A stretch of DNA of 64,000 nucleotides. Source: Sporosarcina koreensis. Its GTDB lineage: Bacteria > Bacillota > Bacilli > Bacillales_A > Planococcaceae. The position numbers and the translations under genes are program-made. The notes under the pieces were generated by a model. It did no database searches. It was not told the DNA's origin and saw only the letters and a program-made list of their open reading frames with translations. Numbering within the stretch: position 1 is the stretch's first letter; each line of letters opens with the position of its first letter. This document shows positions 1 through 64,000 of the stretch, one piece after another. The stretch covers positions 189,774 to 253,773 of the forward strand of contig NZ_LN651337.1 in NCBI RefSeq assembly GCF_000826145.2. The letters run 5' to 3'.

Positions 1-275
1 TTGCAGAACGGACTGCGATGAATACACCGATCCAGGGGACAGCTGCGGATATCATCAAGAAAGCGATGATCGACATGGACGCACGGCTCGCAGCTGAGAA
101 TCTGCAGGCGCGCATGCTTCTCCAGGTGCACGATGAACTGATCTTCGAAGCGCCTGAAGAAGAACTGGAAAAACTGAAAGTGCTCGTTCCCGATGTCATG
201 GAGTCTGCGCTGAAGCTGGACGTTCCGCTGAAGGTCGACTCGGCATTCGGTGCGAGCTGGTACGACACGAAGTGA
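1..275 (+). CDS. polA: DNA polymerase I, C-terminal end (5' partial)
   Basis: The reading frame enters from outside the window and ends with TGA at 275. The visible residues carry the family A polymerase C-terminus: AERTAMNTPIQGTAADIIK (O-helix/motif B side) and the motif C signature LLQVHDELIFE, whose HDE contains a catalytic carboxylate. The enzyme fills gaps in repair and removes Okazaki primers. It is followed 9 bp later by mutM, as in B. subtilis, so the two are probably co-transcribed. Only the last roughly 90 residues can be seen; the presence of a 5'-3' exonuclease domain cannot be judged. Confidence 0.95.
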   Translation, partial: AERTAMNTPIQGTAADIIKKAMIDMDARLAAENLQARMLLQVHDELIFEAPEEELEKLKVLVPDVMESALKLDVPLKVDSAFGASWYDTK

Positions 276-284
276 GGTGATCCT

Positions 285-1157
285 ATGCCGGAACTACCGG
301 AAGTCGAAGGGGTCGTCCGTGCGCTCGCGCCTGTGGCGAGCGGCAGGACGATCCGGCGTGTCGCCATTTCCGAGACGGTCATCCGTTCGAAAGAGGCCGG
401 TAAAGAGGCGATTGTCAAAGGGATGCCTGTCGAACAGTTCACCAGCCAGCTGGCCGGCTGGACGATCGACAGCATTGAGCGCCGCAGCAAGTATATCTAC
501 ATCCATCTGTCCAGAGAAGCCAGCTGCCGCCTGCTCGTCAGCCATCTCGGCATGACTGGAGCGTGGTTCGCGGTCGGCTCGGTCGAAGATATCCGGGAAC
601 AGAAATTCCGGAATCATATCCACGCCGTGTTCGAAATGGAGGACGGTGGACTGCTTGTCTATTCGGATATCCGCCGGTTCGGTGAATTACGTCTGCTGAC
701 TTGTGCGGAAGATCATCCGCCGCTTCTCGAAATGGCACCTGAGCCGTTCGATGATGAGGCAGAGTCCTTTTTCATCCATAAAGCGGAAACGCCGGCATTC
801 CGTAAAAAGGCGATCAAGGAAGTGATCATGGACGGACGTGTAATTTCAGGCTGCGGCAATATTTACGCGACAGAAGCACTGTTCCGGACAGGAATCCATC
901 CCAAACGGACAGCCGGCCGGATAAGCGAAGCGAGGAAACGGCAGCTGTTCCGGGAAATCGCGGCCGTCCTGAGGGAAAGCATCGACGCAGGGGGCAGTTC
1001 CATTTCGGACTACCGCAACATCAACGGCGAAGCAGGTTCGATGCAGGACAGGCTGCAGATGTACGGGCGGAAAACCTGTCCTGTCTGCGGCGCCCAGACG
1101 GCGGCCGTCCAGATTGCGGGACGCACATCGACATACTGCAAGAAATGCCAGCATTGA
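285..1157 (+). CDS. mutM: Formamidopyrimidine-DNA glycosylase (Fpg/MutM)
   Basis: Base-excision repair glycosylase/AP lyase that removes 8-oxoguanine and formamidopyrimidines. The N-terminus MPELPEVE supplies the catalytic Pro2 and Glu3 after Met removal. The C-terminus has a zinc finger with CPVC near residue 265 and CKKC near 287. At 290 aa the length is normal. The start at 285 has a GAGGTGAT ribosome site that overlaps the polA stop. It sits between polA and coaE, the conserved Bacillales order, and likely forms one repair/CoA operon with them. Confidence 0.96.
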   Translation: MPELPEVEGVVRALAPVASGRTIRRVAISETVIRSKEAGKEAIVKGMPVEQFTSQLAGWTIDSIERRSKYIYIHLSREASCRLLVSHLGMTGAWFAVGSVEDIREQKFRNHIHAVFEMEDGGLLVYSDIRRFGELRLLTCAEDHPPLLEMAPEPFDDEAESFFIHKAETPAFRKKAIKEVIMDGRVISGCGNIYATEALFRTGIHPKRTAGRISEARKRQLFREIAAVLRESIDAGGSSISDYRNINGEAGSMQDRLQMYGRKTCPVCGAQTAAVQIAGRTSTYCKKCQH

Positions 1158-1176
1158 ACACGAAGGAGTGACTTTC

Positions 1177-1770
1177 ATGATCATCGGTCTGACGGGCAGC
1201 ATCGCGAGCGGAAAGAGCACCGTCGCACGCATGCTGAAAGAAAAAGGACTTCCGATCGTTGACGCGGACGAGATTGCGCGTCTCGTCGTCGAACCCGGAA
1301 GCCCCGTTCTCGAAGACATCAAGGCTGCGTTCGGTCCCCGGGCCATCCGGGAGGACGGTGCCATGAACCGGGAGTATGTCGGGAAGCTTGTATTCGGCGA
1401 CGACGCCAAGCGGATGCAGCTGAACGGGATCATCCATCCGGCCATCCGTAAAGAATTGATCGCCCAGAAAGAACTGTATATTGAAGCGGGGGCGGAAACG
1501 GTGGTCCTCGACATTCCGCTGCTGTTCGAGAACAGATTATTCGAGTATGTCGAGAAGATCCTGGTTGTGTCCGTAAGTCCGGAAATCCAGCTGGAGCGCC
1601 TTATGCTGCGGAACGGCCTGACGAAGGCGGAAGCGGCCACCCGTATCGCGTCCCAGCTGCCTGTGAAGGAAAAAGAGGCGGGGGCGGACGCTGTCATCCA
1701 TAACGACGGCTCCCTGGAAGAGACGGAACGTCAAGTGGATGAAGTGCTGACCGCTTGGCAGGTGCACTGA
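1177..1770 (+). CDS. coaE: Dephospho-CoA kinase
   Basis: Last step of coenzyme A synthesis: phosphorylates the 3'-OH of dephospho-CoA using ATP. The protein (197 aa from this start) begins MIIGLTGSIASGKST, a P-loop at residues 5-15. A DADEIAR segment and the internal LDIPLLFE motif are also typical of CoaE. The ATG at 1177 was chosen because GAAGGAG lies 8 bp upstream and the P-loop then sits at the family-typical N-terminus; a longer frame to 1114 would overlap mutM. It lies 19 bp after mutM, in the same operon. Confidence 0.95.
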   Translation: MIIGLTGSIASGKSTVARMLKEKGLPIVDADEIARLVVEPGSPVLEDIKAAFGPRAIREDGAMNREYVGKLVFGDDAKRMQLNGIIHPAIRKELIAQKELYIEAGAETVVLDIPLLFENRLFEYVEKILVVSVSPEIQLERLMLRNGLTKAEAATRIASQLPVKEKEAGADAVIHNDGSLEETERQVDEVLTAWQVH

Positions 1771-1812
1771 CCATTCAGAAAAATCGAACATTGTTCACTC
1801 TTGCACAAACTC

Positions 1813-1873
1813 TTTCCACACAGTGAAAATGTGTTATACTATTTACGAGTATTCGAGTAAACAGTATAACATC
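1813..1873 (+). promoter_or_regulatory. gapB promoter with CcpN-like paired operator
   Basis: A TATACT -10 lies at 1835-1840, with a weak -35 (TTTCCA) at 1813-1818, 16 bp upstream. TGTGTTATACT at 1830-1840 fits the CcpN site as I recall it (TRTGHYATAYW) at all 11 positions. The opposite strand at 1863-1873 fits at 10 of 11. Together they form an inverted repeat, GTTATACT(A/G)TTTAC at 1833-1846 and 1857-1870, placed over the -10 and the transcription start. In B. subtilis CcpN represses gapB during glycolytic growth. That this organism has CcpN is inferred. Confidence 0.65.
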
Positions 1874-1894
1874 ATACATACGGGAGGACTTTTC

Positions 1895-2917
1895 ATGACC
1901 ACATCAGTAGCGATTAATGGATTCGGCCGCATCGGCCGAATGGTATTCCGGCAGTTGATCACAGAGGACGAAGTGACTGCCATCGCCATAAACGCCTTAT
2001 ATCCGCCGGAAACGCTGGCACATCTGATTAAGTATGACACAACTCACGGAACGTTTGACGGCGACATCGAAATTGCGGACAACGCGCTCATCGTCAACGG
2101 AAAGCGTGTCGAGCTCGTCGCAGAACGTGACCCATCCAAACTCCCTTGGAAACAGCTCGGCGTCGACATCGTCATTGAAGCGACTGGTGTCTTCAATGCA
2201 CGTGACAAAGCCGCCCTCCATTTGGATGCCGGCGCGAAGAAAGTCATCCTGTCAGCTCCCGGGAAAAACGAAGACATCACGATCGTGATGGGCGTGAATG
2301 ATGAGAAACTCGATATTGCAAAGCATGACGTCATCTCGAATGCCAGCTGCACGACGAACTGCCTGGCGCCTGTCGTCAAAGTGCTGAACGACGAATTCGG
2401 CATCGAGAATGGCCTGATGACGACCGTCCATGCCTATACGAACGATCAGAAGAACCTGGATAACCCGCACAAGGATCTGCGCCGGGCCCGCTCATGCGGC
2501 CAGTCGATCATCCCGACTTCGACAGGTGCAGCAAAAGCGCTCTCACTTGTGCTGCCTGAATTGGAAGGCAAGATCCATGGTATGGCGCTGCGTGTCCCGA
2601 CACCGAACGTCTCACTCGTCGATCTGGTCGTCGACCTGAAGGAAGACGTAACGGCTGAACAGGTGAACGAAGCATTCAAGAAAGCATCCGGAAGCTCGAT
2701 GAATGGCATCCTCGGCTTCACGATGGAACCGCTCGTTTCCATCGATTTCAATAACACGACAGACTCCGCGATCATCGACGGCCTGTCCACGATGGTCATC
2801 GGGGATCGAAAAGTCAAAGTGCTCGCCTGGTATGATAACGAGTGGGGCTACTCCGCGCGCGTCGTCGACCTGACGAAGAAAGTTGCGAAAGAACTGCGGG
2901 CTGGTGTCAGTGCATAA
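1895..2917 (+). CDS. gapB: Glyceraldehyde-3-phosphate dehydrogenase, gluconeogenic GapB type
   Basis: Interconverts glyceraldehyde-3-phosphate and 1,3-bisphosphoglycerate. 340 aa from ATG 1895, which follows a GGGAGGA site. It shows the Rossmann GFGRIGR at residues 8-14 and the catalytic cysteine in ASCTTNC. The segment INALYPPETLAHLIKYD has Ala where NAD-preferring GapA enzymes have Asp32, as in B. subtilis GapB, which prefers NADP and runs in the gluconeogenic direction. Position between coaE and nrdR also matches GapB. speD, which lies between gapB and nrdR in B. subtilis, is absent here. A strong hairpin terminator follows. Confidence 0.93.
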   Translation: MTTSVAINGFGRIGRMVFRQLITEDEVTAIAINALYPPETLAHLIKYDTTHGTFDGDIEIADNALIVNGKRVELVAERDPSKLPWKQLGVDIVIEATGVFNARDKAALHLDAGAKKVILSAPGKNEDITIVMGVNDEKLDIAKHDVISNASCTTNCLAPVVKVLNDEFGIENGLMTTVHAYTNDQKNLDNPHKDLRRARSCGQSIIPTSTGAAKALSLVLPELEGKIHGMALRVPTPNVSLVDLVVDLKEDVTAEQVNEAFKKASGSSMNGILGFTMEPLVSIDFNNTTDSAIIDGLSTMVIGDRKVKVLAWYDNEWGYSARVVDLTKKVAKELRAGVSA

Positions 2918-2932
2918 TTGATTTGAATAGCG

Positions 2933-2980
2933 AAAACTGTCCATCCGGCTGCCTGTGTGCAGACGAATGGACAGTTTTTT
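2933..2980 (+). terminator. gapB terminator
   Basis: Stem AAAACTGTCCAT (2933-2944) pairs with ATGGACAGTTTT (2967-2978), followed by a T run. It separates gapB from the nrdR-dnaB-dnaI operon. Confidence 0.9.
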
Positions 2981-3095
2981 GCAGTTTTACGGGTCGTTTG
3001 CACAATCATACGTCGAACCATGTCTGCAGACGGGTGTTCTGCAGCCTATCTGTCTGGTATACTGGATAGACTAAAGAAAACCGGAGGAACGAACC

Positions 3096-3587
3096 ATGAA
3101 ATGTCCAGCCTGCCACTACAACGGGACGCGTGTCGTCGATTCAAGGCCAGCCGAAGAGAATAGCTCGATCCGCAGACGCCGTGAATGCGAAAAGTGCAGC
3201 TACCGGTTCACAACATTTGAAAAAGTGGAGGAAGCCCCTCTTATCGTCGTAAAGAAGGAAGGGACCCGCGAAGAATTCACAGGTGAGAAACTGCTCCGCG
3301 GCCTGGTCCGTGCCTGTGAAAAACGGCCGGTGCCCCTGGAAGACCTGCAGAATATCGTCCTCTCGATCGAACAGGAACTGAAAAGCCGCGGCATTTCCGA
3401 AATCGCTTCACATGATGTCGGAGAGATGGTGATGGAGCGGCTTGCGGCTGTCGATGAAGTCGCCTACGTCCGTTTTTCGTCCGTCTACCGGGATTACCAG
3501 AACATCACGATGTTCATCGAGGAATTGAAGAATCTGCAGCAAGGGCCGCTCCGCGAAAAGTCCGGTCCCCTCGATGAGTCCAACTAG
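3096..3587 (+). CDS. nrdR: Transcriptional repressor NrdR
   Basis: ATP/dATP-sensing repressor of ribonucleotide reductase genes. 163 aa. The N-terminal zinc ribbon uses CPAC at residues 3-6 and CEKC near 31-34, followed by YRFTTFE. An ATP-cone follows, starting around [11 protein letters not shown]. The start has GGAGGA upstream. A TATACT -10 at 3058-3063 suggests its own promoter after the gapB terminator, though the -35 is poor. It leads dnaB and dnaI, as in B. subtilis (ytcG). Confidence 0.95.
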
Positions 3588-3604
3588 CAGGAAGGTGAGA
3601 ATGC

Positions 3605-4975
3605 ATGCTTTACCAGGAATTACAGCCGGTGGATGCCTATACGTTGAAGCCGTCCGCCTCTTTTTCGGACTATGACCGGCAGCTCCTCTCCCTGTTCTAC
3701 CAGCCGCTGACCGGGCCGGAACCGATCAGCCTGTTCCTGACCTTATGGGCGGATGCCGAAACGAATGCCGCCCGTCAGTTCAACCACTACCACCTCATGA
3801 ACCATCTGAGCATGTCGCTGCCGTCCGTTTTCCAGGCACGTATTTCGCTGGAAGCGATCGGTCTGCTGCGCTCCTATATGTGTACGGAAGGCGACAGCCG
3901 CTCGTTCATCTATGAACTGCTGCCGCCGCTCGATGCGGAACAGTTTTTCCACGATCCGCTGCTGGCGACGTTCCTGTTCAGCAAAATCGGGGAACAGTCC
4001 TACAGGGAACTGCGCGCCCGGTTCTCAATCGAACAGCCCGATATGCACAATTTCAAGGAAGTCTCCAGGAACTTCCTGGACGTCTACACACCCGTCAATG
4101 GCAATGCGCACGAACTGCTGAACGACCAGCCGCTGAAAGAGCGTAAGACAGCGGAAGGCGTGCCGTTCGATGACAGCTTCTTCGACTTTGATATGATGAT
4201 GAGCGGTCTGTCGGAACAGATGGTGCCGCGCAGCGCAATCGCAGGGATTTCGCACCAGCTGATCGCGAAGCTCGCATTTCTTTATTCCCTGTCACCGCTC
4301 GATATGCAGAAAGTGATCATGATGGCGCTGGACGAAAACCTCGAGGTACCCGAAGAACGGCTGCGGCGGGCGGCGACCGAGTTCTATAAGGTCAACGTCT
4401 CGAACACGGCGCCGAAACTCAACAAGTTTTACATCCCTGAAGATGCGCCCGAACCGGCAGGCGGACAGGCGCCGCTGACGAAGCAGCAAGAACTATTGGC
4501 GTACTTTAAACGGACGAGCCCCCGCGAACTGCTTTATGACCTGATCGGTTCTGAACCGTTTTCGGTGGATGTCAAACTGGCGGAGCGGCTCATGAACACT
4601 CATAAGCTGCCGTTCGAAGTTGTCAACGTCCTGCTGCACTATATCGTGCTGAACAACGACGGCAAGATCACGAGCGGTTTCGCGGAGCGTGTCGCCTCCC
4701 ACTGGGCGATGAAAAAAGTCGCGACTGCGGAAGAAGCGATGGAGCTCTCCCGAAAAGGGCTTGACGAGATGGAACAATGGAAGAAGGAAGGCTCCCGCTC
4801 ATCCGGCAGAAGCCGGAAACCGGCCAGGGAAGAGCAAGTGCCGGACTGGTTCAAAGAAAAGGAAAAAAGCAAAGAACCTGCACAGCAGGAATCCGCCGAA
4901 GATGCCGAAGCGATTGAAACGAAACGCAGGGCACTCATGGCGAGACTGGAATCGATGCGGAATGGGGTGAACTAA
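3605..4975 (+). CDS. dnaB: Replication initiation and membrane attachment protein DnaB
   Basis: Firmicute DnaB, a helicase co-loader (not the E. coli DnaB helicase). It works with DnaD and DnaI to load the replicative helicase at oriC and in PriA restart, and is membrane-associated. 456 aa, near the usual length. N-terminal part: winged-helix-like region after SFSDYDRQLLSLFYQPL. C-terminal part: DnaD/DnaB-type helical region around LLYDLIG...LAERLMNTHKLPFEVVNVLLHYIV, then a charged tail rich in Lys and Glu. Start 3605 has AGGAAGGTGAG upstream. Its stop abuts the dnaI start, implying translational coupling. Confidence 0.93.
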   Translation: MLYQELQPVDAYTLKPSASFSDYDRQLLSLFYQPLTGPEPISLFLTLWADAETNAARQFNHYHLMNHLSMSLPSVFQARISLEAIGLLRSYMCTEGDSRSFIYELLPPLDAEQFFHDPLLATFLFSKIGEQSYRELRARFSIEQPDMHNFKEVSRNFLDVYTPVNGNAHELLNDQPLKERKTAEGVPFDDSFFDFDMMMSGLSEQMVPRSAIAGISHQLIAKLAFLYSLSPLDMQKVIMMALDENLEVPEERLRRAATEFYKVNVSNTAPKLNKFYIPEDAPEPAGGQAPLTKQQELLAYFKRTSPRELLYDLIGSEPFSVDVKLAERLMNTHKLPFEVVNVLLHYIVLNNDGKITSGFAERVASHWAMKKVATAEEAMELSRKGLDEMEQWKKEGSRSSGRSRKPAREEQVPDWFKEKEKSKEPAQQESAEDAEAIETKRRALMARLESMRNGVN

Positions 4976-5917
4976 TTGGAACGGATTGGAGATGCCATGA
5001 AACGCGTCATCAACGCGCCGGCACTGGCGGCCAGGTACGACCAGCTGCGTGATGAGGTACTGGCGGATGAACGGATCCAGCAGTTCGTCGAGGAGCATGC
5101 AGAAGAGATCGACAAGCAAGTGATCGACCGCAGCCTTAACAAACTCTATGAATATACGACGGCCTCGCACAAATGCGGGGATTGCCCGAGTCTCGATGGC
5201 TGTATCAACGTCATGAAAGGGTTCGAGCCGCTGCTCGTCATGAATCAGGGACTGATCGACGTGACGTATACCCGCTGTCCGCGAAAAGAACTTGATGATG
5301 AGAAACGCCATGTCAGCAAGATGCTCGACTCCCTGTACATGCCGCGTGACGTGATGGCGGCCAAGCTGCCGGATATCGACCTGTACCACGACAACAGCCG
5401 GCTCGATATCGTCGACCTTGCGGGACGGTTCATCACCGAATACGAATCGACGGGCAGCCTGCCGCAAAAAGGGCTCTACATCCACGGCCCATTCGGCACC
5501 GGTAAGTCATTCATCCTCGGGGCACTTGCGAACGAACTCGCAAGCCGGCAGATCCGGACCGTCGCCGTCTATCTGCCCGAATTCCTGCGGGAGATCAAAC
5601 AATCGATCCAGGACCAGTCGCTGAACGAGAAGATCGATTTCGTGAAGAAAGCATCGGTCCTCATGCTCGATGACATCGGTGCCGAATCGATGTCCGCGTG
5701 GACGAGGGACGAAGTGCTCGGGACGATCCTGCAGTACAGGATGGCGGAACAGCTGCCGACCTTCTTCACGTCCAACTTCACATTGTCCGAGCTCGAACAC
5801 CATATGACCTACACGCAGCGCGGCGAAAAAGAGCCGATCAAAGCGGCGCGCATCATGGAACGGATCCGCATGACGAGCGATCCCGTCAAACTGTCGGGCA
5901 AAAATCGCCGCGGCTGA
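4976..5917 (+). CDS. dnaI: Primosomal helicase loader DnaI
   Basis: AAA+ ATPase that loads the replicative helicase DnaC (Firmicute naming). 313 aa. The N-terminal domain has Cys/His ligands (HKCGDCPSLDGC near residues 64-75), matching the zinc-binding N-domain of DnaI. The AAA+ domain has Walker A GPFGTGKS near 171-178 and Walker B VLMLDDIG near 231-238. The TTG at 4976 directly follows the dnaB stop and has a GGGGTG site 9-14 bp upstream. An ATG at 4997 is the alternative. Only a weak terminator-like hairpin (about 5931-5966) follows, overlapping the thrS promoter. Confidence 0.93.
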   Translation: MERIGDAMKRVINAPALAARYDQLRDEVLADERIQQFVEEHAEEIDKQVIDRSLNKLYEYTTASHKCGDCPSLDGCINVMKGFEPLLVMNQGLIDVTYTRCPRKELDDEKRHVSKMLDSLYMPRDVMAAKLPDIDLYHDNSRLDIVDLAGRFITEYESTGSLPQKGLYIHGPFGTGKSFILGALANELASRQIRTVAVYLPEFLREIKQSIQDQSLNEKIDFVKKASVLMLDDIGAESMSAWTRDEVLGTILQYRMAEQLPTFFTSNFTLSELEHHMTYTQRGEKEPIKAARIMERIRMTSDPVKLSGKNRRG

Positions 5918-5957
5918 TCCGGGCTGTCGAAAGCAGGCGGAATTTGTACTGCGGCTC

Positions 5958-5986
5958 TTGCTTTTTGCACGGGTATTCACTATACT
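5958..5986 (+). promoter_or_regulatory. thrS promoter
   Basis: TTGCTT (5958-5963), a 17-bp spacer and a perfect TATACT (5981-5986). It would start transcription just upstream of the T-box leader. Confidence 0.75.
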
Positions 5987-5992
5987 GGACTC

Positions 5993-6246
5993 AATACAGT
6001 GAACAAATGCTTGGAAAAGGATACGGATTGCCTGTACGGCCGACAGAGAGCGGGGGAAAGTGCTGAGATCCCTGCAGGAACCGGCATCAGTCCACCACCT
6101 TGGAGCAGCAGCGGGGAAACGAGAGTACCTGCTGACGGACCCGGCCCGTTAGCCGTTTGAAGCTTCATCATTCCGCTTGCCGGATTGAAGGAAGAAGGGT
6201 GGAACCGCGAGAACCAGACTCGTCCCTTTATGGGATGGGTCTTTTT
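5993..6246 (+). promoter_or_regulatory. T-box leader (threonine) of thrS with attenuator
   Basis: The canonical T-box AGGGTGGAACCGCG is at 6196-6209, followed by the terminator hairpin GACTCGTCCC/GGGATGGGTC and T run (6217-6246). Stem I landmarks AGAGAG and CCTTGGAGC are visible. Aligning this leader with the pheS leader in the same window, where TTC precedes ACC...GAGC, puts the specifier at ACC 6094-6096, a Thr codon. Uncharged tRNA-Thr would stabilise the antiterminator and permit thrS transcription. Confidence 0.92.
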
Positions 6247-6278
6247 ATGTTTTCAAAAAACAAAAGGAGTGCATTCAA

Positions 6279-8213
6279 ATGCCAGAATCAGTACAGTTGA
6301 AATTCCCGGACGGAGCCGTAAAAGAGTTTCCGGCTGGTACGACGACAGAAGATGTCGCCGCTTCGATCAGCCCGGGACTCCGGAAAAATGCACTCGCAGG
6401 AAAACTCGGCGAGCAGCTGATCGACTTGAAAACACCGATCGAACACGATGGGGACATCGCCATCATCACATCCCAGTCGCCGGAAGCGCTCGAAATCCTG
6501 CGGCACAGCACTGCACACCTGCTCGCGCAGGCTGTCAAGCGCAATTTCCCGGATGCAAAACTCGGTGTCGGGCCGGCGATCGAAAACGGGTTCTATTACG
6601 ATATCGACTCCCCGACACCGATCACGGCAGACGACCTGCCTGAACTCGAAAAGGAAATGAAACGCATCATCGGAGAGAACCTGCCCGTCGTCCGCCATAC
6701 GGTGACACGTGCGGAAGCGCAGAAGCGTTTCGAGGAGATCAACGACGAATACAAACAGGAACTGCTTGAAGCGATACCGGAGAACGAAGAAGTGACCATC
6801 TACGAACAGGGTGAATTCTTCGACCTGTGCCGCGGTGTCCACGTGCCATATACCGGCAAACTGAAGGAATTCAAACTGCTGAGCATCGCAGGAGCCTACT
6901 GGCGCGGAAATTCCGACAACAAGATGCTCCAGCGGATCTACGGCACTGCGTTCTTCAAGAAAGAAGACCTGAACGCCCACCTGAAGATGCTCGAAGAAGC
7001 GAAAGAGCGCGATCACCGCAAAATCGGACGCGAGCTCGACCTCTTCATGAACTCGCAGAAAGTGGGGCAGGGACTGCCGCTCTGGCTGCCGAAAGGCGCG
7101 ACGATCCGCCGCGTCATCGAACGCTACATCGTCGACAAAGAAGAACGGCTCGGCTACGACCACGTCTATACACCGGTACTCGGCAGTGTGGACCTGTACA
7201 AGACTTCCGGCCACTGGGATCATTACCAGGACGGCATGTTCCCGGTAATGAGCATGGACAACGAAGACCTCGTACTCCGTCCGATGAACTGCCCGCACCA
7301 TATGATGATCTATAAGAACGGCATCCACTCGTACCGCGAACTGCCGATCCGCATCGCGGAACTCGGCACGATGCACCGCTACGAGATGTCCGGCGCACTC
7401 TCAGGACTGCAGCGTGTCCGCGGCATGACACTGAACGACGCGCACATCTTCGTCCGTCCGGACCAGATCAAAGAAGAATTCCAGCGCACCGTCCAGCTCA
7501 TCATCGACGTCTACAAGGACTTCAACATCACAGACTACTCCTTCCGCCTGTCCTACCGCGATCCGGCAGACACGGAAAAGTACTTCGATGACGACGCAAT
7601 GTGGGAACGCGCGGAAAGCATGCTGAAAGAAGCGATGGACGGCATGGGGCTCAGCTACACCGAAGCGATCGGCGAAGCCGCATTCTACGGTCCGAAACTC
7701 GACGTCCAGGTCAAGACGGCAATCGGCATGGAAGAGACACTATCCACTGTCCAGCTCGACTTCCTCCTGCCGGAACGGTTCGATCTCACATACGTGGGCG
7801 AAGACGGAAAGCAGCACCGCCCGGTCGTCATCCACCGCGGTGTCGTCTCAACCATGGAACGCTTCGTCGCCTTCCTCATCGAAGAATACAAAGGCGCATT
7901 CCCGACATGGCTCGCACCGGTACAAGTCGAAGTCATCCCGGTCTCACCGGAAGCCCACTTCGGCTACGCCGACAACATCCGGGAACAGCTCACAGCAGCC
8001 GGCTTCCGCACCGACCTCGACAGCCGCGACGAAAAAATCGGCTACAAGATCCGCGAAGCCCAAGTCCAGAAAGTCCCGTACATGCTCGTCCTCGGCGACA
8101 AGGAAATCGAATCCGAAACCGTCAACGTCCGCAAATACGGCGAACAGAAATCCGAATCCATGTCCTTCACGGACTTCCTGGACCTGCTCAAACAAGACAC
8201 CAACCGTGATTGA
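6279..8213 (+). CDS. thrS: Threonyl-tRNA synthetase
   Basis: Class II aminoacyl-tRNA synthetase charging tRNA-Thr. 644 aa, full length. Domains in order: N-terminal TGS domain (residues 1-62), editing/SAD domain with [10 protein letters not shown] (HxxxH) near 74, a catalytic core with RPMNCPHHM near 336 (zinc Cys), and a C-terminal anticodon-binding domain starting around [12 protein letters not shown]. Start 6279 follows AAAAGGAGTG. Controlled by the T-box leader upstream. The ytxB/ytxC genes that separate dnaI and thrS in B. subtilis are absent. Confidence 0.97.
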
Positions 8214-8250
8214 TTTAAAACTGTTTTTTAGGACTGATTTAAATAGAAGA

Positions 8251-8280
8251 GGGCTGCCTGCTGATGGCGGCCCTATTTTG
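8251..8280 (+). terminator. thrS terminator
   Basis: AGGGCTGCC (8251-8259) pairs with GGCGGCCCT (8267-8275, one G-T pair) and is followed by ATTTT. Confidence 0.8.
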
Positions 8281-8312
8281 ATTGGTCTGCTGCAATGACG
8301 GATACTTATACC

Positions 8313-8434
8313 AGCGGAGTGGAAGACGGCGACTCCTGGGGGATTAGCGAGACAGTTGAGACCCCGCAGGAAGCGCAGCGACCGAGGAGGCTCAACGCTC
8401 GCCCCCCGGAAAGCGTCCGTCTGGAACGAAGTGG
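8313..8434 (+). repeat. Interspersed repeat, copy A
   Basis: GC-rich non-coding segment beginning near GGAGTGGAAGACGGCGACTCC and ending near GGAAAGCGTCCGTCTGGAACG. The borders GGCGACTCC and GCTCGCCC-CCGGAAAGCGTCC recur in the copy at 38510-38774 (reverse orientation), and GGCGACTCC also in the copy at 43813-44001. Internally it has long complementary blocks (ACCCCGCAGG, GGAGGCTCAAC, CGCTCGCCCCCCGG), so its transcript would fold strongly. Similar elements are, to my knowledge, common between genes in Bacillales. I see no ORF. It lies between the thrS terminator and the infC promoter. Confidence 0.6.
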
Positions 8435-8478
8435 ATACGGAAGATGGTCTTATGCGTATATACTCTGTATTTTCTTTG

Positions 8479-8508
8479 TTGACATGTCTGCTGATCTTAT
8501 GGTAAAGT
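8479..8508 (+). promoter_or_regulatory. infC operon promoter
   Basis: Consensus -35 TTGACA (8479-8484), an 18-bp spacer and TAAAGT (8503-8508). It lies at the head of a roughly 270-nt leader to infC. Confidence 0.65.
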
Positions 8509-8509
8509 A

Positions 8510-8700
8510 GTTAAGGTAAATGAATACGGTTTGTGATACAAGAAGGAGCTGCCCGCTTCTCACCCCAACGACGCCATCCGGCAGTTGCTGAGGTCAGCAC
8601 AGTAGTGAAGCCTCGTGCCGAAACACGCACGTGTGCCTATGCGGGTGGACAAATGACCATTTGTCTGCTTTTTTTATTGCCTCATTACCGGAACGGTCCA
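8510..8700 (+). promoter_or_regulatory. L20-type autoregulatory leader with attenuator of infC-rpmI-rplT
   Basis: The roughly 270-nt untranslated leader contains an intrinsic terminator at 8647-8676 (GACAAAT, loop GACC, ATTTGTC, then seven Ts) well before infC. In B. subtilis this operon is controlled by r-protein L20, which binds the leader and promotes premature termination. Position, gene order and hairpin fit that model. I cannot fold the L20-binding structure by hand, so it is inferred. Confidence 0.65.
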
Positions 8701-8785
8701 AACCCGCCGGTTCTGCAAGCTGTGCCGAACGGCGCAGACTGCTCAAACAGAGTATTCGCGAGATATTATTCGGAGGTGGATTACG

Positions 8786-9304
8786 ATTAGCAAAGATATG
8801 TATGTGAACGAAGGAATTCGTGCCCGTGAACTTCGACTTATCGACCACAATGGTGATCAGCTCGGCATTAAATCCCGCAACGAAGCACTTGACATCGCTG
8901 CGCGTGCCAATCAGGACCTCGTCCTTGTCGCACCGAATGCGAAGCCGCCGGTAGCCCGCGTCATGGACTACGGGAAATTCAAGTTCGAGCAGCAGAAAAA
9001 AGAGCGGGAAGTCCGTAAGAACCAGAAGATCATCCAGGTCAAAGAAGTCCGGCTCAGCCCGACGATCGACGAACACGACTTCCAGACAAAACTCCGCAAC
9101 GGGATCAAATTCCTCGAAGCCGGAGACAAAGTGAAAGCATCCATCCGCTTCCGCGGACGTGCAATCACGCACAAAGAGATCGGCCAGCGCGTGCTCGACA
9201 AATTTGCAGAAGCCTGCAAAGAAGTCGGAACAGTGGAAGTCCGTCCGAAAATGGAAGGCCGCAGCATGTTCCTGATGCTCGCCCCGATCAACGAGAAAAA
9301 GTAA
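8786..9304 (+). CDS. infC: Translation initiation factor IF-3 (ATT start codon)
   Basis: Binds the 30S subunit, blocks 50S joining and proofreads the start codon. 172 aa when read from ATT at 8786. The protein then begins (M)[26 protein letters not shown], matching the B. subtilis N-terminus. The strong CGGAGG site (8771-8776) is 9 bp from the ATT but 21 bp from the first ATG (8798), so ATT is preferred. A rare start codon on infC is a known self-control device, because IF-3 rejects non-canonical starts. First gene of infC-rpmI-rplT. Confidence 0.92.
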
Positions 9305-9334
9305 GCTGAACAAACGATTTAGGAGGAACAGATC

Positions 9335-9535
9335 ATGCCAAAAATGAAAACTCACCGCGGATCCGCGAAACGTTTCAAGAAAACAGGAACTGGTAAAGTG
9401 AAGCGCGGCCGCGCGTACACAAGCCACCTTTTTGCCAACAAGTCGACAAAAGCAAAGCGTCACTTGCGTAAAGGCGCCCTCATTTCATCCGGAGACTACA
9501 AGCGTATCCGTGAAATGATCACGTACATGAAGTAA
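9335..9535 (+). CDS. rpmI: 50S ribosomal protein L35
   Basis: 66-aa, very basic ribosomal protein beginning [20 protein letters not shown], the L35 signature. Start has AGGAGG 8-9 bp upstream. It lies between infC and rplT, 30 bp after infC, and is part of the L20-controlled operon. Confidence 0.97.
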
Positions 9536-9625
9536 GTTTCCAACCCTGTGCCGCATGGACGACTGTCAGCGGCCGCCCTATACTAAACTAAATTTATTCT
9601 TATTGAATAGCAGGAGGTAATTACT

Positions 9626-9985
9626 ATGCCACGCGTAAAAGGTGGAACAGTGACGCGCAAGCGCCGTAATCGAGTATTGAAATTAGCGAAAGGGTATTTC
9701 GGTTCGAAACACCGTCTATACCGAGTAGCCAACCAGCAGGTCATGAAATCATTGAACTATGCATACCGGGACCGCCGCCAGAAGAAGCGGGACTTCCGTA
9801 AACTCTGGATCACACGTATCAACGCGGCTGCACGTGCCAATGGCATGTCATACAGCACACTGATGCACGGTCTGAAAGTTGCGGGCGTTGACGTGAACCG
9901 CAAAATGCTTGCAGACCTGGCTGTTACAGATACAGCAGCATTCGCTCAATTTGCAGCAACTGCAAAACAATCACTGTCTAAATAA
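9626..9985 (+). CDS. rplT: 50S ribosomal protein L20
   Basis: 119-aa early-assembly 23S rRNA-binding protein; starts [29 protein letters not shown], typical of L20. AGGAGG precedes the start. In B. subtilis L20 is also the repressor of its own operon through the infC leader. The 90-bp gap to rpmI holds no gene. A strong terminator follows. Confidence 0.97.
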
Positions 9986-9998
9986 TCGACACTGCCTG

Positions 9999-10036
9999 CA
10001 CCGCGGTTCCGGAACTTTCGGGACGCGGTGTTTTTT
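9999..10036 (+). terminator. infC-rpmI-rplT terminator
   Basis: CACCGCG (9999-10005) pairs with CGCGGTG (10024-10030), with a T run behind; an inner GGTTCC-GGAAC pairing lies in the loop. Confidence 0.85.
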
Positions 10037-10108
10037 AATAGAGCGTATAGAAACAAGCATAAAGACTCTGAAATTTTGGCCGACAAGTAAGAGTAGGGAG
10101 GAGATCAT

Positions 10109-10402
10109 ATGGAAGTCATCGCACTTGCCTGGGTTGCCGGGATGTCCGTATTGACGTTTGTCTCGATGGGATATGACAAAAGACAGGCAGTCCGCCGCAG
10201 ACGGCGTGTCCCGGAGAAACGGTTATGGCTGTTCGCTGCAGCGGGGGGCGGTCCGGGTGCCTATCTGGGCATGCAAGTCTTCCGCCACAAGACGCTGCAT
10301 ACGCAGTTCCGGGTCGGTTTCCTGATGCTCGCCTTGCTCGATGCAGCCCTTCTCCTCTATCTTTTCGGCTTCGGTATGCCGGCACTTCCACAGTTCAGCT
10401 GA
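10109..10402 (+). CDS. ysdA: DUF1294 membrane protein (YsdA-like)
   Basis: 97-aa protein with three hydrophobic segments: N-terminal (IALAWVAGMSVLTFVSMGY), a middle one around AAAGGGPGAYLGM and a C-terminal one (FLMLALLDAALLLYLFGF). The basic linker DKRQAVRRRRRVPEKRLW is typical of DUF1294. Same neighbour as in B. subtilis (ysdA after rplT). Function unknown. Start 10109 has GGAGGAG upstream. Confidence 0.85.
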   Translation: MEVIALAWVAGMSVLTFVSMGYDKRQAVRRRRRVPEKRLWLFAAAGGGPGAYLGMQVFRHKTLHTQFRVGFLMLALLDAALLLYLFGFGMPALPQFS

Positions 10403-10431
10403 CAAGGAAGCGCGGCGGAAAGGGGTACCCA

Positions 10432-10920
10432 ATGGAACTTGAAAAATTGTTTACCATGCAGGAAGCACTTGATACATACATTCACCAGCAGCACAGCCTG
10501 TCGACAGGGGACCTGTTCCATGAAAAAGTGCTGGCACTGCTCGTGGAACTGTCCGAATTAGCAAATGAGACCCGCTGTTTCAAATTTTGGAGTACCAAAG
10601 GACCTTCCGAACGCTCGGTCATTTTGGAGGAATATGTGGATTCAATCCACTTCCTATTGTCACTCGGCATTGCATCCGGACTTACGGCCTTCAATGATTG
10701 GGACATCGAATCCACCTCCGATTCGCTGACTGCAGTATTCCTGGACACGAACCGGGCAATCCTCCATTTCGAAGCAGATCCCACCATGCATACCTACACG
10801 GGTCTTTGGACACAGTACGGCCGCATTGCAGAAAAACTCGGGTTCACACCTGACGAGATCATTGCCGCGTATATTGACAAAAACGAAACGAATTATGAGC
10901 GTCAAAAATCGGGATATTGA
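10432..10920 (+). CDS. Dimeric dUTP diphosphatase (all-alpha NTP-PPase)
   Basis: 162 aa. Probably hydrolyses dUTP (and dUDP) to dUMP, keeping uracil out of DNA and supplying dTMP synthesis. It shows the EXXE...EXXD metal-site pattern of the MazG-like dUTPase_2 family: LLVELSELANETRCFKFWS near residues 38-56 and EEYVDSIHFLLSLG near 67-80. ATG 10432 was chosen; the longer frame from 10225 lies over ysdA and lacks a ribosome site. The gene begins the region that is not collinear with B. subtilis. Confidence 0.8.
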   Translation: MELEKLFTMQEALDTYIHQQHSLSTGDLFHEKVLALLVELSELANETRCFKFWSTKGPSERSVILEEYVDSIHFLLSLGIASGLTAFNDWDIESTSDSLTAVFLDTNRAILHFEADPTMHTYTGLWTQYGRIAEKLGFTPDEIIAAYIDKNETNYERQKSGY

Positions 10921-10959
10921 AGTCTTCCGTTCTATGAGATTTATTGAAAAAATAATGGA

Positions 10960-10988
10960 TTGACAAACTCAATGAAATGAAAAATAAT
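10960..10988 (+). promoter_or_regulatory. Promoter of the XRE regulator
   Basis: TTGACA (10960-10965), a 17-bp spacer and AATAAT (10983-10988) in a locally AT-rich stretch before the regulator start at 11020. Confidence 0.65.
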
Positions 10989-11019
10989 AGAACAAGAGAC
11001 TATTAGAGGAGGATTTTTT

Positions 11020-11529
11020 GTGAACGAGTGGAGCAAGGAAGCGTTTGGAATCAGGTTGAAGGAACTAAGAGAACAGCGGGGCCTCTCCATGATGGCCTTC
11101 GGTGCGGCCATCGGCACATCGGCGAGCCGCATCAAAGACTGGGAAAAAGGGAAAAACGCGCCGTCTGCAGCCTGGGTTGCAAAAATTTCGGAACGTTTCA
11201 ACATCTCGACAGATGAGCTGATTTTAGGGGATTCGAAGAAGTCTCCTGCTTTCAATCAGTCGAACAGTGCCAGTGCAGAGCCTCTCTATGAGCGTCTTCG
11301 CGAGACATTGACCGTTGACGGATTTGCGGACGAGCAGAGCGACGAGATGACTGCATTGTACGAACAGCTGGACGCCGATAACAAAGCGCGGTACCGGAGC
11401 GGGAAAGGCCGCCGTCTTGCAGAACGTGAAATGCTGCACCTGCTGACGAAGCTGCCGAAAAAAGATGTCCTGGAACTGCTGGAACTGGCAAAGCTGAAAT
11501 GCCGCCTGCAGAAGCCGGCCGGGAACTGA
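11020..11529 (+). CDS. XRE-family helix-turn-helix transcriptional regulator
   Basis: 169 aa, GTG start with AGAGGAGG 8-9 bp upstream. The N-terminal HTH_3 domain spans about residues 8-64: FGIRLKELREQRGLSMMAFGAAIGTSASRIKDWEKGKNAPS, ending with the usual FNISTDELILG. The C-terminal half is charged and helical with no recognised ligand domain. It has its own promoter and terminator, so it is monocistronic. The target is unknown; it could be itself or the neighbouring genes. Confidence 0.85.
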   Translation: MNEWSKEAFGIRLKELREQRGLSMMAFGAAIGTSASRIKDWEKGKNAPSAAWVAKISERFNISTDELILGDSKKSPAFNQSNSASAEPLYERLRETLTVDGFADEQSDEMTALYEQLDADNKARYRSGKGRRLAEREMLHLLTKLPKKDVLELLELAKLKCRLQKPAGN

Positions 11530-11543
11530 CATACACAGAGACG

Positions 11544-11583
11544 GACACAGCGGATTTCATCATCTGCTGTGTCTTTTGTTTTG
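11544..11583 (+). terminator. Terminator of the XRE gene
   Basis: GACACAGCGGAT (11544-11555) pairs with ATCTGCTGTGTC (11562-11573, one G-T pair), followed by TTTTGTTTT. Confidence 0.85.
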
Positions 11584-11668
11584 GAGATTACGAAAGGTAC
11601 GCTATGATGATAGAAGTGCAGGAAAATTCCCGCAACAATTATGCGCAAGCAGGAAGGTGGCTACTACT

Positions 11669-12646
11669 GTGAAAGCACTCGTACATGGTGACAAAGGACT
11701 CCGTCTGGAGGAGATGCCGGAACCGTCGGCATCGGAAGGTGATGTCGTCGTCAAGCTGAGAAATGCAGGTCTGAACCGGAGGGACCTCTACATTCCGGAC
11801 AGGCGGAACCACGAAGGGCCGGACCTCATACTCGGATCGGATGGCGCAGGCACGATCTGCGAAATCGGTGAAGGGGTGACCGGCTGGTCGGTGGGGGATG
11901 AGGTGCTTATCAACCCGTCCATGCATTGGGTTGAAAACAGCAGTGCCTCACCTGACGGGTTCAGCCCGCTCGGCATGCCGGATGATGGGACGTTCGCGGA
12001 GAAGATCGCAATCTCTGCCGAGCAGTTGGAACCGCGTCCCGATTTCCTGTCGTGGGAGGAGTCTGCCTGCGTCGGTCTGTCCGGACTGACAGGCTATCGT
12101 GCGCTCGTGACCCGAGGGGAGGTGAAAGAAGGCGAGACGGTCTTCATTCCCGGGGCAGGCAGCGGTGTTGTCACATTCATCATCCAATTCGCGAAGGCGA
12201 AAGGTGCCCGGGTCATCGTAACATCAAGAAGTGAGAAAAAGCGGGATGCCGCCCTCCGGCTCGGGGCAGACCGTGCCATCGATACGAACGGGAATTGGGA
12301 AGAAGAGTTGAAAGATGAAACGATCGACCTCGTCATCGAGAGTGTCGGCAGGGCGACATTCAACCGGTCGCTCGGCATTTTGAAGAGCGGCGGACGCCTT
12401 GTCGTTTTCGGTGCTACGACCGAGGATACTGTCGACATCAACCTGCGTGCGCTTTTCAACAAGCAGCAGGAGATTGTCGGTTCCATGATGGGGAGCCGCG
12501 AGGAGCTGCGTGAGATGCTTGCGTTTGCCGGCGAGCACGGCATCCGCCCTGTGATCGATAAAGTGATTCCGTTCAACGAGGCACTTGATGGGTTCCAGAT
12601 GCTCGAGGACAGCAGCCAGTTCGGCAAGATCGTATTCTCCATTTAA
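11669..12646 (+). CDS. Zinc-less MDR alcohol dehydrogenase / quinone oxidoreductase-like protein
   Basis: 325 aa from GTG 11669 (AGGAAGGTGG 8-10 bp upstream). Medium-chain dehydrogenase/reductase fold: N-terminal GroES-like part with AGLNRRDLYIPDRR near residues 34-47, and a Rossmann region with ETVFIPGAGSGVVTFIIQFAKAKG near 150. It resembles B. subtilis YogA and the NADPH:quinone reductase-like group. The four-Cys structural zinc site of classical ADHs is missing. The substrate cannot be told from sequence. The longer frame back to 11576 crosses the upstream terminator region and is unlikely. Confidence 0.75.
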   Translation: MKALVHGDKGLRLEEMPEPSASEGDVVVKLRNAGLNRRDLYIPDRRNHEGPDLILGSDGAGTICEIGEGVTGWSVGDEVLINPSMHWVENSSASPDGFSPLGMPDDGTFAEKIAISAEQLEPRPDFLSWEESACVGLSGLTGYRALVTRGEVKEGETVFIPGAGSGVVTFIIQFAKAKGARVIVTSRSEKKRDAALRLGADRAIDTNGNWEEELKDETIDLVIESVGRATFNRSLGILKSGGRLVVFGATTEDTVDINLRALFNKQQEIVGSMMGSREELREMLAFAGEHGIRPVIDKVIPFNEALDGFQMLEDSSQFGKIVFSI

Positions 12647-12649
12647 CAA

Positions 12650-12692
12650 ACAGCCCGCCGGTCCTTTCTCAGGACCGTACGGGCTGTCTCTG
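12650..12692. terminator. Bidirectional terminator between the MDR gene and the M3 peptidase
   Basis: ACAGCCCG pairs with CGGGCTGT, with an inner GGTCCT/AGGACC stem. It serves the two converging genes. Confidence 0.75.
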
Positions 12693-12696
12693 TCTG

Positions 12697-14394
12697 TCAT
12701 AACTTTTTGTCATCCACCGAATCGAGCCAGCTCTCGATCGTGCCGACGACCGATTCCACACAGCCGTCTTCGAACGGCGATATGAGGTTCGCTTCCGCCA
12801 CGAGCTCCGTGAATGATTTCGATCCGCCGAGTTTACAGAGACGGACATAATCGTTCCAGGCAGCGTCGTGGTCTTCCTGATCTTTCTTCCAGAACTGGAA
12901 CGCGCAGATCTGGGCAAGCGTGTAGTCGATATAGTAGAACGGGACGTCATAGATGTGTGCCTGTCGCTGCCAGATGCCCCCGCTCTCCAAGTACGGGTTG
13001 CCGTCATAATCGCGGTTCGGCAAATAGATCTGCTCAATCCGTTTCCATGCGGCTTTCCGCTCGGCAGGCGTCATTTCCGGATGATCGTACACTTCATGCT
13101 GGAACTCATCGACTGCGACACCGTACGGCAGGAAGAGAAGACCGCTGCTCAAGTGCGAGAATTTATACTTCTCGGTCTGCTCCCGGAAGAACAGCTCCAT
13201 CCACGGCCATGTAAAGAACTCCATGCTCATGGAATGGATTTCGGCGCCTTCACTGGTCGGCCAGACGTATTCAGGGATTCCGATGTTGCGGCTCGAGTAC
13301 ACTTGGAAGGCGTGTCCCGCCTCGTGTGTCAGCACATCGATATCGCCCGATGTCCCATTGAAATTCGAGAAGATGAACGGCGAATCGTAGTTATCGATGA
13401 ACGTGCAGTAACCGCCGGCTTCCTTTCCTTTTTTTGCTACGAGATCGAGCAGGTTCTTCTCGGTCATGTATGTGAAGAATTCGTCTGTCTCGTGCGACAG
13501 TTCCTTGTACATCTCCTTGCCCTGCTCGATGATCCACTCTGGCGATCCCTTCGGTACTGCATTGCCTGTCAGGTAATCGAGTGACTGATCGTAGAACTTC
13601 AGGGAATCGACTCCAATGCGGGCCGCCTGACGTTCATAGAGCTTGTTCGCAACAGGAACAATATAGTCGCGGACCTGATCGCGGAACTTTTTGACCATTC
13701 CCGCATCATAGCCGATACGCGACATGCGGACGTATCCGAGTTCCGTGAACGATTCGAACCCGAGCGTCTTCGCGATTTTATCACGCAGTTTGACGAGCTC
13801 GTCGAAAATGCCGTCGAACCGTTCTTCATGCTGCCCGAAGAACGAGTACTGGGCTGTCATCGCCTGCTTGCGGACATTCCGGTCTGTCGATTCCATATAG
13901 GGGCCGAGCTGCGCAAGCGTCAATACCTTGCCGTCGAACTCGATCTGTGCGGAAGCAACCAGCTTGGCATATTCCGACGTCAGCTTGTTTTCCTGCTGCA
14001 GCAGCGGCATGATCTCCGGAGCGAACGCGCGGATCTCGTTTTCAGCGAGAGCGAACAGCTGCCGGCCCCACCGGTCTTCCAGCTCTTTACGGTATGCCGA
14101 TGTCGTCAGCGCTTTATAGAATTCCGTCGTCAGTTCCTGGAACCCGGGGCTCACTTCATCAAAATAGTCGCGTTCTTTCTGGTAATACTCATCATGCGTG
14201 TCGATGGAAGATCGGATGTATGCAAGATTGAGCTGCGTTGAATAATCATTCCGGATGGCGTTGATCTTTTCGATCACTTCGTTTTGATCCTCATAGGACC
14301 CGGCGTCTCTGAACTTATGCAGCAAGTCAGTAAACTCCGCGCGGATCTCGTCCATATCCGGCCGTGCATATTGGTATTCGTCAAACAGTATCAT
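12697..14394 (-). CDS. M3-family oligoendopeptidase (PepF/Pz-peptidase type)
   Basis: 565-aa cytosolic zinc metallopeptidase that cleaves oligopeptides. The catalytic motif THEAGHAFQVYSS (HExxH) lies near residue 345, with the third ligand side in SEGAEIHSMSMEF about 30 residues later. Start 14394 (MILFDEYQY) has GGAGGAAT just upstream; a frame continuing to 14772 is a non-coding extension. No signal peptide. It stands alone, converging on the MDR gene. The 565-aa size fits the Pz-peptidase group better than the roughly 600-aa PepF proper. Confidence 0.85.
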   Translation of the reverse strand: MILFDEYQYARPDMDEIRAEFTDLLHKFRDAGSYEDQNEVIEKINAIRNDYSTQLNLAYIRSSIDTHDEYYQKERDYFDEVSPGFQELTTEFYKALTTSAYRKELEDRWGRQLFALAENEIRAFAPEIMPLLQQENKLTSEYAKLVASAQIEFDGKVLTLAQLGPYMESTDRNVRKQAMTAQYSFFGQHEERFDGIFDELVKLRDKIAKTLGFESFTELGYVRMSRIGYDAGMVKKFRDQVRDYIVPVANKLYERQAARIGVDSLKFYDQSLDYLTGNAVPKGSPEWIIEQGKEMYKELSHETDEFFTYMTEKNLLDLVAKKGKEAGGYCTFIDNYDSPFIFSNFNGTSGDIDVLTHEAGHAFQVYSSRNIGIPEYVWPTSEGAEIHSMSMEFFTWPWMELFFREQTEKYKFSHLSSGLLFLPYGVAVDEFQHEVYDHPEMTPAERKAAWKRIEQIYLPNRDYDGNPYLESGGIWQRQAHIYDVPFYYIDYTLAQICAFQFWKKDQEDHDAAWNDYVRLCKLGGSKSFTELVAEANLISPFEDGCVESVVGTIESWLDSVDDKKL

Positions 14395-14590
14395 ATGATT
14401 CCTCCACTCCATAAAAAATACTTGACCACTACTATTGTCCGGGAAAGGGCCGTAAAATGCAAAAAAGAGGACAGCCTGCGTCCAGGCTTTTTCGCAGTGT
14501 GTATAAGTATCCACTGCATGGACGCCGTGGTATGATGAAGGCAGCGGCAGAGACTGCTCAAAACGTATAACGAAGGAGACCGTCAAGCTG

Positions 14591-14887
14591 ATGAACATTA
14601 CGCAATATACGATAAACGAATTGGTCGATCCGACCGGCATCCTGGAAGGACGGCGGTATGAGGTGTTCCTCCATATCGATTTCGACGAAGAGGACGAGCT
14701 CGCAGAAGAAGGGGCAGGCGGCATCCGGGCTGTCTTCATACAGGAAAACGGAAATGACAGGATTACCGGCACCTACTTCTTCAAAAAGGGGACGGAGGAA
14801 CCGCTCGACTTCGAATTGGAAGAGGACGAACAGGCGGAGGTGCTCGAATTCTGCCGATCCCATGCAGATGCAGCGGACGCGGAGTGA
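14591..14887 (+). CDS. Small acidic protein, DUF6509-like
   Basis: 98 aa, very acidic. The pattern MNITQYTINELVDPTGILEGRRYEVFLHID, then DEEDELAEE and a C-terminal DFELEEDEQAEVLEFCRSH, resembles a small Bacillales protein I recall as DUF6509. No membrane segment or known fold motif. The start has a GAAGGAG site. A TATGAT -10 candidate lies at 14531-14536. Divergent from the M3 peptidase. Function unknown. Confidence 0.7.
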   Translation: MNITQYTINELVDPTGILEGRRYEVFLHIDFDEEDELAEEGAGGIRAVFIQENGNDRITGTYFFKKGTEEPLDFELEEDEQAEVLEFCRSHADAADAE

Positions 14888-15022
14888 TCCTGGTCTGCGT
14901 TCAAAATACGTGATATTCTGCTTGGAATAGTGGATAATGGTGTCATACCCGAATGGCGGAACGATGTTCACTGAACAATGTCCGGACATTCTGCAAAATC
15001 TATTAGTAATGGAGTGTTTGCT

Positions 15023-16006
15023 ATGGATCGAGAAATCGTTGATATAACCATAATTGGCGGAGGCCCGACCGGTCTTTTCGCGTCTTTCTACGCGGGGATG
15101 CGGGAAATGTCGGTCAAGATTATCGACAGCCTGCCGCAGCTCGGGGGGCAGCTCATTGAACTGTACCCGGACAAATACATCTATGATGTCGGAGGGTTCC
15201 CGAAGATCCTCGCGAAGGATCTCGTTGCGAATCTTGTCACACAGGCGCATCATTCGAATCCGGAGATCCTTCTCGGGGAAGCGGCGCTGTCTGCTGAACG
15301 GAACGGCGACCATTTCGTCCTGAAGACGGACAAAGGGGAGCATCTGACAAGGACCATCCTGCTGACCGCGGGAATCGGTGCATTCCAGCCGCGCAAGATC
15401 GGCATCGAAGAGGAAACTCATTTTGAAAACAACAGCCTCCATTACGGCATCAAGGACCTTGCCATGTTCAAAGGCGAAAATGTCCTCGTCTGCGGCGGCG
15501 GCGACTCCGCTGTCGACTGGGCGCTCATGCTGGAAGACATTGCGGAAAGTGTGACGCTTGTCCACCGCCGTGAGCGGTTCACCGCTCATGAGACGAGTGT
15601 CAACCAGCTGATGGAATCGAACGTGACCGTGAAGACATCGCAATCGGTGAAATCACTGCGCGGGGAAGACGGCAAGGTCCACGAAGTTCTCCTCGTCCAC
15701 AAAGACGGCACGGAAGAGGTTCTGTCGATGGATCACGTCGTTGTCAACTACGGCAATATTTCCTCACTCGGACCGATCAAGGAGTGGGGCTTGGAAATGG
15801 ATAAGAATTCGATCGTCGTCAACACACGGATGGAGACGAATATCGAAGGGATCTACGCAGCAGGCGATGTTACGAACTACGACGGCAAAGTCAAACTGAT
15901 CGCCGTCGGTCTCGGCGAAGCGCCGATCGCTGTCAATAACGCAAAAGCGTATCTCGATCCGAAGGCGCGCGTCCAGCCGCTTCACAGTACAAGCGTCTTC
16001 TCATAA
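15023..16006 (+). CDS. Ferredoxin/flavodoxin-NADP+ reductase, thioredoxin reductase-like (YumC type)
   Basis: 327 aa. FAD flavoprotein passing electrons between NADPH and ferredoxin or flavodoxin. The FAD site is IIGGGPTGLFASFYAGMR (residues 8-25), the NADPH site is VCGGGDSAVDWALML near 158-172, and the C-terminal GIYAAGDVTNYDGK is near 280. There is no CxxC redox pair, which separates it from thioredoxin reductase. ATG 15023 with GGAG 8-9 bp upstream is preferred over ATG 14978. A bidirectional terminator follows. Confidence 0.9.
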   Translation: MDREIVDITIIGGGPTGLFASFYAGMREMSVKIIDSLPQLGGQLIELYPDKYIYDVGGFPKILAKDLVANLVTQAHHSNPEILLGEAALSAERNGDHFVLKTDKGEHLTRTILLTAGIGAFQPRKIGIEEETHFENNSLHYGIKDLAMFKGENVLVCGGGDSAVDWALMLEDIAESVTLVHRRERFTAHETSVNQLMESNVTVKTSQSVKSLRGEDGKVHEVLLVHKDGTEEVLSMDHVVVNYGNISSLGPIKEWGLEMDKNSIVVNTRMETNIEGIYAAGDVTNYDGKVKLIAVGLGEAPIAVNNAKAYLDPKARVQPLHSTSVFS

Positions 16007-16020
16007 TTTCATCGTACATG

Positions 16021-16077
16021 AAAAAAGACGGCCTGCCGGCAGAGTGATCTGCCGGATGGGCCGTCTTTTTCATTTCA
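16021..16077. terminator. Bidirectional terminator, FNR / DUF368 gene
   Basis: AAAAAAGACGGCC pairs with GGGCCGTCTTTTT, with inner TGCCGGCAGA/TCTGCCGGA; A run on one side and T run on the other. Confidence 0.85.
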
Positions 16078-16894
16078 CTTTCTTTTTGACTGCAGTAGGC
16101 TGGAACAGATTCGATACGAGCAGCCCCATGATGAGCGCAATGCCGCTCATGACAAAAGGAGTCCCACTTTCCGGTATACCGGGGTAGATGACAAACACCG
16201 ATCCGATGATCAGCCCGATGATGATCGAGAAGGTCAGCGTCGCATGCCGGTTCAAGAGGTAGTGGATCACTTTGCTGCTGATGATGAAACCGAGCACGAC
16301 ACCGAGTCCGATAACGATCATGACAGGGATATTGAAATCGGACAGTGCACCGATCGCCGTCGAGTAGAACCCGAGAAGCAGCAGGATGAACGATCCGCTG
16401 ATACCGGGAAGCAACATTGCGGTACTGGCCGCCCAGCCTGCAAGAAACAGAAGGATCGCAGAAACAGGTGTCAGTGATGTGATGACAGCCCGGTCAGCAG
16501 GCGCCATGAAGCCGGTTGCTGCCAGCAAAGCCGCTACGGTCAGCAGAATCAGGTAATGATGGGCTTTGAAAGACGATTTCATGTTCGCCTGTCGGGTCAT
16601 GAACGGCAGGATGCCGAGAATGAGACCGATGAAGAAGAACTGGGTCGGTGCAAAATAATGTTTCAGTAAAAAATGGATGACACGGCTGAACAGCAGCAGC
16701 GCAGCTGCCATCCCGATACCGAGCGGCAGCAGGAATCCGATATGCCGGCGCCAGTCTTTGCTGAAGAATCCGCTGATCGAAGTCAGCAGCCTATCGTAGA
16801 TACCGAGCAGGAACGCGATAGTCCCGCCGCTCACTCCCGGGATCAGATCACTGATCCCCATTAAAAACCCTCTGTAGATATTTTTCCATTCCAT
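16070..16894 (-). CDS. DUF368 polytopic membrane protein
   Basis: 274 aa with about eight hydrophobic segments. The N-terminus MEWKNIYRGFLMGISDLIPGVSGGTIAFLLGIYDRLL is the DUF368 signature; a second PGISGSFILLLLGFY copy lies in the middle, giving an internal two-fold repeat. The family resembles undecaprenyl-phosphate flippase candidates (PopT), so a role in recycling C55-P lipid carrier is possible but not shown here. Start 16894 has GGAGGAAC upstream; the frame to 16915 includes the ribosome site and is too long. Confidence 0.85.
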   Translation of the reverse strand: MEWKNIYRGFLMGISDLIPGVSGGTIAFLLGIYDRLLTSISGFFSKDWRRHIGFLLPLGIGMAAALLLFSRVIHFLLKHYFAPTQFFFIGLILGILPFMTRQANMKSSFKAHHYLILLTVAALLAATGFMAPADRAVITSLTPVSAILLFLAGWAASTAMLLPGISGSFILLLLGFYSTAIGALSDFNIPVMIVIGLGVVLGFIISSKVIHYLLNRHATLTFSIIIGLIIGSVFVIYPGIPESGTPFVMSGIALIMGLLVSNLFQPTAVKKKVK

Positions 16895-16987
16895 TCGTTG
16901 TTCCTCCAATATCATGCTTGAACAGTGGACGTCTGCAAAAGTGAAATGTTCCGCTGACGTGCCGGCTGTCCGCGAAAAACGCGCATG

Positions 16988-17024
16988 GAAAAGCGCATAG
17001 GCGGATGGAGCCGTCTATGCGCCA
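16988..17024 (-). terminator. trhO terminator
   Basis: On the minus strand GCGCATAGACGG pairs with CCGCCTATGCGC, followed by TTTT. It lies just past the trhO stop. Confidence 0.7.
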
Positions 17025-17037
17025 TACAGCGTCTCAC

Positions 17038-18009
17038 TTACGCATGCACTTCAGAACGATGTGCATCCAGCTTTGCGAGCCGTTCCTCGAATTCTTCCTT
17101 CGTCATGTTCTGCTCGACAAAATAGCGGTTGCGCGGATGCGTGCGGCACTCGTCCGAGCAGCTGCGCATGTATAGATACTCATTCTCCTCGGAAGCGAGG
17201 ATTTTCGCATTACATTCAGGGTTCGCGCAATTGACATAGCGCTCACAAGGCGTGCCGTCGAAATGATCACGGCCGACCACGACGTGTTCCACCTGATTGA
17301 CAGGTACGGCGATACGCTCATCGAACACATAACACTGACCGTCCCACAGCTGGCCTTTCGCAACGGGATCCTTACCGTAGGTCACGATGCCGCCGTGCAG
17401 CTGACCGACGTCTTCGAAGCCTTCGCGCTTGAGCCAGCCCGTGAACTTCTCACACCGGATGCCGCCTGTGCAATAGGCGAGAACCTTCTTGCCTTCCAGC
17501 TGTTCCTTGTTATCGCGGACCCATTCCGGCAAGTCCCGGAAATTTTCGATGTCCGGCCGGATTGCTCCGCGGAAATGGCCGAGATCATATTCGTAGTCGT
17601 TCCGTGCATCGATAACGACCGTGTCCTCCTGCTGCATCGCTTCGAAAAACTCTTCAGGACTCAAATAAGCCCCTGTTGTTTCCAAAGGATTCACATCTTC
17701 TTCAAGACTCAGATTCACGATTTCTTTCCGCGGACGCACGTGCATCTTCTTGAACGCATGGCCGTCGGCTTCATCGATTTTGAACCAGAGGTCTTCGAAG
17801 CGCTTGTCCTGCTTCATATGCTCCATATATGCATCGGTCTGCTCGACCGTTCCTGAGCAAGTTCCGTTGATACCTTCCTTACCGATCAGTATACGTCCTT
17901 TCAATCCGAGGTCCTTGCAGAACTGCAGATGTTCCGCCGCAAACGTTTCTGGATCATCGATAGGTACGTACTTGTAGAACAGCAATACACGGTAATTTCC
18001 TTTTTCCAT
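17038..18009 (-). CDS. trhO: tRNA uridine(34) hydroxylase TrhO (rhodanese-like)
   Basis: 323 aa, normal for the family. Forms 5-hydroxyuridine at tRNA wobble position 34 with O2. N-terminal ferredoxin-like domain ([16 protein letters not shown], then [17 protein letters not shown]), a central rhodanese domain with the catalytic Cys in [16 protein letters not shown] near residue 183, and a C-terminal Cys cluster (CANPEC...CSDECR) that probably binds zinc. ATG 18009 was chosen because family members begin at this point; the frame to 18321 is not conserved-looking. Confidence 0.9.
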
Positions 18010-18327
18010 TGTGTTAACCACCTTCTGTTTTTTCACTTTGCAATAGGGTAAAACAGCCGGCCCGGTGCAACTTTGGTTTCTCTTCATAAAAAAGCTGCCC
18101 GCATTTGCAAGATCCGGGTCGATACCAGTATACCACAAAAAAAGCGATGGAAAAAGCAGCAGTGAACACCCTGAAAACAATTGTAATCTAGTAAAATATG
18201 TACTAATATTTAGGATATGCAACTGGTAAGGGAATACATAGGAGAATACGAACTCATAGGCTGCCTGCCAGTCGGCTGCCGTCTGTGAACATATGGAATA
18301 TATACCCGAAGAGGAGTTCAATCAGCA
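18010..18327. other. Divergent intergenic region, trhO / pdaC-like gene
   Basis: No gene seen. For the minus-strand trhO, a TATACT (plus-strand positions 18127-18132) could be a -10, giving a leader of about 115 nt that holds a short CCCG/CGGG hairpin followed by a T run. I cannot match this leader to a known riboswitch. For the plus-strand deacetylase, TTGTAA (18181-18186) and TAATAT (18204-18209), 17 bp apart, are a weak promoter candidate in an AT-rich patch. Confidence 0.4.
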
Positions 18328-19827
18328 ATGGAAAAAAAGCGAGGCATCGGAAAGTTCAGCTTGATCGATGTATTGTTGACAGCAGTCATACTGTTTCTTG
18401 CGACGACGGCACTTGTACTGTTAGTGACAAACCAAAAATCCGACCAGCATCTGATGTCGGCCAAGATGCCGGAACCCGGTGATACAAATGTGAAGGTCGA
18501 TAAATCGGATTCGAACTACGAAGGAATCGGGATTATCACGGAAACTTCCAACGACCCTCTCGTGAAATATGCAATCCAGTACCCCGAAAGCGGAAATGAT
18601 GAATTCAACCGGGATGTGCGCGGCTATATTGACCAGGAGAAGAACCGGTACCTGGCCGCCTTGGCGAATGTCAAGAAGCCGAAGCAGAAGAAAAGTGAAC
18701 TCAATATATCGTTTGAGACACATGTGGATCATAAAGGTAACTACTCGTTCGTCATCACCAATAACGAGACAGTAGGTGGCGTGAAGCAGCCTGCAGACAT
18801 CGAATCCTTCCATCTGGACAGAGAGAGCGGAACGGTGATGGACATCCGGAACGTGTTCAGCGACAGCCCGGAAACTGTCGAGGAAGTGACAAAGCGCGTC
18901 CGGGAAACGATCATGCATACGGAAGGCCTGCAGGAAGGCATCATTGCGGATAAGATGCAGATCCGGACTGAACCGGATTGGAAGAACTATAAAAACTTTG
19001 CACTGACCGATAAGGAGATTATCTTCTATTTCGAAAGCGGTTCCCTGAAAGAGGAAGCGGCCGGTGCACAGGCAGCCAAGCTGCCCATCGATAAAGTGAA
19101 TGACCTGCTGGAGCCGGCTTACCAGGTCGCTGCAGCGAAGCCGGCGGGCGGAGACAAGCCTGATACCGGAAAATCAGCAGGTTCCGTAGATGGGACGAAG
19201 AAGACCGGGGAAGCTGTCAAAACCGAAGGCGGCAAACCGAAGGCCGGCGGGGAAGAGACGGCACCGGCTGCCCCGCAGCAGAAACGGGTGGCACTGACGT
19301 TCGATGATGGTCCTGAACCGGCCTCAACGGGAAAAATCCTGGAGATCCTGAAAAAGTATGACGCCAAAGCGACCTTCTTCATGCTTGGCAGCCGTGTGGA
19401 ATACTACCCGGACTTGGCGAAAGCCGTCAAAGATGCCGGACACGAAATCGGCAACCATTCATGGAATCATCCGGATCTGAGCAAGATGACGCTGCCGAAA
19501 GCACTGGAAGAGATCAACCGGACCAAGGACATCATCCACAAAGTCACGGGGGAAAAGCCGACTGTCTTCCGGCCTCCATATGGCGCCTATACGGAACAGC
19601 TGAGCAAGCAGACCATTCCGCCGATCGTCCTGTGGGATGTCGATACAATGGACTGGAAGTACCGGGATGCCGGCAAACTGCTGGAGGAAGTGAAGAAAGC
19701 GACGAAAGATGGCAGCACAGTCCTCATGCACGACATCCATATGTCGACTGCGGACGGTCTGGAAGCTGTAATGCAGTATTTGACGGCAGAAGGCTACACG
19801 TTTGTCACGGTGTCGGAAATGAAGTGA
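18328..19827 (+). CDS. Membrane-anchored polysaccharide deacetylase, PdaC-like
   Basis: 499 aa. An N-terminal transmembrane anchor (VLLTAVILFLATTALVLLV, residues 13-31) places it outside the membrane. Residues about 80-270 resemble the DUF4163/DUF3298-type region of B. subtilis PdaC; a Gly/Lys/Pro-rich linker follows. The NodB domain has LTFDDGPEP near residue 326, HEIGNHSWNHPD near 372, FRPPYGAY near 414, WDVDTMDW and a final VLMHDIH. All catalytic motifs are intact. By homology it deacetylates peptidoglycan sugars; whether MurNAc or GlcNAc is untested. Confidence 0.85.
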   Translation: MEKKRGIGKFSLIDVLLTAVILFLATTALVLLVTNQKSDQHLMSAKMPEPGDTNVKVDKSDSNYEGIGIITETSNDPLVKYAIQYPESGNDEFNRDVRGYIDQEKNRYLAALANVKKPKQKKSELNISFETHVDHKGNYSFVITNNETVGGVKQPADIESFHLDRESGTVMDIRNVFSDSPETVEEVTKRVRETIMHTEGLQEGIIADKMQIRTEPDWKNYKNFALTDKEIIFYFESGSLKEEAAGAQAAKLPIDKVNDLLEPAYQVAAAKPAGGDKPDTGKSAGSVDGTKKTGEAVKTEGGKPKAGGEETAPAAPQQKRVALTFDDGPEPASTGKILEILKKYDAKATFFMLGSRVEYYPDLAKAVKDAGHEIGNHSWNHPDLSKMTLPKALEEINRTKDIIHKVTGEKPTVFRPPYGAYTEQLSKQTIPPIVLWDVDTMDWKYRDAGKLLEEVKKATKDGSTVLMHDIHMSTADGLEAVMQYLTAEGYTFVTVSEMK

Positions 19828-19837
19828 CCAAAACAGC

Positions 19838-19875
19838 AAAAAGGCTGGGAATCCAATGGATTTCCAGCCTTTTTG
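19838..19875. terminator. Bidirectional terminator, deacetylase / katA
   Basis: AAAAAGGCTGGGAATCC pairs with GGATTTCCAGCCTTTTT around a 3-nt loop; serves both converging genes. Confidence 0.9.
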
Positions 19876-19900
19876 TATTACCTGATTATGCAGATGGCAG

Positions 19901-21379
19901 TCAGTCCGCCAGCACTTCATTCATCGGAATGCTGAGCGCGGAAGCAACCCCTTCGCCATAAGCAGGGTCTGCCTGGTAGCAGTGTTTGATGTGGCGGATC
20001 TTGATTTCGGCAGGGGCGTCTCCCATGTTATCCGCCGTATTGCGGAACAGACGCTCTTTCTCGTCCTCATTCAGAAGGTTGAATAATTTTCCAGGCTGTG
20101 TGAAGTAATCATCATCGTCCTCACGGAAGTTCCAGTGATCGGCGGCGCCATGCAAGTTCAAAGGCGGCTCCCGGAAGTCCGGCTGCTCCTGCCACTCACC
20201 GACGCTGTTCGGCTCGTAGGAAGTCCGGCTGCCGTGGTTGCCGTCGACCCGCATCTGTCCGTCACGATGGAAGCTGTGGAACGGACACTTCGGTGCATTG
20301 ACCGGGATCTGATGGTGATTGACACCTAGACGGTACCGCTGGGCATCACCATAGGAGAACAACCGCGCCTGCAGCATTTTGTCCGGTGAGAAGCTGATGC
20401 CCGGGACGACGGCAGCCGGAGTGAACGCAGCCTGTTCGACTTCGGCAAAGTAGTTTTCAGGGTTGCGGTTCAGCTCAAACTCCCCTACTTCAATCAGAGG
20501 GAAGTCGCTCTTGTACCAGACTTTTGTCAGATCGAACGGATTGAACGGCATGTTGGCCGCTTCGTCCTCCGTCATCACCTGGATATACATCTTCCATTTC
20601 GGGAAGTCCCCGTTGTCGATGCTTTCCAGCAGGTCCCGCTGGTGGCTTTCCCGGTCTGTCGCAATCGTTGCCGCGGATTCGGCATCCGTCAGGTTCTCGA
20701 TGCCCTGCTGGCTCCGGAAGTGGAACTTCACGTAGACCCGTTCGTTGTCGGCATTGATGAAGCTGTACGTATGGCTGCCGAATCCGTGCATATGGCGGTA
20801 CGTGCGCGGGATGCCCCGGTCGCTCATCAGGATGGTGATCTGGTGCAGCGCCTCAGGCAGCGATGTCCAGAAATCCCAGTTGTTTTTCGGACTGCGCAGG
20901 TTCGTACGCGGATCGCGTTTGACGGCGTGGTTCAAATCCGGGAATTGAAGCGGATCACGGAAGAAGAACACCGGCGTGTTGTTGCCGACAAGATCCCAGT
21001 TGCCCTGCTCGGTATAGAACTTGAGGGCGAAGCCGCGGATATCCCGCTCGGCGTCCGCTGCTCCGCGCTCGCCTGCGACAGTGGAGAACCGGGCGAACAT
21101 TTCCGTCTTCTTGCCGATTTCGGAGAACATCTTGGCTTTCGTGTATTTCGTGATATCGTTCGTCACGGTGAACGTTCCATATGCACCGGACCCTTTCGCG
21201 TGCATGCGGCGTTCGGGAATGACTTCGCGGTCAAAGTGCGCAAGTTTCTCGATGAGCCAGACGTCCTGAAGCAGCAGCGGGCCGCGTGGGCCGGCGGACA
21301 TGGAGTTCTGGTTATCAACTACAGGGGCACCTGCAGCTGTCGTCAATTTTTTGTTGTTTGGATTCTCATTTGAATTCAT
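19901..21379 (-). CDS. katA: Vegetative-type heme catalase
   Basis: 492-aa clade 3-like small-subunit catalase degrading H2O2. Distal His lies in [18 protein letters not shown] near residue 60, Asn in [18 protein letters not shown] near 132, and the proximal heme Tyr in [14 protein letters not shown] near 343. Start 21379 ([11 protein letters not shown]) has GGGAGGAATT upstream. It is monocistronic. A PerR-like box upstream fits peroxide induction. Confidence 0.93.
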
Positions 21380-21457
21380 CTCAATTCCTCCCAATCTCTT
21401 TTTCCTAAGCTATGAATCCACTATATCAGCCGGGTGACAAGTTAGCCAGCATTTTGT

Positions 21458-21472
21458 TTAGAATTATTATTG
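21458..21472 (-). promoter_or_regulatory. PerR-like box upstream of katA
   Basis: TTAGAATTATTATTG matches the PerR consensus TTATAATNATTATAA at 11 of 14 defined positions and lies 80 bp upstream of the katA start. Context (catalase) supports it; the AT-rich surroundings make chance similarity possible. Confidence 0.45.
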
Positions 21473-21557
21473 TTAAGTACAAGTTATCATCTGGAGTATA
21501 ATTACTTTCAATATATATTCCAAAAAAGATGGGGGACATCTGACATGTGTCAACATT

Positions 21558-21652
21558 TCTACAAAGGATACCGAAACAGCCCGGAAGTTTACAGCTTTGT
21601 AACAGATCCTCCGCTGATTGCTCACAAAGTATTTTAGCTTTTAATTTATAAT
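21558..21652 (+). promoter_or_regulatory. cydABDC promoter region
   Basis: A perfect TATAAT lies at 21647-21652 with no good -35, suggesting an activator-dependent promoter. Upstream are CTTTGT (21595-21600) and inverted ACAAAG (21624-21629), plus another ACAAAG at 21561-21566. These resemble half-sites of Rex (TTGTGAA...TTCACAA), which represses cyd in B. subtilis, but no full Rex palindrome is present. The remaining part of the katA-cydA gap shows nothing else I can support. Confidence 0.4.
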
Positions 21653-21685
21653 GGAGTCAGATTGAGTGTGAGGGGAGAGATAGGG

Positions 21686-23089
21686 ATGGAAGAGGTTTTA
21701 CTCGCAAGGATCCAGTTCGCATCGACAACGTTGTTCCACTTCATTTTTGTTCCGCTGTCGATCGGGCTGGCGCTAATCATCGCGATCATGCAGACACTCT
21801 ACGTAGTGAAGAAAAAAGAGATATATATGAAGATGACGAAGTTCTGGAGTGTGTTTTTCCTCATCAACTTCGCGATCGGTGTTGTGACGGGGATCTTTCA
21901 GGAGTTCCAATTCGGCATGAACTGGTCGACCTATTCCCGGTTCGTCGGGGACATCTTCGGGGCACCGCTTGCAGTGGAAGCACTGCTTGCCTTCTTCCTG
22001 GAGTCGACATTCATTGGGATCTGGATCTTCGGTGCCCATAAGCTGTCCAAGAAAGTCCACTTGGCATCGATCTGGCTCGTATCGATCGGTACGGTGCTGT
22101 CCGCTTTCTGGATTCTGGCAGCCAACTCGTTCATGCAGAACCCGGTCGGCTATCAGCTGCAGAACGGCCGCGCGGAGATGAATGATATTGTCGCGCTGCT
22201 GACGAACGAAAAACTGTGGGTTGCATTCCCGCACACGATCTTCGGGAGCATCGCAACGGGCGCATTCTTCGTCGTCGGTGTCAGTGCGTTCTATCTATTG
22301 AAGAAACGGCAGACCGATTTCTTCAAAAAGTCGATTGGTATCGGACTTCTTGTCGGGATGGTCGGCGGACTCGGATTGGCATTCACTGGCCACTCGCAGG
22401 CACAATATCTGATGCATGCACAGCCGATGAAGATGGCTGCAGCGGAAGGTCTTTGGGAAGACAGCGGAGACCCGGCCGCATGGACGGTCATCGCGAAGAT
22501 CGATTCCGACAAGCAGGTCACGACCCAGCGGCTGGAAATTCCGTATTTGCTCAGTTATCTGAGCTACAACGAGTTTTCCGGTAAAGTATTGGGCATGAAT
22601 ACATTGAATGACCAGATGGTCGAGAAGTACGGGGAAGGCAATTACATCCCTCCTGTCAAAACGACATTCTGGAGTTTCCGGATCATGGCCGGAACAGGCG
22701 GTGTGCTGGTCATGGCAAGTCTGCTCGGACTGTTCCTGCTATTCCGCAAGAAGATCGCTGCATCCTCCTTGTACTTGAAACTGATGATCCCGGTCATCTT
22801 CCTGCCGTTCATCGGCAACTCGTTCGGCTGGATCATGTCCGAGATCGGACGGCAGCCATGGGTGGTCAACGGGCTCATGAAGACGGCGGATGCCGTATCG
22901 CCGAACGTCTCGGCAGGGCAGATCCTGTTCTCGCTCATTTCGTTCTCCACCATCTATGCGATCCTCGGAATCATCATGGTCGTGCTGTTCGTGAAAGTGA
23001 TCCAGCGCGGACCGGAAGAACGCAAACAAGAAGACGTATCGGTAACAGATCCGTTTAACGTAGGAGGCGTGACAAATGGCACTAAGTGA
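21686..23089 (+). CDS. cydA: Cytochrome bd ubiquinol/menaquinol oxidase subunit I
   Basis: 467-aa polytopic heme subunit reducing O2 to water with quinol. Heme ligand His lies in LFHFIFVPLSIGL near residue 18, with a conserved GRQPW in the later part. The periplasmic Q-loop is short, as in Bacillus-type enzymes. Start 21686 (MEEVLLARIQFAS) has GGGGAG 8 bp upstream; the frame to 21662 adds non-conserved residues. First gene of cydABDC; it overlaps cydB by 14 bp. Confidence 0.95.
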   Translation: MEEVLLARIQFASTTLFHFIFVPLSIGLALIIAIMQTLYVVKKKEIYMKMTKFWSVFFLINFAIGVVTGIFQEFQFGMNWSTYSRFVGDIFGAPLAVEALLAFFLESTFIGIWIFGAHKLSKKVHLASIWLVSIGTVLSAFWILAANSFMQNPVGYQLQNGRAEMNDIVALLTNEKLWVAFPHTIFGSIATGAFFVVGVSAFYLLKKRQTDFFKKSIGIGLLVGMVGGLGLAFTGHSQAQYLMHAQPMKMAAAEGLWEDSGDPAAWTVIAKIDSDKQVTTQRLEIPYLLSYLSYNEFSGKVLGMNTLNDQMVEKYGEGNYIPPVKTTFWSFRIMAGTGGVLVMASLLGLFLLFRKKIAASSLYLKLMIPVIFLPFIGNSFGWIMSEIGRQPWVVNGLMKTADAVSPNVSAGQILFSLISFSTIYAILGIIMVVLFVKVIQRGPEERKQEDVSVTDPFNVGGVTNGTK

Positions 23090-24092
23090 TTTGTGGTTCG
23101 TATTGATCGCGGTCCTGTTCATCGGATTCATGATCTTGGAAGGGTTCGACTTCGGAGTTGGCATGGGAACGAAATTCCTGGCCAAGACAGAACGTGAAAA
23201 ACAATTGCTCATCCATACGATCGGACCTGTATGGGATGCGAACGAAGTGTGGCTCATCACAGCGGGCGGTGCGATGTTCGCCGCGTTCCCGCACTGGTAT
23301 GCGACTGTTTTCAGCGGGTATTACATGCCATTCGTCCTGCTGCTGATCGTCCTTATCGCACGCGGTGTCGCGTTCGAGTTCCGTGAGAAAGTGGATTCCC
23401 CGAAATGGATCGCCGTCTGGGACTGGTCGATCTTTGCGGGGAGCATCGTGCCGCCGTTCCTCCTCGGTGTGCTGTTCTCCAGCATGCTGAAAGGGATGCC
23501 GGTCGATGGGGACATGAACCTGCATGCCGGGTTCGCTGATTTTGTCAACATCTATACCGTTGCAGGCGGAGTGGCTTTCGTCCTGTTGTCCTACCTGCAC
23601 GGCCTGCTGTTCCTCACGTTGAAGACGGAGGGACCGATGCGGAAACGGGCGAAGGAAGCAGCGCTCAGGATCTATTGGGCTGCCGGCATTGTCCTTGCGG
23701 TATTCATCGGTCTGACAGCCGTCTATACGGACGCTTTTGCAAGCCGTCCGGCCATTCTCATCCCGCTGTTCGCAGTTGTGCTCATCCTGTATGCCCTGCT
23801 GCATCGTCTTATCAAAAAAGGCCGGGAAGGGTTCAGCTTCACCGTAACTGCGGTCACGCTGGCTGCTGTGACGGCTTCCTTCTTCATCGGCCTGTTCCCG
23901 AACGTCCTAGTGAGCACGATCGACTCGGCGTTCAATATGACCATCAAAGCGTCTGCTTCGGGTGAGTATTCCCTGAAATTGATGACGTTCGTCGCGCTGA
24001 CGATGGTGCCGATCGTCATCGGCTATACAATCTGGAGTTATTACGTCTTCCGTAAGCGTCTGACAGAAGACTCGGAGCATCTGGAGTACTGA
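23076..24092 (+). CDS. cydB: Cytochrome bd oxidase subunit II
   Basis: 338-aa membrane subunit with about eight to nine helices. The N-terminus MALSDLWFVLIAVLFIGFMILEGFDFGVGMG is the CydB signature, and GPVWDANEVWLITAGGAMFAAFP follows. Start lies inside the cydA end, with GGAGGCG upstream, so the pair is translationally coupled. Its stop overlaps the cydD start. Confidence 0.95.
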   Translation: MALSDLWFVLIAVLFIGFMILEGFDFGVGMGTKFLAKTEREKQLLIHTIGPVWDANEVWLITAGGAMFAAFPHWYATVFSGYYMPFVLLLIVLIARGVAFEFREKVDSPKWIAVWDWSIFAGSIVPPFLLGVLFSSMLKGMPVDGDMNLHAGFADFVNIYTVAGGVAFVLLSYLHGLLFLTLKTEGPMRKRAKEAALRIYWAAGIVLAVFIGLTAVYTDAFASRPAILIPLFAVVLILYALLHRLIKKGREGFSFTVTAVTLAAVTASFFIGLFPNVLVSTIDSAFNMTIKASASGEYSLKLMTFVALTMVPIVIGYTIWSYYVFRKRLTEDSEHLEY

Positions 24093-25819
24093 TGATGGAC
24101 CGGGACCTTCTGCGGTTCAGCGGCGGCAGGAAAGTGTTTTTCCTGACAGGTGTGCTGACCGTCTTGCAGGCGGCAGCCATCATCGTGCAGGCACTATCCC
24201 TGTCTTCAGCCATCACCCGCCTGTTCCAGGGGGCTGAGTGGAAAGGGGCCGCTGGGTCGTTCGCGCTGTTTCTCGCTGCTCACGCAGTCCGCCACTTCCT
24301 ACAATGGGCGAAGGAGCGGATTGCATTCCGCTTTGCCGACCGCATCGCGCGTTCCTATCAGGATCAGCTGACGGACGCACTGATGAAGGACGGCACAGGC
24401 ATGGTTGCAAGACAGGGCACCGGTTCCCTGCTGACACTGACATTGGAAGGGGTCCCGAAATTCCGGAAATACGTCGAGCTGTTCATCCCCCGTTCGGTGG
24501 CGATGGGGGTCACGCCGCTCGTCATCCTGATCTACATCTTCACTGCCGACATCATGTCGGGTGTGACCCTTCTGATTGTCATGCCGATCCTCGTCGTGTT
24601 CATGATCCTGATCGGCATGCTGACACAGAAGAAAGTCGACGATCAGATGGGCACCTACCGGCAGCTGTCCACCCATTTCGCGGATTCCATCCAGGGGATC
24701 GAGACACTGAAGTTCCTCGGACGGAGCAAATCGCATGAGCGCAATATCGCAGAGGTGAGCGACAAATACCGCATTGCGACCAACCGGTCCCTCCGGTATG
24801 CGTTCTTGTCGTCGTTCGCGCTCGACTTCTTCTCAAGCCTGTCCGTCGCACTCGTCGCGGTCGAGCTCGGACTGCGCCTCATCAACGGCGGCATCGGCTT
24901 GGAAGCTGCGCTGTTCATCCTGATCCTGGCGCCCGAGTATTTCCAGCCGGTCCGTGATCTCGGCAGCGATTTCCATGCGACGATGGACGGGAAGGATGCA
25001 GCTGCGGAAATCCGCCGGCTGCTCGCAGACAGTGCGGCTGCCGCAACGGAGACCGGTCCGGAACTGCCAGCCGGGTCGGCGGCTGAACGATTCACCGCCG
25101 AGCATATCGGCAGAATCGGTGACCATGGTCTTGAAATCACACGGGATCTGAGTTTTTCGATAACCGGTAAACAGAAGGTCGGGATCGTCGGCGCCTCCGG
25201 ATCGGGGAAGTCCACGCTCATCGATATGCTTGCGGGCTTCACTTCACCCGATTCAGGACTGTTCCGGGTGGGTACGGTGGAGAGTGCTTCCCTGAAGCAT
25301 CCTTCGTGGCGCAGCCAGGTGACCTATATCCCGCAGCATCCGACGATCTTTTCCGACACCCTCGCCGGTAACATCCGCTTCTATCATCCGCAGGCCAGTG
25401 ATGCGGAAGTGGAAGAGGCGGCACGGAAGGCAGGGCTGTCCGCTCTGGCTGCCGAGCTGCCGGGCGGATACGGGGAGATGATCGGTCAGGGCGGCCGGCC
25501 GCTGTCGGGCGGCGAAGAGCAGCGGGTCGCCATTGCAAGGGCACTCCTTGACGAATCGGATGTGCTCCTGCTCGATGAGCCGACCGCGCATCTGGATATT
25601 GAGACGGAACACGAAGTGAAGCAGCTGCTGCTGCCGCTGCTCGAGGACCGGCTCGTGTTCTTTGCGACACACCGGCTGCACTGGATGAAGGAGATGGACT
25701 GGATCCTTGTGATGGAGGACGGACAAATCGCTGAACAGGGGACGCATGAAGAGCTGCTAGCGCAAAATGGTGTCTACAGCAAGCTTGCGGCCGCACAGCG
25801 GGAAGGGATGATTGCATGA
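24092..25819 (+). CDS. cydD: Thiol reductant ABC exporter subunit CydD
   Basis: 575-aa half-transporter: an N-terminal six-helix membrane domain (residues about 15-310) and an ABC ATPase with Walker A GASGSGKST near 369, signature LSGGEEQRVAIARALL near 471 and Walker B VLLLDEPTAHLD. CydDC exports cysteine/glutathione-type thiols and is needed to assemble cytochrome bd. Two possible ATGs (24092, 24095) overlap the cydB stop. Confidence 0.92.
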   Translation: MMDRDLLRFSGGRKVFFLTGVLTVLQAAAIIVQALSLSSAITRLFQGAEWKGAAGSFALFLAAHAVRHFLQWAKERIAFRFADRIARSYQDQLTDALMKDGTGMVARQGTGSLLTLTLEGVPKFRKYVELFIPRSVAMGVTPLVILIYIFTADIMSGVTLLIVMPILVVFMILIGMLTQKKVDDQMGTYRQLSTHFADSIQGIETLKFLGRSKSHERNIAEVSDKYRIATNRSLRYAFLSSFALDFFSSLSVALVAVELGLRLINGGIGLEAALFILILAPEYFQPVRDLGSDFHATMDGKDAAAEIRRLLADSAAAATETGPELPAGSAAERFTAEHIGRIGDHGLEITRDLSFSITGKQKVGIVGASGSGKSTLIDMLAGFTSPDSGLFRVGTVESASLKHPSWRSQVTYIPQHPTIFSDTLAGNIRFYHPQASDAEVEEAARKAGLSALAAELPGGYGEMIGQGGRPLSGGEEQRVAIARALLDESDVLLLDEPTAHLDIETEHEVKQLLLPLLEDRLVFFATHRLHWMKEMDWILVMEDGQIAEQGTHEELLAQNGVYSKLAAAQREGMIA

Positions 25820-27546
25820 ACCACGTCACCGGATTCGTGACCCCGTATGTGAAGAAGTACTGGAAACTGATGTCGTCGTCCGTCCTGCTGGCTTTCCTGT
25901 CCCTGCTGTCCGCTTCGCTCTTGATTTTCGTGTCAGGCTATCTCATTTCCCGGTCATCCGAACGGCCGGAGACGATACTGCTTGTCTATGTGCCGATCGT
26001 GCTGGTCCGGGCGTTCGGACTGTCCCGGGCCGTCTTCAGTTATGCGGAGCGCATGACCGGCCACAATGCGGTGCTGAAAGTGCTGTCCGACATGCGGATC
26101 CGCTTGTACCGGGCACTCGAGCCGCAAGCGCTGTTCATCCGCTCGCGCTTCAAGCGCGGCGATCTGCTCGGTACGCTTGCGGATGATATCGAGCACTTGC
26201 AGGACGTCTACATCCGGACGATCTTTCCTGTCGTCAGCGGACTGGTCCTGTTCCTGTTCGCAACGGTCTCGCTGTCCGTCTTCGACTGGAAGTTCGGCCT
26301 GTTCATCGGCCTGTGCCTCAGCGTGTTCGTCTTCGTCTATCCGCTGTACTCGCTGCGTATCCGCAAGCGGCACATGCAGCGGTCGAAACAGCAGCATACG
26401 CGGCTGTACCATACACTCGGTGATGCGGTGTACGGCATCCGGGACTGGCTGATCAGCAGCCGTTCCGCCGACTTCCTTGAGAAGTTCGGGGCTGAACGGG
26501 ATGCGAGCTACTCTACGGATCTGGACATCACGCGCAAAGACCAGGCAAGGACGCTGCAGCTCCAGCTGTTTTCCGGTATCATCACCGTGGTTGTCGGTAT
26601 CTGGGCGGGGATCCAGGCGGCGGACGGCGTGATCACACCTGTCTATATCGCTGCATTCACACTGGTGACACTGCCGATCATCGAGGCGCTTATTCCGATT
26701 TCGAATGCTATGGAGCGGATTCCGGCTTATGAAGAGGCGTTCACCCGTCTCCGTTTCACGGAAGAGACCGCAAGTCAGATACGGGAGACCGAAGACCCGC
26801 TGCCGGTGCCTGCTGGGCCGGTCGGCATTTCGATCAGCGGGGCATCCTATTCCTATCAGGAAGGTGCCAGGAAAGCGCTCAGCGATATGACACTCTCGAT
26901 CGGTCAAGGGGAACGGATCGCTGTACTCGGGAAGAGCGGTGCAGGGAAATCGACGTTTCTCAATCTGCTGCTCGGTGCCTTGGAGCCTGATGCCGGGACG
27001 ATTGCAATCGCTGGACAGCCGCCGTCATCCTACGGCGATCATATCCACCAGCTCGTCAGCGTCCTGAACCAGAAACCATACTTGTTCGGCACGACGATCG
27101 AAAACAATCTGCGTCTCGGTAAACCGGATGCGTCCGCTGAGGAACTCGACGCGGCCATCCGCCAGGTCGGTCTCGAGGAATACATCCGCCGTCTGCCGGA
27201 CGGTCTGCAGACACAGACCGAGGAAGCGGGCCGCCGCTTCTCGGGAGGGGAACGCCAGCGTCTCGCGCTCGCCCGCATTCTGCTGAATGATACGCCGGTC
27301 GTCATCGTGGACGAACCATCCGTCGGCCTCGATCCCGAGACAGAGCGTAATCTGATCCGCACGATGCTGGACAGCCTGAAAGGAAAAACGGTCATCTGGA
27401 TCACCCACCATCTGATGGGGATGGAACTGATGGACCGCATCATTTTCCTGGAAGACGGGCGGATCGCACAGGAAGGCACACACGAGGAGCTGCTTAGGAA
27501 ATCCGGGCGGTACCACCGGCTCGTTGAACTGGACAGAGGTATATGA
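25816..27546 (+). CDS. cydC: Thiol reductant ABC exporter subunit CydC
   Basis: 576-aa partner of CydD, joined to it by a 4-bp ATGA overlap. Membrane domain in the first 310 residues; ATPase with Walker A LGKSGAGKST near 374, signature FSGGERQRLALARILL near 477 and Walker B VVIVDEPSVGLD. The pair would be a heterodimer. Ends the cyd operon before a strong terminator. Confidence 0.92.
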   Translation: MNHVTGFVTPYVKKYWKLMSSSVLLAFLSLLSASLLIFVSGYLISRSSERPETILLVYVPIVLVRAFGLSRAVFSYAERMTGHNAVLKVLSDMRIRLYRALEPQALFIRSRFKRGDLLGTLADDIEHLQDVYIRTIFPVVSGLVLFLFATVSLSVFDWKFGLFIGLCLSVFVFVYPLYSLRIRKRHMQRSKQQHTRLYHTLGDAVYGIRDWLISSRSADFLEKFGAERDASYSTDLDITRKDQARTLQLQLFSGIITVVVGIWAGIQAADGVITPVYIAAFTLVTLPIIEALIPISNAMERIPAYEEAFTRLRFTEETASQIRETEDPLPVPAGPVGISISGASYSYQEGARKALSDMTLSIGQGERIAVLGKSGAGKSTFLNLLLGALEPDAGTIAIAGQPPSSYGDHIHQLVSVLNQKPYLFGTTIENNLRLGKPDASAEELDAAIRQVGLEEYIRRLPDGLQTQTEEAGRRFSGGERQRLALARILLNDTPVVIVDEPSVGLDPETERNLIRTMLDSLKGKTVIWITHHLMGMELMDRIIFLEDGRIAQEGTHEELLRKSGRYHRLVELDRGI

Positions 27547-27550
27547 AGAA

Positions 27551-27597
27551 ACAGCTGCAGTACACATCAATCAGGACTGATGAGTACTGCAGTTTTT
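27551..27597 (+). terminator. cyd operon terminator
   Basis: CTGCAGTAC-A-CATCA (from 27554) pairs with TGATG-A-GTACTGCAG, then TTTTTGTTTT. Confidence 0.9.
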
Positions 27598-27823
27598 GTT
27601 TTATACGGCACTTTCATTAAAGGAGAGTGTGCCGATAATAGAACTTGAAAGAGGGTGGGGAACAAAATCAGTTCATCGATTTAAACAGATAGGGGCAGCA
27701 GGGTGCCAGCAATGGAATTTATCGAGCTGAGCTATGCGGGAGCCCGGTGGATGAAAATATTTGTGCCGTCAGCTTAGCAGGGCGACGCTTTCTGGACAGG
27801 AATCCGGATTACCCGGCACATGA
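27598..27823. other. Intergenic region without a recognisable gene
   Basis: Lies between the cyd terminator and the terminator of the converging DedA gene. No ORF with a ribosome site, no repeat and no RNA family I can name. It is short of promoter-like signals. A decayed gene or an unrecognised small RNA cannot be excluded. Confidence 0.4.
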
Positions 27824-27868
27824 AAAAAGCCGGCCTGCTGGGTTCAGTGAATCTGCAGGGCGGCTTTT
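27824..27868 (-). terminator. psd-ybfM terminator
   Basis: On the minus strand AAAAGCCGCCCTGC pairs with GCAGGCCGGCTTTTTT around a loop of about 17 nt; lies 10 bp past the DedA stop. Confidence 0.8.
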
Positions 27869-27877
27869 GTACAGTTA

Positions 27878-28363
27878 TCAGAACGGCCAGCCGAAGAGGT
27901 AGCCGAGTGAAACACAGAGAATTCCGGAGACGACAGTGCCAAGCGAAGAGAACAGCATGTACCGCTGGACGTTCATGCCGCTGATGCCGGAGAAGCAGCA
28001 GACGAAGTGCCGCATGCCGGGGACGAAGAAGCCGAGTGTAACCGTCCAGGAACCGTACCGGCTGAACCAGCGTTCCACCCGGCCGACACGCTTTTCGGAT
28101 AATCCGATCCATTTCCCGAACCGTTCGATGATCGGCCGTCCGATTTTCTTGCCGATCGTATACGTGACGAGCGTGCCGATGAACACCCCGACAATCGCAA
28201 TCAGCAGGGCGCTTGCAAGGCTCAGCAGACCGGAAGAAGAAAGGTAACCAGTAAAGATGATGACGACTTCATCCGGCATCGGCAGACCGAAGATACCAAG
28301 TGACAGGAACACGAATACAATGAAATAACCGTATTGGATAATATAGTCTTGCAGCAAACTCAT
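27878..28363 (-). CDS. ybfM: Short DedA-family membrane protein (YbfM-like)
   Basis: 161 aa with four to five hydrophobic segments. DedA motifs: FGLPMPDEVVIIFTGYLSSSG (residues 25-45), the reentrant-loop GTLVTYTIGKKIG, and FSRYGSWTVTLGFFVPGMRHFVCCFSGISGMNVQRYM with the conserved Arg. DedA proteins are implicated in lipid-carrier and aminophospholipid scrambling. It lacks the C-terminal helix of the roughly 200-aa members but matches the length of B. subtilis YbfM, which sits between pssA and psd. Downstream of psd, in the same operon. Confidence 0.85.
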   Translation of the reverse strand: MSLLQDYIIQYGYFIVFVFLSLGIFGLPMPDEVVIIFTGYLSSSGLLSLASALLIAIVGVFIGTLVTYTIGKKIGRPIIERFGKWIGLSEKRVGRVERWFSRYGSWTVTLGFFVPGMRHFVCCFSGISGMNVQRYMLFSSLGTVVSGILCVSLGYLFGWPF

Positions 28364-28404
28364 GATATCCCTCTTTTGCCGTTTCTAAGCTGATCAGCGC
28401 ACAT

Positions 28405-29181
28405 TTACTGCCAATATCCGATCGTCTCGCCCGTCCGGACGGGGCCTGGATGTCCGACCGCCGGCGTGAATGGGGAGTCGCCTGCAGTGAACAGGAGAAT
28501 CGTCGAGCCGAATGAGAAGAATCCGAAATCTTCCCCTTTGACCGCTTGTTTGTCAGATGAATAGAGCTGTACGGAGTTTACATTAAGAGCACCCACTTTG
28601 ACAAGTGCCAGTTTGTCGAATTGTGAAGACAGTTCAGTGATCAGGCGGTAATTTGTCTCGAATGGCCGGTCGCCGTGTGTCAGCCCGAAGCCGTTCACCG
28701 GATAGGAAACAGTCCCGAGTGCATAGCGGCTGGTGACAGTGCCGTCAGCGGGGTAATGGAAATGATGGTAATCCGCAGGTGACAGGTAGAAGACGAAATA
28801 CCAGCCGTTTTTATATTGGGATGCCCTCTGTTCATCCATGAAGATTTGATTTATACTGTAGGTATGACCTTTTATTGTAAATTGGTGCCCGTCTTCAACA
28901 CGGCCGAACGAACTCAGAAAGCCGTCCGCAGGTGAGACGAGTGCTTCCGGCGACGGATCGAACGGTCTGGCACCAGTGCGCAGCCGGCGCGTGAAATAGT
29001 GCTGCAGGCTGCCGTAGGAAGTTCGCGGGTGCTCGATTTCGCTTTCATCTATACAATATGCTTTCGAATAGACGGAAATCAGCGGTCTGCTCAGGCGGGA
29101 GGCGGAAATTTGCCGCAGCAGTGCGGAAGCAACCGGGCTGCCGGTCAGTTCGACAAATTTTTTCAGCAATCTTTTTTTCAT
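28405..29181 (-). CDS. psd: Phosphatidylserine decarboxylase proenzyme
   Basis: 258 aa. Converts phosphatidylserine to phosphatidylethanolamine. The self-cleavage site giving the pyruvoyl group is FGST in FFSFGSTILLF near residue 230; YHHFHYPADGTV near 130 carries the family's His residues. Start 29181 (MKKRLLKKF) has GGTGA upstream; ATG 29193 is the alternative. Divergent from pssA, whose start is only 46 bp away, so both promoters lie in or over the neighbouring coding ends. Confidence 0.93.
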   Translation of the reverse strand: MKKRLLKKFVELTGSPVASALLRQISASRLSRPLISVYSKAYCIDESEIEHPRTSYGSLQHYFTRRLRTGARPFDPSPEALVSPADGFLSSFGRVEDGHQFTIKGHTYSINQIFMDEQRASQYKNGWYFVFYLSPADYHHFHYPADGTVTSRYALGTVSYPVNGFGLTHGDRPFETNYRLITELSSQFDKLALVKVGALNVNSVQLYSSDKQAVKGEDFGFFSFGSTILLFTAGDSPFTPAVGHPGPVRTGETIGYWQ

Positions 29182-29226
29182 AGGATTCACCATCTTCAGC
29201 TAGTATAGAATACAAGGAGGCACAAT

Positions 29227-29760
29227 ATGTTTTCATTCAGATATTTTGATTATACTAAAGTGAAGGCACAATTGGCGAATGCCATCACTTTGATCAATTT
29301 AAGTTTCGGCGCAATCGCGATTCTGCTCATTTCGAAGGATTTGTCCCATATGAGCCTGGTGTTCATCTTCCTGGCGGCGCTGTTCGACAGGTTCGACGGC
29401 ATGACCGCCCGGCACTTCCATACGGAATCGGCATTCGGAAAAGAACTGGACTCGCTCAGTGACATCATTTCGTTCGGTGTGGCACCGGCCCTGCTGATCT
29501 ACCACACGGCACTGTCCGGCATGCTGTGGGTCGGCATCGCGGCGACGATCATCTACATCGCTGCCGGCGCAGTCCGCCTTGCACGCTACAATGTGGAGGA
29601 ATTTGACGGCTCGTTCCGCGGCATCCCGATCACGGCAGCAGGTGTCATCCTGACCGTTCTCTATTTCGCGATTCCGTACGTCGGCGCTCCGTACTTCGTC
29701 ATTGCCATGCTCGTTCTGTCCTATGCGATGGTGAGCAACGTGAAAATCGCGAAGATGTAA
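29227..29760 (+). CDS. pssA: CDP-diacylglycerol-serine O-phosphatidyltransferase
   Basis: 177-aa integral membrane enzyme making phosphatidylserine. The CDP-alcohol phosphotransferase motif DGx2ARx8Gx3Dx3D is perfect in DGMTARHFHTESAFGKELD, ending SLSD, residues 58-80. About five to six membrane helices. AGGAGG precedes the start. It supplies substrate for the divergent psd, and the trio pssA-ybfM-psd is a B. subtilis operon rearranged here. Confidence 0.95.
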   Translation: MFSFRYFDYTKVKAQLANAITLINLSFGAIAILLISKDLSHMSLVFIFLAALFDRFDGMTARHFHTESAFGKELDSLSDIISFGVAPALLIYHTALSGMLWVGIAATIIYIAAGAVRLARYNVEEFDGSFRGIPITAAGVILTVLYFAIPYVGAPYFVIAMLVLSYAMVSNVKIAKM

Positions 29761-29769
29761 GGAGCAGTC

Positions 29770-29810
29770 TCCCTGTGCCGCAGAAAATTTTGCGGAACGG
29801 GGATTTTTTT
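29770..29810 (+). terminator. pssA terminator
   Basis: TCCCTGTGCCGCA pairs with TGCGGAACGGGGA (one mismatch, one G-T) and ends in seven Ts. Confidence 0.85.
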
Positions 29811-29811
29811 A

Positions 29812-29841
29812 TTGTCGGCTGCTTTTTGTTTGTGATATACT
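29812..29841 (+). promoter_or_regulatory. tRNA-Ser promoter
   Basis: TTGTCG (29812-29817), an 18-bp spacer and a perfect TATACT (29836-29841), 15 bp before the tRNA. It starts in the tail of the pssA terminator. Confidence 0.7.
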
Positions 29842-29856
29842 ATATCTCGTTCCGAT

Positions 29857-29947
29857 GGAGACGTACCCAAGAGGCTGAAGGGGGCTGACTCGAAATCAGC
29901 TAGGGCGTGCAAGCGCCGCGGGGGTTCAAATCCTCTCGTCTCCGCCA
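29857..29947 (+). tRNA. tRNA-Ser (anticodon CGA)
   Basis: Acceptor GGAGACG pairs fully with CGTCTCC, followed by discriminator G and an encoded CCA. The anticodon arm GCTGA-CTCGAAA-TCAGC places CGA at 29891-29893. The long variable arm (TAGGGCGTGCAAGCGCCGC) is typical of serine tRNAs, and the T loop GTTCAAATC is present. It reads UCG codons, frequent in this GC-rich genome. Confidence 0.96.
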
Positions 29948-29955
29948 TACATACC

Positions 29956-29995
29956 GAAAACCGCCGCTGCTCTGTGCAGCCGGCGGTTTTCTGCT
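29956..29995 (+). terminator. tRNA-Ser terminator
   Basis: AAAACCGCCG pairs with CGGCGGTTTT with an inner CTGC/GCAG, then CTGCTTTT. Confidence 0.8.
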
Positions 29996-30088
29996 TTTCC
30001 GGCTGCCGTCCGTATGCCGTGTCCGTTTCTTTCTGGGCCCGTATCTGGTATTCTAATACTAGACAATACGATTGAAAGGGTGGAGACA

Positions 30089-30520
30089 ATGGCAGGTCCG
30101 GCACTGAAACAGCTGCAGTCCCACAGGGCGATCCACGAAGGCGGCTTATCCGGCGCAGTCGGCAAGACGGAGATGCTGATCGAGTTCCTCCAGCAGGGCG
30201 ATCAGAAGAATGCGGAGCGCGCTGCGGACGATCTGATCGATTATTGGAAGACACGTGTGATCAGCCATGCGGATGCGGAAGAGGAAGGGTTCTATCTGGA
30301 AATCAAGGAAGAGGATCCTTCGCTCGAAAAGGCAGTGACCCAGCTGACGCGCGATCATGACATCATGCGCCTGGTCGTGGCGGATATCGAGCAGCTGAAG
30401 GAGACGGAAGGGATCAGCCCGACGGTCCTGCAGAAATTCTACGCGCTTCTCGTCGTCAATGAACTGCACAGCCGCGAAGAAGAGCGGCTGCTGTTCGAGG
30501 AGAATAATCCCGGGAGCTGA
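30089..30520 (+). CDS. Hemerythrin-like (HHE) domain protein
   Basis: 143 aa, four-helix pattern. Candidate iron ligands: His in LQSHRAIHEGG (residues 11-18), HADAEEEGFY near 60-69, TRDHDIMRLV near 90-99 and ELHSREEERLLF near 127-138. Such proteins bind a di-iron centre and sense or carry O2 or NO; the exact role is unknown. ATG 30089 with GGTGGAG upstream. Precedes recQ by 65 bp, but no functional link is evident. Confidence 0.75.
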   Translation: MAGPALKQLQSHRAIHEGGLSGAVGKTEMLIEFLQQGDQKNAERAADDLIDYWKTRVISHADAEEEGFYLEIKEEDPSLEKAVTQLTRDHDIMRLVVADIEQLKETEGISPTVLQKFYALLVVNELHSREEERLLFEENNPGS

Positions 30521-30585
30521 CAGACAGTCGACAGCACGCCATTCGTCCGATGAATGGCGTGTTTTGAACGGAAGGAGGTCATAGG

Positions 30586-32358
30586 ATGATGGAGCAGGCG
30601 CTCGGCGTACTCGAAGAGAAATTCGGCTACCCCTCGTTCAGGGCAGGCCAGGAACAGGTCATCCAGCTCGTCATGGACGGCTCGGACGCCCTTTGTGTCA
30701 TGCCGACCGGCGGCGGTAAATCACTGTGCTACCAAGTGCCGGCCATGCTGATGGAAGGGACGGTCCTCGTAATATCCCCACTCATCTCACTCATGAAAGA
30801 CCAGGTGGATGCCCTCTGGCAGCTCGGCATCCCGGCTGCATACATCAACAGCACACTGTCCACGGAAGAATACTTCGGTACGCTAGAGAACGCGCGGGAC
30901 GGCCACTACAAACTGCTGTACATCGCACCTGAGCGGCTTGAATCCGAGTCGTTCATGCGTGAGCTCGGCCGCATGAAAGTGCCGATGATCGCCATCGACG
31001 AAGCCCACTGCATCTCGCAATGGGGACACGATTTCCGGCCGAGCTACCGCAATATCAGCCGGGTGCTTAATTGTTTCGATGAAAAACCGGTCTTGCTTGC
31101 CCTCACGGCAACAGCGACACCGACCGTACGGGAAGACATCCGCGAACAGCTCGGCATTCCGCAGGAACAGACGGTGCTGACCGGCTTCGAGAGGGGCAAC
31201 CTGACGTTCACGGTCGTGAAAGGCGAGAACCGCGAGAAGTTCATCAAGGACTACGTCAGCAAGAACAAGGACGAAGCCGGCATCATCTACGCGGCAACGC
31301 GGAAAGCGGTCGAAAGTGTGCACGATCAGCTCGCACGCAGCGGTGTCGCGGTCGCCAAATACCACGGCGGCATGGACGATTATGAACGGCAGCGCGAACA
31401 GGACCGGTTCCTGAATGACGAAGCATCCGTCATGGTGGCGACGAACGCGTTCGGCATGGGAATCGACAAATCCAATATCCGCTACGTCATCCACTACCAG
31501 ATGCCGAAGAACATGGAGAGCTACTACCAGGAAGCCGGGCGTGCCGGGCGGGACGGACTCGACAGCGAGTGCATCCTGCTGTTCGCCTCCCAGGACATCC
31601 AGACGCAGCGGTTCCTGATCGAGCAGTCGCAGGATCCGTCGCGCATGCGTTCAGAAACCGAGAAACTGCAGGGGATGATCGACTACTGCCATACGGAGGA
31701 CTGTCTCCAGCAGTACATCATCACCTACTTCGGCGAACAGGAACCGCCGCCGTGCGGACGCTGTGCGAACTGTACGGATACCCGCGAGCAGCTCGACGTC
31801 ACACTCGATGCCCAGAAAGTGCTGTCCTGCGTCATCCGTATGGGGCAGCGGTTCGGCAAGACGATGATCGCCCAGGTGCTGACAGGCTCCCGCAACAAGA
31901 AACTGCTCGAGTTCCGGTTCGACGAACTGTCGACATATGGACTCATGAAAGGGAAGAATGCCAAAGAAGTGGCGGATTTCATAGAGTTCCTCATTTCGGC
32001 GAACTGCCTGTCCGTCGAGAACGGCCAGTTCCCGACCATCCAAGTGGCGGAACGGGGGAAAGACGTTCTTCTCGGTAAAGAGAAGATCGGGCGGAAAGGA
32101 TCGTTCGTGACGAAACAGCTGACCGAAGATGACCCGCTGTTCGAGCGGCTGCGCCAGCTGCGCCGCACACTCGCCCAGGAAGCGGGCGTTCCGCCATTCG
32201 TCATCTTCTCGGACAAGACCCTGAAGGACATGGCCGCAAAGAAACCGCGGACAGCGGACGAATTCCTCGATGTCAACGGGGTCGGCCAGAGCAAACTCGA
32301 ATCATACGGCGAAGTGTTCATCACAGAAATCGAGTCGTTCGGTCTCCAGGAAGCCTGA
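30586..32358 (+). CDS. recQ: ATP-dependent DNA helicase RecQ
   Basis: 590-aa 3'-5' helicase acting in recombination and fork repair. Walker A MPTGGGKSLCYQ near residue 41, DEAH box AIDEAHCISQWGHDFRPSY near 136, helicase C domain, then a zinc-binding RecQ-Ct region with CLQQY...CGRCANC near 377-400, a winged helix, and a C-terminal HRDC domain (FVIFSDKTLKDMAAKKPR) near 545. Complete domain set. Start 30586 or 30589 follows GGAAGGAGG. A symmetrical terminator ends it. Confidence 0.95.
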   Translation: MMEQALGVLEEKFGYPSFRAGQEQVIQLVMDGSDALCVMPTGGGKSLCYQVPAMLMEGTVLVISPLISLMKDQVDALWQLGIPAAYINSTLSTEEYFGTLENARDGHYKLLYIAPERLESESFMRELGRMKVPMIAIDEAHCISQWGHDFRPSYRNISRVLNCFDEKPVLLALTATATPTVREDIREQLGIPQEQTVLTGFERGNLTFTVVKGENREKFIKDYVSKNKDEAGIIYAATRKAVESVHDQLARSGVAVAKYHGGMDDYERQREQDRFLNDEASVMVATNAFGMGIDKSNIRYVIHYQMPKNMESYYQEAGRAGRDGLDSECILLFASQDIQTQRFLIEQSQDPSRMRSETEKLQGMIDYCHTEDCLQQYIITYFGEQEPPPCGRCANCTDTREQLDVTLDAQKVLSCVIRMGQRFGKTMIAQVLTGSRNKKLLEFRFDELSTYGLMKGKNAKEVADFIEFLISANCLSVENGQFPTIQVAERGKDVLLGKEKIGRKGSFVTKQLTEDDPLFERLRQLRRTLAQEAGVPPFVIFSDKTLKDMAAKKPRTADEFLDVNGVGQSKLESYGEVFITEIESFGLQEA

Positions 32359-32372
32359 CTGTATAAGTGAAT

Positions 32373-32429
32373 GCATGCAAAAACCGCAAGCCTTGGCTCA
32401 ATAGCTCAGGGCTTGCGGTTTTTGCATGT
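32373..32429. terminator. Bidirectional terminator, recQ / MFS gene
   Basis: ATGCAAAAACCGCAAGCC pairs with GGGCTTGCGGTTTTTGCAT around a short loop, with A and T runs inside the stem. Long and nearly perfect. Confidence 0.9.
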
Positions 32430-32436
32430 GGTCCAG

Positions 32437-33591
32437 TCAGGGCCGGACAGGGGACGACTGCTTACGCATCAGGCCGTAGATCGTGTAGACAGCGACGATC
32501 AGCAGCACGATGCCCGTAACGATGAACGCGGAGCGGTACTCGAGATCGAGCGCGCCGATGACGTAGGAGCCCGCCACGACACCCATCGAGAAGAACGCAT
32601 AGAAATAGCCATACGCCCGGCCGCGGGACGCGGGACTCGAGGAATCGATCAGCAGGGAGTTGATGGACGGGAACAGGAACGCGAACCCGACGCCATAGAC
32701 GGACATCGTGCCGAACAGGCTGGCCAGATCATCCGCACCGCTCAGCAGCAGCATGCTGACGCCCATGAGCGAGATCCCGAACGCCAGCGTGATCATCGGA
32801 CGCACACGGTCGAAGATCCGGTTGATCGGCAGCAGGAACACGAGAATGGCGACCACGCCAAACGTGCTCAGCAGCATCCCGGTCATTTTCGTCTCGAACC
32901 CGAGCGCCCCGACTTTGAGCGGCAGGATGAGCGCAAGCACCCCCTGCGAGAACATGAGGAAGAATGCTCCTGCGAAGGCCCGCTGGATTCCCCTGTTGCG
33001 GAACAGTCCCCGGACTTCCTTGCTGTCCGGCTTCGCTGATGGCTTCTTTCCGCGCTTAAACGTCCTCAGGAAGACGATTGCGCATGCTGCCAGGATTACC
33101 ATGATGACCCCGTTGATGAGCATGATGCCGGGCGTCGTGATCTTTGAAGATATGATCCCGCTGTACGCGGGACCGGCAATCGCGGCCAGGCCGACGAACG
33201 CCCCGGAAATTGCTGTACTCTTGCCGCGCTTTTCAGGTTCCGCCCGGTTTGCGAGGAACGTGAACGCCGCCGGGATGATCAGACCGTTCGTGAATCCATG
33301 GACAAACCGGATGGCAACGAGCAGCCACGGCGCATGCACCGCCGAATACAGGCTGAGGGAGACCGCGTTCATGAACAGACCGATCAGCAGGATCAGAAAC
33401 GGCCCGCGCCGATCGGTGATGAATCCCGAAAAGATGTTGCCGAAGACATTTGCGAGCGAATATGTACCGACGACCAGGCCGGCGATGAACGTCGTCGCGC
33501 CGAGGGACAGCGCGAACGGACTCATGATCGGCAGCTGGGAAAACAGATCGAAAAAGGAGAAGAACACGATCAGGTAGACAAAAAAACGCAT
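32437..33591 (-). CDS. MFS transporter
   Basis: 384 aa with about 12 hydrophobic segments. MFS loop motif A-like GFITDRRGPFLILL near residues 61-74 and a second-half counterpart (NRIFDRVRPMITLAFG) near 259. It resembles drug/arabinose-efflux type MFS proteins; the substrate cannot be inferred. ATG 33591 (MRFFVYLIVFF) was chosen because AGGCG lies 9 bp upstream and the first helix starts at once; the frame to 33630 has no ribosome site. Confidence 0.8.
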   Translation of the reverse strand: MRFFVYLIVFFSFFDLFSQLPIMSPFALSLGATTFIAGLVVGTYSLANVFGNIFSGFITDRRGPFLILLIGLFMNAVSLSLYSAVHAPWLLVAIRFVHGFTNGLIIPAAFTFLANRAEPEKRGKSTAISGAFVGLAAIAGPAYSGIISSKITTPGIMLINGVIMVILAACAIVFLRTFKRGKKPSAKPDSKEVRGLFRNRGIQRAFAGAFFLMFSQGVLALILPLKVGALGFETKMTGMLLSTFGVVAILVFLLPINRIFDRVRPMITLAFGISLMGVSMLLLSGADDLASLFGTMSVYGVGFAFLFPSINSLLIDSSSPASRGRAYGYFYAFFSMGVVAGSYVIGALDLEYRSAFIVTGIVLLIVAVYTIYGLMRKQSSPVRP

Positions 33592-33797
33592 ACGAACGCC
33601 TCGTTTCAAATAATCATGTATCCAGTCCATTTTAGCATGCCCGCTATGTATTTCAACGGAACGGGACCTCCTCCGGCGTGCAGGTGGATGAATTGTGACG
33701 GAATGATGAGGGAAGGGTCGGCCGGAAGAAAATATGGCAATCCGGCCGAAGAAGATGTAAAATAACGAATTATAAAAAAGGGGATGGGGATGAGGTC

Positions 33798-34784
33798 ATG
33801 GTAAACGCAATACGCATCGGCATCGCAGGGTACGGCAATCTAGGAAAAGGCGTGGCGCATGCAGTTGCCCAGCAGCCGGATATGGTTTGTGCCGGAATCT
33901 TCACACGCCGGCCGGCGGCATCGATCGAGCCGGTGAACAATAAAGTACCTGTCTATCCTATGGATGCAATCGAGCAATATGCCGACAAGATCGATGTCAT
34001 GGTCCTTTGCGGAGGGTCGCGGTCCGATCTGCCTGAACAGGGCCCGGCACTCGCCAAGTGGTTCACGACTGTCGACAGTTACGACACACATGCCAAAATA
34101 CCGGAATACTACGCTGCACTCGATGACGCGGCATCGGCAGCCGGCACGACCGCTGTCCTGTCTGTCGGCTGGGATCCCGGCCTGTTCTCCATCAACCGTC
34201 TGTACGGGGAGACGGTGCTCGCAGACGGGGCGACGTATACGTTCTGGGGCAAAGGGCTGAGCCAGGGACACTCCGATGCAGTGCGCCGCGTCGAAGGCGT
34301 CTCGCAGGCTGTACAATATACGATTCCATCGGAGGAAGCGATCGCAAAAGTGCGGGCGGGCGGGGCGCCTGAACTGACGACAGGCGAAAAGCATACGCGG
34401 GAGTGCTATGTCGTCCTTGAAGAAGGCGCCGATGCAGCGAAAGTCGAGGAAGCGATCGTCACCATGCCCGATTACTTCGCGGATTACTCGACGACTGTGC
34501 ATTTTATCACAGCGGAAGAGCTGGCGGCAGAACACAGCGCCATGCCGCACGGTGGATTCGTCATCCGGTGCGGAAACACCGGCGCCGGAAGCCGCCAGGT
34601 GATGGAATACTCCCTGACGCTCGACAGCAATCCGGAATTTACGTCGAGTGTCCTGACCGCCTATGCACGCGCAGCGCATAAGCTGTCCAGGAGCGGCCAG
34701 CACGGAGCGAAGACGGTATTCGATATCGCACCCGGCCTGCTGTCACCGAAAGATCCGGCACAGCTGCGGAAAGAATTGCTGTAA
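33798..34784 (+). CDS. ddh: meso-Diaminopimelate D-dehydrogenase
   Basis: 328-aa NADPH enzyme converting tetrahydrodipicolinate to meso-DAP in one step, a shortcut for lysine and cell-wall synthesis. Rossmann IRIGIAGYGNLGKGVA (residues 5-20); active-site regions CGGSRSDLPEQ near 73, SVGWDPGLFSINR near 121, and TFWGKGLSQGHSDAVRRVEGV near 149, typical of Ddh. In Bacillales the pathway is restricted to a minority of lineages (e.g. Lysinibacillus relatives). An inverted repeat (GGCCGGA 33720-33726 / TCCGGCC 33741-33747) lies upstream. Confidence 0.92.
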   Translation: MVNAIRIGIAGYGNLGKGVAHAVAQQPDMVCAGIFTRRPAASIEPVNNKVPVYPMDAIEQYADKIDVMVLCGGSRSDLPEQGPALAKWFTTVDSYDTHAKIPEYYAALDDAASAAGTTAVLSVGWDPGLFSINRLYGETVLADGATYTFWGKGLSQGHSDAVRRVEGVSQAVQYTIPSEEAIAKVRAGGAPELTTGEKHTRECYVVLEEGADAAKVEEAIVTMPDYFADYSTTVHFITAEELAAEHSAMPHGGFVIRCGNTGAGSRQVMEYSLTLDSNPEFTSSVLTAYARAAHKLSRSGQHGAKTVFDIAPGLLSPKDPAQLRKELL

Positions 34785-34800
34785 GCGCACACACCAAACT

Positions 34801-34828
34801 TTGATTATATGAAAATTTGTATTATACT
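34801..34828 (+). promoter_or_regulatory. Promoter of the M42 aminopeptidase gene
   Basis: TTGATT (34801-34806), a 16-bp AT-rich spacer and a perfect TATACT (34823-34828). Confidence 0.7.
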
Positions 34829-34861
34829 AGCAGTATCTTTTTACTTAGGGGGACGAAAGAG

Positions 34862-35950
34862 TTGGCGAAACTGGATGAAACACTGACAATGCTGAAAGAC
34901 TTAACGGATGCAAAAGGGATCGGCGGCAACGAACGTGAACCGCGCGACGTCATGAAGCGCTATATCGAACCGTATGCCGATGAAATCGACCAGGACGGAC
35001 TCGGTTCCCTGATCGCGAAGCAGACAGGCGAGACGGACGGCCCGAAAATCATGGTTGCAGGCCACTTGGATGAAGTCGGCTTCATGATCACCCGGATCGA
35101 CGAAAAAGGGTTCCTCAGCTTCCAGACGGTCGGCGGCTGGTGGTCGCAGGTCATGCTCGCACAGCGTGTAACGATCGTGACGCGCAAAGGGGATACGGTC
35201 ACAGGCGTGATCGGTTCGAAGCCGCCGCATATCCTGTCGCCGGAAGCGCGCAAGAAGCCGGTCGACATCAAGGATATGTTCATCGATATCGGTGCATCTT
35301 CGCGCGAGGAAGCGGCAGAGTGGGGCGTGGCTCCCGGGGACATGGTCGTACCGTATTTCGAATTCACAGTCATGAACAATGAGAAGTACCTGCTCGCAAA
35401 AGCATGGGATAACCGGATCGGCTGTGCCATCGCGATCGACGTCATGAAGGCGCTGAAAGAGGAAGGGCATCCGAACACGCTGTTCAGCGTCGGAGCGGTA
35501 CAGGAGGAAGTCGGCCTGCGCGGAGCAGGCACGGCCGCCACGAAAATCAAGCCCGATATCGGCTTTGCGGTCGATGTTGGCATTGCCGGCGACACACCAG
35601 GGGTATCCGTCAAAGAGGCGGCTTCCAAAATGGGGGACGGCCCGCAGATCATCCTCTATGATGCGTCCATGGTCGGACACAAAGGGCTGCGCGATTTCGT
35701 CGTCGATACAGCCGAAGAGAACGGAATCCCGTACCAGTTCGACGCCATCGCAGGCGGCGGCACGGATGCAGGCTCCATCCACTTGAGCGGCAATGGGGTT
35801 CCGTCGATCGCCATCACGATCGCAACCCGCTACATCCACAGCCATGCAGCGATGCTCCACCGGGATGACTACGAGAATGCAGTGAAATTGCTGACGGCCG
35901 TCATCAAAAAGCTCGACAAAGATACGGTCATGAAGATTACAGCTGAATAA
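34862..35950 (+). CDS. ysdC: M42-family glutamyl aminopeptidase (YsdC-like)
   Basis: 362-aa cytosolic dinuclear metallopeptidase. Metal ligands and general base as expected: His in [13 protein letters not shown] near residue 63, Asp in [15 protein letters not shown] near 182, [16 protein letters not shown] with the catalytic Glu near 212, [11 protein letters not shown] near 235, and His in [14 protein letters not shown] near 322. TTG 34862 is the likely start (AGGGGGA 8-9 bp upstream, and the translation then aligns with family N-termini). Same neighbourhood as B. subtilis ysdC. Confidence 0.9.
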
Positions 35951-35955
35951 TAAAG

Positions 35956-35988
35956 GGAAGAGACAGATTGTGAGAGCGATCTGTCTTT
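35956..35988 (+). terminator. Terminator of the M42 gene
   Basis: AAGAGACAGAT pairs with ATCTGTCTTTTT around a 10-nt loop. Confidence 0.85.
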
Positions 35989-35999
35989 TTCATATACAG

Positions 36000-36046
36000 G
36001 AATGTATAAAAATACAGTTGACTTTATATTTATTCATACTTATACT
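36000..36046 (+). promoter_or_regulatory. argF promoter with two ARG boxes
   Basis: TTGACT (36018-36023), a 17-bp spacer and TATACT (36041-36046). GAATGTATAAAAATACAGT at 36000-36018 matches the AhrC/ArgR box (CATGAATAAAAATKCAAK) at about 15 of 18 positions. A second, weaker box reads on the minus strand across 36021-36038 (about 13 of 18), between -35 and -10. Arginine-dependent repression of argF is expected. Confidence 0.75.
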
Positions 36047-36084
36047 GGGAACAACGAATCTTACACATGGAGGATGATGCGATC

Positions 36085-37044
36085 ATGACAAGCCCATTGG
36101 AGATGAAATACACAGAGAAGAAACTGAAAGGCATGGACTTTTTGACCGTCACCGATTTCACTGCGGATGATCTCTATTACTTGCTGGACAAAGCCGTCAA
36201 GATGAAGAAAGATTTCGAAGCAGGCAAGGGAAGTCAGCCGCTTGCAGGCAAGACGCTCGGCATGGTGTTCGAGAAGAATTCCACACGCACACGAATTTCG
36301 TTCGATGTCGGCATGAACCAGCTTGGCGGACACTCACTCATGATGAATCCGAACGACCTGCAAATCGGCCGCGGCGAAACGATTGCAGACACTGCGAAAG
36401 TTTTTTCGGAATACTTGGATGCCGTCATGATCCGTGCAAATTCACATGACATGGTGAAGGAATTTGCGGAGAATGCGGATATCCCGGTCATCAATGGGCT
36501 CACAGATAAGTTCCACCCATGCCAAGCGCTTGCGGATCTGCTGACGATGCTCGAAGTGAAAGGCAAACTGGCCGGTCTGAAGGCAGCGTATATCGGGGAC
36601 GGCAATAACGTCGCGCACTCCCTTCTGCTTGCCTGTGCAAAGATGGGCATCGATACGGCGATCGCGACACCTGCCGGCTACGAAATGGATACGGACGTCG
36701 CACAGGAAGTCGAACAGGAGGCGAAGGAAGCCGGCGCTGTGTTCACGCAGACAACCGATCCAGCAGAAGCAGCAGCGGATGCCGATTTCCTCTATACCGA
36801 TGTTTGGGTCAGCATGGGGGAGGACAGTGAGAAGGAAGCGCGCCTAAAAGCGTTCGAAGGGTATCAGATCGATGAACAGCTGGCGAAGCATGCGAAACCG
36901 GATTACACCTTCATGCACTGCCTGCCGGCGCACAGAGGGCTGGAAGTGTCCGCAGATGTGATCGACGGCAGCCACTCGGTCGTGTTCCAGCAGGCGGGCA
37001 ACCGTATGCACGCCCAGAAATCACTGCTCGCCGCCTTGTTATAA
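36085..37044 (+). CDS. argF: Ornithine carbamoyltransferase
   Basis: 319 aa. Forms citrulline from ornithine and carbamoyl phosphate in arginine synthesis. Carbamoyl phosphate motif FEKNSTRTRISFDVG (STRTR) near residue 60, HPCQALADLLTM near 139, the ornithine-side DVWVSMGED near 235, and FMHCLPAHRG near 275. ATG 36085 follows GGAGGAT by 9 bp; the ATG at 36067 would include the ribosome site. It stands alone, away from other arg genes, with its own ARG-box promoter, so it is biosynthetic rather than catabolic. Confidence 0.95.
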   Translation: MTSPLEMKYTEKKLKGMDFLTVTDFTADDLYYLLDKAVKMKKDFEAGKGSQPLAGKTLGMVFEKNSTRTRISFDVGMNQLGGHSLMMNPNDLQIGRGETIADTAKVFSEYLDAVMIRANSHDMVKEFAENADIPVINGLTDKFHPCQALADLLTMLEVKGKLAGLKAAYIGDGNNVAHSLLLACAKMGIDTAIATPAGYEMDTDVAQEVEQEAKEAGAVFTQTTDPAEAAADADFLYTDVWVSMGEDSEKEARLKAFEGYQIDEQLAKHAKPDYTFMHCLPAHRGLEVSADVIDGSHSVVFQQAGNRMHAQKSLLAALL

Positions 37045-37049
37045 CAACA

Positions 37050-37092
37050 GAAAAAGACTGTCAGCGCCCCAGTCGGCGCGACAGTCTTTTTT
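37050..37092. terminator. Bidirectional terminator, argF / sspI
   Basis: AAAAAGACTGTC pairs with GACAGTCTTTTTT, with inner GCGCC/GGCGC. It touches the sspI stop codon. Confidence 0.85.
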
Positions 37093-37307
37093 CATTGTCC
37101 GGCGGCGAATGCCTGCTCAAGCTCACCGGTGATCTTCATCTTTTCCTGGTCATCTGCGCGCTGCCACAATTTTTCGAAGAACACACCGAGTCCCGGCAGC
37201 AGATGTTCTTCGCCGCGCTGGATAGCATCGTCCACGACGCCTCTGATATCCTGTGCTTTGTTATCCGTCATATTGGCGGAAATGGCATCCCTGATCTGAA
37301 AGTCCAT
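37092..37307 (-). CDS. sspI: Small acid-soluble spore protein I
   Basis: 71 aa. Start MDFQIRDAISANM and the conserved VVDDAIQRGEEHLLPGLGVFFEKLW near residues 24-48 are the SspI signature. It is a minor SASP made in the forespore; exact role unknown. GGAGG lies 8 bp upstream. On the minus strand, GTATC and GATACTG about 19 bp apart (roughly 37340-37370) resemble a sigma-G promoter, weakly. Next to ysgA, as in B. subtilis. Evidence of a sporulating lineage. Confidence 0.92.
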   Translation of the reverse strand: MDFQIRDAISANMTDNKAQDIRGVVDDAIQRGEEHLLPGLGVFFEKLWQRADDQEKMKITGELEQAFAAGQ

Positions 37308-37397
37308 ACAACCTGCCTCCTTTCCCGTATCCTTGCTCTCAGTATCGCCAAGCGTGCCGGTCTTTGATACACTAAAAACAAAAAGGAAGTTTTGGAT

Positions 37398-38165
37398 ATG
37401 GGGAAACGAATCGAATCACCGCAGAACGCGCTTGTAAAACATTGGAAGAAACTAGTGACGACACGGAAGGAACGGGACCGGTCCGAAGAATTCGTGCTGG
37501 AAGGGTTCCATCTTGTGGAAGAAGCACTCAAACAGAAGGATACCGTGCTGCATGTCATGGTACGGGAAGACGTCGAACTCCCCGCAGGCATGGACATCCC
37601 GGATGCAAAACGGGTCGATATCACGAAACCCGTAGCGGCTGAAGTTTCGGAGACCGAGCACCCGCAGGGGATCTTTGCGCACTGCAGGCAGCCGCTTGCA
37701 TCCGACGAACAGTATGATGCCTGGAAACGGATTCTGCTGATCGATGCCGTCCAGGACCCGGGCAACGTCGGCACGATGATCCGGACAGCGGACGCGGCGG
37801 GCATGGATGCCGTCATCCTCGGAAAAGGGAGCGCCGATCCGTATAATCCGAAGACCGTCCGCTCGGCGCAGGGATCGCATTTCCATATCCCCGTCGTCCG
37901 CGGCGACCTGGCGGAATGGATCGGCCGGGCGAAAGAGAACGGCCTCCGTGTGATCGGAACGGGTCTTGACCAGGCGAAGGACCATTATGACGCCGACGTG
38001 TCCGATGCCTTCGCGCTGCTCGTCGGCAATGAAGGCGCCGGTGTCGCGCCTGAGTATCTCGGCGAAGCGGACCCGGTCGTCAAGATTCCGCTGTACGGTG
38101 ACGCGGAGTCGCTGAACGTCGCGGTCGCCACGGGCATCCTGCTGTACACATATGCCCGCAGGTGA
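37398..38165 (+). CDS. ysgA: SpoU/TrmH-family RNA 2'-O-methyltransferase (YsgA-like)
   Basis: 255 aa, SPOUT fold. N-terminal substrate-binding domain (KRIESPQNALVKHWKKLVTTRKERDRSEEFVLEG), then SAM-binding knot motifs: DAVQDPGNVGTMIRTADAAGMDAVIL near residue 115, LLVGNEGAGVAPEYL near 209, and a C-terminal VKIPLYGDAESLNVAVATGILLY near 229. Likely methylates rRNA; the exact base is unknown. ATG 37398, with AGGAAG 8 bp upstream, is preferred to TTG 37392. Confidence 0.88.
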   Translation: MGKRIESPQNALVKHWKKLVTTRKERDRSEEFVLEGFHLVEEALKQKDTVLHVMVREDVELPAGMDIPDAKRVDITKPVAAEVSETEHPQGIFAHCRQPLASDEQYDAWKRILLIDAVQDPGNVGTMIRTADAAGMDAVILGKGSADPYNPKTVRSAQGSHFHIPVVRGDLAEWIGRAKENGLRVIGTGLDQAKDHYDADVSDAFALLVGNEGAGVAPEYLGEADPVVKIPLYGDAESLNVAVATGILLYTYARR

Positions 38166-38177
38166 GCCGGCCGGCTG

Positions 38178-38206
38178 TTGAAGTCCGGGACGGAATCCGC
38201 TATACT
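38178..38206 (+). promoter_or_regulatory. pheST promoter
   Basis: TTGAAG (38178-38183), a 17-bp spacer and a perfect TATACT (38201-38206), just before the T-box leader. Confidence 0.7.
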
Positions 38207-38212
38207 GGAGGG

Positions 38213-38480
38213 GTATACAAGCTTCACGACACGAAACGCCTTGACCGGGAAGAGGCAACAGCATCATCGGCGCCAGGGAGTCCGCACCTTGACTGGAAGT
38301 ACGGACGGCCGACACTGTTACTGTTCACCCCGCGAGCGGCCGCCGGGACCAGCCTAGCTGGAAAAGGCGCGACGGCACCGGACCGTTATTCCGAAGTTGA
38401 GTGATCATGCACCAGTCTGCATGATAATCAGGGTGGTACCGCGACTTCGTCCTCGTCCCTTTTCCAGGGGCGGGGTTTTT
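38213..38480 (+). promoter_or_regulatory. T-box leader (phenylalanine) of pheST with attenuator
   Basis: T-box AGGGTGGTACCGCG at 38430-38443, then the terminator hairpin CCTCGTCCCT/AGGGGCGGGG with TTTTT (38451-38480). Specifier TTC (Phe) at 38324-38326, in the same context (codon, ACC, then GAGC) as ACC in the thrS leader. About 350 bp separate the attenuator from pheS because repeat copy C lies between them. Confidence 0.9.
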
Positions 38481-38509
38481 ATTTTGGATGAAACCAGAGA
38501 GTGAACGGT

Positions 38510-38774
38510 GTTGATTTGCGTTCCGGGAGGACGCTTTCCGGTGGGCGAGCATCAAGCCAAGCGAACAGCGAAGGGTTCGCTTTGCCGTATTTCTGCGAAC
38601 TTGGCAGAAATTAAGGCATCCTTTGCTCACAACGCTTCGCTTTTGCTCGCAGAAGCCGTTCGCTGTAACGGCTTCCGCTGATCCAGGGCCAACAGGATGT
38701 TGGTCCTGCAGCCGTTGCCGCAGGACACGGCGTCTTAGGCTGCCCCGGAGTCGCCTCCCTGCACTCCAATCAAC
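38510..38774 (-). repeat. Interspersed MITE-like repeat, copy C
   Basis: 265 bp bounded by GTTGATT and AATCAAC inverted ends. Read on the minus strand it begins GTTGATTGGAGTGCAGGG, then GGCGACTCC, AGACGCCG and GGCAACGGCTGCA, nearly base for base as in copy B (43813). Its other end, GCTCGCCC-CCGGAAAGCGTCC, matches copy A (8313). No credible ORF. It is inserted between the pheS attenuator and pheS. No target-site duplication is obvious. Confidence 0.75.
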
Positions 38775-38831
38775 GGAGAGTCGGACACCAATGAAACGAC
38801 CACTAATGAGAAGAAGGAAAGGGGTATTGCT

Positions 38832-39869
38832 ATGGAACAGCAGTTGGAAAAGTTGAAACAGGAAGCATTGCAGAAGATCGAAGCGGCGTCTTCGGTTAAA
38901 GAGCTGAATGATGTGCGCGTTGCGTATTTAGGGAAGAAGGGGCCGATCACGGACCTCTTGAAAGGCATGGGGAAACTCCCTGCGGAGGAACGTCCGAAGA
39001 TGGGGGCCCTCGTGAACGTCGTGCGGGAGACTGTGACGACGGAACTCGAGATCAAGATGGCGCAGCTGGAAGAACAGGCGGTCAATGAAAAGCTCGCGAA
39101 GGAGACGATCGATATCACGCTGCCGGGCCGTCCAGTGAAACTCGGCAACCACCACCCGCTCACCCGGGTCGTCGAGGAAATCGAGGACTTCTTCATCAGC
39201 ATGGGTTACGAAATCGCAGAAGGGCCGGAAGTCGAGAAGGACTACTTCAACTTCGAAGCGCTGAACCTGCCGAAAGGCCACCCGGCGCGCGACATGCAGG
39301 ACTCGTTCTACATTTCGGAGGACGTGCTGCTGCGCACGCACACCTCGCCGGTACAGGCACGGACAATGGCTGCGAAAGAAGGCGAAGCCATCAAGATCAT
39401 CTGTCCGGGCAAAGTGTACCGCCGCGATAACGACGACGCGACGCACTCCCACCAGTTCACGCAGATCGAGGGCCTCGTCGTCGGTGAAGATATCCGCATG
39501 AGCGACCTGAAGGGGACGCTCGCCCTGTTCGCGAAGAAGATGTTCGGCGAGGAGCGGGAAATCCGCCTGCGCCCGAGTTTCTTCCCGTTCACGGAGCCGT
39601 CCGTCGAAATGGACATCTCCTGCTTCAAGTGCGGCGGGGAAGGATGCAATGTCTGTAAGAAGACGGGCTGGATCGAAATCCTCGGTGCCGGTATGGTGCA
39701 CCCGAACGTGCTCGAGATGGCGGGCTATGACCCGGCCGTCTACACCGGGTTCGCGTTCGGCATGGGGCCGGAACGGATTGCGATGCTGAAATACGGCGTC
39801 GAGGACATCCGCCATTTCTTCACGAACGACATGCGATTCATATCACAATTTCACCGCACAGAAGCGTAA
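38832..39869 (+). CDS. pheS: Phenylalanyl-tRNA synthetase alpha subunit
   Basis: 345 aa. Class II catalytic subunit of the (alpha-beta)2 enzyme. N-terminal coiled coil (residues 1-85), core with [28 protein letters not shown] near 113, [12 protein letters not shown] (motif 2 side) near 177, and [21 protein letters not shown] near 315. A Cys cluster [16 protein letters not shown] near 269 looks able to bind zinc. AAAGGGG upstream of ATG 38832. T-box controlled; 12 bp before pheT. Confidence 0.96.
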
Positions 39870-39881
39870 GGAGGAGACACC

Positions 39882-42293
39882 ATGTACGTATCAACGAATT
39901 GGCTGAACGATTATACAGATATAAGCGGCGTTTCCAAGCAGGAACTTGCCGAAAAGATCACACGGGCCGGCATTGAAGTCGACTCGATCATCGACCGTGC
40001 AGAAGGCCTGAAAAACATTGTCGTCGGCCACGTGGAATCATGTGAAAAGCATCCGGAAGCCGACAAACTGAACATCTGCCAGGTGAACGTCGGTGATGAG
40101 ACGCTGCAGATCATCTGCGGCGCACCGAACGTCGCGGCAGGGCAGAACATCGTCGCAGCGCTCCCGGGCGCACGGCTGCCGGGCGGCGTGAAGATCAAGA
40201 AAGCGAAACTGCGCGGCGAAGTGTCGAATGGCATGATCTGCTCGCTGCAGGAGCTAGGGTTAGAAGGGAAAGTCGTGCCGAAGCAGTATGCGGAAGGCAT
40301 CTACGTGCTGCCGGAAGACGCAGTGCCGGGGACGAATGCGCTTGAAGTGCTCGGTCTCGACGACGTCATCCTGGAATTCGACCTGACGCCGAACCGCTCG
40401 GACGCCCTGAGCATGCTCGGTGCAGCGTACGAGGTCGCTGCGATTTTATCCCAGGACGTCAAACTGCCGGAGATTTCGATCGAGGAATCGTCCGAGCTGG
40501 CGTCGGACGCGCTGTCCCTGCGTGTGGACGCGAAAAAAGACAACCCGATGTACGTTGCGAAAGTCGTTAAAGATGTCAAAGTCGCGGAATCACCGCTCTG
40601 GCTGCAGAACTATCTCATGGCGGCAGGCGTCCGTCCGCATAACAACGTCGTTGATATCACGAACTTCGTGCTGCTGGAATACGGCCAGCCGCTGCATGCG
40701 TTCGACTACGACCGGCTCGACACGAAGGAGATCGTCGTCCGCCATGCGCAAGAAGGCGAGAAGATGACGACACTCGACGATGCGGAACGCACATTGAACG
40801 CGAACCAGCTCGTTATCACGAACGGGAAAGAGCCGGTCGCGCTCGCAGGTGTCATGGGGGGAGCGAACTCCGAGGTGCATGACGGCACGACGACCGTGGT
40901 CATCGAATCGGCGTACTTCGCACCGGCCTCCGTCCGCCAGACATCGAAGGAAGTCGGCCTGCGCAGTGATGCGAGCGTCCGATTCGAAAAAGGCGTCGAT
41001 CCGAACCGGGTGGCGGAAGCCGCAGAACGTGCAGCCCAGCTCATGGCGGACCTCGCCGGTGGCACCGTGCTCGCAGGCTCGGTCGTGTTCGATGAGCTCG
41101 ACAAGACACCGGTGCGCATCATCCTGTCGCCGGACTACGTCAATCAGCGACTCGGCATGAAGATCCCGATGGACGAGATGATGTCGATCCTCGAGCGGCT
41201 GCAGATCCCGGTCGAAGCGGTCAACGGCCAGCTCGTCGTCGATGCACCGACACGCCGTCAGGACCTGCGCATCAAAGAAGACCTGATCGAGGAGATCGCA
41301 CGCCTGTATGGCTACGACGAAATCCCGGCAACGCTGCCGGTCGGCGAAAGCGTACCGGGCGGACTCAACAGCAGCCAGAAGAAGCGCCGGCTCGTCCGCC
41401 GTTACTTGGAGAGTGCTGGACTGTACCAGGCGATCACGTACTCGCTGACGTCCCGGGAAGAATCCCAGTCGTTCGCATTGGAAACGGCACCCGTGACGGA
41501 ACTCCTCATGCCGATGAGTGAGGACCGCAGCGTGCTGCGCCAGAGCCTGCTGCCACATCTGCTGGAAGCGGCGACCTACAACGTCGCACGCCGCATCGAT
41601 ACCGTTTCGCTGTACGAAACCGGCTCCGTCTTCCTCGGCACGGAAGAGGACGGCCTGCCGAAAGAAGTGAACCATGCGGCAGCCGTCATCACCGGCAAAT
41701 GGGTCGACCAGCCATGGCAGCAGGAAACGAAGAAAGTCGATTTCTTCGTCATGAAGGGCATCATCGAAGGTCTCATGGACGTACTCGGCCTGGCGGACCG
41801 CGTGACGTATGAAAAAGCGTCGCATGCGGGTATGCATCCCGGCCGGACAGCGGACATCATGCTCGACGGAGTCCGTGTCGGCATGCTCGGCCAGCTGCAC
41901 CCGTCCGAGCAGAAGAAACGCGACCTGAAAGAGACGTACGTGATGGAGCTCAACCTGTCCGCGCTGCTCGCAGAACAGACCGAACCGCTCGTGTACACAC
42001 AAGTACCGCGCTACCCATCGATCTCCCGCGACATCGCACTCGTCGTGCCGACCGACGAATCGGCCGGCAGCCTGATAGCGGTCATCAAAGAAGCCGGCGG
42101 CGCTTTGCTGAAGGACGTGACGGTTTTCGACCTGTACGAAGGCGACAACGTCGAAGCCGGCAAAAAGTCGCTCGCATTCTCGCTCACGTACTTCGATCCG
42201 GAGCGCACGCTGACTGACGAAGAAGTCGTTGCAAGGCACGAGAAAGTACTGGAAGCTCTGAATACGAAATCTGGCGCTGTATTGCGCGGCTGA
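39882..42293 (+). CDS. pheT: Phenylalanyl-tRNA synthetase beta subunit
   Basis: 803 aa, full length. Order: N-terminal half-domain, tRNA-binding OB fold (VVGHVESCEKHPEADKLNICQVNVG, residues 47-71), B3/B4 editing domain with GAALVGVMGG-like ALAGVMGGANSEV near 324, B5 domain, catalytic-like core, and C-terminal FDX-ACB anticodon domain (YPSISRDIALVVPTDESAGS) near 711. AAGGAGGAG precedes the start. Ends the pheST operon. Confidence 0.96.
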   Translation: MYVSTNWLNDYTDISGVSKQELAEKITRAGIEVDSIIDRAEGLKNIVVGHVESCEKHPEADKLNICQVNVGDETLQIICGAPNVAAGQNIVAALPGARLPGGVKIKKAKLRGEVSNGMICSLQELGLEGKVVPKQYAEGIYVLPEDAVPGTNALEVLGLDDVILEFDLTPNRSDALSMLGAAYEVAAILSQDVKLPEISIEESSELASDALSLRVDAKKDNPMYVAKVVKDVKVAESPLWLQNYLMAAGVRPHNNVVDITNFVLLEYGQPLHAFDYDRLDTKEIVVRHAQEGEKMTTLDDAERTLNANQLVITNGKEPVALAGVMGGANSEVHDGTTTVVIESAYFAPASVRQTSKEVGLRSDASVRFEKGVDPNRVAEAAERAAQLMADLAGGTVLAGSVVFDELDKTPVRIILSPDYVNQRLGMKIPMDEMMSILERLQIPVEAVNGQLVVDAPTRRQDLRIKEDLIEEIARLYGYDEIPATLPVGESVPGGLNSSQKKRRLVRRYLESAGLYQAITYSLTSREESQSFALETAPVTELLMPMSEDRSVLRQSLLPHLLEAATYNVARRIDTVSLYETGSVFLGTEEDGLPKEVNHAAAVITGKWVDQPWQQETKKVDFFVMKGIIEGLMDVLGLADRVTYEKASHAGMHPGRTADIMLDGVRVGMLGQLHPSEQKKRDLKETYVMELNLSALLAEQTEPLVYTQVPRYPSISRDIALVVPTDESAGSLIAVIKEAGGALLKDVTVFDLYEGDNVEAGKKSLAFSLTYFDPERTLTDEEVVARHEKVLEALNTKSGAVLRG

Positions 42294-42306
42294 ATGGATG
42301 AATAGG

Positions 42307-42344
42307 AAAAGCGGAACGGGGAAGGGCTCCCGTTCCGCTTTTTG
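42307..42344 (+). terminator. pheST terminator
   Basis: AAAAGCGGAACGGG pairs with CCCGTTCCGCTTTTT around a short loop. Confidence 0.9.
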
Positions 42345-42366
42345 AGTTGGTATGCTTCCGCGCGAG

Positions 42367-42509
42367 CGCTCCATTCTGCCGGCTAAGCGATCCATTCACC
42401 CGGTTAACCGTTCATTTTGACTGGCGAAGCGATCCATTCCCCAGGCTCCATTCCGCTGCCCGACCGCTCCATTCCCGCGGCAAAACAGCCGAGCCAAACC
42501 CTCTCCATT
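42367..42509 (+). repeat. Short-motif periodic array 1 (CG(C/A)TCCATT units)
   Basis: Seven copies of CG(C/A/T)TCCATT or close variants start at 42367, 42388, 42409, 42430, 42444, 42465 and 42501. Four intervals are exactly 21 bp; one is 14 (a loss of 7) and one 36. The intervening sequence is not conserved. Read on the other strand the unit is AATGG-A(G/T)CG. It lies directly after the pheST terminator, between converging genes. Confidence 0.8.
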
Positions 42510-42556
42510 GCGCGATCAATAGAGACTCGTCAAATTAAAACCGAGATTGAATGGTG

Positions 42557-42582
42557 GGCTCCGCTGCGCTTCGCCTTTTCTG
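42557..42582 (+). repeat. Short repeat E shared with the segment at 61778
   Basis: GGCTCCGCTGCGCT-T-CGC followed by CTTTTCTGT is nearly repeated at 61778 (GGCTCCGCTGCGCT-C-CGC, ATTTCCTGT). Both copies sit beside a periodic array. Vocabulary resembles the minus strand of repeat copy A (CGCTGCGCTTCCTG), so it may be a remnant of that family. Confidence 0.5.
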
Positions 42583-42623
42583 TTGGTGAGCAGCAGGGCA
42601 GGAAGTGTCCATTGCTAGGGGAG

Positions 42624-42774
42624 CGCTCAAGAAGGGGCCGGAACGCTCAAGAGACGGGCAGAAACGATCAAGTTTCCGTCGAAACGCTCAAGCAACATAG
42701 GAAACGCTCAAGCAAGCAGCAAGTCGCTCAAGTGGGTCACTCACGCGCTCAAGCATACCTTACAAGCGCTCAAG
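42624..42774 (+). repeat. Short-motif periodic array 2 (CGCTCAAG units)
   Basis: Eight copies of CGCTCAAG (one CGATCAAG) start at 42624, 42644, 42665, 42685, 42705, 42725, 42746 and 42767, so every interval is 20 or 21 bp. The 12-13 nt between cores differ, apart from a frequent GAAA just before the core. On the other strand the unit is CTTGAGCG. It ends about 20 bp before the rnhC terminator. Confidence 0.85.
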
Positions 42775-42792
42775 CCCCCGACATAATCCCCG

Positions 42793-42824
42793 AAAAAACC
42801 CGCGCGGGCGATCGTCACCCGCGC
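42793..42824 (-). terminator. rnhC terminator
   Basis: On the minus strand GCGCGGGTGA pairs with CGCCCGCGCGGG-type sequence, followed by TTTTTT. The stem includes the last rnhC codons. Confidence 0.7.
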
Positions 42825-43756
42825 TTCTTCGCCGCCAGCACCGCCGCTTTCTTCGCATTGGCAAAGTGCCATTTCGTCATCGACTTCAAAAACGGCTCAC
42901 CTTTCGCCAGCAAAATAGCCGCAGCCGTTTCATCCACCTTCTTCCCGGCGCCTTTCGGCAGCGTGCGGCCGGAGAGCCCGCTCAAGCGGTCCATTTCTTC
43001 CAGGAACGCGACCCGGGCGATGATCGACGCTGCCGCCACCGCGACGTGCAGGCCTTCCGCTTTCGTTGCGAACAACACCTTCTCCCGCACGATCTCCGGC
43101 TCGGCTTTCAAATGGTTGTAGTACACACCGCGCTCCGCGAACTGGTCGATGAGGATGCAGTCCGGGTGCTCGCCGTCCAGTTTGCGCAGCACGTGGCGGA
43201 TCGCCTGGTTGTGGAGGAGAGCCTTAATCTTCCCTTGCGACCAGCCTTTCTGCTGGACGGTATTATATTTCTCATTTTTCAGCGTCAGCACGCTGTACGT
43301 GAGCGCCTTCTTCAGATCCGGCGCAATCGTACGCATGTACGGATCGGTCAGCTGCTTAGAGTCCTTGACGCCGAGCTCTTCGACAAGCGCGATCTGATCG
43401 GCGCGCACGTAGCAGGCGCAGACGGTCACCGGGCCGAAGAAATCACCTGTACCCGTTTCATCCGAGCCGATGACCGACAGCGAGCTGAGATTCTCCGGCA
43501 GCGCATCCGCATGCCGGGCCGGTTTCTTCGCATGTCCGGGAACCGGCGCAGCGGAATCTTCCCACTTCGCCGCCTCCGCAGCAGCACCGCCGCCCTGGAA
43601 CAGCACCTTGCCCGACTTATAGGCCGTGATCGACGCATCCGCCGTCTTCGCCGCAAACACCACCCCCGGCGCTTTGCGCGTCACCTTATCGGATTGATAA
43701 TACGCTTGCAGCTCCTTCATCCGAGCTGCATCCAGCAACACTACATTATTCGACAT
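42815..43756 (-). CDS. rnhC: Ribonuclease HIII
   Basis: 313 aa. Cleaves RNA in RNA-DNA hybrids. N-terminal TBP-like substrate-binding domain (residues 1-90), then the type 2 RNase H core: IGSDETGTGDFFGPVTVCA near 97-115 (catalytic Asp, Glu) and PDCILIDQFAE near 203 (Asp). The final segment GAGKKVDETAAAILLAKGEPFLKSMTKWHFAN is typical. It converges on pheST and is divergent from zapA; order matches B. subtilis, with orientation reversed relative to pheST. Confidence 0.93.
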   Translation of the reverse strand: MSNNVVLLDAARMKELQAYYQSDKVTRKAPGVVFAAKTADASITAYKSGKVLFQGGGAAAEAAKWEDSAAPVPGHAKKPARHADALPENLSSLSVIGSDETGTGDFFGPVTVCACYVRADQIALVEELGVKDSKQLTDPYMRTIAPDLKKALTYSVLTLKNEKYNTVQQKGWSQGKIKALLHNQAIRHVLRKLDGEHPDCILIDQFAERGVYYNHLKAEPEIVREKVLFATKAEGLHVAVAAASIIARVAFLEEMDRLSGLSGRTLPKGAGKKVDETAAAILLAKGEPFLKSMTKWHFANAKKAAVLAAKKRG

Positions 43757-43769
43757 ATTTATATTCTCC

Positions 43770-43786
43770 TTTCAACGATGTTGAAA
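43770..43786 (-). promoter_or_regulatory. Palindrome between rnhC -10 and ribosome site
   Basis: TTTCAAC-GAT-GTTGAAA is a perfect 7+3+7 palindrome. On the minus strand it directly follows a TATAAT and directly precedes AAAGGAG of rnhC, the position of an operator or of a 5' UTR hairpin. Confidence 0.5.
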
Positions 43787-43812
43787 TTATACTTACTTAA
43801 CTGACGATGCCA

Positions 43813-44001
43813 GTTGATTGTAGTGCAGGGTGGCGACTCCTGGGCAGCCTAAGACGCCGCGTCCTGCGGCAACGGCTGCATGACCAGCGTCCTGTTGGCC
43901 CGGGATCAGCGAAGGAAGCAACCTAAGTTCGCGGCACCGTGCCGCAACGGTTGAATGACCTGCATCCTGCAGGCCCGCGTCCGCCCGGAACGCAGATCAA
44001 C
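43813..44001 (+). repeat. Interspersed MITE-like repeat, copy B
   Basis: 189 bp from GTTGATTG to GATCAAC (inverted ends GTTGAT/ATCAAC). First 100 bp match the minus strand of copy C closely (GGCGACTCC, GGGCAGCCTAAGACGCCG, GTCCTGCGGCAACGGCTGCA, CCTGTTGGCCC). The inner part contains a second, diverged copy of its own GCGGCAACGG-type segment. No credible ORF. It lies between the rnhC and zapA promoters. Confidence 0.75.
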
Positions 44002-44106
44002 TTTGTCCAACTTGACTTCAGTTCCGTAACAAACACCAGACTTCCATTCTTCCGCATCCGCCCGCCGAACGCAAGCACAAAAATAACGGACAGACACCCC
44101 CTTTGT

Positions 44107-44135
44107 TCACAAATATTCCGCTTTCATGGTATGAT
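44107..44135 (+). promoter_or_regulatory. zapA promoter
   Basis: TTCACA (44107-44112), 17-bp spacer, TATGAT (44130-44135). Confidence 0.55.
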
Positions 44136-44168
44136 GGACTTCATAGTTTTGGGCAGGAGGTTATGACA

Positions 44169-44429
44169 GTGGAAGAAGGAGAAAAGACACGCATCACGGT
44201 CGACATCTACGGACAGACCTATACGATCGTCGGCTCGGACACGGCTGCCCACGTTCGCCAGGTGGCATCGCTGGTCGATGACCGTATGCGGGAGCTGCGC
44301 GCGCGGAATCCGTATCTCGATACGACCAAAGTCGCTGTACTGACAGCTGTCAACAGTGTACATGACTATTTGAAACTGCAAACTGAGAAAGAACTGCTGG
44401 AACAAGAATTGAAAAAGTTGAAGGGTTGA
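44169..44429 (+). CDS. zapA: Cell division protein ZapA
   Basis: 86 aa from GTG 44169. Cross-links FtsZ filaments at mid-cell. N-terminal [34 protein letters not shown] and the C-terminal coiled coil ([26 protein letters not shown]) match Bacillus ZapA (YshA). GTG is preferred because AGGAGG (44155-44160) is 8 bp away, against 2 bp for ATG 44163, and the protein then aligns with B. subtilis ZapA at its start. Confidence 0.9.
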
Positions 44430-44438
44430 CGGCTGCTC

Positions 44439-44978
44439 ATGTTAGATATACTCATACTATTCCTGCTGCTCGGGGGTCTCATCACCGGGTTCCGCAGAGG
44501 CCTGCTCGTGCAGGTGCTTCATATGACCGGATTCATCATTTCATTCATCGTCGCATTCGCCTATTACAAACAGCTTGCCGAGAAGTTTGTCCTCTGGATC
44601 CCGTATCCGGGAGTGACGGCCGAGTCGAAGCTCACGTGGGCGTTCGGGGAACTGGATCTCGACCAGACGTTCTATCGTCTGCTCGCGTTCATCCTGATCT
44701 TCTTCGCAGTGAAGTTCGTGCTGCAGCTGATCGTCTCGATGTTCGATTTCCTCAAATACTTGCCGGTGCTCGGCTTCATCTCCCGTTTTTTCGGGGCGGC
44801 ACTCGGATTTGTCGAATTCTACGTGATCATCCTGCTGCTCGTGGGTGTACTGGCGCTGCTGCCGGTCGACTTCATCCAGAAGCTGGTGAGTTCGTCGCTG
44901 CTGGCGAAGACCATGTTCGAACACACACCGTTGCTGTCCAATGCGGTGCAAAACTGGTGGTACGTCTATACGAAATAA
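44439..44978 (+). CDS. CvpA-family membrane protein (YshB-like)
   Basis: 179 aa with four hydrophobic segments. The N-terminus MLDILILFLLLGGLITGFRRGLLVQVLH is the CvpA family pattern. Role unclear; E. coli CvpA affects colicin V production and envelope integrity. Ten bp after zapA, same operon, conserved order. A hairpin terminator follows. Confidence 0.85.
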   Translation: MLDILILFLLLGGLITGFRRGLLVQVLHMTGFIISFIVAFAYYKQLAEKFVLWIPYPGVTAESKLTWAFGELDLDQTFYRLLAFILIFFAVKFVLQLIVSMFDFLKYLPVLGFISRFFGAALGFVEFYVIILLLVGVLALLPVDFIQKLVSSSLLAKTMFEHTPLLSNAVQNWWYVYTK

Positions 44979-44986
44979 TCTGGATC

Positions 44987-45018
44987 AGCTTCCCTCCCGT
45001 GCGGCGGGAAGCTTTTGT
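44987..45018 (+). terminator. zapA-cvpA terminator
   Basis: AGCTTCCC pairs with GGGAAGCT, inner CCG/CGG, then TTTTGTT. It may allow read-through into polX. Confidence 0.65.
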
Positions 45019-45054
45019 TCCGTCCGGGTACAGACAGTCAAAGGGGGATGCATT

Positions 45055-46761
45055 GTGAATAAGAAAGTGATCATACAAACTCTTGAACGTATCGCACTCT
45101 ATATGGAACTGCTCGGGGAGAACCCGTTCAAAGTGTCGGCATTCCGCAAGGCGGCCGGAGTGCTTGAGACGGACCCGCGCAGTCTCGCTGAAATGGACGA
45201 CATCCTGACGCTCAAAGGCATCGGAAAAGGGACCGGTGCCGTCATCGTGGACCTTCTTGCGAAAGGGAAGTCCGATTTGCTGGATGAACTGCAGGAAACC
45301 GTGCCGGCGGGGATGATTCCGCTGCTCGATATCCCGGGCCTCGGCGGCAAACGGATCGCAAAGCTGCATAAGGCGCTCGGCATCGACTCCATCGAATCGC
45401 TGAAGGAAGCATGCGAAACGAACAAAGTGAGCGAACTGCCTGGGTTCGGCAAGAAGACCGAAGAGAAGTTCCTGCACGAAATCGAACAGCTGTCGGAACG
45501 GAAGACGTCCTTCCCGCTCTGGCAGATGGAAGGGCTCGTCGCGTCCGTCGAGCCGGTGCTCGATGGCATCGGGGAGATCAGCAAATATTCCGTCGCCGGC
45601 AGCTACCGCCGGACGGCCGAACAGAGCAGCGACATGGATTTCATCCTCGTGACGGACACGCCCGGTGCCGTCCGGGAACAGCTTCTTGAACAGCTGCCGG
45701 TCCGCGAGACGATTGCAGCGGGTGACGCCAAACTCTCCGTGACACTCGATCTCGAAGAAGTGATCGATGTGGATTTCCGTTTCGTCACGGACGCCCAGTA
45801 TGCGAGCGCGCTCCATCATTTCACCGGATCGAAAGAGCATAATGTCGCCATGCGGCAGCTTGCGAAGTCACGGGGGGAGAAGATCAGTGAGTACGGCGTC
45901 GAGCAGGAGGACGGTTCCGTGCTGACGTTCGGATCCGAAGAAGACTTTTTCGCCCATTTCGGCCTGCCGTTCATCCCGCCCAACATGCGCCAGGACGGCC
46001 GCGAAATCGAGCGGGCGGACGAGCTCGGCGGACTGGTCACGCTCCGTGACATCCGCGGCGACTTCCATATGCATACGACCGCCTCGGACGGCGGCTATTC
46101 GATCCGCGAGATGGCGGACGCCTGCCGTGCGAAAGGCTACACGCATATGGTGATCACCGACCACTCGCACTATTTGAAAGTGGCGAACGGCCTGACACCG
46201 GAACGGCTGCTCGATCAGCTGAAAGAAATCAGGGAAATCAACGAAGAATACCCGGACATCGAAATCTTCAGCGGGACGGAAATGGATATCCTGCCGGACG
46301 GGACGCTCGATTTCGACGATGACGTGCTGTCGCAGCTCGACTTCGTCATCGCCTCGATCCACTCGAGTTTCAGCCAGCCGCAGGAGAAGATCATGGAGCG
46401 CCTCCATGCGGCCATAAAAAATCCGCATGTCGATATGGTCGCCCATCCGACAGGGCGCCTGATCGGCAAACGTCCCGGCTATGAGCCGGACGTGCCGCAG
46501 CTCATCGAATGGGCGGCCGAGTATGGAAAGATATTGGAACTGAATGCGAGCCCGCACCGGCTCGATCTGAACAAAGACTACTTGGAACTCGCCCAGTCGA
46601 AGGGCGTTCCGATTGCCATAAACACCGACGCCCATGCAACCGGCCAGCTGGATATCATGGCGATCGGCGTCGCCTACGCCCAGAAAGCGTGGCTGAAAAA
46701 AGACACCGTCGTCAATACGTGGCCGCTCGACCGGTTTAAACGGGAGATCGTCGATAAGTGA
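45055..46761 (+). CDS. polX: DNA polymerase/3'-5' exonuclease PolX
   Basis: 568-aa family X polymerase with a PHP nuclease, acting in gap repair. N-terminal HhH region (LTLKGIGKGTGAVIVDLL near 48), a second HhH (ELPGFGKKTEEKFLHEI), pol-beta palm GSYRRTAEQSSDMDFILV with catalytic DxD near 182-199, and C-terminal PHP domain with DFHMHTTASDGGYSIREMADACRAKG near 335 and IATNTDAH-like AINTDAHATGQLD near 520. GTG 45055 has AAAGGGGG upstream. Overlaps or abuts mutS2. Confidence 0.93.
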   Translation: MNKKVIIQTLERIALYMELLGENPFKVSAFRKAAGVLETDPRSLAEMDDILTLKGIGKGTGAVIVDLLAKGKSDLLDELQETVPAGMIPLLDIPGLGGKRIAKLHKALGIDSIESLKEACETNKVSELPGFGKKTEEKFLHEIEQLSERKTSFPLWQMEGLVASVEPVLDGIGEISKYSVAGSYRRTAEQSSDMDFILVTDTPGAVREQLLEQLPVRETIAAGDAKLSVTLDLEEVIDVDFRFVTDAQYASALHHFTGSKEHNVAMRQLAKSRGEKISEYGVEQEDGSVLTFGSEEDFFAHFGLPFIPPNMRQDGREIERADELGGLVTLRDIRGDFHMHTTASDGGYSIREMADACRAKGYTHMVITDHSHYLKVANGLTPERLLDQLKEIREINEEYPDIEIFSGTEMDILPDGTLDFDDDVLSQLDFVIASIHSSFSQPQEKIMERLHAAIKNPHVDMVAHPTGRLIGKRPGYEPDVPQLIEWAAEYGKILELNASPHRLDLNKDYLELAQSKGVPIAINTDAHATGQLDIMAIGVAYAQKAWLKKDTVVNTWPLDRFKREIVDK

Positions 46762-46778
46762 AAGGAAGGGATCCGTCC

Positions 46779-49136
46779 ATGGATTCACGGGTTTACCGAA
46801 CACTCGAATTTGATAAGGTGCTGACACAGGCCGCCGGATATACGACATTCCCGGCAGGCCGGGCAGCACTCGAGAAACTGGTGCCGAGCACCGATTTCGG
46901 AACGGTCGGCACACTGCTGGAAGAGACCGATGAAGGACTCGCCATCCTGCGCGTCCGCGGCAACGTGCCGATGGGCGGCATCACTGACGTCCGGCCGCAT
47001 GCCCGGCGCGCCCAGATCGGCGGTACGCTGAGTGCGCAGGAGCTGATGGAGACATCCTCGACCATCCGCGCAAGCCGGATATTCCGGCAGTTCATCGAAA
47101 GCCTCCAGCAGGAAGAAGAGCTTGACCTGAAGCATTTCCTGGCCATCAAGGAAGCGATGCCGATCATCACAGGGCTCGAACATGAAATCAACAGCGCGAT
47201 CGACGAGAACGGCCGGGTGCTCGACAGCGCATCCAGCGCCCTCCGTTCCGTGCGTCAGAGCCTCCGCATCCAGGAAGGCCGTGTGCGGGAGAAACTCGAG
47301 AGCATCACACGCGGCAGGAACGCAGCGACGATGCTGTCGGACAGCATCATCACGATCCGGAACGACCGGTTCGTCATCCCGGTGAAGTCGGAGTACCGCG
47401 GCCATTATGGCGGAGTCATCCATGATTCCTCCGCATCGGGCCAGACGCTCTACATCGAGCCGGACGCCGTCGTCCAGGCGAACAACGAAATCCGTGCCCT
47501 GAAGTCGAAAGAAAAGGAAGAGATCGAGAAGATCTTGCGGGAACTGTCCGCAAGCGTCCAGGAGCATGCCCATGACCTGTTCATCCTCGTCGACCAGCTC
47601 ATCCGGGTCGATGTCATCCTCGCCAAGGCGAAATACGGGCAGGCGAACCGCTGCACGAAGCCGGACGTCAACAACGATGGCTACCTGAAACTGACGAAAG
47701 CCCGTCACCCGCTGCTGCCGATGGACGAAGCGGTCGCGAATACGATCGAATTTGGCAATGATATCACGACGATCGTCATCACCGGACCGAACACGGGCGG
47801 GAAGACTGTCACATTGAAGACGGTCGGCCTCTGTGTCCTCATGGCACAGGCCGGCCTGCCGATCCCGGTGCTCGACGGCTCGGAGATCGCCGTTTTCGGT
47901 TCGGTTTTCGCCGATATCGGCGACGAACAGTCGATCGAGCAGAGCCTCAGTACGTTTTCGTCGCATATGGTCAACATCGTCGATATCCTGAAGAAATTCG
48001 ATTCGGACTCCCTCATCATCTTCGATGAACTCGGCTCCGGCACCGACCCGCAGGAAGGGGCGGCCCTCGCCATCTCCATTCTGGATGAAGTCCACGGAAC
48101 CGGCGCGAGGGTCATGGCGACGACGCACTACCCGGAACTGAAAGCATACGGCTACAACCGGAAAGGGGTCGCCAATGCAAGTGTCGAGTTCGATATCGAC
48201 ACGCTCAGCCCGACCTACCGGCTGCTGATCGGCGTGCCGGGGCGCAGTAACGCGTTCGAGATCTCGAAACGGCTCGGTCTCGGCGAGCACCTCATCAAAC
48301 GGGCGAAGACGTTCACCGGCACTGATCGCGGCGAAGTCGACTCGATGATCGCGTCACTCGAAGCGAGCCGCGTACAGTCCGAGAAAGACGCCGAAGAGAC
48401 GCACCGGCTGCTCAAAGAGACGGAACTGCTGAAAAAGGAACTCGCCGAAAAACTCGCCGAACAGGAAGAGATGAAAGACCGTCTGACCGAAAAGGCGAAG
48501 GAGAAAGCGAAGCGGATCGTCGATGACGCACGCCGCGAATCGGATGAAGTCATCAAAGACCTGCGTGCGCTCCGTATGACGGCAGGTGCAAACGTCAAAG
48601 AGCATGAACTTATCGAAGCGAGGAAACGGCTGGAAGGCGCTGCTCCGGCCCAGACGAAGAAGCAGGCGCCGAAGGCGAAAGCGGCGCCGCGTCCGCTTCA
48701 GGCAGGCGACGAAGTGAAAGTGCTCAGCTACGGCCAGAAAGGCACGCTCATGGAAAAGGTCTCCGATAAGGAATGGATCGTCCAGATCGGCATCCTGAAG
48801 ATGAAGCTCGACGAATCGGGACTCGAGTACGTCAAGCCGGAGAAAGAAAAGCAGACGAAAGCATCTGCGGCCGTCCGGGGACGTACCGAACATGTCAAAC
48901 TCGAACTCGACCTGCGGGGCGAGCGCTACGAAGACGCAATCCGCAGGACAGAGAAATACCTGGACGACGCACTGTTGTCGAACTATCATCAGGTCTCCAT
49001 CATCCACGGCAAAGGGACCGGCGCGCTCCGGCAGGGGATTCAGCAGATGCTGAAGAAGCATTCCCGCGTCAAAAGCTACCGGTTCGGAGACGCCGGGGAA
49101 GGCGGCCATGGCGTAACGGTCGTCGAACTGAAATAA
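46779..49136 (+). CDS. mutS2: Endonuclease MutS2
   Basis: 785 aa, the same length as B. subtilis MutSB. It lacks the mismatch-recognition domain; the MutS-type core and ATPase carry Walker A ITGPNTGGKTVTLKT near residue 328 and Walker B LIIFDELGSGTDPQEGAA near 408. A coiled coil follows (ETHRLLKETELLKKELAEKL). The C-terminal Smr domain (LDLRGERYEDAIRRTEKYLDD, then HGKGTGALRQGIQ) near 710-770 is the nuclease. Linked to anti-recombination and to resolving collided ribosomes. ATG 46779 with AGGAAGG 8 bp upstream is preferred to GTG 46758. Confidence 0.93.
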   Translation: MDSRVYRTLEFDKVLTQAAGYTTFPAGRAALEKLVPSTDFGTVGTLLEETDEGLAILRVRGNVPMGGITDVRPHARRAQIGGTLSAQELMETSSTIRASRIFRQFIESLQQEEELDLKHFLAIKEAMPIITGLEHEINSAIDENGRVLDSASSALRSVRQSLRIQEGRVREKLESITRGRNAATMLSDSIITIRNDRFVIPVKSEYRGHYGGVIHDSSASGQTLYIEPDAVVQANNEIRALKSKEKEEIEKILRELSASVQEHAHDLFILVDQLIRVDVILAKAKYGQANRCTKPDVNNDGYLKLTKARHPLLPMDEAVANTIEFGNDITTIVITGPNTGGKTVTLKTVGLCVLMAQAGLPIPVLDGSEIAVFGSVFADIGDEQSIEQSLSTFSSHMVNIVDILKKFDSDSLIIFDELGSGTDPQEGAALAISILDEVHGTGARVMATTHYPELKAYGYNRKGVANASVEFDIDTLSPTYRLLIGVPGRSNAFEISKRLGLGEHLIKRAKTFTGTDRGEVDSMIASLEASRVQSEKDAEETHRLLKETELLKKELAEKLAEQEEMKDRLTEKAKEKAKRIVDDARRESDEVIKDLRALRMTAGANVKEHELIEARKRLEGAAPAQTKKQAPKAKAAPRPLQAGDEVKVLSYGQKGTLMEKVSDKEWIVQIGILKMKLDESGLEYVKPEKEKQTKASAAVRGRTEHVKLELDLRGERYEDAIRRTEKYLDDALLSNYHQVSIIHGKGTGALRQGIQQMLKKHSRVKSYRFGDAGEGGHGVTVVELK

Positions 49137-49212
49137 TTCCTCTGAAAGTGAAACTTTTTGCAGACCCATCCGTAACCGATAGGATATCATCGTAAAAAAG
49201 GGGTCTGCACAC

Positions 49213-49626
49213 ATGGCAACTACCGGATTCTGGAGCAACCCGCTCGTCGAGACAGCCGGCTATTTCAGCACCGTCGTCCTCTGTCTCGTCGTAGCGATGG
49301 TCATCTTTGAACTCGTGACCAAATACCGCAACTGGCAGGAAATCAAGAACGGGAATCTCGCGGTCGCCTTCGCGACAGGAGGCAAGATATTCGGCGTGGC
49401 GAACATCTTCCGCTATTCCATCGAGCAGCACAATACGCTGCCGCAGATGATCGGCTGGGGATTGTACGGTTTCGCCCTTCTCGTCTTCGCCTATGTCCTG
49501 TTCGAATTCCTGACGCCGATGTTCCATGTAGACGACGAAATCGAAAAGGATAACCGGTCCGTCGGGTTCATATCGATGATCATCTCGGTCGGCCTGTCAT
49601 TCGTCATCGGTGCAAGCATTTCGTAA
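49213..49626 (+). CDS. yshE: DUF350 membrane protein (YshE-like)
   Basis: 137 aa with four hydrophobic segments (starting near residues 17, 50, 80 and 117). Motifs such as AVAFATGGKIFGVANIFRYSIEQ fit DUF350. Role unknown. Follows mutS2 as in B. subtilis. An AAAAAGGGG site precedes ATG 49213. Confidence 0.82.
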   Translation: MATTGFWSNPLVETAGYFSTVVLCLVVAMVIFELVTKYRNWQEIKNGNLAVAFATGGKIFGVANIFRYSIEQHNTLPQMIGWGLYGFALLVFAYVLFEFLTPMFHVDDEIEKDNRSVGFISMIISVGLSFVIGASIS

Positions 49627-49654
49627 AACATCAGTACAGTGGAGACGATACTAA

Positions 49655-49741
49655 ATGGAAAAACTCTCGAAGATCCTGCTTGTCCTATGCATAGTCTTCA
49701 TCGTGATCGGCATCATATGGATGGTCCGGCAGACTTCCTGA
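49655..49741 (+). CDS. Possible 28-residue single-helix membrane protein
   Basis: Frame from ATG 49655 to TGA 49741. MEKLSKIL then a helix LLVLCIVFIVIGIIWMVR and a short tail RQTS. A GGAG site lies about 11 bp upstream. It fits between yshE and the next terminator, whose stem starts inside its last codons. No homologue recognised. It could be a genuine small membrane protein or chance. Confidence 0.5.
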   Translation: MEKLSKILLVLCIVFIVIGIIWMVRQTS

Positions 49742-49769
49742 CGCATTCGCGTCGGACGTCTGCCTTTTC
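49728..49769 (+). terminator. Terminator after mutS2-yshE
   Basis: GGCAGAC (49728-49734) pairs with GTCTGCC (49758-49764), inner CGC/GCG, then TTTTCTTTT. Confidence 0.75.
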
Positions 49770-49785
49770 TTTTGGAAATCTGCAA

Positions 49786-49814
49786 TTGTAAACGCATACA
49801 ACTTTCGTTATACT
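49786..49814 (+). promoter_or_regulatory. lcfA promoter
   Basis: TTGTAA (49786-49791), 17-bp spacer, perfect TATACT (49809-49814). Downstream GAATATTC and ATGAATAT are only weakly like FadR half-sites. Confidence 0.7.
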
Positions 49815-49866
49815 TAGGAAAGAAAGAATATTCTATGAATATACTGTCGAAAAGGAGGCTGTTCAC

Positions 49867-51561
49867 ATGAGTTCGAAACCATGGCTGGCTCAATATCCGC
49901 CGGAAATTCCGGAGTCGCTCGAGTACGATCTGATCCCGCTGCAGGACTATTTGACGAGGTCCGCGGCGGCTTATCCGTCGAAGACCGCAATCCACTTCCT
50001 CGGCAAGGACGTCTCGTTCGGCGAATTCTATCAATCCGCACTGAAGTTCGCAGGCTACCTGCGGAAACTCGGCGTCGAAGAAGGAGACCGGGTGGCGATC
50101 ATGCTGCCGAACTGTCCGCAGAATGCGATCGCCTATTACGGGATCCTTTATGCCGGGGCAGTCGTCGTCCAGACGAATCCGCTCTACAAGGAGCGCGAAA
50201 TCGAGTACATCCTGAACGATTCAGGAGCGAAAGCGATCATCACACTCGACATGCTGTACCCGCGCGTGATGGCCGTCTTCAAGGAGACGGACCTTGAGAA
50301 CATCATCGTCACGGGCATCAAAGATTACCTGCCGTTCCCGAAGAATCTGATCTATCCGTTCATCCAGAAAAAGGACAACGGCATCGCCGTCAAAGTCGAG
50401 CACCGCGGCGTCAGCCATCTGTTCACGGAAATCATGAAATCGATGCCGGCGGACAAAATCCCGCTCGATTCCGATTACAGCGAGACACTTGCGCTGCTGC
50501 AGTATACGGGCGGCACGACCGGCCCGCCGAAAGGGGTCATGCTGACGCACCGCAACCTGATTGCGAACGCTGAGATGTGCCGGGCCTGGCTGTACAAGGC
50601 GGCTGACGGGGAAGAAGTGTACATGGGCATCCTGCCGTTCTTCCATGTATACGGCATGACCACCGTCCTGATTGCATCGGTCATGTCCGCGAACAAAATG
50701 GTGCTGATCCCGAAATTCGATTTCAAAACGGCACTGAAGGAGATCGATAAGCAGAAGCCGACGCTGTTCCCCGGCGCACCGACCATCTACATCGGTCTGC
50801 TGAACCACCCGGATATCGCCAAATACGATCTGTCCTCCATCAAAGCGTGCCTGAGCGGTTCGGCGGCACTTCCGGTCGACGTCCAGGAAAAATTCGAGAC
50901 CGTCACCGGCGGTAAGCTCGTGGAAGGCTACGGACTGACGGAAACGTCCCCAGTCGCGATCGCGAACTTCGTCTGGGAAGGCCAGCGGAAACGCGGATCG
51001 ATCGGCGTGCCATGGCCGGACACCGATGTCGCCATCCTCCCGCCCGACTCCGCGGAGCGGATGAAACCCGGGGAAGTCGGCGAAATCGCGGTCAAAGGGC
51101 CGCAGGTGATGAAAGGCTATTGGAACCGGCCGGAAGAGACGGCGGAAAGTTTCCGGGACGGCTGGTTTTTGACCGGTGATCTCGGGTACATGGATGAGGA
51201 CGGCTTCTTCTATGTCGTCGACCGCAAGAAAGATATGATCATCGCGAGCGGTTTCAACATCTCACCGCGCGAGATCGAGGAAGTGCTGTATGAGCATGAC
51301 GCCATCCAGGAATGCGTTGTCGCCGGTGTGCCGGATCCGTATCGCGGCGAGACAGTGAAAGCGTACATCGTCCTGAAGGAAGGGAAACACGCGACGGAAG
51401 AAGAACTGGACGCCTTCTGCCGCGCCAACATGGCCTCATTCAAAGTGCCGCGCATCTATGACTTCCGTGACGAACTGCCGAAGACCGCAGTCGGCAAGAT
51501 CCTGCGCAGGGCGCTGGTCGACGAGGAGAAGAAGAAGCTCGAACAGAAACTGACCTCCTGA
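49867..51561 (+). CDS. lcfA: Long-chain fatty acid-CoA ligase
   Basis: 564 aa. Activates fatty acids to acyl-CoA with ATP. AMP-binding motif YTGGTTGPPKGVMLTHRN near residue 213, GYGLTETSPVAIAN near 356, and the hinge/C-domain TGDLGYMDEDGFFYVVDRKKDMIIASGFNISPREIEEVL near 436, ending with the catalytic Lys of PKTAVGKILRR near 538. First gene of the lcfA-fadR-fadB-etfB-etfA cluster for beta-oxidation. Confidence 0.94.
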   Translation: MSSKPWLAQYPPEIPESLEYDLIPLQDYLTRSAAAYPSKTAIHFLGKDVSFGEFYQSALKFAGYLRKLGVEEGDRVAIMLPNCPQNAIAYYGILYAGAVVVQTNPLYKEREIEYILNDSGAKAIITLDMLYPRVMAVFKETDLENIIVTGIKDYLPFPKNLIYPFIQKKDNGIAVKVEHRGVSHLFTEIMKSMPADKIPLDSDYSETLALLQYTGGTTGPPKGVMLTHRNLIANAEMCRAWLYKAADGEEVYMGILPFFHVYGMTTVLIASVMSANKMVLIPKFDFKTALKEIDKQKPTLFPGAPTIYIGLLNHPDIAKYDLSSIKACLSGSAALPVDVQEKFETVTGGKLVEGYGLTETSPVAIANFVWEGQRKRGSIGVPWPDTDVAILPPDSAERMKPGEVGEIAVKGPQVMKGYWNRPEETAESFRDGWFLTGDLGYMDEDGFFYVVDRKKDMIIASGFNISPREIEEVLYEHDAIQECVVAGVPDPYRGETVKAYIVLKEGKHATEEELDAFCRANMASFKVPRIYDFRDELPKTAVGKILRRALVDEEKKKLEQKLTS

Positions 51562-51607
51562 GGCAAAAAAGCTTGACGGAAAACTGAATAGCGATTACTA
51601 TGAAAAT

Positions 51608-51627
51608 ATGAATGAACCATCATTCAT
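51608..51627 (+). promoter_or_regulatory. FadR operator upstream of fadR
   Basis: ATGAATGA-ACCA-TCATTCAT is a perfect 8-bp inverted repeat and matches the B. subtilis FadR site (ATGAATGAATANTCATTCAT) in both arms. Expected to be released by long-chain acyl-CoA. Confidence 0.85.
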
Positions 51628-51648
51628 ATTTTCTTTTTTATTCAATCA

Positions 51649-52248
51649 ATGATGGTGGTGAGCAAACTGAAGCGGGAAAAACCGAAATATAAGAAAATCG
51701 TAGACGCTGCCGTCGCAGTGATCGCACAGAACGGCTACCATCAGGCGCAAGTGTCCAAAATCGCAAAAGAGGCGGGCGTCGCAGACGGTACCATCTATCT
51801 CTACTTCAAGAACAAAGAAGACATCCTCATCTCCGTGTTCCAGGAAAAGATGGCCGTCTTCGCAGACTACGTCAAAGAAATTCTGGAAATGGACTGCCCG
51901 GCTTCAGAGAAGCTGTATAAACTGATCCAGAACCATTTCAACGTCCTCCACGAGGACCGCAACCTGGCCATTGTCACGCAGCTTGAACTGCGGCAGTCAG
52001 GCAAGGAACTGCGCTTCCGTATCAATGAAGTGCTGAAAGAGTACATGACGCTCATGGACGCCATCCTGAAAGAGGGGATCGCAAACGGCGAATTCGCGCA
52101 GGATCTCGACACCCGGCTCGCCCGGCAAATGGTCTTCGGCACGATCGACGAGACGTGCACGTCCTGGGTCATGAACGACCAGAAATACGGTCTCACGGAA
52201 CTTGCACCAAAAGTCCATAAGCTGCTGCTCTCCGGCATGAAAGGCTGA
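51649..52248 (+). CDS. fadR: TetR-family fatty acid degradation regulator FadR
   Basis: 199 aa. N-terminal HTH of the TetR family: KIVDAAVAVIAQNGYHQAQVSKIAKEAGVADGTIYLYFKNKEDIL, near-identical in pattern to B. subtilis FadR (YsiA). The C-terminus LARQMVFGTIDETCTSWVMNDQKYGL also matches. Represses beta-oxidation genes; acyl-CoA is the inducer. The start is uncertain (ATG 49/52 or GTG 55/58 of 516xx, no clear ribosome site). Confidence 0.92.
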   Translation: MMVVSKLKREKPKYKKIVDAAVAVIAQNGYHQAQVSKIAKEAGVADGTIYLYFKNKEDILISVFQEKMAVFADYVKEILEMDCPASEKLYKLIQNHFNVLHEDRNLAIVTQLELRQSGKELRFRINEVLKEYMTLMDAILKEGIANGEFAQDLDTRLARQMVFGTIDETCTSWVMNDQKYGLTELAPKVHKLLLSGMKG

Positions 52249-52379
52249 GCAGCACACCCGGCAGCCGGATGCGGAATAAGTATAAATCTTTAAATCAGTG
52301 AAACATGTATGCTATCATTGAAGGCGCTTCCATTTCTAGTTAACAACCAGCACACTGTACTGAAAAAGGATGGGATGAC

Positions 52380-53153
52380 ATGGAGTTTTTATCCGTAACG
52401 ATCGACCGGGGGGTTGCCGTCGCCTCCATCAACAGGCCGCCGGCGAACGCCCTGGCACGCGCCCTCATTCTTGAGGTCGGGGAACTGCTCGAACAGCTGA
52501 AAGACATCGATGACGTCCGTGTGATCGTCCTGCGCGGCGAAGGGAATTTCTTCTCCGCCGGCGCGGACATCAAGGAATTCACGACAGTTTCTTCAGGCGC
52601 TGAATTCTCGAAACTTTCGAGCGACGGCCAGGCGGTCTTCGAACGTCTCGAGACGTATCACAAGCCGGTCATTGCAGCTATCCACGGTGCCGCACTCGGC
52701 GGCGGACTGGAACTGGCGATGGCCTGCCATATGCGTTTTGTGACGGAAACTGCGAAACTCGGCCTGCCGGAACTGCAGCTCGGCCTGATTCCCGGATTTG
52801 CGGGAACCCAGCGCCTGCCGGGATATGTCGGCAAGGCAAAAGCAGCGGAGATGCTGCTGACGAGTGAACCGATCACAGGAACCGAAGCCGTGCTGTGGGG
52901 GCTCGCGAACCGCGCCTTCCCGGAAGAGGACCTGATGACGGAAACTCTTGCAATCGCACACAAAATTGCAGAGAAGAGCCCGGTCGCCATGCAGGCGGCA
53001 CTGCGCATGCTGCAGTATACGAAAGACGATTCGTACCGCAAAGGCGTACAGGCGGAAGCCGACTCCTTCGGTCAGGTCTTCGTGTCGGAAGACGCAAAAG
53101 AGGGCATCCAGGCATTCATCGAAAAACGCAAACCGAAATTCAATGGACGATAA
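52380..53153 (+). CDS. fadB: Enoyl-CoA hydratase
   Basis: 257-aa crotonase. Hydrates 2-enoyl-CoA in beta-oxidation. Oxyanion-hole segments [11 protein letters not shown] near residue 58 and [16 protein letters not shown] near 101, with the catalytic Glu region [24 protein letters not shown] near 127. Equivalent to the single-domain B. subtilis FadB, not the large E. coli FadB. In the fad cluster, 21 bp before etfB. Confidence 0.9.
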
Positions 53154-53174
53154 AAAGTTGAGGAGGTCAGCAAT

Positions 53175-53948
53175 ATGAATATCTATGCTTTGGTAAAACG
53201 CACATTTGACACAGAGGAAAAAATCGTTGTAAAAAATGGTGAAATCCAGGACGACGGTGCAGAATTCATCATCAACCCGTATGACGAGTATGCGGTCGAG
53301 GAAGCGATCCAGGTCCGCGACGAACACGGCGGGGAAGTGACCGTCCTGTCACTCGGCGGTGAGGACGCGGAAAAGCAGCTCCGCACAGCGCTTGCGATGG
53401 GGGCTGACAAAGCGGTTCTCATCAACACGGAAGACGATCTCGATGAAATGGATGAGTTCTCGGCAGCCAAGATCATCGCCGAATACTTGAAAGACAAAGA
53501 CGCGGATCTCATCATTGCAGGAAACGTCGCAATCGACGGCGGCTCCGGCCAGGTCGGCCCGCGTGTTGCGGAACTCCTCGGCATCAACTGCGTGACGACG
53601 ATCACCGACCTCAAGCTGGACGGCACCGATGCGACACTCGTCCGCGACGTGGAAGGGGACTCGGAGACGATCAAGACTGCCCTGCCGCTCCTCGTGACGG
53701 CACAGCAGGGATTGAACGAACCGCGCTATCCATCACTGCCGGGGATCATGAAAGCGAAAAAGAAACCGCTTGAAGAACTGGAACTCGATGATCTGGATCT
53801 CGACGAAGACGATGTCGAAGCGAAAACGGAAACTGTCGACATCTTCATGCCGCCTGCAAAAGAGGCAGGGCGGATCCTCGAAGGCGAAGTGGCGGACCAG
53901 GTGAGCGAACTGGTCACACTGCTCAGCAAAGAAGCGAAAGTCATCTGA
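53175..53948 (+). CDS. etfB: Electron transfer flavoprotein beta subunit
   Basis: 257 aa. With EtfA takes electrons from acyl-CoA dehydrogenases. Visible family pattern: MNIYALVKRTFDTEEKI, NPYDEYAVEEAIQVRDEHGGEVTVLSLG near 33, GNVAIDGGSGQVGPRVAELLGINCVTTIT near 116 (AMP-binding side) and EPRYPSLPGIMKAKKKPLE near 180 (the recognition-loop side). GAGGAGG upstream. Confidence 0.94.
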   Translation: MNIYALVKRTFDTEEKIVVKNGEIQDDGAEFIINPYDEYAVEEAIQVRDEHGGEVTVLSLGGEDAEKQLRTALAMGADKAVLINTEDDLDEMDEFSAAKIIAEYLKDKDADLIIAGNVAIDGGSGQVGPRVAELLGINCVTTITDLKLDGTDATLVRDVEGDSETIKTALPLLVTAQQGLNEPRYPSLPGIMKAKKKPLEELELDDLDLDEDDVEAKTETVDIFMPPAKEAGRILEGEVADQVSELVTLLSKEAKVI

Positions 53949-53985
53949 TTTCGGACCATTTAAACCGTTCTAGGAGGGACAAAAC

Positions 53986-54969
53986 ATGTCAAAAAATGTG
54001 TTAGTACTGGGCGAAACTCGCGAAGGCGAATTGCGGAACGTATCCTTTGAAGCCATAGCGGCGGCGAAGCAGATTTCAGGAGGCGGCACGATCACAGGCG
54101 TACTCATCGGGGAATCAGTGGAGAACCTTGCGCAGGACATGATCCAGCACGGGGCGGACCGTGTCGTCACTGTTGAGAATGCGGACTTGAAGCAGTATAC
54201 ATCCGACGGCTTCGGCCAGGCGTTCATGGCTGTCTATGAACAGGAAAAGCCGGAAGCCATCGTCATGGGGCATACAGCACTCGGGAAGGACCTCTCCCCG
54301 AAGATCGCAGCCAAACTCGGCTCGGGACTCATTTCGGATGTTACAACGATCGAAGGGGAAGGCGACGATGCGGAATTCATCCGCCCGATCTACTCCGGAA
54401 AAGCATTCGAGAAGGTCAAGAACAAAGAAGGACTGCTGTTCGTGACGATCCGTCCGAACAACATCGAACCGCTTGAGAAGGACGACAGCCGCTCTGGTGA
54501 CGTGTCATCCGTATCTGCGGACATCACGAACCTCCGCTCCGTCATCGCGGACGTCGTACGGAAAGCATCCGAAGGGGTCGACCTCTCCGAAGCGAAAGTC
54601 ATCGTAGCAGGCGGACGCGGCGTCAAGAGCGAAGACGGTTTTAAACCGCTCGAAGAACTCGCGGATCTGCTCGGCGGCGCAGTCGGCGCATCCCGCGGTG
54701 CGTGTGATGCGGACTACTGTGATTACTCGCTCCAGATCGGCCAGACAGGGAAAGTCGTCACGCCTGACCTGTACATCGCGGTCGGCATCTCCGGCGCGAT
54801 CCAGCACATGGCGGGTATGTCGAACTCCAAGATCATCGTCGCCATCAACAAAGATCCGGAAGCCAACATCTTCAAAGTGGCGGACTATGGAATCGTCGGC
54901 GACCTGTTCGACGTCATGCCGATCCTGATCGACGAAGTGAAGAAACTCAAAGCGGGTCAGACTGCATAA
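53986..54969 (+). CDS. etfA: Electron transfer flavoprotein alpha subunit
   Basis: 327 aa. FAD-binding C-terminal domain clear: [15 protein letters not shown] near 205, [44 protein letters not shown] near 232 and [23 protein letters not shown] near 285. Forms a heterodimer with EtfB; passes electrons to the quinone pool. Ends the fad cluster at a strong terminator. Confidence 0.95.
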
Positions 54970-54980
54970 TCACATTTCGG

Positions 54981-55021
54981 CAGGGCCTTCCATTTGTACT
55001 TGAATGGAAGGCCCTGTTTTA
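54981..55021 (+). terminator. fad-etf operon terminator
   Basis: CAGGGCCTTCCATT pairs with AATGGAAGGCCCTG, then TTTTA. Confidence 0.9.
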
Positions 55022-55149
55022 CCGGAGCGGATCCTGCAAGCGATCCATCCCGCAGGTGCTGTAAGCGCTATAAGCAGATTTTTCGCCTCGGGTGAATGTG
55101 CATGATATACTTGTTCCAGAGTTGTTACCTACAAAGGAGGAATTATCCA

Positions 55150-55464
55150 ATGGCTATTCTGAACGCTACTGATGCAGACTTTACTGAAAAGACAAGTGAA
55201 GGTGTCGTACTCGTTGACTTCTGGGCACCATGGTGCGGGCCTTGTAAGATGATCGCTCCGGTTCTTGAAGAATTGGACGGCGAAATCGAAGGCAAAGCGC
55301 AGATCGTGAAAGTGAACGTGGATGACAACCAGGGAACTGCAAGCAAATTCGGCATCATGTCGATCCCGACACTCCTCGTCATGAAAGACGGCGAAACTGT
55401 CGACAAAGTAGTCGGCTTCCGTCCGAAAGAGGAACTTGCAAAATTGGTTGACCAGCACGCATAA
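55150..55464 (+). CDS. trxA: Thioredoxin
   Basis: 104 aa. General disulfide reductant. Active site FWAPWCGPCKM at residues 26-36 and the conserved cis-Pro in MSIPTLLV near 73. AAAGGAGG upstream of ATG 55150. A TATACT at 55106-55111 may be its -10. Position between etfA and uvrC matches B. subtilis. Confidence 0.97.
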   Translation: MAILNATDADFTEKTSEGVVLVDFWAPWCGPCKMIAPVLEELDGEIEGKAQIVKVNVDDNQGTASKFGIMSIPTLLVMKDGETVDKVVGFRPKEELAKLVDQHA

Positions 55465-55479
55465 GCTTACTATCTCAAG

Positions 55480-55516
55480 ACCGGGTCCCTGTTCTCAGCG
55501 GAACCCGGTTTTTTTG
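55480..55516 (+). terminator. trxA terminator
   Basis: ACCGGGT pairs with ACCCGGT and is followed by seven Ts. Confidence 0.85.
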
Positions 55517-55533
55517 GCAGGTGACAGATAACC

Positions 55534-57336
55534 ATGAATGAATTGATCCAGCAGAAGCTCGCCATCCTTCCCGATGATCCCGGGTGCTATCTCATGAAAG
55601 ACAGGCAGGGCACCATCATCTACGTCGGTAAGGCGAAAGTGCTGAAAAACCGGGTCCGCAGCTATTTCACCGGATCCCATGACGCGAAAACCCAGCGGCT
55701 CGTCTCCGAAATCGAGGACTTCGAGTTCATCATCACGTCGTCCAACATCGAGGCGCTCATCCTGGAGCTGAACCTCATCAAGCAGTACGATCCGAAATAC
55801 AACATCATGCTGAAGGACGATAAGACGTATCCGTATCTGAAGCTGACCGCGGAACGCCATCCGAAACTGATCGTCACGCGGATCGTCAAAAAGGACAAAG
55901 GCCGCTATTTCGGTCCGTATCCGAACGTCACGGCAGCGACCGAGACGAAGAAACTGCTCGACCGGCTGTATCCGTACCGGAAATGCCATACGCTGCCGGA
56001 CCGGGTCTGCCTGTATTACCATATGGGCCAGTGCCTGGCGCCGTGCGTCTACGACGTATCGAAGGAGACGTACAAGGAGATGACCGACGACATCGCCCGG
56101 TTCCTGAACGGCGGCTATAAAGAAATGAAGAAAGAGCTCACCGTGAAGATGAATGCCGCTGCCGAGAACCTCGAATTCGAGCGGGCGACGGAGTACCGCG
56201 ACCAGATCACGAACATCGAAACGGTCATGGAGAAGCAGACGATGACGATGCACGATTTCAAGGACCGTGACATCTTCGGCTACGCCGTCGAAAAGGGCTG
56301 GATGTGCGTGCAGGTGTTCTTCGTGCGTCAGGGCAAGCTGATTGAGCGCGACGTCTCGCTGTTCCCGATGTACCAGGATCCGGAAGAGGAACTGCTGACG
56401 TTCATCGGCCAGTTCTACAGCAAAGCCGCGCACATCAAACCGAGCGAAGTGCTGCTGCCGCAGGATACCGACAAAGATCTTGTCGAGCAGCTGCTCGATG
56501 TGCACGCGTACATTCCGCAGCGGGGCAAGAAGAAGGATCTCGTGCAGCTCGCCAACAAGAACGCAGCGATTTCCCTGCGGCAGAAATTCCAGCTGCTCGA
56601 CCGGCAGGAGGAACGGACAGTCGGCGCCTGCGAGGAACTCGGCGATGCGATGAACATCTCCATCCCGCTGCGCATCGAAGCGTTCGACAACTCGCACACG
56701 CACGGCGTCGAGCCGGTATCGGCAATGGTATCGTTCGTTGACGGCAAGCCGAACCGGAAGGACTACCGGAAATACAAGACGAAGACGGCCGCAGCGCATG
56801 ATGACTACGGGGCGATGCGGGAAGTGATCCGGCGCCGGTACAGCCGCGTGCTGAAGGACGATCTCCCGCTGCCTGACCTGATCGTCATCGATGGCGGGAA
56901 AGGGCAGATGAACATCGCCCGCGAAGTGATCGAAGACGAGCTCGGCCTGTCGATCCCGATCGCCGGTCTCGCCAAGGACGAGAAACACCAGACCGCGAAC
57001 CTGCTGTACGGGTCGCCACCGGAACTGATCCCGCTGAAGCGCTCGAGCGAAGCGTTCTACCTGCTGCAGCGCATCCAGGACGAAGTGCACCGGTTCGCCA
57101 TCACGTTCCACCGGCAGCGGCGCCAGGCCGGCTCGCTCGTGTCCTCGCTCGATGGACTGCCCGGCGTCGGGCCGAAACGGAAGCAGAAGCTGCTCAAGCA
57201 CTTCGGCTCCGTCAAGAAAATTAAGGCCGCCACCACCGACCAGCTCATCGAAGCCGGCCTCCCGAAGTCCGTCGCCGAATCGGTGACAGAATATTTCACG
57301 GAGCAGGCGAAAGCGAAAGAGGAAGCGCAAGACTGA
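55534..57336 (+). CDS. uvrC: Excinuclease ABC subunit C
   Basis: 600 aa. Makes both incisions in nucleotide excision repair. N-terminal GIY-YIG nuclease ([32 protein letters not shown], residues 9-40), Cys-rich segment [21 protein letters not shown] near 153, UVR domain near 205, RNase H-like C-terminal nuclease ([33 protein letters not shown]) near 387-460, and tandem HhH end ([18 protein letters not shown]). Complete. lysC, next in B. subtilis, is absent. Confidence 0.96.
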
Positions 57337-57337
57337 C

Positions 57338-57364
57338 AACGGACCTGTGGCGGGTCCGTTTTTT
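57338..57364 (+). terminator. uvrC terminator
   Basis: AACGGACC pairs with GGTCCGTT around a 7-nt loop, then TTTT. Confidence 0.85.
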
Positions 57365-57390
57365 GTGCTGTGACGGGGGAGGGGCATGAG

Positions 57391-57537
57391 GAATTGAGCG
57401 ATTATGGTGAGGAAATGATCGGTCAGCACCAGCAATTGATCGCTTAGCGGTACTATATGATCGGTCAGCTGCAAGAATGGAGCGGTTCGCCGACTGAAAC
57501 GAGCGGTTCGCCGCTTGAATGGAGCGGTCCGTATCCT
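57391..57537 (+). repeat. Short-motif periodic array 3 (seven exact 21-bp units)
   Basis: Seven consecutive 21-bp units start at 57391, 57412, 57433, 57454, 57475, 57496 and 57517. Each has GAA or a variant, then TGA(G/T)CG or TGGAGCG, then (G)GT(T/C). The first four carry TTGAGCG/ATGATCG/TTGATCG; the last three (T/A)GGAGCG or ACGAGCG followed by GTTCGCCG-like sequence. It sits exactly between the facing terminators of uvrC and yslB. Confidence 0.88.
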
Positions 57538-57560
57538 GCAGCACTGCAACACCCGAACAC

Positions 57561-57592
57561 AAAAAACCGGAGAGGCCGCAAGCCCCTCCGGT
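57561..57592 (-). terminator. yslB terminator
   Basis: On the minus strand ACCGGAGGGGC pairs with GCCTCTCCGGT (one mismatch) around TTGCG, followed by TTTTTT. Confidence 0.85.
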
Positions 57593-57599
57593 CCATCCA

Positions 57600-58016
57600 T
57601 CAGTCACCTAAGTTATACGTCTCATCCCAGCGGACCTGCAAAACGATGCGGCCCGTGTCGGCGTCACGCGATCCATAACACTCGGTCAGGCAGCCGTTCG
57701 CGATCTGATGCTGCTCGGCGAGGAATCCGGATTCCAGGCTGAACGCATCCTCGGTCGCCGGCGACTCCAGCCGATCCGTCAATTCATAATCGATTTCCTC
57801 TTTGCCGGATGACACGCGCACGAGCGTCCCCCAGCCGGCTTCCTTGAAAAATTGGGGGACTTCATCCACCGAAAAAACAGGGAACTTGCGGGCGATCTCT
57901 TTGCCGGCCCAATACAGAATATCATCTTCATGCTTACCGAGGATATCCGGGATCACATGATCTCTCAGCAGCTCATAACCGAAGCGGGTCGGCTGTCCAG
58001 TGGTCTCGTTTGCCAA
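57600..58016 (-). CDS. yslB: DUF2507 protein (YslB-like)
   Basis: 138 aa. RFGYELLRDHVIPDILGKHEDDILYWAGKEIARKFP followed by QFFKEAGWGTLVRV, and ESGFLAEQHQIANGCLTECYGS near 97-118, fit the YslB/DUF2507 family, related to the V4R heme/ligand-binding fold. Function unknown. TTG 58016 is taken as start; AAAGGG is about 11 bp upstream. Neighbour of sdhC as in B. subtilis, divergently transcribed. Confidence 0.85.
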   Translation of the reverse strand: MANETTGQPTRFGYELLRDHVIPDILGKHEDDILYWAGKEIARKFPVFSVDEVPQFFKEAGWGTLVRVSSGKEEIDYELTDRLESPATEDAFSLESGFLAEQHQIANGCLTECYGSRDADTGRIVLQVRWDETYNLGD

Positions 58017-58104
58017 AACGCAAGCATCCCTTTCATCGTAATCTATTTACTATTTTAGAATAGCCTCAACATGCGGAAAAGACGCACCAAATAAGCGAGT
58101 CACC

Positions 58105-58133
58105 TTGACCTACCCAAAATGGAAGAGTACAAT
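58105..58133 (+). promoter_or_regulatory. sdhCAB promoter
   Basis: TTGACC (58105-58110), 17-bp spacer, TACAAT (58128-58133); gives a leader of about 105 nt before sdhC. Confidence 0.7.
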
Positions 58134-58243
58134 GTACATGTTATTATATTGTAACACGAAGAGACGGACCGTCAATCATTCGTTCGCAAACGTACGGCGA
58201 TGTACACACAATCCGGCTCATATATTAAGGGAGGGTAAATCAC

Positions 58244-58852
58244 TTGGTGAGAGAATCAGAGTTCTATTGGCGACGCCTGCATTCACTGCTCGGGATCATT
58301 CCGATCGGCCTGTTCGTGACGCAGCACTTGATCATCAACCATTTCGCAACAAGAGGTGTTGAATCATTCAACACAGCGGCACATTTCATTGAAAACCTGC
58401 CGTTCATCTATTTCCTCGAATGGTTCGTCATCTACATACCGCTCATGTTCCACGCGTTTTACGGAGTCTATCTTGCGTTCACTTCGAAAAACAACGTGCA
58501 GCGCTACGGCACGTTCCGTAACTGGATGTTCATGCTCCAGCGGATTTCAGGTGTATTCCTGGTCATCTTCATCGCATGGCACATCTACGAGACACGTATC
58601 CAGAAACTGTTCGGTACGGAAGTCAACTTCGACATGATGGCTGACATCCTGAGCAACCCGTTCATGATCGTGTTCTATGCACTTGGAATCATCGCAGCAA
58701 CGTTCCACCTGGCGAACGGTATCTGGTCATTCCTCGTTACTTGGGGACTTGCACAGTCACCGCGTTCCCAGCGTATCGTCTCTTATGTAACTATGATCTT
58801 TTTCGTTGTTCTGACGGTTATCGGTCTGCGTGCACTGTTCGCATTCGTCTAA
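58244..58852 (+). CDS. sdhC: Succinate dehydrogenase cytochrome b558 subunit
   Basis: 202-aa membrane anchor with five hydrophobic segments and several His in helices (RRLHSLLGIIPIGLFVTQHLIINHFATR; FHAFYGVYLAF; FIAWHIYETR; FHLANGIWSFLVTWG) that fit the two-heme Bacillus type. Menaquinone reduction site. TTG 58244 (GGGAGG 8 bp upstream) or GTG 58247 is the start. First gene of sdhCAB. Confidence 0.94.
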   Translation: MVRESEFYWRRLHSLLGIIPIGLFVTQHLIINHFATRGVESFNTAAHFIENLPFIYFLEWFVIYIPLMFHAFYGVYLAFTSKNNVQRYGTFRNWMFMLQRISGVFLVIFIAWHIYETRIQKLFGTEVNFDMMADILSNPFMIVFYALGIIAATFHLANGIWSFLVTWGLAQSPRSQRIVSYVTMIFFVVLTVIGLRALFAFV

Positions 58853-58895
58853 GAACAATTTTGTAATCATGTAAATTTTGAGGAGTGAAACAACT

Positions 58896-60644
58896 ATGTC
58901 AAAAGGCAGAGTGATTGTCGTAGGCGGCGGTCTCGCCGGACTTATGGCAACCATCAAGGCATCAGAAGAAGGCGTCGGAGTCGACTTGTTTTCCCTCGTA
59001 CCTGTTAAACGTTCCCACTCCGTCTGTGCCCAGGGCGGTATCAACGGTGCGGTGAATACGAAAGGGGAAGGCGACTCCCCATGGATCCACTTTGACGATA
59101 CGGTATATGGCGGGGACTTCCTGGCCAACCAGCCTCCGGTAAAAGCGATGGCGGACGCGGCACCGAGTATCATCCACCTGTTCGACCGGATGGGCGTCAT
59201 GTTCAACCGGACACCGGAAGGCCTTCTTGACTTCCGCCGTTTCGGCGGAACGATGCACCACCGTACGGCATATGCCGGCGCGACGACAGGCCAGCAGCTC
59301 CTGTATGCATTGGACGAGCAGGTCCGTGCACAGGAAGTCGCAGGTCTTGTGCAGAAGTATGAACACTGGGAATTCCTTGGTGTGGTACTTGACGAAGAAG
59401 GCATCTGCCGCGGAATCCGTGCGCAGGACCTCCGGACAATGGAAATCAAAGCATTCCCTGCGGATGCGGTCATCATGGCGACCGGCGGACCGGGAATCAT
59501 CTTCGGGAAGTCGACGAACTCGGTCATCAATACAGGATCGGCCGCTTCGATCGTCTATCAGCAGGGTGCGAAATATGCGAACGGCGAATTCATCCAAATC
59601 CACCCGACTGCGATTCCGGGAGACGACAAACTGCGTCTCATGAGTGAATCCGCACGTGGGGAAGGCGGACGGATCTGGACGTACAAAGACGGCAAGCCTT
59701 GGTACTTCCTCGAAGAGAAATACCCGGCATACGGTAACCTCGTGCCGCGGGATATCGCGACACGTGAGATCTTCGACGTCTGTGTGAACCAGAAGCTCGG
59801 CATCAACGGCGAGAACATGGTCTATCTCGACCTGTCCCATAAAGATCCGCATGAGCTTGACGTCAAACTCGGCGGCATCATCGAAATCTACGAGAAGTTC
59901 ACAGGCGAAGATCCGCGCAAAGTGCCGATGAAGATCTTCCCGGCAGTCCATTACTCAATGGGCGGACTGTGGGTCGACTACGAACAGCACACGTCCATCC
60001 CAGGATTGTTTGCGGCGGGTGAATGTGACTACTCACAGCATGGCGGAAACCGTCTCGGTGCGAACTCCCTCCTTTCTGCGGTATACGGCGGTATGCTCGC
60101 AGGACCGGAAGCCGTCAAGTACATGAAAGGTCTCAAGACATCTGCGGATGATCTGCCTTCCAAGATCTTCGACGACGCGGTCAAAGAAGAGCAGGACAAG
60201 TGGGATAAAATCATCAGCATGAAGGGGACCGAGAATGCATATGTCATTCACCGGGAACTTGGCGAGCTGATGACGGAGAACGTGACCGTTGTCCGGTACA
60301 ACGATCGTCTCGAGGCGACAGACAAGAAGATCCAGGAGCTCCTCGAGCGCTGGGAAAACATCGATATGACAGATACGCAGCAGTGGTCCAACCAAGGCGC
60401 AACGTTTACGCGTCAGCTGAAAAACATGCTATACTTGGCACGGGTCATCACACTCGGTGCCCTGAAACGTGACGAAAGCCGCGGCGCGCATTACAAGCCG
60501 GACTTCCCGGAACGTGACGACGAGAACTTCCTGAAAACGACGATTGCCCAGTTCGACGGAAAGTCCGCACCGATCATCTCTTACGAAGAGGTCGATACAT
60601 CCCTGATCCCGCCTCGTAAGCGCGACTATACGTCAGCCCACTAA
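58896..60644 (+). CDS. sdhA: Succinate dehydrogenase flavoprotein subunit
   Basis: 582 aa. Oxidises succinate to fumarate with covalent FAD. VIVVGGGLAGLMATIKASE (residues 6-24), flavin-linking His in KRSHSVCAQGGINGAVN near 41, active-site Arg in SESARGEGGRIWT near 252 and HYSMGGLWVDYEQHTSIPGLFAAGECD near 355. ATG 58896 follows GAGGAGTG. Middle gene of sdhCAB. Confidence 0.96.
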   Translation: MSKGRVIVVGGGLAGLMATIKASEEGVGVDLFSLVPVKRSHSVCAQGGINGAVNTKGEGDSPWIHFDDTVYGGDFLANQPPVKAMADAAPSIIHLFDRMGVMFNRTPEGLLDFRRFGGTMHHRTAYAGATTGQQLLYALDEQVRAQEVAGLVQKYEHWEFLGVVLDEEGICRGIRAQDLRTMEIKAFPADAVIMATGGPGIIFGKSTNSVINTGSAASIVYQQGAKYANGEFIQIHPTAIPGDDKLRLMSESARGEGGRIWTYKDGKPWYFLEEKYPAYGNLVPRDIATREIFDVCVNQKLGINGENMVYLDLSHKDPHELDVKLGGIIEIYEKFTGEDPRKVPMKIFPAVHYSMGGLWVDYEQHTSIPGLFAAGECDYSQHGGNRLGANSLLSAVYGGMLAGPEAVKYMKGLKTSADDLPSKIFDDAVKEEQDKWDKIISMKGTENAYVIHRELGELMTENVTVVRYNDRLEATDKKIQELLERWENIDMTDTQQWSNQGATFTRQLKNMLYLARVITLGALKRDESRGAHYKPDFPERDDENFLKTTIAQFDGKSAPIISYEEVDTSLIPPRKRDYTSAH

Positions 60645-60697
60645 GTGCCCGGCGTATCGCTGCACGATTATTCCGCATCGAAAGGAGACTGACGGAA

Positions 60698-61498
60698 ATG
60701 AGTGAACAACAAACCGCTGTCGCAGAAAAGACAGCACCCGGTAAAACAGTTATTTTCGAAATCCAGCGTCAGGATACACCTGAATCCGCGCCATACATGG
60801 AGTCTTTCGAAATCCCATATAAGCCTAACATGAACGTCATTTCCGCATTGATGGAAATCCGACGTAACCCGGTCAATTCGAAGGGCGAGAAAACTACACC
60901 GATCAACTGGGACATGAACTGTCTCGAGGAAGTATGCGGTGCCTGCTCGATGGTCATCAACGGCCGTCCGCGCCAGTCGTGTACAGCCCTCGTCGATCAG
61001 CTCACACAGCCGATCAAACTGGAGCCGATGCGCACATTCCCGGTTGTCCGTGACTTGATGGTCGACCGTGAAGGCATGTTCGACTCCCTCAAGAAAATCA
61101 AAGCATGGGTTCCGATTGACGGAACGTACGATCTCGGTGAAGGTCCCCGTATGCCGGAGCGCAAGCGCCAGTGGGCATACGAGCTGTCGAAATGCATGAC
61201 ATGCGGCGTCTGCCTCGAGGCATGCCCGAACGTCAACGACTCGACAAACTTCATGGGGCCGTTCGCGATTTCGCAAGTCCGCCTGTTCAACACGCATCCA
61301 ACTGGCGCGAAGAACAAAGATGAGCGTCTCGCAGCGTTGATGACAGACGGAGGCCTCGCCGAGTGCGGGAACTCCCAGAACTGTGTCGTGGCTTGCCCGA
61401 AAGGTATTCCATTGACGACGTCCATCGCATCCATGAACCGTGCAACAACGGTTCAGATGTTCAAGAACTTCTTCGGAAGCGACCATATGGTGGACTGA
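60698..61498 (+). CDS. sdhB: Succinate dehydrogenase iron-sulfur subunit
   Basis: 266 aa. Three clusters: 2Fe-2S from CLEEVCGACSMVINGRPRQSC near residues 75-95, 4Fe-4S from CMTCGVCLEACP near 167, and 3Fe-4S/4Fe-4S from CGNSQNCVVACPKGIP near 223. An N-terminal extension of about 20 residues is unusual but modest. AAAGGAG upstream. Ends the operon. Confidence 0.96.
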   Translation: MSEQQTAVAEKTAPGKTVIFEIQRQDTPESAPYMESFEIPYKPNMNVISALMEIRRNPVNSKGEKTTPINWDMNCLEEVCGACSMVINGRPRQSCTALVDQLTQPIKLEPMRTFPVVRDLMVDREGMFDSLKKIKAWVPIDGTYDLGEGPRMPERKRQWAYELSKCMTCGVCLEACPNVNDSTNFMGPFAISQVRLFNTHPTGAKNKDERLAALMTDGGLAECGNSQNCVVACPKGIPLTTSIASMNRATTVQMFKNFFGSDHMVD

Positions 61499-61511
61499 TC
61501 CCCGCCAGTCC

Positions 61512-61556
61512 AACACCCGGATTGCCAGCTGTTCGCTGGCCGTCCGGGTGTTTTTT
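61512..61556 (+). terminator. sdhCAB terminator
   Basis: AACACCCGG pairs with CCGGGTGTT, with inner GCCAGC/GCTGGC, then T run. Confidence 0.9.
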
Positions 61557-61585
61557 CTTTCGTTGAATGGGGGCAAGGCGGCCTG

Positions 61586-61737
61586 CGCTCATAAACCGGG
61601 TCATTCCGCTCATAAAAAAGAGTTTTTGCTCATAAATCCCGGAATCTGCTCATAAAAAGCGATTACCGCTCATAAATCTCCAGTAGTGATCATTAAACTA
61701 AAATAGCGCTCATAAACTTGTCCAAACCGCTCATAAA
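61586..61737 (+). repeat. Short-motif periodic array 4 (CGCTCATAAA units)
   Basis: Eight copies of (C/T)GCTCATAAA (one TGATCATTAA) start at 61586, 61607, 61627, 61647, 61667, 61687, 61707 and 61728; all intervals are 20 or 21 bp. Spacer bases are unrelated. Other-strand unit: TTTATGAGCG. It starts about 30 bp after the sdh terminator. Confidence 0.87.
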
Positions 61738-61777
61738 GACGTCCATTCCAAAAAAAGTTTCAACCCCTTAGCTTGCC

Positions 61778-61878
61778 GGCTCCGCTGCGCTCCGCATTTC
61801 CTGTGGAACACCCAAGGCGATGGAGCCGTCACCGACTTCCGCGGCTCAACTCGCATGCCTCGTACAGCCTGTGCCGCG
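61778..61878 (+). repeat. Repeat D, related to 42557 and probably to the interspersed family
   Basis: Starts GGCTCCGCTGCGCTCCGC, ATTTCCTGT, as at 42557. Inner GGCGATGGAGCCGTCACCG and CCGCGGCTCAACTCGC recall the minus strand of copy A. No ORF. It separates array 4 from the thioesterase promoter. Confidence 0.5.
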
Positions 61879-61929
61879 TATAATGCACTTGACAAGTCAA
61901 TCTCACTTCTTATTTTCAGATAACTTTGC

Positions 61930-61960
61930 TATACTGATAAATGAATGAGTATTCACTTAT
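61930..61960 (+). promoter_or_regulatory. Thioesterase promoter with FadR-like box
   Basis: TATACT -10 at 61930-61935. ATGAATGAGTATTCACTTAT (61941-61960) matches the FadR consensus at 16 of 19 defined positions and lies just downstream of the -10, a repressing position. No good -35 at the right distance. Confidence 0.65.
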
Positions 61961-61980
61961 CAGACTGGGGGGCGTTTTGA

Positions 61981-62436
61981 TTGAAACAGACGTATATTGA
62001 GAACTTCGAAGAGTGGCAGGAGGGCTTTCGTTTCTCCGTGCCGATCCGTGTCCGTTTTTCCGAGACGGATATGTTCGGCCATTTGAATAATACGGTGACA
62101 TTCGCCTATTTCGAGCAGGCGCGCATCGACTATCTTAAACATATCGGCCTCATGAATGACTGGCTCGATCCGGACGGCGACTGCATCCCTGTCGTCGCCG
62201 ATCTCCAATGCGATTATATGAAACAAGTGTTTTTCGATGAAACGGTGGACGTTCATGTCAAAGCCGGTTCGATCGGACGAAGTTCCGTCGATATCCATTA
62301 CATGGGGAAGAACGAAAAGGGAGACATCGTTTTCACAGGGCGCGGTGCCATGGTGCAGATTTCCAAGAAAACCGGGTCGGGTGTTCCGTGGAGTGAACAC
62401 GAGAAAGAGCAATTCTGCGAGAAAACCAGGAACTGA
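61981..62436 (+). CDS. ysmA: Acyl-CoA thioesterase, hot-dog fold (YsmA-like)
   Basis: 151 aa, 4HBT/YbgC type. Motif VRFSETDMFGHLNNTVTFAYFEQARIDYL near residues 24-50 has the catalytic-type Asp with His-Leu-Asn-Asn. Likely hydrolyses acyl-CoA; the substrate is unknown. TTG 61981, with GGGGGG 9 bp upstream. Same place as B. subtilis ysmA between sdhB and gerE. A FadR-like box suggests control by fatty acids. Confidence 0.85.
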   Translation: MKQTYIENFEEWQEGFRFSVPIRVRFSETDMFGHLNNTVTFAYFEQARIDYLKHIGLMNDWLDPDGDCIPVVADLQCDYMKQVFFDETVDVHVKAGSIGRSSVDIHYMGKNEKGDIVFTGRGAMVQISKKTGSGVPWSEHEKEQFCEKTRN

Positions 62437-62497
62437 GCCGGCACAGCCTCTCCACAGTTGGAATACTGTAAAGAGAAACCGATGGGAGGGGCGCGTC

Positions 62498-62722
62498 TTG
62501 AATGAGGAGTTTAGCAGCCGTTCTGTGCTGACGGGCAGGGAACGGCAAATATTCACGCTGCTGATTGCCGATCACACAACAAAAGAGATTGCCGGCGAAT
62601 TGGGCATCAGTGAAAAAACAGTTCGGAATCATATTTCGAACACCATCCAGAAACTTGGGGTCTCTGGCAGAGCCCAGGCGATGATCGAATTGATCCGGCT
62701 CGGTGAATTGAGCATTGATTGA
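62498..62722 (+). CDS. gerE: Spore-coat gene regulator GerE
   Basis: 74-aa LuxR-type HTH protein without a receiver domain. LTGRERQIFTLLIADHTTKEIAGELGISEKTVRNHISNTIQKLGVSGRAQAMIELIRLGEL is colinear with B. subtilis GerE over its whole length. Acts late in the mother cell with sigma-K on coat genes. TTG start at 62498 with GGGAGGGG upstream. No clear sigma-K promoter seen. Supports a sporulating lineage. Confidence 0.93.
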   Translation: MNEEFSSRSVLTGRERQIFTLLIADHTTKEIAGELGISEKTVRNHISNTIQKLGVSGRAQAMIELIRLGELSID

Positions 62723-62739
62723 CCGCAAAGCGGGTATGG

Positions 62740-62769
62740 AAGACTGCAGAGATGTCTGCAGTCTTTTTT
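62740..62769 (+). terminator. gerE terminator
   Basis: AAGACTGCAGA pairs with TCTGCAGTCTT around GATG, then T run. Confidence 0.88.
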
Positions 62770-62844
62770 CGTGATTCGGAAGAATATCGGACAGATCTGG
62801 TATACTTCATTTTGAACCAATATACAAGTCGAGGAGGAGAAAAG

Positions 62845-63234
62845 ATGAAAGAAATTACAAAAAAGCGTCTGAAAGCATACATGATCGATCATGCCGTCAA
62901 CGCAGCGGTCACGGCATTCACGGAATACCTGCTGCGGAAGAAAGTGAAAAGTGAAGCGGTCCATAACCTGGTGACGCCGTCCGTCATCGCGGGAACCCTC
63001 GAATTCGCCCAGCTATATACGAAAGGGCAGACGGTCGGCTACAGGCTCACCGGACTCCAGCTTGAGGATGAAAACGGCGGAAAACCATCCGGCGTCCAGA
63101 TCGCCAAACGGATCGTCTACCGGGAGTCCGTCAGCGGCATCCAGTACTTCACACATCGGAAGACGTTCGAACAGGAAGGCGGCAGACAGCTTCCGCAAGA
63201 CCGCTTCGCCGGCACGATCGTCGAGGAAGCGTGA
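62845..63234 (+). CDS. RDD-like family protein
   Basis: 129 aa. KKRLKAYMIDHAVNAAVTAFTEYLLRKK at the N-terminus and GQTVGYRLTGLQLEDENGGKPSGVQIAKRIVYRE near 65-97 follow the RDD pattern (R, ID, then TxGxRLxGLxLxD). Hydrophobic segments are weaker than in classic RDD proteins. Function unknown. AGGAGGAG precedes ATG 62845. Not in the B. subtilis order at this place. Confidence 0.6.
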   Translation: MKEITKKRLKAYMIDHAVNAAVTAFTEYLLRKKVKSEAVHNLVTPSVIAGTLEFAQLYTKGQTVGYRLTGLQLEDENGGKPSGVQIAKRIVYRESVSGIQYFTHRKTFEQEGGRQLPQDRFAGTIVEEA

Positions 63235-63255
63235 CTTACAGGCACACCGAAAACC

Positions 63256-63319
63256 CATGAGTTTGACATAACTATTGCTTTTTCCCCGGGTTAAGAGGAA
63301 AATAATAAGCAAACTCATG
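63256..63319 (+). promoter_or_regulatory. Long inverted repeat upstream of the MarR gene
   Basis: CATGAGTTTG (63256-63265) and CAAACTCATG (63310-63319) are a perfect 10-bp inverted pair 44 bp apart, with further partial pairing inside (TATTGCTTTTTCC with GGAAAATAATA). It encloses TTGACA (63263-63268). Could be a pair of MarR operators or an RNA hairpin by the ribosome site. Confidence 0.55.
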
Positions 63320-63336
63320 ACTTGGAGTGGGTACTG

Positions 63337-63792
63337 ATGACTGAAAACATGGACACGAAACAAGAAGAAATCCACCGAATGGAAAAGGATCTGCGCTACA
63401 TCGCCGCGATCATCAAGCAGCAGGGGCGCAAAATCCTCAGCAATTATACGATTACGCCGCCGCAGTTCGTCGCCTTGCAGTGGCTGTTCGAGCATGGGGA
63501 TATGACGATCGGCGATCTGTCGAACAAAATGTATCTAGCTTTCAGCACGACGACGGACCTCGTCGACCGGATGGAGAAAAACGAACTCGTCAAGCGGGTG
63601 AGGGATGACAAGGACCGCCGTGTCGTCCGCATCCATCTGCTCGAAGAAGGCGGGCGCGTCATCCAGGAAGTGATCGACAAGCGGCGTCAGTACCTGGAGG
63701 ATGTCATGAAGGACTTCAGTGAAGAGGAACTCCGGTCATTCACGGATCTGCTGTCGAAACTTCACGTGGAAATGAGCCCGGAACCGAAATGA
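63337..63792 (+). CDS. ysmB: MarR-family regulator (YsmB-like)
   Basis: 151 aa. Winged helix: YTITPPQFVALQWLFEHGDMTIGDLSNKMYLAFSTTTDLVDRMEKNELVKRVRDDKDRRVVRIHLLEEG, residues 38-105, with the DxRxxxxxLT-like wing. ATG 63337. Overlaps racE by 4 bp (ATGA). Same neighbours as B. subtilis ysmB; likely autoregulated, with racE under the same control. Confidence 0.9.
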   Translation: MTENMDTKQEEIHRMEKDLRYIAAIIKQQGRKILSNYTITPPQFVALQWLFEHGDMTIGDLSNKMYLAFSTTTDLVDRMEKNELVKRVRDDKDRRVVRIHLLEEGGRVIQEVIDKRRQYLEDVMKDFSEEELRSFTDLLSKLHVEMSPEPK

Positions 63793-64000
63793 GCGGGACA
63801 GCGGACTACCCGATCGGCATCATCGATTCAGGAGTGGGCGGCCTGACCGTCATGAAAGAACTGCTGGAACGGATGCCGGAGGAGAACTTCATCTACATCG
63901 GGGACGACGCCCGCTGCCCATACGGCAGCCGGTCCCCGCAAGAGATCATCCGCTTTACGAAGCAGCTGATCGGCGCACTCGACCGGTTCGGCGTCAAGCT
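63789..64000 (+). CDS. racE: Glutamate racemase, N-terminal part (3' cut by window)
   Basis: Visible 70 residues: YPIGIIDSGVGGLTVMKELLERMPEENFIYIGDDARCPYGSRSPQEI. IIDSGVGGLT and the following Asp/Ser motif are the glutamate racemase signature; the first catalytic Cys lies beyond residue 70 and is not seen. Makes D-glutamate for peptidoglycan. Starts on the ATGA overlap with the MarR gene. Confidence 0.93.
   Translation, partial: MSGTADYPIGIIDSGVGGLTVMKELLERMPEENFIYIGDDARCPYGSRSPQEIIRFTKQLIGALDRFGVK

Follow-up and report, generated by a model that had tools for sequence, protein, structure and literature searches.

Iterons of plasmids and phages are direct repeats of ~17-22 bp with a conserved core. 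They are phased on the DNA helix, are bound cooperatively by protein and sit at one replication origin, beside the Rep gene. The arrays described here, in Sporosarcina koreensis and its relatives, share with iterons the arrangement of phased direct repeats at about two helical turns with a conserved core. However, they are scattered across the chromosome, for the most part at operon ends, and fall into several core classes. Neither a cognate initiator gene nor a replication origin was found beside the four arrays of the window, as we call the 64,000-nt stretch analyzed (assembly GCF_000826145.2, contig NZ_LN651337.1, positions 189,774-253,773).

Direct repeats of the heptamer TAACTGA occur in Beggiatoaceae, Cyanobacteria and Bacteroidetes (PMC4679880, in the part of that report drawn on here). 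Like our arrays, they form dispersed intergenic sets with one core and are patchy by species. According to the same part of the report, their 7-bp units are spacerless and in the Guaymas genome lie mostly just upstream of start codons, whereas the arrays here have 20-21 bp units, variable spacers and a position mostly at gene 3' ends. REP and BIME elements are also abundant, dispersed extragenic repeats, composite in structure and linked to the lagging strand, and REPs are palindromes that alternate in orientation within BIMEs (PMC2817692, PMC8266576 and PMC6006769, each in excerpt). A RAYT-like gene that scores just under the NCBIfam cut-off is present in the S. koreensis genome. In contrast to REPs, the cores here (for example CTTGAGCG, AATGGAGCG and TTTATGAGCG) are non-palindromic, share a single strand throughout an array and are spaced at two turns, and membership of REP/BIME by a palindromic unit was rejected on these grounds.

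TIGR arrays, in the excerpt of their description used here, combine dual repeats of 8-12 nt with mostly 9-nt spacers (up to 12), and the repeats vary by locus (PMC12045711). Short repeats with short, near-constant spacers recall our arrays, and a pair of our units (40-42 bp) falls within the ranges that the alternating edge and loop repeats of TIGR allow in that excerpt. The dual-repeat units of TIGR arrays give rise to 36-nt guide RNAs and lie beside a Nop-domain gene (same excerpt); in our arrays, a pair holds the same core twice, and units differ in length by one base. A search of the open-access literature, with subscription papers mostly outside its reach, found no description of such arrays. 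The original prediction could assign the arrays to no described family, and within the libraries used this holds, as neither Rfam families nor coding repeats nor TIGR-Tas account for them.

The window contains four arrays and two copies of a further element, module M:

42367..42509, minus strand: array 1, class A (AATGGAKCG), degenerate; between convergent pheT and rnhC
42557..42583, minus strand: core of module M (ACAGAAAAGGCGAAGCGCAGCGGAGCC), lying between array 2 and array 1, on the strand common to both
42624..42774, minus strand: array 2, class B (CTTGAGCG), 8 units; directly 3' of the rnhC terminator
57391..57537, plus strand: array 3, mixed class A (TTGAGCG, ATGATCG, ATGGAGCG), 7 units; between uvrC and a convergent gene
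61586..61737, minus strand: array 4, class C (TTTATGAGCG), 8 units; 3' of sdhB, between co-directional genes
61778..61804, minus strand: second copy of module M in the window, upstream of array 4 and sharing its strand

Array 2 consists of eight TTGAKCG units at steps of 21, 21, 20, 20, 20, 21 and 20 bp, and array 3 of seven GAKCG cores with a core-to-core step of 21 throughout. Array 4 has eight ATGAKC(G/A) units at steps of 21, 20, 20, 20, 20, 20 and 21; three of the eight end in A and are therefore not strict GAKCG. Array 1 has five clear AATGGAKC(G/C) units at steps of 21, 14, 42 and 21, which marks it as degenerate with a phase break. The unit counts of 7, 8, 7 and 8 and the 20-21 bp intervals of the original prediction thus stand for arrays 2, 3 and 4 (8, 7 and 8 units), while for array 1 seven units is a generous count and the 14-bp break departs from the interval. 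Across 60 Markov copies of the window (order 3), GAKCG chains reached 3 units at most. When skipped units were allowed, 100 further copies gave at most 2 for the class B and class C motifs (8 and 8 observed) and at most 5 for the loose motif GAKC(A/G) (9 observed). The class A motif reached 3, against at most 2 in the copies, so that array 1, taken by itself, is weak.

The genes and terminators around the arrays are as follows:

39882..42293, plus strand: pheT, phenylalanine--tRNA ligase beta subunit
42311..42345 (about), plus strand: pheT intrinsic terminator, read by eye and absent from the terminator scan output
42802..42824, minus strand: rnhC intrinsic terminator (stem), from the terminator scan
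42815..43756, minus strand: rnhC, ribonuclease HIII
55534..57336, plus strand: uvrC
57338..57366, plus strand: uvrC intrinsic terminator, from the scan (stem 57338-57360 plus T run)
57564..57594, minus strand: stem of the terminator that serves the convergent gene (57600-58016), from the scan
60698..61498, plus strand: sdhB, succinate dehydrogenase iron-sulfur subunit
61512..61558 (about), plus strand: sdhB 3' terminator-like hairpin and T run, read by eye and absent from the scan output

All four arrays had been placed just past an intrinsic terminator. The scan agrees for rnhC, uvrC and the gene facing uvrC, while the terminators of pheT and sdhB were read by eye. Three of the four arrays (1, 2 and 3) lie between converging genes, as first proposed, and array 4 has a co-directional setting. 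Next to the arrays lie pheT, rnhC, uvrC, sdhB, a gene resembling thioesterases and a further gene for which NCBIfam gave no match.

The predicted excess over chance is seen across the genome. S. koreensis has 111 strict GAGCG triplets against 0 for a reversed-pattern control, with matches spread over at least four contigs, and the rhythm recurs in relatives. In an unbiased period scan (any 6-mer, steps of 11-45 bp) of the array-rich Sporosarcina genomes S. koreensis, S. thermotolerans, S. luteola MER 47 and G122, intergenic chains of at least four identical 6-mers appeared only at step pairs 19-20, 20-21, 21-22 and 39-40 to 42-43. Five Markov copies of the S. koreensis stretches gave no chains at steps 14, 17, 20, 24 or 30. 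Among 495 GAGCG-to-GAGCG steps of 15-27 bp, 480 are 20 or 21 (194 and 286), 7 are 19 and none is 22, in arrays selected for steps of 19-22 or twice that length and with S. koreensis and G229 belonging to one species. Neighboring spacers are <35% identical in 21 arrays selected in the same way; of the 130 single steps in these arrays, 129 measure 20 or 21. These data bear out the claim that spacing is conserved while spacers drift. A test for cumulative keeping of phase did not reach significance (P = 0.053). Base composition was considered as a cause of step length: arrays with a shorter mean step are AT-richer (Spearman -0.42); within arrays, 20-bp steps have AT-richer spacers by about the size expected from one extra G/C base, so nothing is claimed from this effect.

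The mixture of 20- and 21-bp steps argues against coding repeats. GAGCG arrays overlap a called gene in 0 of 42 cases in S. koreensis, 0 of 14 in S. thermotolerans and 2 of 13 in S. luteola MER 47, whose coding stretches, as delimited by our own simple gene caller, hold five clusters at 20-21 bp. On the mixed steps and the S. koreensis and S. thermotolerans counts, we rejected coding tandem repeats, which would call for an open frame and a period divisible by 3. For class B, we also rejected an origin of the arrays in phages. Viral contigs scanned for the class-B pattern gave 30 stretches; the ones with GAKCG chains of at least four units are 21-22-bp or 7-bp simple repeats or lie inside open frames, and are not drifting 20/21 arrays. 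Within Sporosarcina, no arrays were found in 80-140 kb sampled from G066, G021 and G205, which indicates that the array system is dispensable. One cluster at 29-31 bp, instead of 20-21, was present in G128 (80-140 kb sampled). G122, G202 and G039 are among the Sporosarcina genomes that do have arrays.

A shared GAKCG core had been proposed as the unifying feature. This has to be given up: relatives hold the 20-21 bp rhythm with quite different, unrelated cores, and GAKCG is not the defining trait. The recurring word is ~10 letters long and differs between arrays and species. Several core classes occur within one genome, and one core can stand at several loci with different spacers. For class C in S. 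koreensis, the core G, A and C have 2 bits each, fixed by the search; T at -4 and -3, left free in the search, has 1.8-1.9 bits, and positions -10 to -6 have only 0.1-0.5. Comparing S. koreensis with G229, substitutions were found at 17/1219 core and 23/1339 spacer positions (P = 0.53), the count being confined to arrays whose ortholog lies within the stretches analyzed. Since core and spacer change alike within the species, recent purifying selection is not shown and the case rests on deeper divergence.

Neighboring spacers within an array are often alike, unlike independent guides. This bears on the idea that the arrays are transcribed and serve either as targets of an RNA-binding protein or as a source of small RNAs, as TIGR guide arrays do. 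The constant unit, an 8-12 nt repeat plus a ~10 nt spacer, is like that of TIGR dual-repeat arrays as excerpted above, and S. koreensis arrays showed a fold excess, with mean z of -0.95 and -1.25 on the two strands (n = 43) and 44% of arrays having z < -2 on a strand. However, there was little excess in S. thermotolerans (n = 27; mean z -0.19 and -0.14; 26% with z < -2), folding having covered 70 of 95 arrays, the 70 all coming from these two genomes. The Nop domain (PF01798) was not found in six of seven array genomes, S. koreensis included, and the one match over the cut-off, in G127, is near none of the G127 arrays among those listed; TIGR-Tas was rejected on this result. Rfam at gathering scores gave no match on the arrays of the window and seven further stretches, and the window arrays lie past terminators. 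We consider an RNA function quite improbable. The structured RNA offered in the original prediction is weakly supported at most, with the S. koreensis fold excess for it and the S. thermotolerans and Rfam results against it.

The position of the arrays is not random. Arrays occur in 42 of 102 convergent, 59 of 364 tandem and 8 of 130 divergent regions, in line with the expected enrichment at operon 3' ends; the S. koreensis, S. thermotolerans, S. luteola MER 47 and G229 stretches were chosen largely for GAGCG arrays, so these counts, which take in both genomes of one species, compare region types within those stretches. G122 alone, with 20 of 23 stretches evenly placed, has arrays in 1 of 21 convergent, 2 of 80 tandem and 0 of 33 divergent regions. 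Genes were called with a simple in-house script. In 45 of the 59 tandem regions the array is closer to the 3' end, and we rejected TAACTGA-type repeats on this placement and on the period of 20-21 bp. Orientation was read with replichores assigned by eye from skew and gene strand (co-directional coding bases then 0.76-0.84). In four genomes, S. koreensis excluded, GAGCG arrays run counter to the replication fork at 40 of 47 loci, and at 17 of 20 in convergent regions alone. The bias was absent from the AAC class of S. thermotolerans (4:4).

This orientation is opposite to the one expected of Chi. The sequence AGCGG, which we take to be the Bacillus subtilis Chi sequence, is frequent in class A and C units, but class B units mostly read GAGCGT or GAGCGC and other genomes have unrelated cores. 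That the arrays are Chi-like recombination or DNA-uptake sites is highly improbable. The operon 3'-end position and the orientation do fit Rho-utilization (rut) arrays, which would be C-rich and G-poor in RNA read along the fork and most genes and would serve as back-up Rho-dependent terminators. The CGCTC strand has a mean C of 0.33 against a G of 0.22, with C exceeding G in 83% of 129 arrays, and ~3.7 YC per 21 nt. However, the C excess is weak in S. luteola NBRC (0.30 vs 0.28) and reversed in Shouchella (0.23 vs 0.31), and to our knowledge Rho does not require a core of ten bases, or sites spaced to the exact base. Rho was found in each of the 15 genomes tested, whether array-bearing or not, and its presence was rejected as an array marker. 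We regard the rut explanation as improbable.

Protein binding fits best, given a spacing that stays at 20-21 bp despite drifting spacers and a position and orientation that depart from random. A phased protein-binding array was one of the original suggestions, and we infer binding from these features. Our tentative preference, held with some reserve, is that the arrays are phased sites for one or more candidate sequence-specific DNA-binding proteins at operon ends. An array would then be a strip of double-stranded-DNA sites for one protein or a small protein set, in which the ~8-12 bp core is the site and the ~10 bp spacer only sets distance. Sites two turns apart would lie on the same helix face and could be occupied cooperatively, and core classes may co-evolve with binders of changing specificity. 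Occupied strips would probably form a fork-oriented boundary at operon ends. Such a polar boundary behind operon terminators might stop read-through or head-on (antisense) transcription, or pin supercoils. To serve so many core classes in one genome, several binders would be required, or a single binder of loose specificity.

These data suggest a system of protein docking strips along the chromosome that has so far gone undescribed. It is possible, though we doubt it somewhat, that this amounts to a Planococcaceae-wide marking of the chromosome by helix-phased strips set against replication, in which the core is exchanged while place and rhythm persist; it would imply a new family of array-coating proteins with evolving specificity that bound transcription. 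If so, the many intergenic strips per chromosome would be sites of an overlooked chromosome-organizing or transcription-bounding factor, unnoticed so far because its core word varies by species and the two-turn rhythm alone betrays it. That rhythm is a signature searchable in any genome, and the arrays would be ready bait for the protein. The system would also bear on operon insulation and on the avoidance of head-on collisions between RNA polymerase and the replication fork.

Module M is shared, oriented and flanked by arrays 1 and 2, and its other copy adjoins array 4. The grouping of M with both arrays, like the genome-wide spread, was absent from the original prediction. M is present in stretches of S. 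koreensis, G229, G254 and NCCP-2716 and was not found in the eight other sequence sets searched; it was rejected as a general array component.

Array 2 has 8 versus 9 units within one species, further within-species gains and losses of units occur elsewhere, and a near-identical array plus M is duplicated ~276 bp apart. These changes, and the tie of orientation to replication, would be expected if the arrays spread by a replication-linked process, either slippage or a REP-associated HUH transposase acting on the single-stranded lagging-strand template, with orientation reflecting the process and not a host function. Consistent with this, S. koreensis has a RAYT-like Y1 protein (NF047646, 74.7 bits where the cut-off is 80), encoded at about 1,551,158-1,551,760 on contig C4 beside a YifB/ComM-type gene, and by inspection RAYT-length Y1 genes are present in 10 of 11 array-bearing genomes, that of G140 being a fragment. 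However, by the same inspection they occur in two of four genomes without arrays in the sampled stretches; RAYT-length genes are present in G066 and G128, and no array lies within the 20-kb stretch around the S. koreensis gene. Slippage copies whole units and would homogenize spacers like cores, whereas here cores are kept and spacers differ, nor are the cores palindromic REPs. We consider such spread unlikely, if worth weighing. A Bacillaceae-1 RNA linked to the RAYT-like gene was also rejected, as Rfam had no match in the 5 kb around it.

The pheT-rnhC locus can be followed into relatives. In the orthologous region of G254 (78% identity), the order array B - M - array A is kept, although the spacers of these arrays mostly differ. 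The same locus is also array-bearing in other species, in some of them with a different core.

The original prediction described four arrays of GAKCG (K is G or T) at 20-21 bp in the S. koreensis window, lying past the terminators of operons. This was borne out for arrays 2, 3 and 4, with 8, 7 and 8 units. Array 1, with 5 good units and a single 14-bp break, is degenerate. In 60 order-3 Markov copies of the window, the longest GAKCG chain was 3. When skipped units were allowed (100 copies), chains from the motifs of classes A, B and C, which are variants of the core word around GAKCG, never exceeded 2, and those from the loose motif GAKC(A/G) never exceeded 5. The window itself holds chains of 8 for class B, 8 for class C, 3 for class A and 9 for the loose motif.

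The common trait of the family is its rhythm, not its core word. We scanned for any 6-mer repeated at least 4 times in a chain, trying each step pair between 11-12 and 44-45 bp and covering 456 kb of S. koreensis, 320 kb of S. thermotolerans, 314 kb of S. luteola and 460 kb of a further relative, G122. All intergenic chains in these four genomes fell within the step pairs 19-20 to 21-22 or the doubles 39-40 to 42-43. Relatives G140 and G076, neither of which matches the strict GAGCG pattern described below, had 8 clusters and 1 cluster at 20-21, and G128 had a single cluster, at 29-31. The scan returned zero intergenic chains in G066 (140 kb), G021 (120 kb) and G205 (80 kb) and zero chains in one 50-kb stretch of E. 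coli, and Markov copies of the S. koreensis stretches gave none at the five steps tested. Within stretches called coding, there were 5 clusters at 20-21 in S. luteola and some at 17-19, 26-28, 35-37 or 41-43 in G140 and G205. The array cores differ: TTTATGAGCG, CTTGAGCG, AATGGAGCG, TAAACGAGCG, AAYGGACC, AAYGAGAAC, GGTGATAA, GTGTGCMAC, CTNACAGTT and TGCAAG, and, from a different genus within the family, CGCGAGTATT. One genome can hold several core classes, and several classes recur at more than one locus with differing spacers.

A strict pattern, three GAGCG with gaps of 14-17 bases, matched 58 + 53 times in the S. koreensis genome (2.91 Mb, 5 contigs), and its reversed control 0 times. Matches were present in 128 of 250 sampled genomes of the family; five genomes of the same genus exceeded 500 (329 + 349 in G202, for example) and others of the genus had none. 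The reversed control gave 29-90 matches in G049, G127, G170 and G035, and those in G049 and G127 are arrays with a different core. In the phylum sample, 21/149 genomes matched, S. koreensis among them, the remaining 20 with 1-4 matches each. The class sample gave 87/299; outside the family, G601 had arrays at 21 bp (12 + 18 matches), the 93 + 0 matches of G615 were simple repeats of 7 and 11 bp, and every other genome had at most 8. A scan of named genomes added Shouchella and Paraliobacillus among the matches listed. On contig C4 of S. koreensis, arrays are dense at about 1,560,000-1,680,000, and about 247 kb to 1.25 Mb has zero strict matches.

Unit length is tightly held. Of 495 GAGCG-to-GAGCG steps of 15-27 bp, 194 were 20, 286 were 21, 7 were 19 and none was 22. 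In the 21 most drifted arrays, whose neighbouring spacers are less than 35% identical, 129/130 single steps were 20 or 21. Both sets were selected for chains stepping by 19-22 bp or twice that, so the real control is the unbiased period scan. Among the positions of S. koreensis class C that the search leaves free, -4 and -3 carried 1.8-1.9 bits, compared with 0.1-0.5 for -10 to -6. Two spacer types alternate in several arrays, giving a super-period of 40-42 bp (stretches L068 and L121; S. luteola G251:C21, about 421,837-422,128).

Many S. koreensis regions contain two arrays with a conserved, oriented module between them, module M (ACAGRAAAKGCGNAGCG-CAGCGGAGCC, often then CATTCAATCTTGGTTTTGATT).

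Module M copies in the window
42557-42583, minus strand, module M
61778-61804, minus strand, module M

Sixteen of the 19 copies in the S. koreensis stretches have a detected array within 600 bp, invariably on the same strand; the copy adjoining array 4 is counted among the three that do not because the detector demands strict GAKCG. Among the sets searched, the module was found in S. koreensis, its conspecific G229, G254 and NCCP-2716 and in none of the eight others.

We compared loci across species. Between pheT and rnhC, G229 (98% identity) has 9 units against 8 in array 2, and G254 (78%) shares the order class B array, M, class A array; its cores are preserved but most of its spacers differ. 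Arrays with another core (GAACGRGCGGGTT type) are present there in G260, G190, G213 and G217. An array was detected at 8/12 best-matching loci on the rnhC side and at 4/12 on the uvrC side, where the detector also misses array 3 itself. Duplication alone would leave spacers as alike as cores. Within the species, substitutions showed no difference between core (17/1219) and spacer (23/1339), and thus give no evidence of recent selection. A rival reading is that the arrays are selfish repeats, in keeping with a gene for a RAYT-like (REP-associated transposase type) Y1 HUH protein in this genome. It directly follows a YifB/ComM-type ATPase gene (both within L186 9608-11760; G000:C4 about 1,549,608-1,551,760), and 12/15 genomes tested carry a Y1 gene of comparable length. 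Cores kept at several loci, differing spacers and a length held to one base are explained most simply by a candidate core-reading factor. Such a factor would read the core in double-stranded DNA and would need its sites on one helix face.

Among intergenic regions no shorter than 150 bp, arrays of any core occupy 42/102 convergent, 59/364 tandem and 8/130 divergent ones (convergent vs tandem, P = 3e-7; tandem vs divergent, P = 0.004; convergent vs divergent, P = 1e-10). In tandem regions, 45/59 are closer to the 3' end of the upstream gene. GAGCG arrays overlap a called gene in 0/42 cases in S. koreensis, 0/14 in S. thermotolerans and 2/13 in S. luteola. A position behind genes would also suit Rho sites, and C exceeds G in 83% of 129 arrays; Rho was found in 15/15 genomes tested. 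With replichores assigned by skew plus gene strand, the GAGCG strand opposes the fork at 40/47 loci (P = 1e-6; G229, G122, S. thermotolerans and one contig of S. luteola). This held for 17/20 loci in convergent regions and 20/21 of class B, but for 4/8 of the AAC class, another core in S. thermotolerans. Because flanking genes in convergent regions have no common direction, the orientation points to replication rather than to a neighbouring gene. Together with the place behind terminators, it suggests that the arrays may form a polar boundary.

The arrays might alternatively act as RNA elements. A fold z-score below -2 on a strand was reached by 44% of folded arrays in S. koreensis vs 26% in S. 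thermotolerans, and Rfam gave zero matches on the arrays scanned. TIGR arrays, REP/BIME and TAACTGA repeats each have a defining feature that, when tested, the arrays lacked. Iterons share the phasing but differ in setting. No description of the arrays came up in searches of open-access literature, although absence there is not proof. On the basis of these comparisons and that literature we call the arrays a categorically new kind, a view that an unseen description would change. Hairpins of Bacillaceae-1 RNA (RF01690) occur in several intergenic copies (window 43836-43973, plus strand, and 38689-38752, minus strand; stretch L179, 3037-3102), and hairpins resembling them, as judged by eye, adjoin some arrays.

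What the first reader, a model, noticed from the sequence alone, without database searches (positions are those of the whole stretch)
42367..61737. A family of four 20-21 bp periodic short-motif arrays beyond operon terminators
Seen: arrays at 42367-42509, 42624-42774, 57391-57537 and 61586-61737 hold 7, 8, 7 and 8 units. All share a GA(G/T)CG core on one strand (AATGG-A(G/T)CG, CTTGAGCG, TTGA(G/T)CG/TGGAGCG, TTTATGAGCG). Intervals are 20 or 21 bp almost throughout, about two helical turns. Each array has its own flank variant, while the 12-13 nt spacers have drifted, so the core and phase look conserved rather than recently duplicated. All four lie just past an intrinsic terminator, and three lie between converging genes. 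Inference: a phased protein-binding array (nucleoid, topology or transcription barrier), or a structured RNA 3' of operons. I cannot assign it to a described family.
Basis: partly seen in the sequence, partly recalled or inferred. Interest (0 to 1): 0.88.

Follow-up and report, generated by a model that had tools for sequence, protein, structure and literature searches.

The report
Helix-phased repeat arrays behind genes
Just past the ends of many genes this bacterium carries short DNA repeats set almost exactly two turns of the helix apart, and related species keep such an array at the same place while changing its letters, which suggests that the spacing, more than the exact sequence, is what the cell needs.

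Summary
The four arrays are real and belong to a genome-wide system in Sporosarcina. In 864 kb of the same genome, chains of repeated 6-mers occur at 20-21 bp (33, all intergenic), 40-41 bp (14, intergenic) and 51-54 bp (6); every other 2-bp band from 8 to 61 bp gives 0-1, none intergenic. At least six unit classes share the 20-21 bp period. AT content repeats every ~10 bp in 7 of 12 sets tested. Arrays sit past gene 3' ends: 14 of 28 convergent gaps, 15 of 173 co-directional, 2 of 79 divergent. A letter-free score finds an array behind uvrC in 7 of 23 readable relatives and behind pheT in 15 of 25, with different unit classes at the same place. Unit number changes by whole units between strains. 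An IS110-family element sits in a class III unit in 5 of 5 copies found. Best reading: a phased DNA-level binding or wrapping platform at gene ends, working like BIMEs but not a member of that family; the protein is unknown. Rivals: selfish tandem repeats, Rho-type backup terminators, structured RNA. An early claim of perfect replication-strand segregation is retracted; the bias is about 75-80%.

The parts
42307..42343 (+). intrinsic terminator of pheT, directly before array 1
   Evidence: inverted repeat AAAAGCGGAACGGG/CCCGTTCCGCTTTT plus T run
42367..42509 (-). array 1, class II (GAATGGA[G/T]CG), 7 units, partly irregular spacing (36,21,14,22,20,21)
   Evidence: counted by hand
42531..42620 (.). 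linker module M (GGGCTCCGCTGCGCTTCGCCTTTTCTG...) between arrays 1 and 2; similar modules lie between tandem class II/III arrays elsewhere; limits approximate
42624..42774 (-). array 2, class I (GCTTGAGCGTTTC), 8 units here, 9 in the second strain G075
42793..42824 (-). terminator of the facing gene rnhC, directly before array 2 on the - strand; approximate limits
   Evidence: GCGCGGG..CCCGCGC GGGTTTTTT on - (by eye)
57339..57364 (+). uvrC terminator, before array 3
   Evidence: ACGGACC..GGTCCGT plus T run (by eye)
57391..57537 (+). array 3, class II, 7 cores at exactly 21 bp; in relatives this place holds class II, I or III arrays
61512..61556 (+). sdhB terminator, before array 4
   Evidence: inverted repeat I1, T run
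61586..61737 (-). array 4, class III (TTTATGAGC[G/A], one TTTAATGATCA unit), 8 units
61755..61815 (.). linker/hairpin module M copy next to array 4 (GCTTGCCGGCTCCGCTGCGCTCCGCATTTCCTGTGG); limits approximate

Best explanation
The arrays are DNA-level, helically phased protein-binding or wrapping platforms behind transcription units. Each unit puts a ~10-bp core (GAGCGG-like, TATCGGACA-like and others) on the same face of the helix every two turns, and in many classes AT-rich DNA once per turn, so that some 8 units (~160 bp) can be coated, bent or wrapped by one factor. Placed past terminators, most densely between converging genes, the platform would hold the transcription-driven topology there, or stop read-through, as BIMEs are thought to do in enterobacteria. 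Because geometry matters more than letters, the unit class can turn over while the place and the phase stay. Shown: spacing, 3'-end location, cores kept over spacers within a genome, AT/GC rhythm in 7 of 12 sets, class swap at two conserved places, unit-number change. Inferred: that a protein binds, that it wraps or bends DNA, and the topological role. A known wrapper such as DNA gyrase is possible but untested; a sequence-specific nucleoid protein is at least as likely because many core columns reach about 2 bits.
For: Spacing: chains of identical 6-mers in 2-bp bands from 8 to 61 bp over 864 kb: 33 of 33 at 20-21, 14 of 14 at 40-41 and 4 of 4 at 52-53 are intergenic; every other band has 0 or 1 chain and none intergenic; six arrays with the wider band 51-54. 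Intergenic same-6-mer distances peak at 20, 21, 40-42, 51, 52, 60-61, 81, 84, 103-104. AT/GC power at the second harmonic (10.0-10.5 bp) exceeds column permutation in 7 of 12 sets (p 0.001-0.035), Fisher 2.9e-8 if the sets were independent. In class III A units of the own genome two spacer columns are A or T in 48 of 53 (29 T, 19 A) and 46 of 53 (26 T, 20 A). Location: array in 14/28 convergent, 15/173 co-directional, 2/79 divergent gaps of 150 bp or more. Sites differing between two strains: core 4 of 1540, spacer 9 of 1406, flank 18 of 1648. Place kept, class swapped, behind uvrC (7 of 7 readable close relatives) and pheT (15 of 25 genomes); a letter-free 20-21 bp score separates exactly these from the rest: uvrC 10.9-15.0 against at most 7.8, pheT 12.8-27.0 against at most 7.0.
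Against: No binding protein found. Highly conserved cores argue against pure geometry. Classes I (p 0.26), II (0.10), VI (0.08), G050/G069 (0.80) and G038 (0.29) show no significant 10-bp rhythm; five of the 12 sets are single arrays. Of four other-genus arrays three do not have it as top harmonic. Unit number is not kept between strains. Arrays are dispensable at each place: absent behind uvrC in 16 of 23, behind pheT in 10 of 25 (one a relic), behind sdhB in 17 of 19. The core-versus-spacer contrast between strains is small (4 against 9), and 9 of the 18 flank changes come from one locus, L197. Convergent enrichment could come from selection against insertion near promoters. Wedge-model curvature is not raised for class V (z -0.3).
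Confidence: 0.5

Rival explanations
1. Selfish or neutral tandem repeats: a dispersed non-autonomous element (array plus linker M) spreads by an unknown enzyme and grows by slippage or unequal exchange; it survives past terminators because insertion elsewhere is harmful, and it has no host role.
For: Common head TTGTGAAGTTATGAGCG in many class III arrays, linker M between tandem arrays, patchy distribution in the genus, whole-unit copy changes between strains, near-perfect tandem arrays in some species (L130; G009), avoidance of divergent gaps.
Against: Arrays with drifted spacers still keep cores; the same place carries different classes in different species; slippage does not predict near whole-turn periods only or an AT patch kept without its letters.
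Confidence: 0.27
2. Rho-type backup terminators: read-through RNA carries C-rich, G-poor repeats spaced for Rho loading, which explains a fixed orientation to the upstream gene.
For: In co-directional gaps 12 of 14 arrays have the core antisense to the upstream gene; the strand opposite the core is C over G by 0.05-0.17 against -0.03 in 117 array-free 3' flanks, YC 11.6-25.9 against 10.9 per 100 nt.
Against: RNA loading does not need 20-21 bp phase or a 10-bp AT rhythm; the G050/G069 (GTTTCGAAGTTG) and G112 arrays are, by eye, not C-rich on the sense strand; YC of class III (13.7) and of the TTTATGCG class (11.6) is only slightly above background.
Confidence: 0.13
3. A structured or repeat-bearing RNA in 3' UTRs.
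For: Fixed orientation to the upstream gene in 12 of 14 co-directional cases; mean fold z of -0.4 to -2.2 in five of six class/strand sets.
Against: No common structure in the folds looked at and z 0.05 for the class I sense strand, no Rfam family at the arrays, arrays lie beyond the terminators, no pairing seen by eye between alternating units across species.
Confidence: 0.05

Closest known systems
BIME/REP elements of enterobacteria, with BIME-2 as strong gyrase sites (PMC6379681, passages read; PMC2817692, search listing only)
   Same: Intergenic, variable copy number, several classes; location past 3' ends and use as insertion-sequence targets (both recalled).
   Different: No palindromic hairpin units; here short direct cores at near whole helical turns and class swapping at conserved places.
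E. coli gyrase motif (PMC6379681, passages read)
   Same: Phased ~10-bp G/C variation over ~130 bp; gyrase attracted downstream of transcription units.
   Different: That motif is degenerate and symmetrical about a cleavage site; here cores are conserved and directional, rhythm 10.0-10.5 bp against 10.75.
Short heptamer direct repeats such as TAACTGA of Beggiatoaceae, cyanobacteria and Bacteroidetes (PMC4679880, abstract and passages read)
   Same: Up to hundreds of mostly intergenic short-motif direct repeats per genome with patchy taxonomy; some between stop codons in Microcystis.
   Different: 7-bp units, mostly before start codons in the Maribeggiatoa genome; no helical phasing in the passages seen.
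Iterons and other phased initiator/partition sites (recalled)
   Same: Direct ~20-bp repeats on one helix face bound by one protein.
   Different: Those lie at one replicon locus; these are dispersed, roughly 150 per genome by extrapolation.

Membership tests
REP/BIME | palindromic stem-loop units | tested here: not met
   direct repeats of short cores; no inverted pair with both arms inside any of the four arrays; mean fold z 0.05 to -2.2. The 51-54 bp arrays do hold an inverted pair
REP/BIME | extragenic, enriched at 3' ends / convergent gaps | tested here: met
   14/28 convergent, 15/173 co-directional, 2/79 divergent
Gyrase strong site | ~10-bp phased G/C content over ~130 bp | tested here: inconclusive
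   significant in 7 of 12 sets, not in classes I, II, VI, G050/G069 and G038
Gyrase strong site | gyrase binding/cleavage in vivo | not testable with these tools
   needs Topo-seq
VNTR/minisatellite | unit number differs between strains | tested here: met
   of 24 paired arrays, +20, +40 or -40 bp at 5 separate loci (window array 2, L189, L198, L208, L220; the L208 class II row repeats its neighbour), plus larger rearrangements at L184 and L217
VNTR/minisatellite | whole unit homogeneous, no privileged core | tested here: not met
   many core columns ~2 bits, most spacer columns 0.1-0.7 bits across the pooled units
CRISPR array | identical repeats of ~25-40 bp, unique spacers, cas genes | tested here: not met
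   20-21 bp units with degenerate cores at scores of dispersed loci; cas genes not searched
TAACTGA-type heptamer repeats | 7-bp units | tested here: not met
   period 20-21 bp
Rho utilisation site | C-rich, G-poor transcript strand with YC dimers | tested here: inconclusive
   C-G +0.05 to +0.17, YC 11.6-25.9 against 10.9 per 100 nt
Rfam RNA family | match to a covariance model | tested here: not met
   window 39000-64000 at E up to 1: only Bacillaceae-1 twice at 43836-43973, none at the arrays

The most novel reading that the evidence does not exclude
A new kind of chromosomal element: sequence-agnostic, helically quantised arrays. Selection keeps the number of helical turns between cores, the AT/GC rhythm and the place behind a gene, while the letters turn over like satellite DNA; each genome carries many classes. 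The arrays would act as mechanical or topological bumpers between transcription units, and some insertion sequences have evolved to home on them.
Probability: 0.35. Interest if true: 0.92.

Novelty: new variant of a known kind. Interest (0 to 1): 0.8.

Why it matters
It is not settled whether bacteria hard-wire topology control behind genes: in E. coli, gyrase attraction downstream of operons was reported not to seem hard-wired, while BIME-2 behave as transcription-independent strong sites (PMC6379681, passages). A genome with roughly 150 helix-phased arrays at gene ends (extrapolated from 43 in 864 kb), whose phase is kept while sequence changes, makes that question testable by deletion, half-turn shifts and occupancy mapping. 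It also offers a bacterial case of satellite-like turnover under a structural constraint.

Tried and rejected
Coding repeats: rejected, a 20-bp period breaks the frame and all 34 screened arrays lie outside predicted genes (own simple gene finder). Structured RNA and Rfam. Pairing between alternating A and B units: looked for by eye, not kept across species. Chi-like AGCGG reading (recalled motif): class I and B units mostly lack it. Perfect replication-strand segregation: first read, then withdrawn. That list shows 75 of 77 forward but only 25 of 93 reverse hits; in the loci I fetched, 0 of 75 forward and 39 of 63 reverse hits are missing from it. Loci L301-L316 and L323-L328 were largely chosen from it and are biased to + arrays, so the orientation tally (about 60:16) is not used. 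Less biased data: 23 of 31 own-genome class I-III arrays lie against the fork (p 0.011; the sampled contigs were placed in the right replichore by a few anchor points to G075), and 18 of 22 listed forward clusters of G075 lie in the left replichore (p 0.004); the leading-strand share of genes in the same sample is similar (551 of 745). One search (G036) listed forward hits only and is uninformative. Piscibacillus locus L415: not an array. Wedge-model curvature used parameters recalled from memory and is weak evidence because any phased repeat tends to score high. Random stretches of other genera (73 kb in ten loci, one of them Sporosarcina): no array of 5 or more units by the screen, about 2-3 expected at own-genome density; too small to conclude.
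Full report
Where it is. The window is G000:C4:189774-253773 of a 2.91-Mb genome. G075 is a single-contig genome of the window's own species.

Observation. The four arrays exist and exceed chance. Arrays 2 and 4 have 8 units, array 3 has 7 cores at exactly 21 bp, array 1 has 7 with irregular spacing. Each lies just behind a hairpin with a T run: array 1 behind pheT, array 2 behind the facing rnhC, array 3 behind uvrC, array 4 behind sdhB. The names rnhC and sdhB fit Pfam matches; pheT and uvrC are recalled, not tested.

Genome-wide. TTATGAGCG occurs 178 times in the genome against 10 for the pattern read backwards. In 864 kb (window plus 40 stretches of 20 kb) a class-based finder gave 31 arrays: I 9, II 4, III 18. 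An unbiased screen for any 6-mer repeated at least 4 times at 19-22 bp gave 34 arrays, all outside predicted genes, against 3, 1 and 1 at spacings 15-18, 23-26 and 27-30. Six of the 34 are further classes: IV GGAACGGGCGGGTTCCC (1), V GTATCGGACAGTTCGCC (4), VI GAATACGCGCGGCCC (1). Both finders together give 37 arrays, plus six 51-54 bp arrays with unit TTAATTGCACGAAG...CTTCGTGCAA: 43 in 864 kb, about 150 per genome by extrapolation.

Near whole helical turns. By spacing band from 8 to 61 bp, chains appear at 20-21 (33), 40-41 (14) and 52-53 (4), all intergenic; all other bands have 0 or 1, none intergenic. Many of the 40-41 chains are probably alternating units of the same arrays. The distance histogram of repeated 6-mers in 160 kb of intergenic DNA has its strong peaks at 20-21, 40-42, 51-52, 60-61, 81, 84 and 103-104, close to 2, 4, 5, 6, 8 and 10 turns; distance 9 (123 against a usual ~50) is also raised and 15, 19, 30 and 39 slightly. 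Class III spacing is 20 in 92 of 114 intervals, I has 27 of 20 and 26 of 21 among 55, II is 21 in 19 of 21.

Anatomy. Unit profiles: I TGCTTGAGCGTTTC, II GGAATGGAGCGGTT (B form GGAATTGATCGCTT), III GTTTATGAGCGGAA (B form TTTATGATCACTTTCC), IV GGAACGAGCGGGTT, V GTATCGGACACTT. Many core columns carry about 2 bits, most spacer columns 0.1-0.7; these profiles pool both strains and, for IV and V, other species, and include loci picked for holding arrays. In the five classes profiled an AT patch precedes the GC core and a second one, in most cases weaker, follows about 10 bp on; in class III A of the own genome the second is A or T in 48 of 53 and 46 of 53 units with both letters common. The 10-bp harmonic of the AT/GC signal passes a column-permutation test in 7 of 12 sets (III, IV, V, TTTATGCG, G039, G040, G060), not in I, II, VI, G050/G069, G038; Fisher 2.9e-8 under independence, which holds only partly because some classes are related; five sets are single arrays. 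Of four other-genus arrays one (G210) has it as top harmonic.

Location. Own genome, gaps of 150 bp or more (own gene finder): arrays in 14 of 28 convergent, 15 of 173 co-directional, 2 of 79 divergent (Fisher 2.9e-8 and 0.003). In the G075 sample, partly chosen at arrays, the median distance to the nearest 3' end is 74 bp and 54 of 71 are within 160 bp. In co-directional gaps 12 of 14 own-genome arrays have the core antisense to the upstream gene; 23 of 31 point against the fork, no more than the gene-strand bias would give (551 of 745 genes leading). A stronger strand claim is withdrawn (see Tried and rejected).

Evolution. Two strains at about 99% identity in this region: 24 paired arrays. 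Unit number differs by 20 or 40 bp at five separate loci, including window array 2 (8 against 9 units); at L184 two arrays with their linker correspond to one, and at L217 the array head differs; a further locus, L204/L316, has 5 against 9 units. Substitutions over the 22 pairs that could be aligned: core 4 of 1540, spacer 9 of 1406, flank 18 of 1648, 9 of the 18 from one locus.

Same place, other letters. Behind uvrC, 25 genomes were fetched, 23 are readable (G049 and G065 are cut by contig ends): an array in 7 of 7 readable genomes with UvrC at 91% identity or more (G075 II; G062 II then I; G056, G036, G007, G009, G034 III) and in 0 of 16 others. Behind pheT, 25 genomes: 15 with arrays (G075 and G062 II+I; G056, G036, G034, G049, G007, G065, G009 class IV; G038 I; G039 CGCGCTCAAAG; G040 CGCGCCCAAAG; G060 CGCCAATAA; G050 and G069 GTTTCGAAGTTG), one relic (G037), 9 without. 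Several of these were first seen by eye, so I scored every spot with a letter-free measure of 19.8-21.2 bp periodicity: pheT 12.8-27.0 in the 15 and at most 7.0 in the other 10; uvrC 10.9-15.0 in the 7 and at most 7.8 in the rest; control periods at most 8.8. Behind sdhB, 19 genus members: only the own genome and L130 (finders only). At the pheT place in 20 members of other genera of the family: G080 (score 14.8) and G112 (9.8) have 20-21 bp arrays of new motifs; G210 has a 51-bp array alternating 21 and 30 bp, which scores at periods near 17 and 25.5 bp (13.2 and 11.2), not at 20-21 (7.2); G252 has one 1.3 kb away; the others score at most 8.4 at 20-21 bp. In 10 genomes of other families the finder found none and scores are at most 8.6. 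Among 299 Bacilli genomes TTTATGAGCG is strongly raised only in G000 (123 against 4); G039 (31 against 8), G055 (26 against 9) and, outside the genus, G246 (28 against 9) are weakly raised. Over the 68 genomes of the genus the 9-mer is strongly raised in some and at control level in many.

IS110. A 424-aa IS110-family transposase (PF01548 7.9e-32, PF02371) has 4 identical copies in G075 and one at 82% in G062 (5 genomes searched at E up to 1e-80; none in G000, G036, G009). All 5 lie inside a class III array in the same orientation, apparently split at the GC of TTTATGAGC|GGAA. IS110 elements are known for bridge RNAs (PMC11208160, search listing only); this one appears to read the array unit.

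How it works. I judge a phased DNA-binding platform most likely (0.5). Near whole-turn spacing in families with different letters, and an AT patch kept without its letters, point to DNA geometry. Conserved cores point to sequence-specific contacts as well. The setting behind terminators and between converging genes points to transcription-driven topology or read-through. The published E. coli gyrase motif (10.75-bp G/C rhythm over ~130 bp, gyrase drawn downstream of operons; PMC6379681, passages read) makes a wrapping enzyme one candidate, untested here.

What is not shown. No protein, no transcript data, no phenotype. The core-over-spacer contrast between strains rests on few events. The literature searches cover open-licence PubMed Central only; none listed these arrays, which does not prove that they are undescribed.

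Noticed in passing
window 43836-43973: Two tandem copies of the Bacillaceae-1 RNA (RF01690, 53.1 and 55.7 bits); the DNA around them (43811-44002) is a dispersed repeat with many hits in G075, G009 and G007.
   Followed up: no
L310 6500-8850 (about G075:C1:2131500-2133850) and L523-L527: IS110-family element inserted in class III array units, 5 of 5 copies found, same site and orientation.
   Followed up: yes
L192 13569, L193 4172 and 7443, L209 2161, L214 16773, L220 8144: Second array type with 51-54 bp period (about five turns) and an internal inverted pair such as TTGCACGAAG/CTTCGTGCAA, up to 14 units.
   Followed up: partly
L324 (G075:C1:2020001-2040000): Nine class II arrays within 20 kb among genes that include long, secreted-looking proteins, with GC skew opposite to most of the surrounding replichore.
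   Followed up: partly
L130 2381-2617 (G011, behind sdhB): Near-perfect 21-bp tandem array CGCTCATAGACCTTGGTATCG, 12 units, running off the contig end.
   Followed up: no
G075 1629591, 1635991 and 2024337: A further shared segment, CACAATTCGCGGACGGACGCGAATGG..GCACAGGCACCCTGG, precedes some class II arrays.
   Followed up: no
L122, L123, L138 downstream of sdhB: Another dispersed-looking intergenic repeat (CGTTCCGAGGGGCACGGATGGTGAGC.. type) at or near the place where the window has array 4.
   Followed up: no
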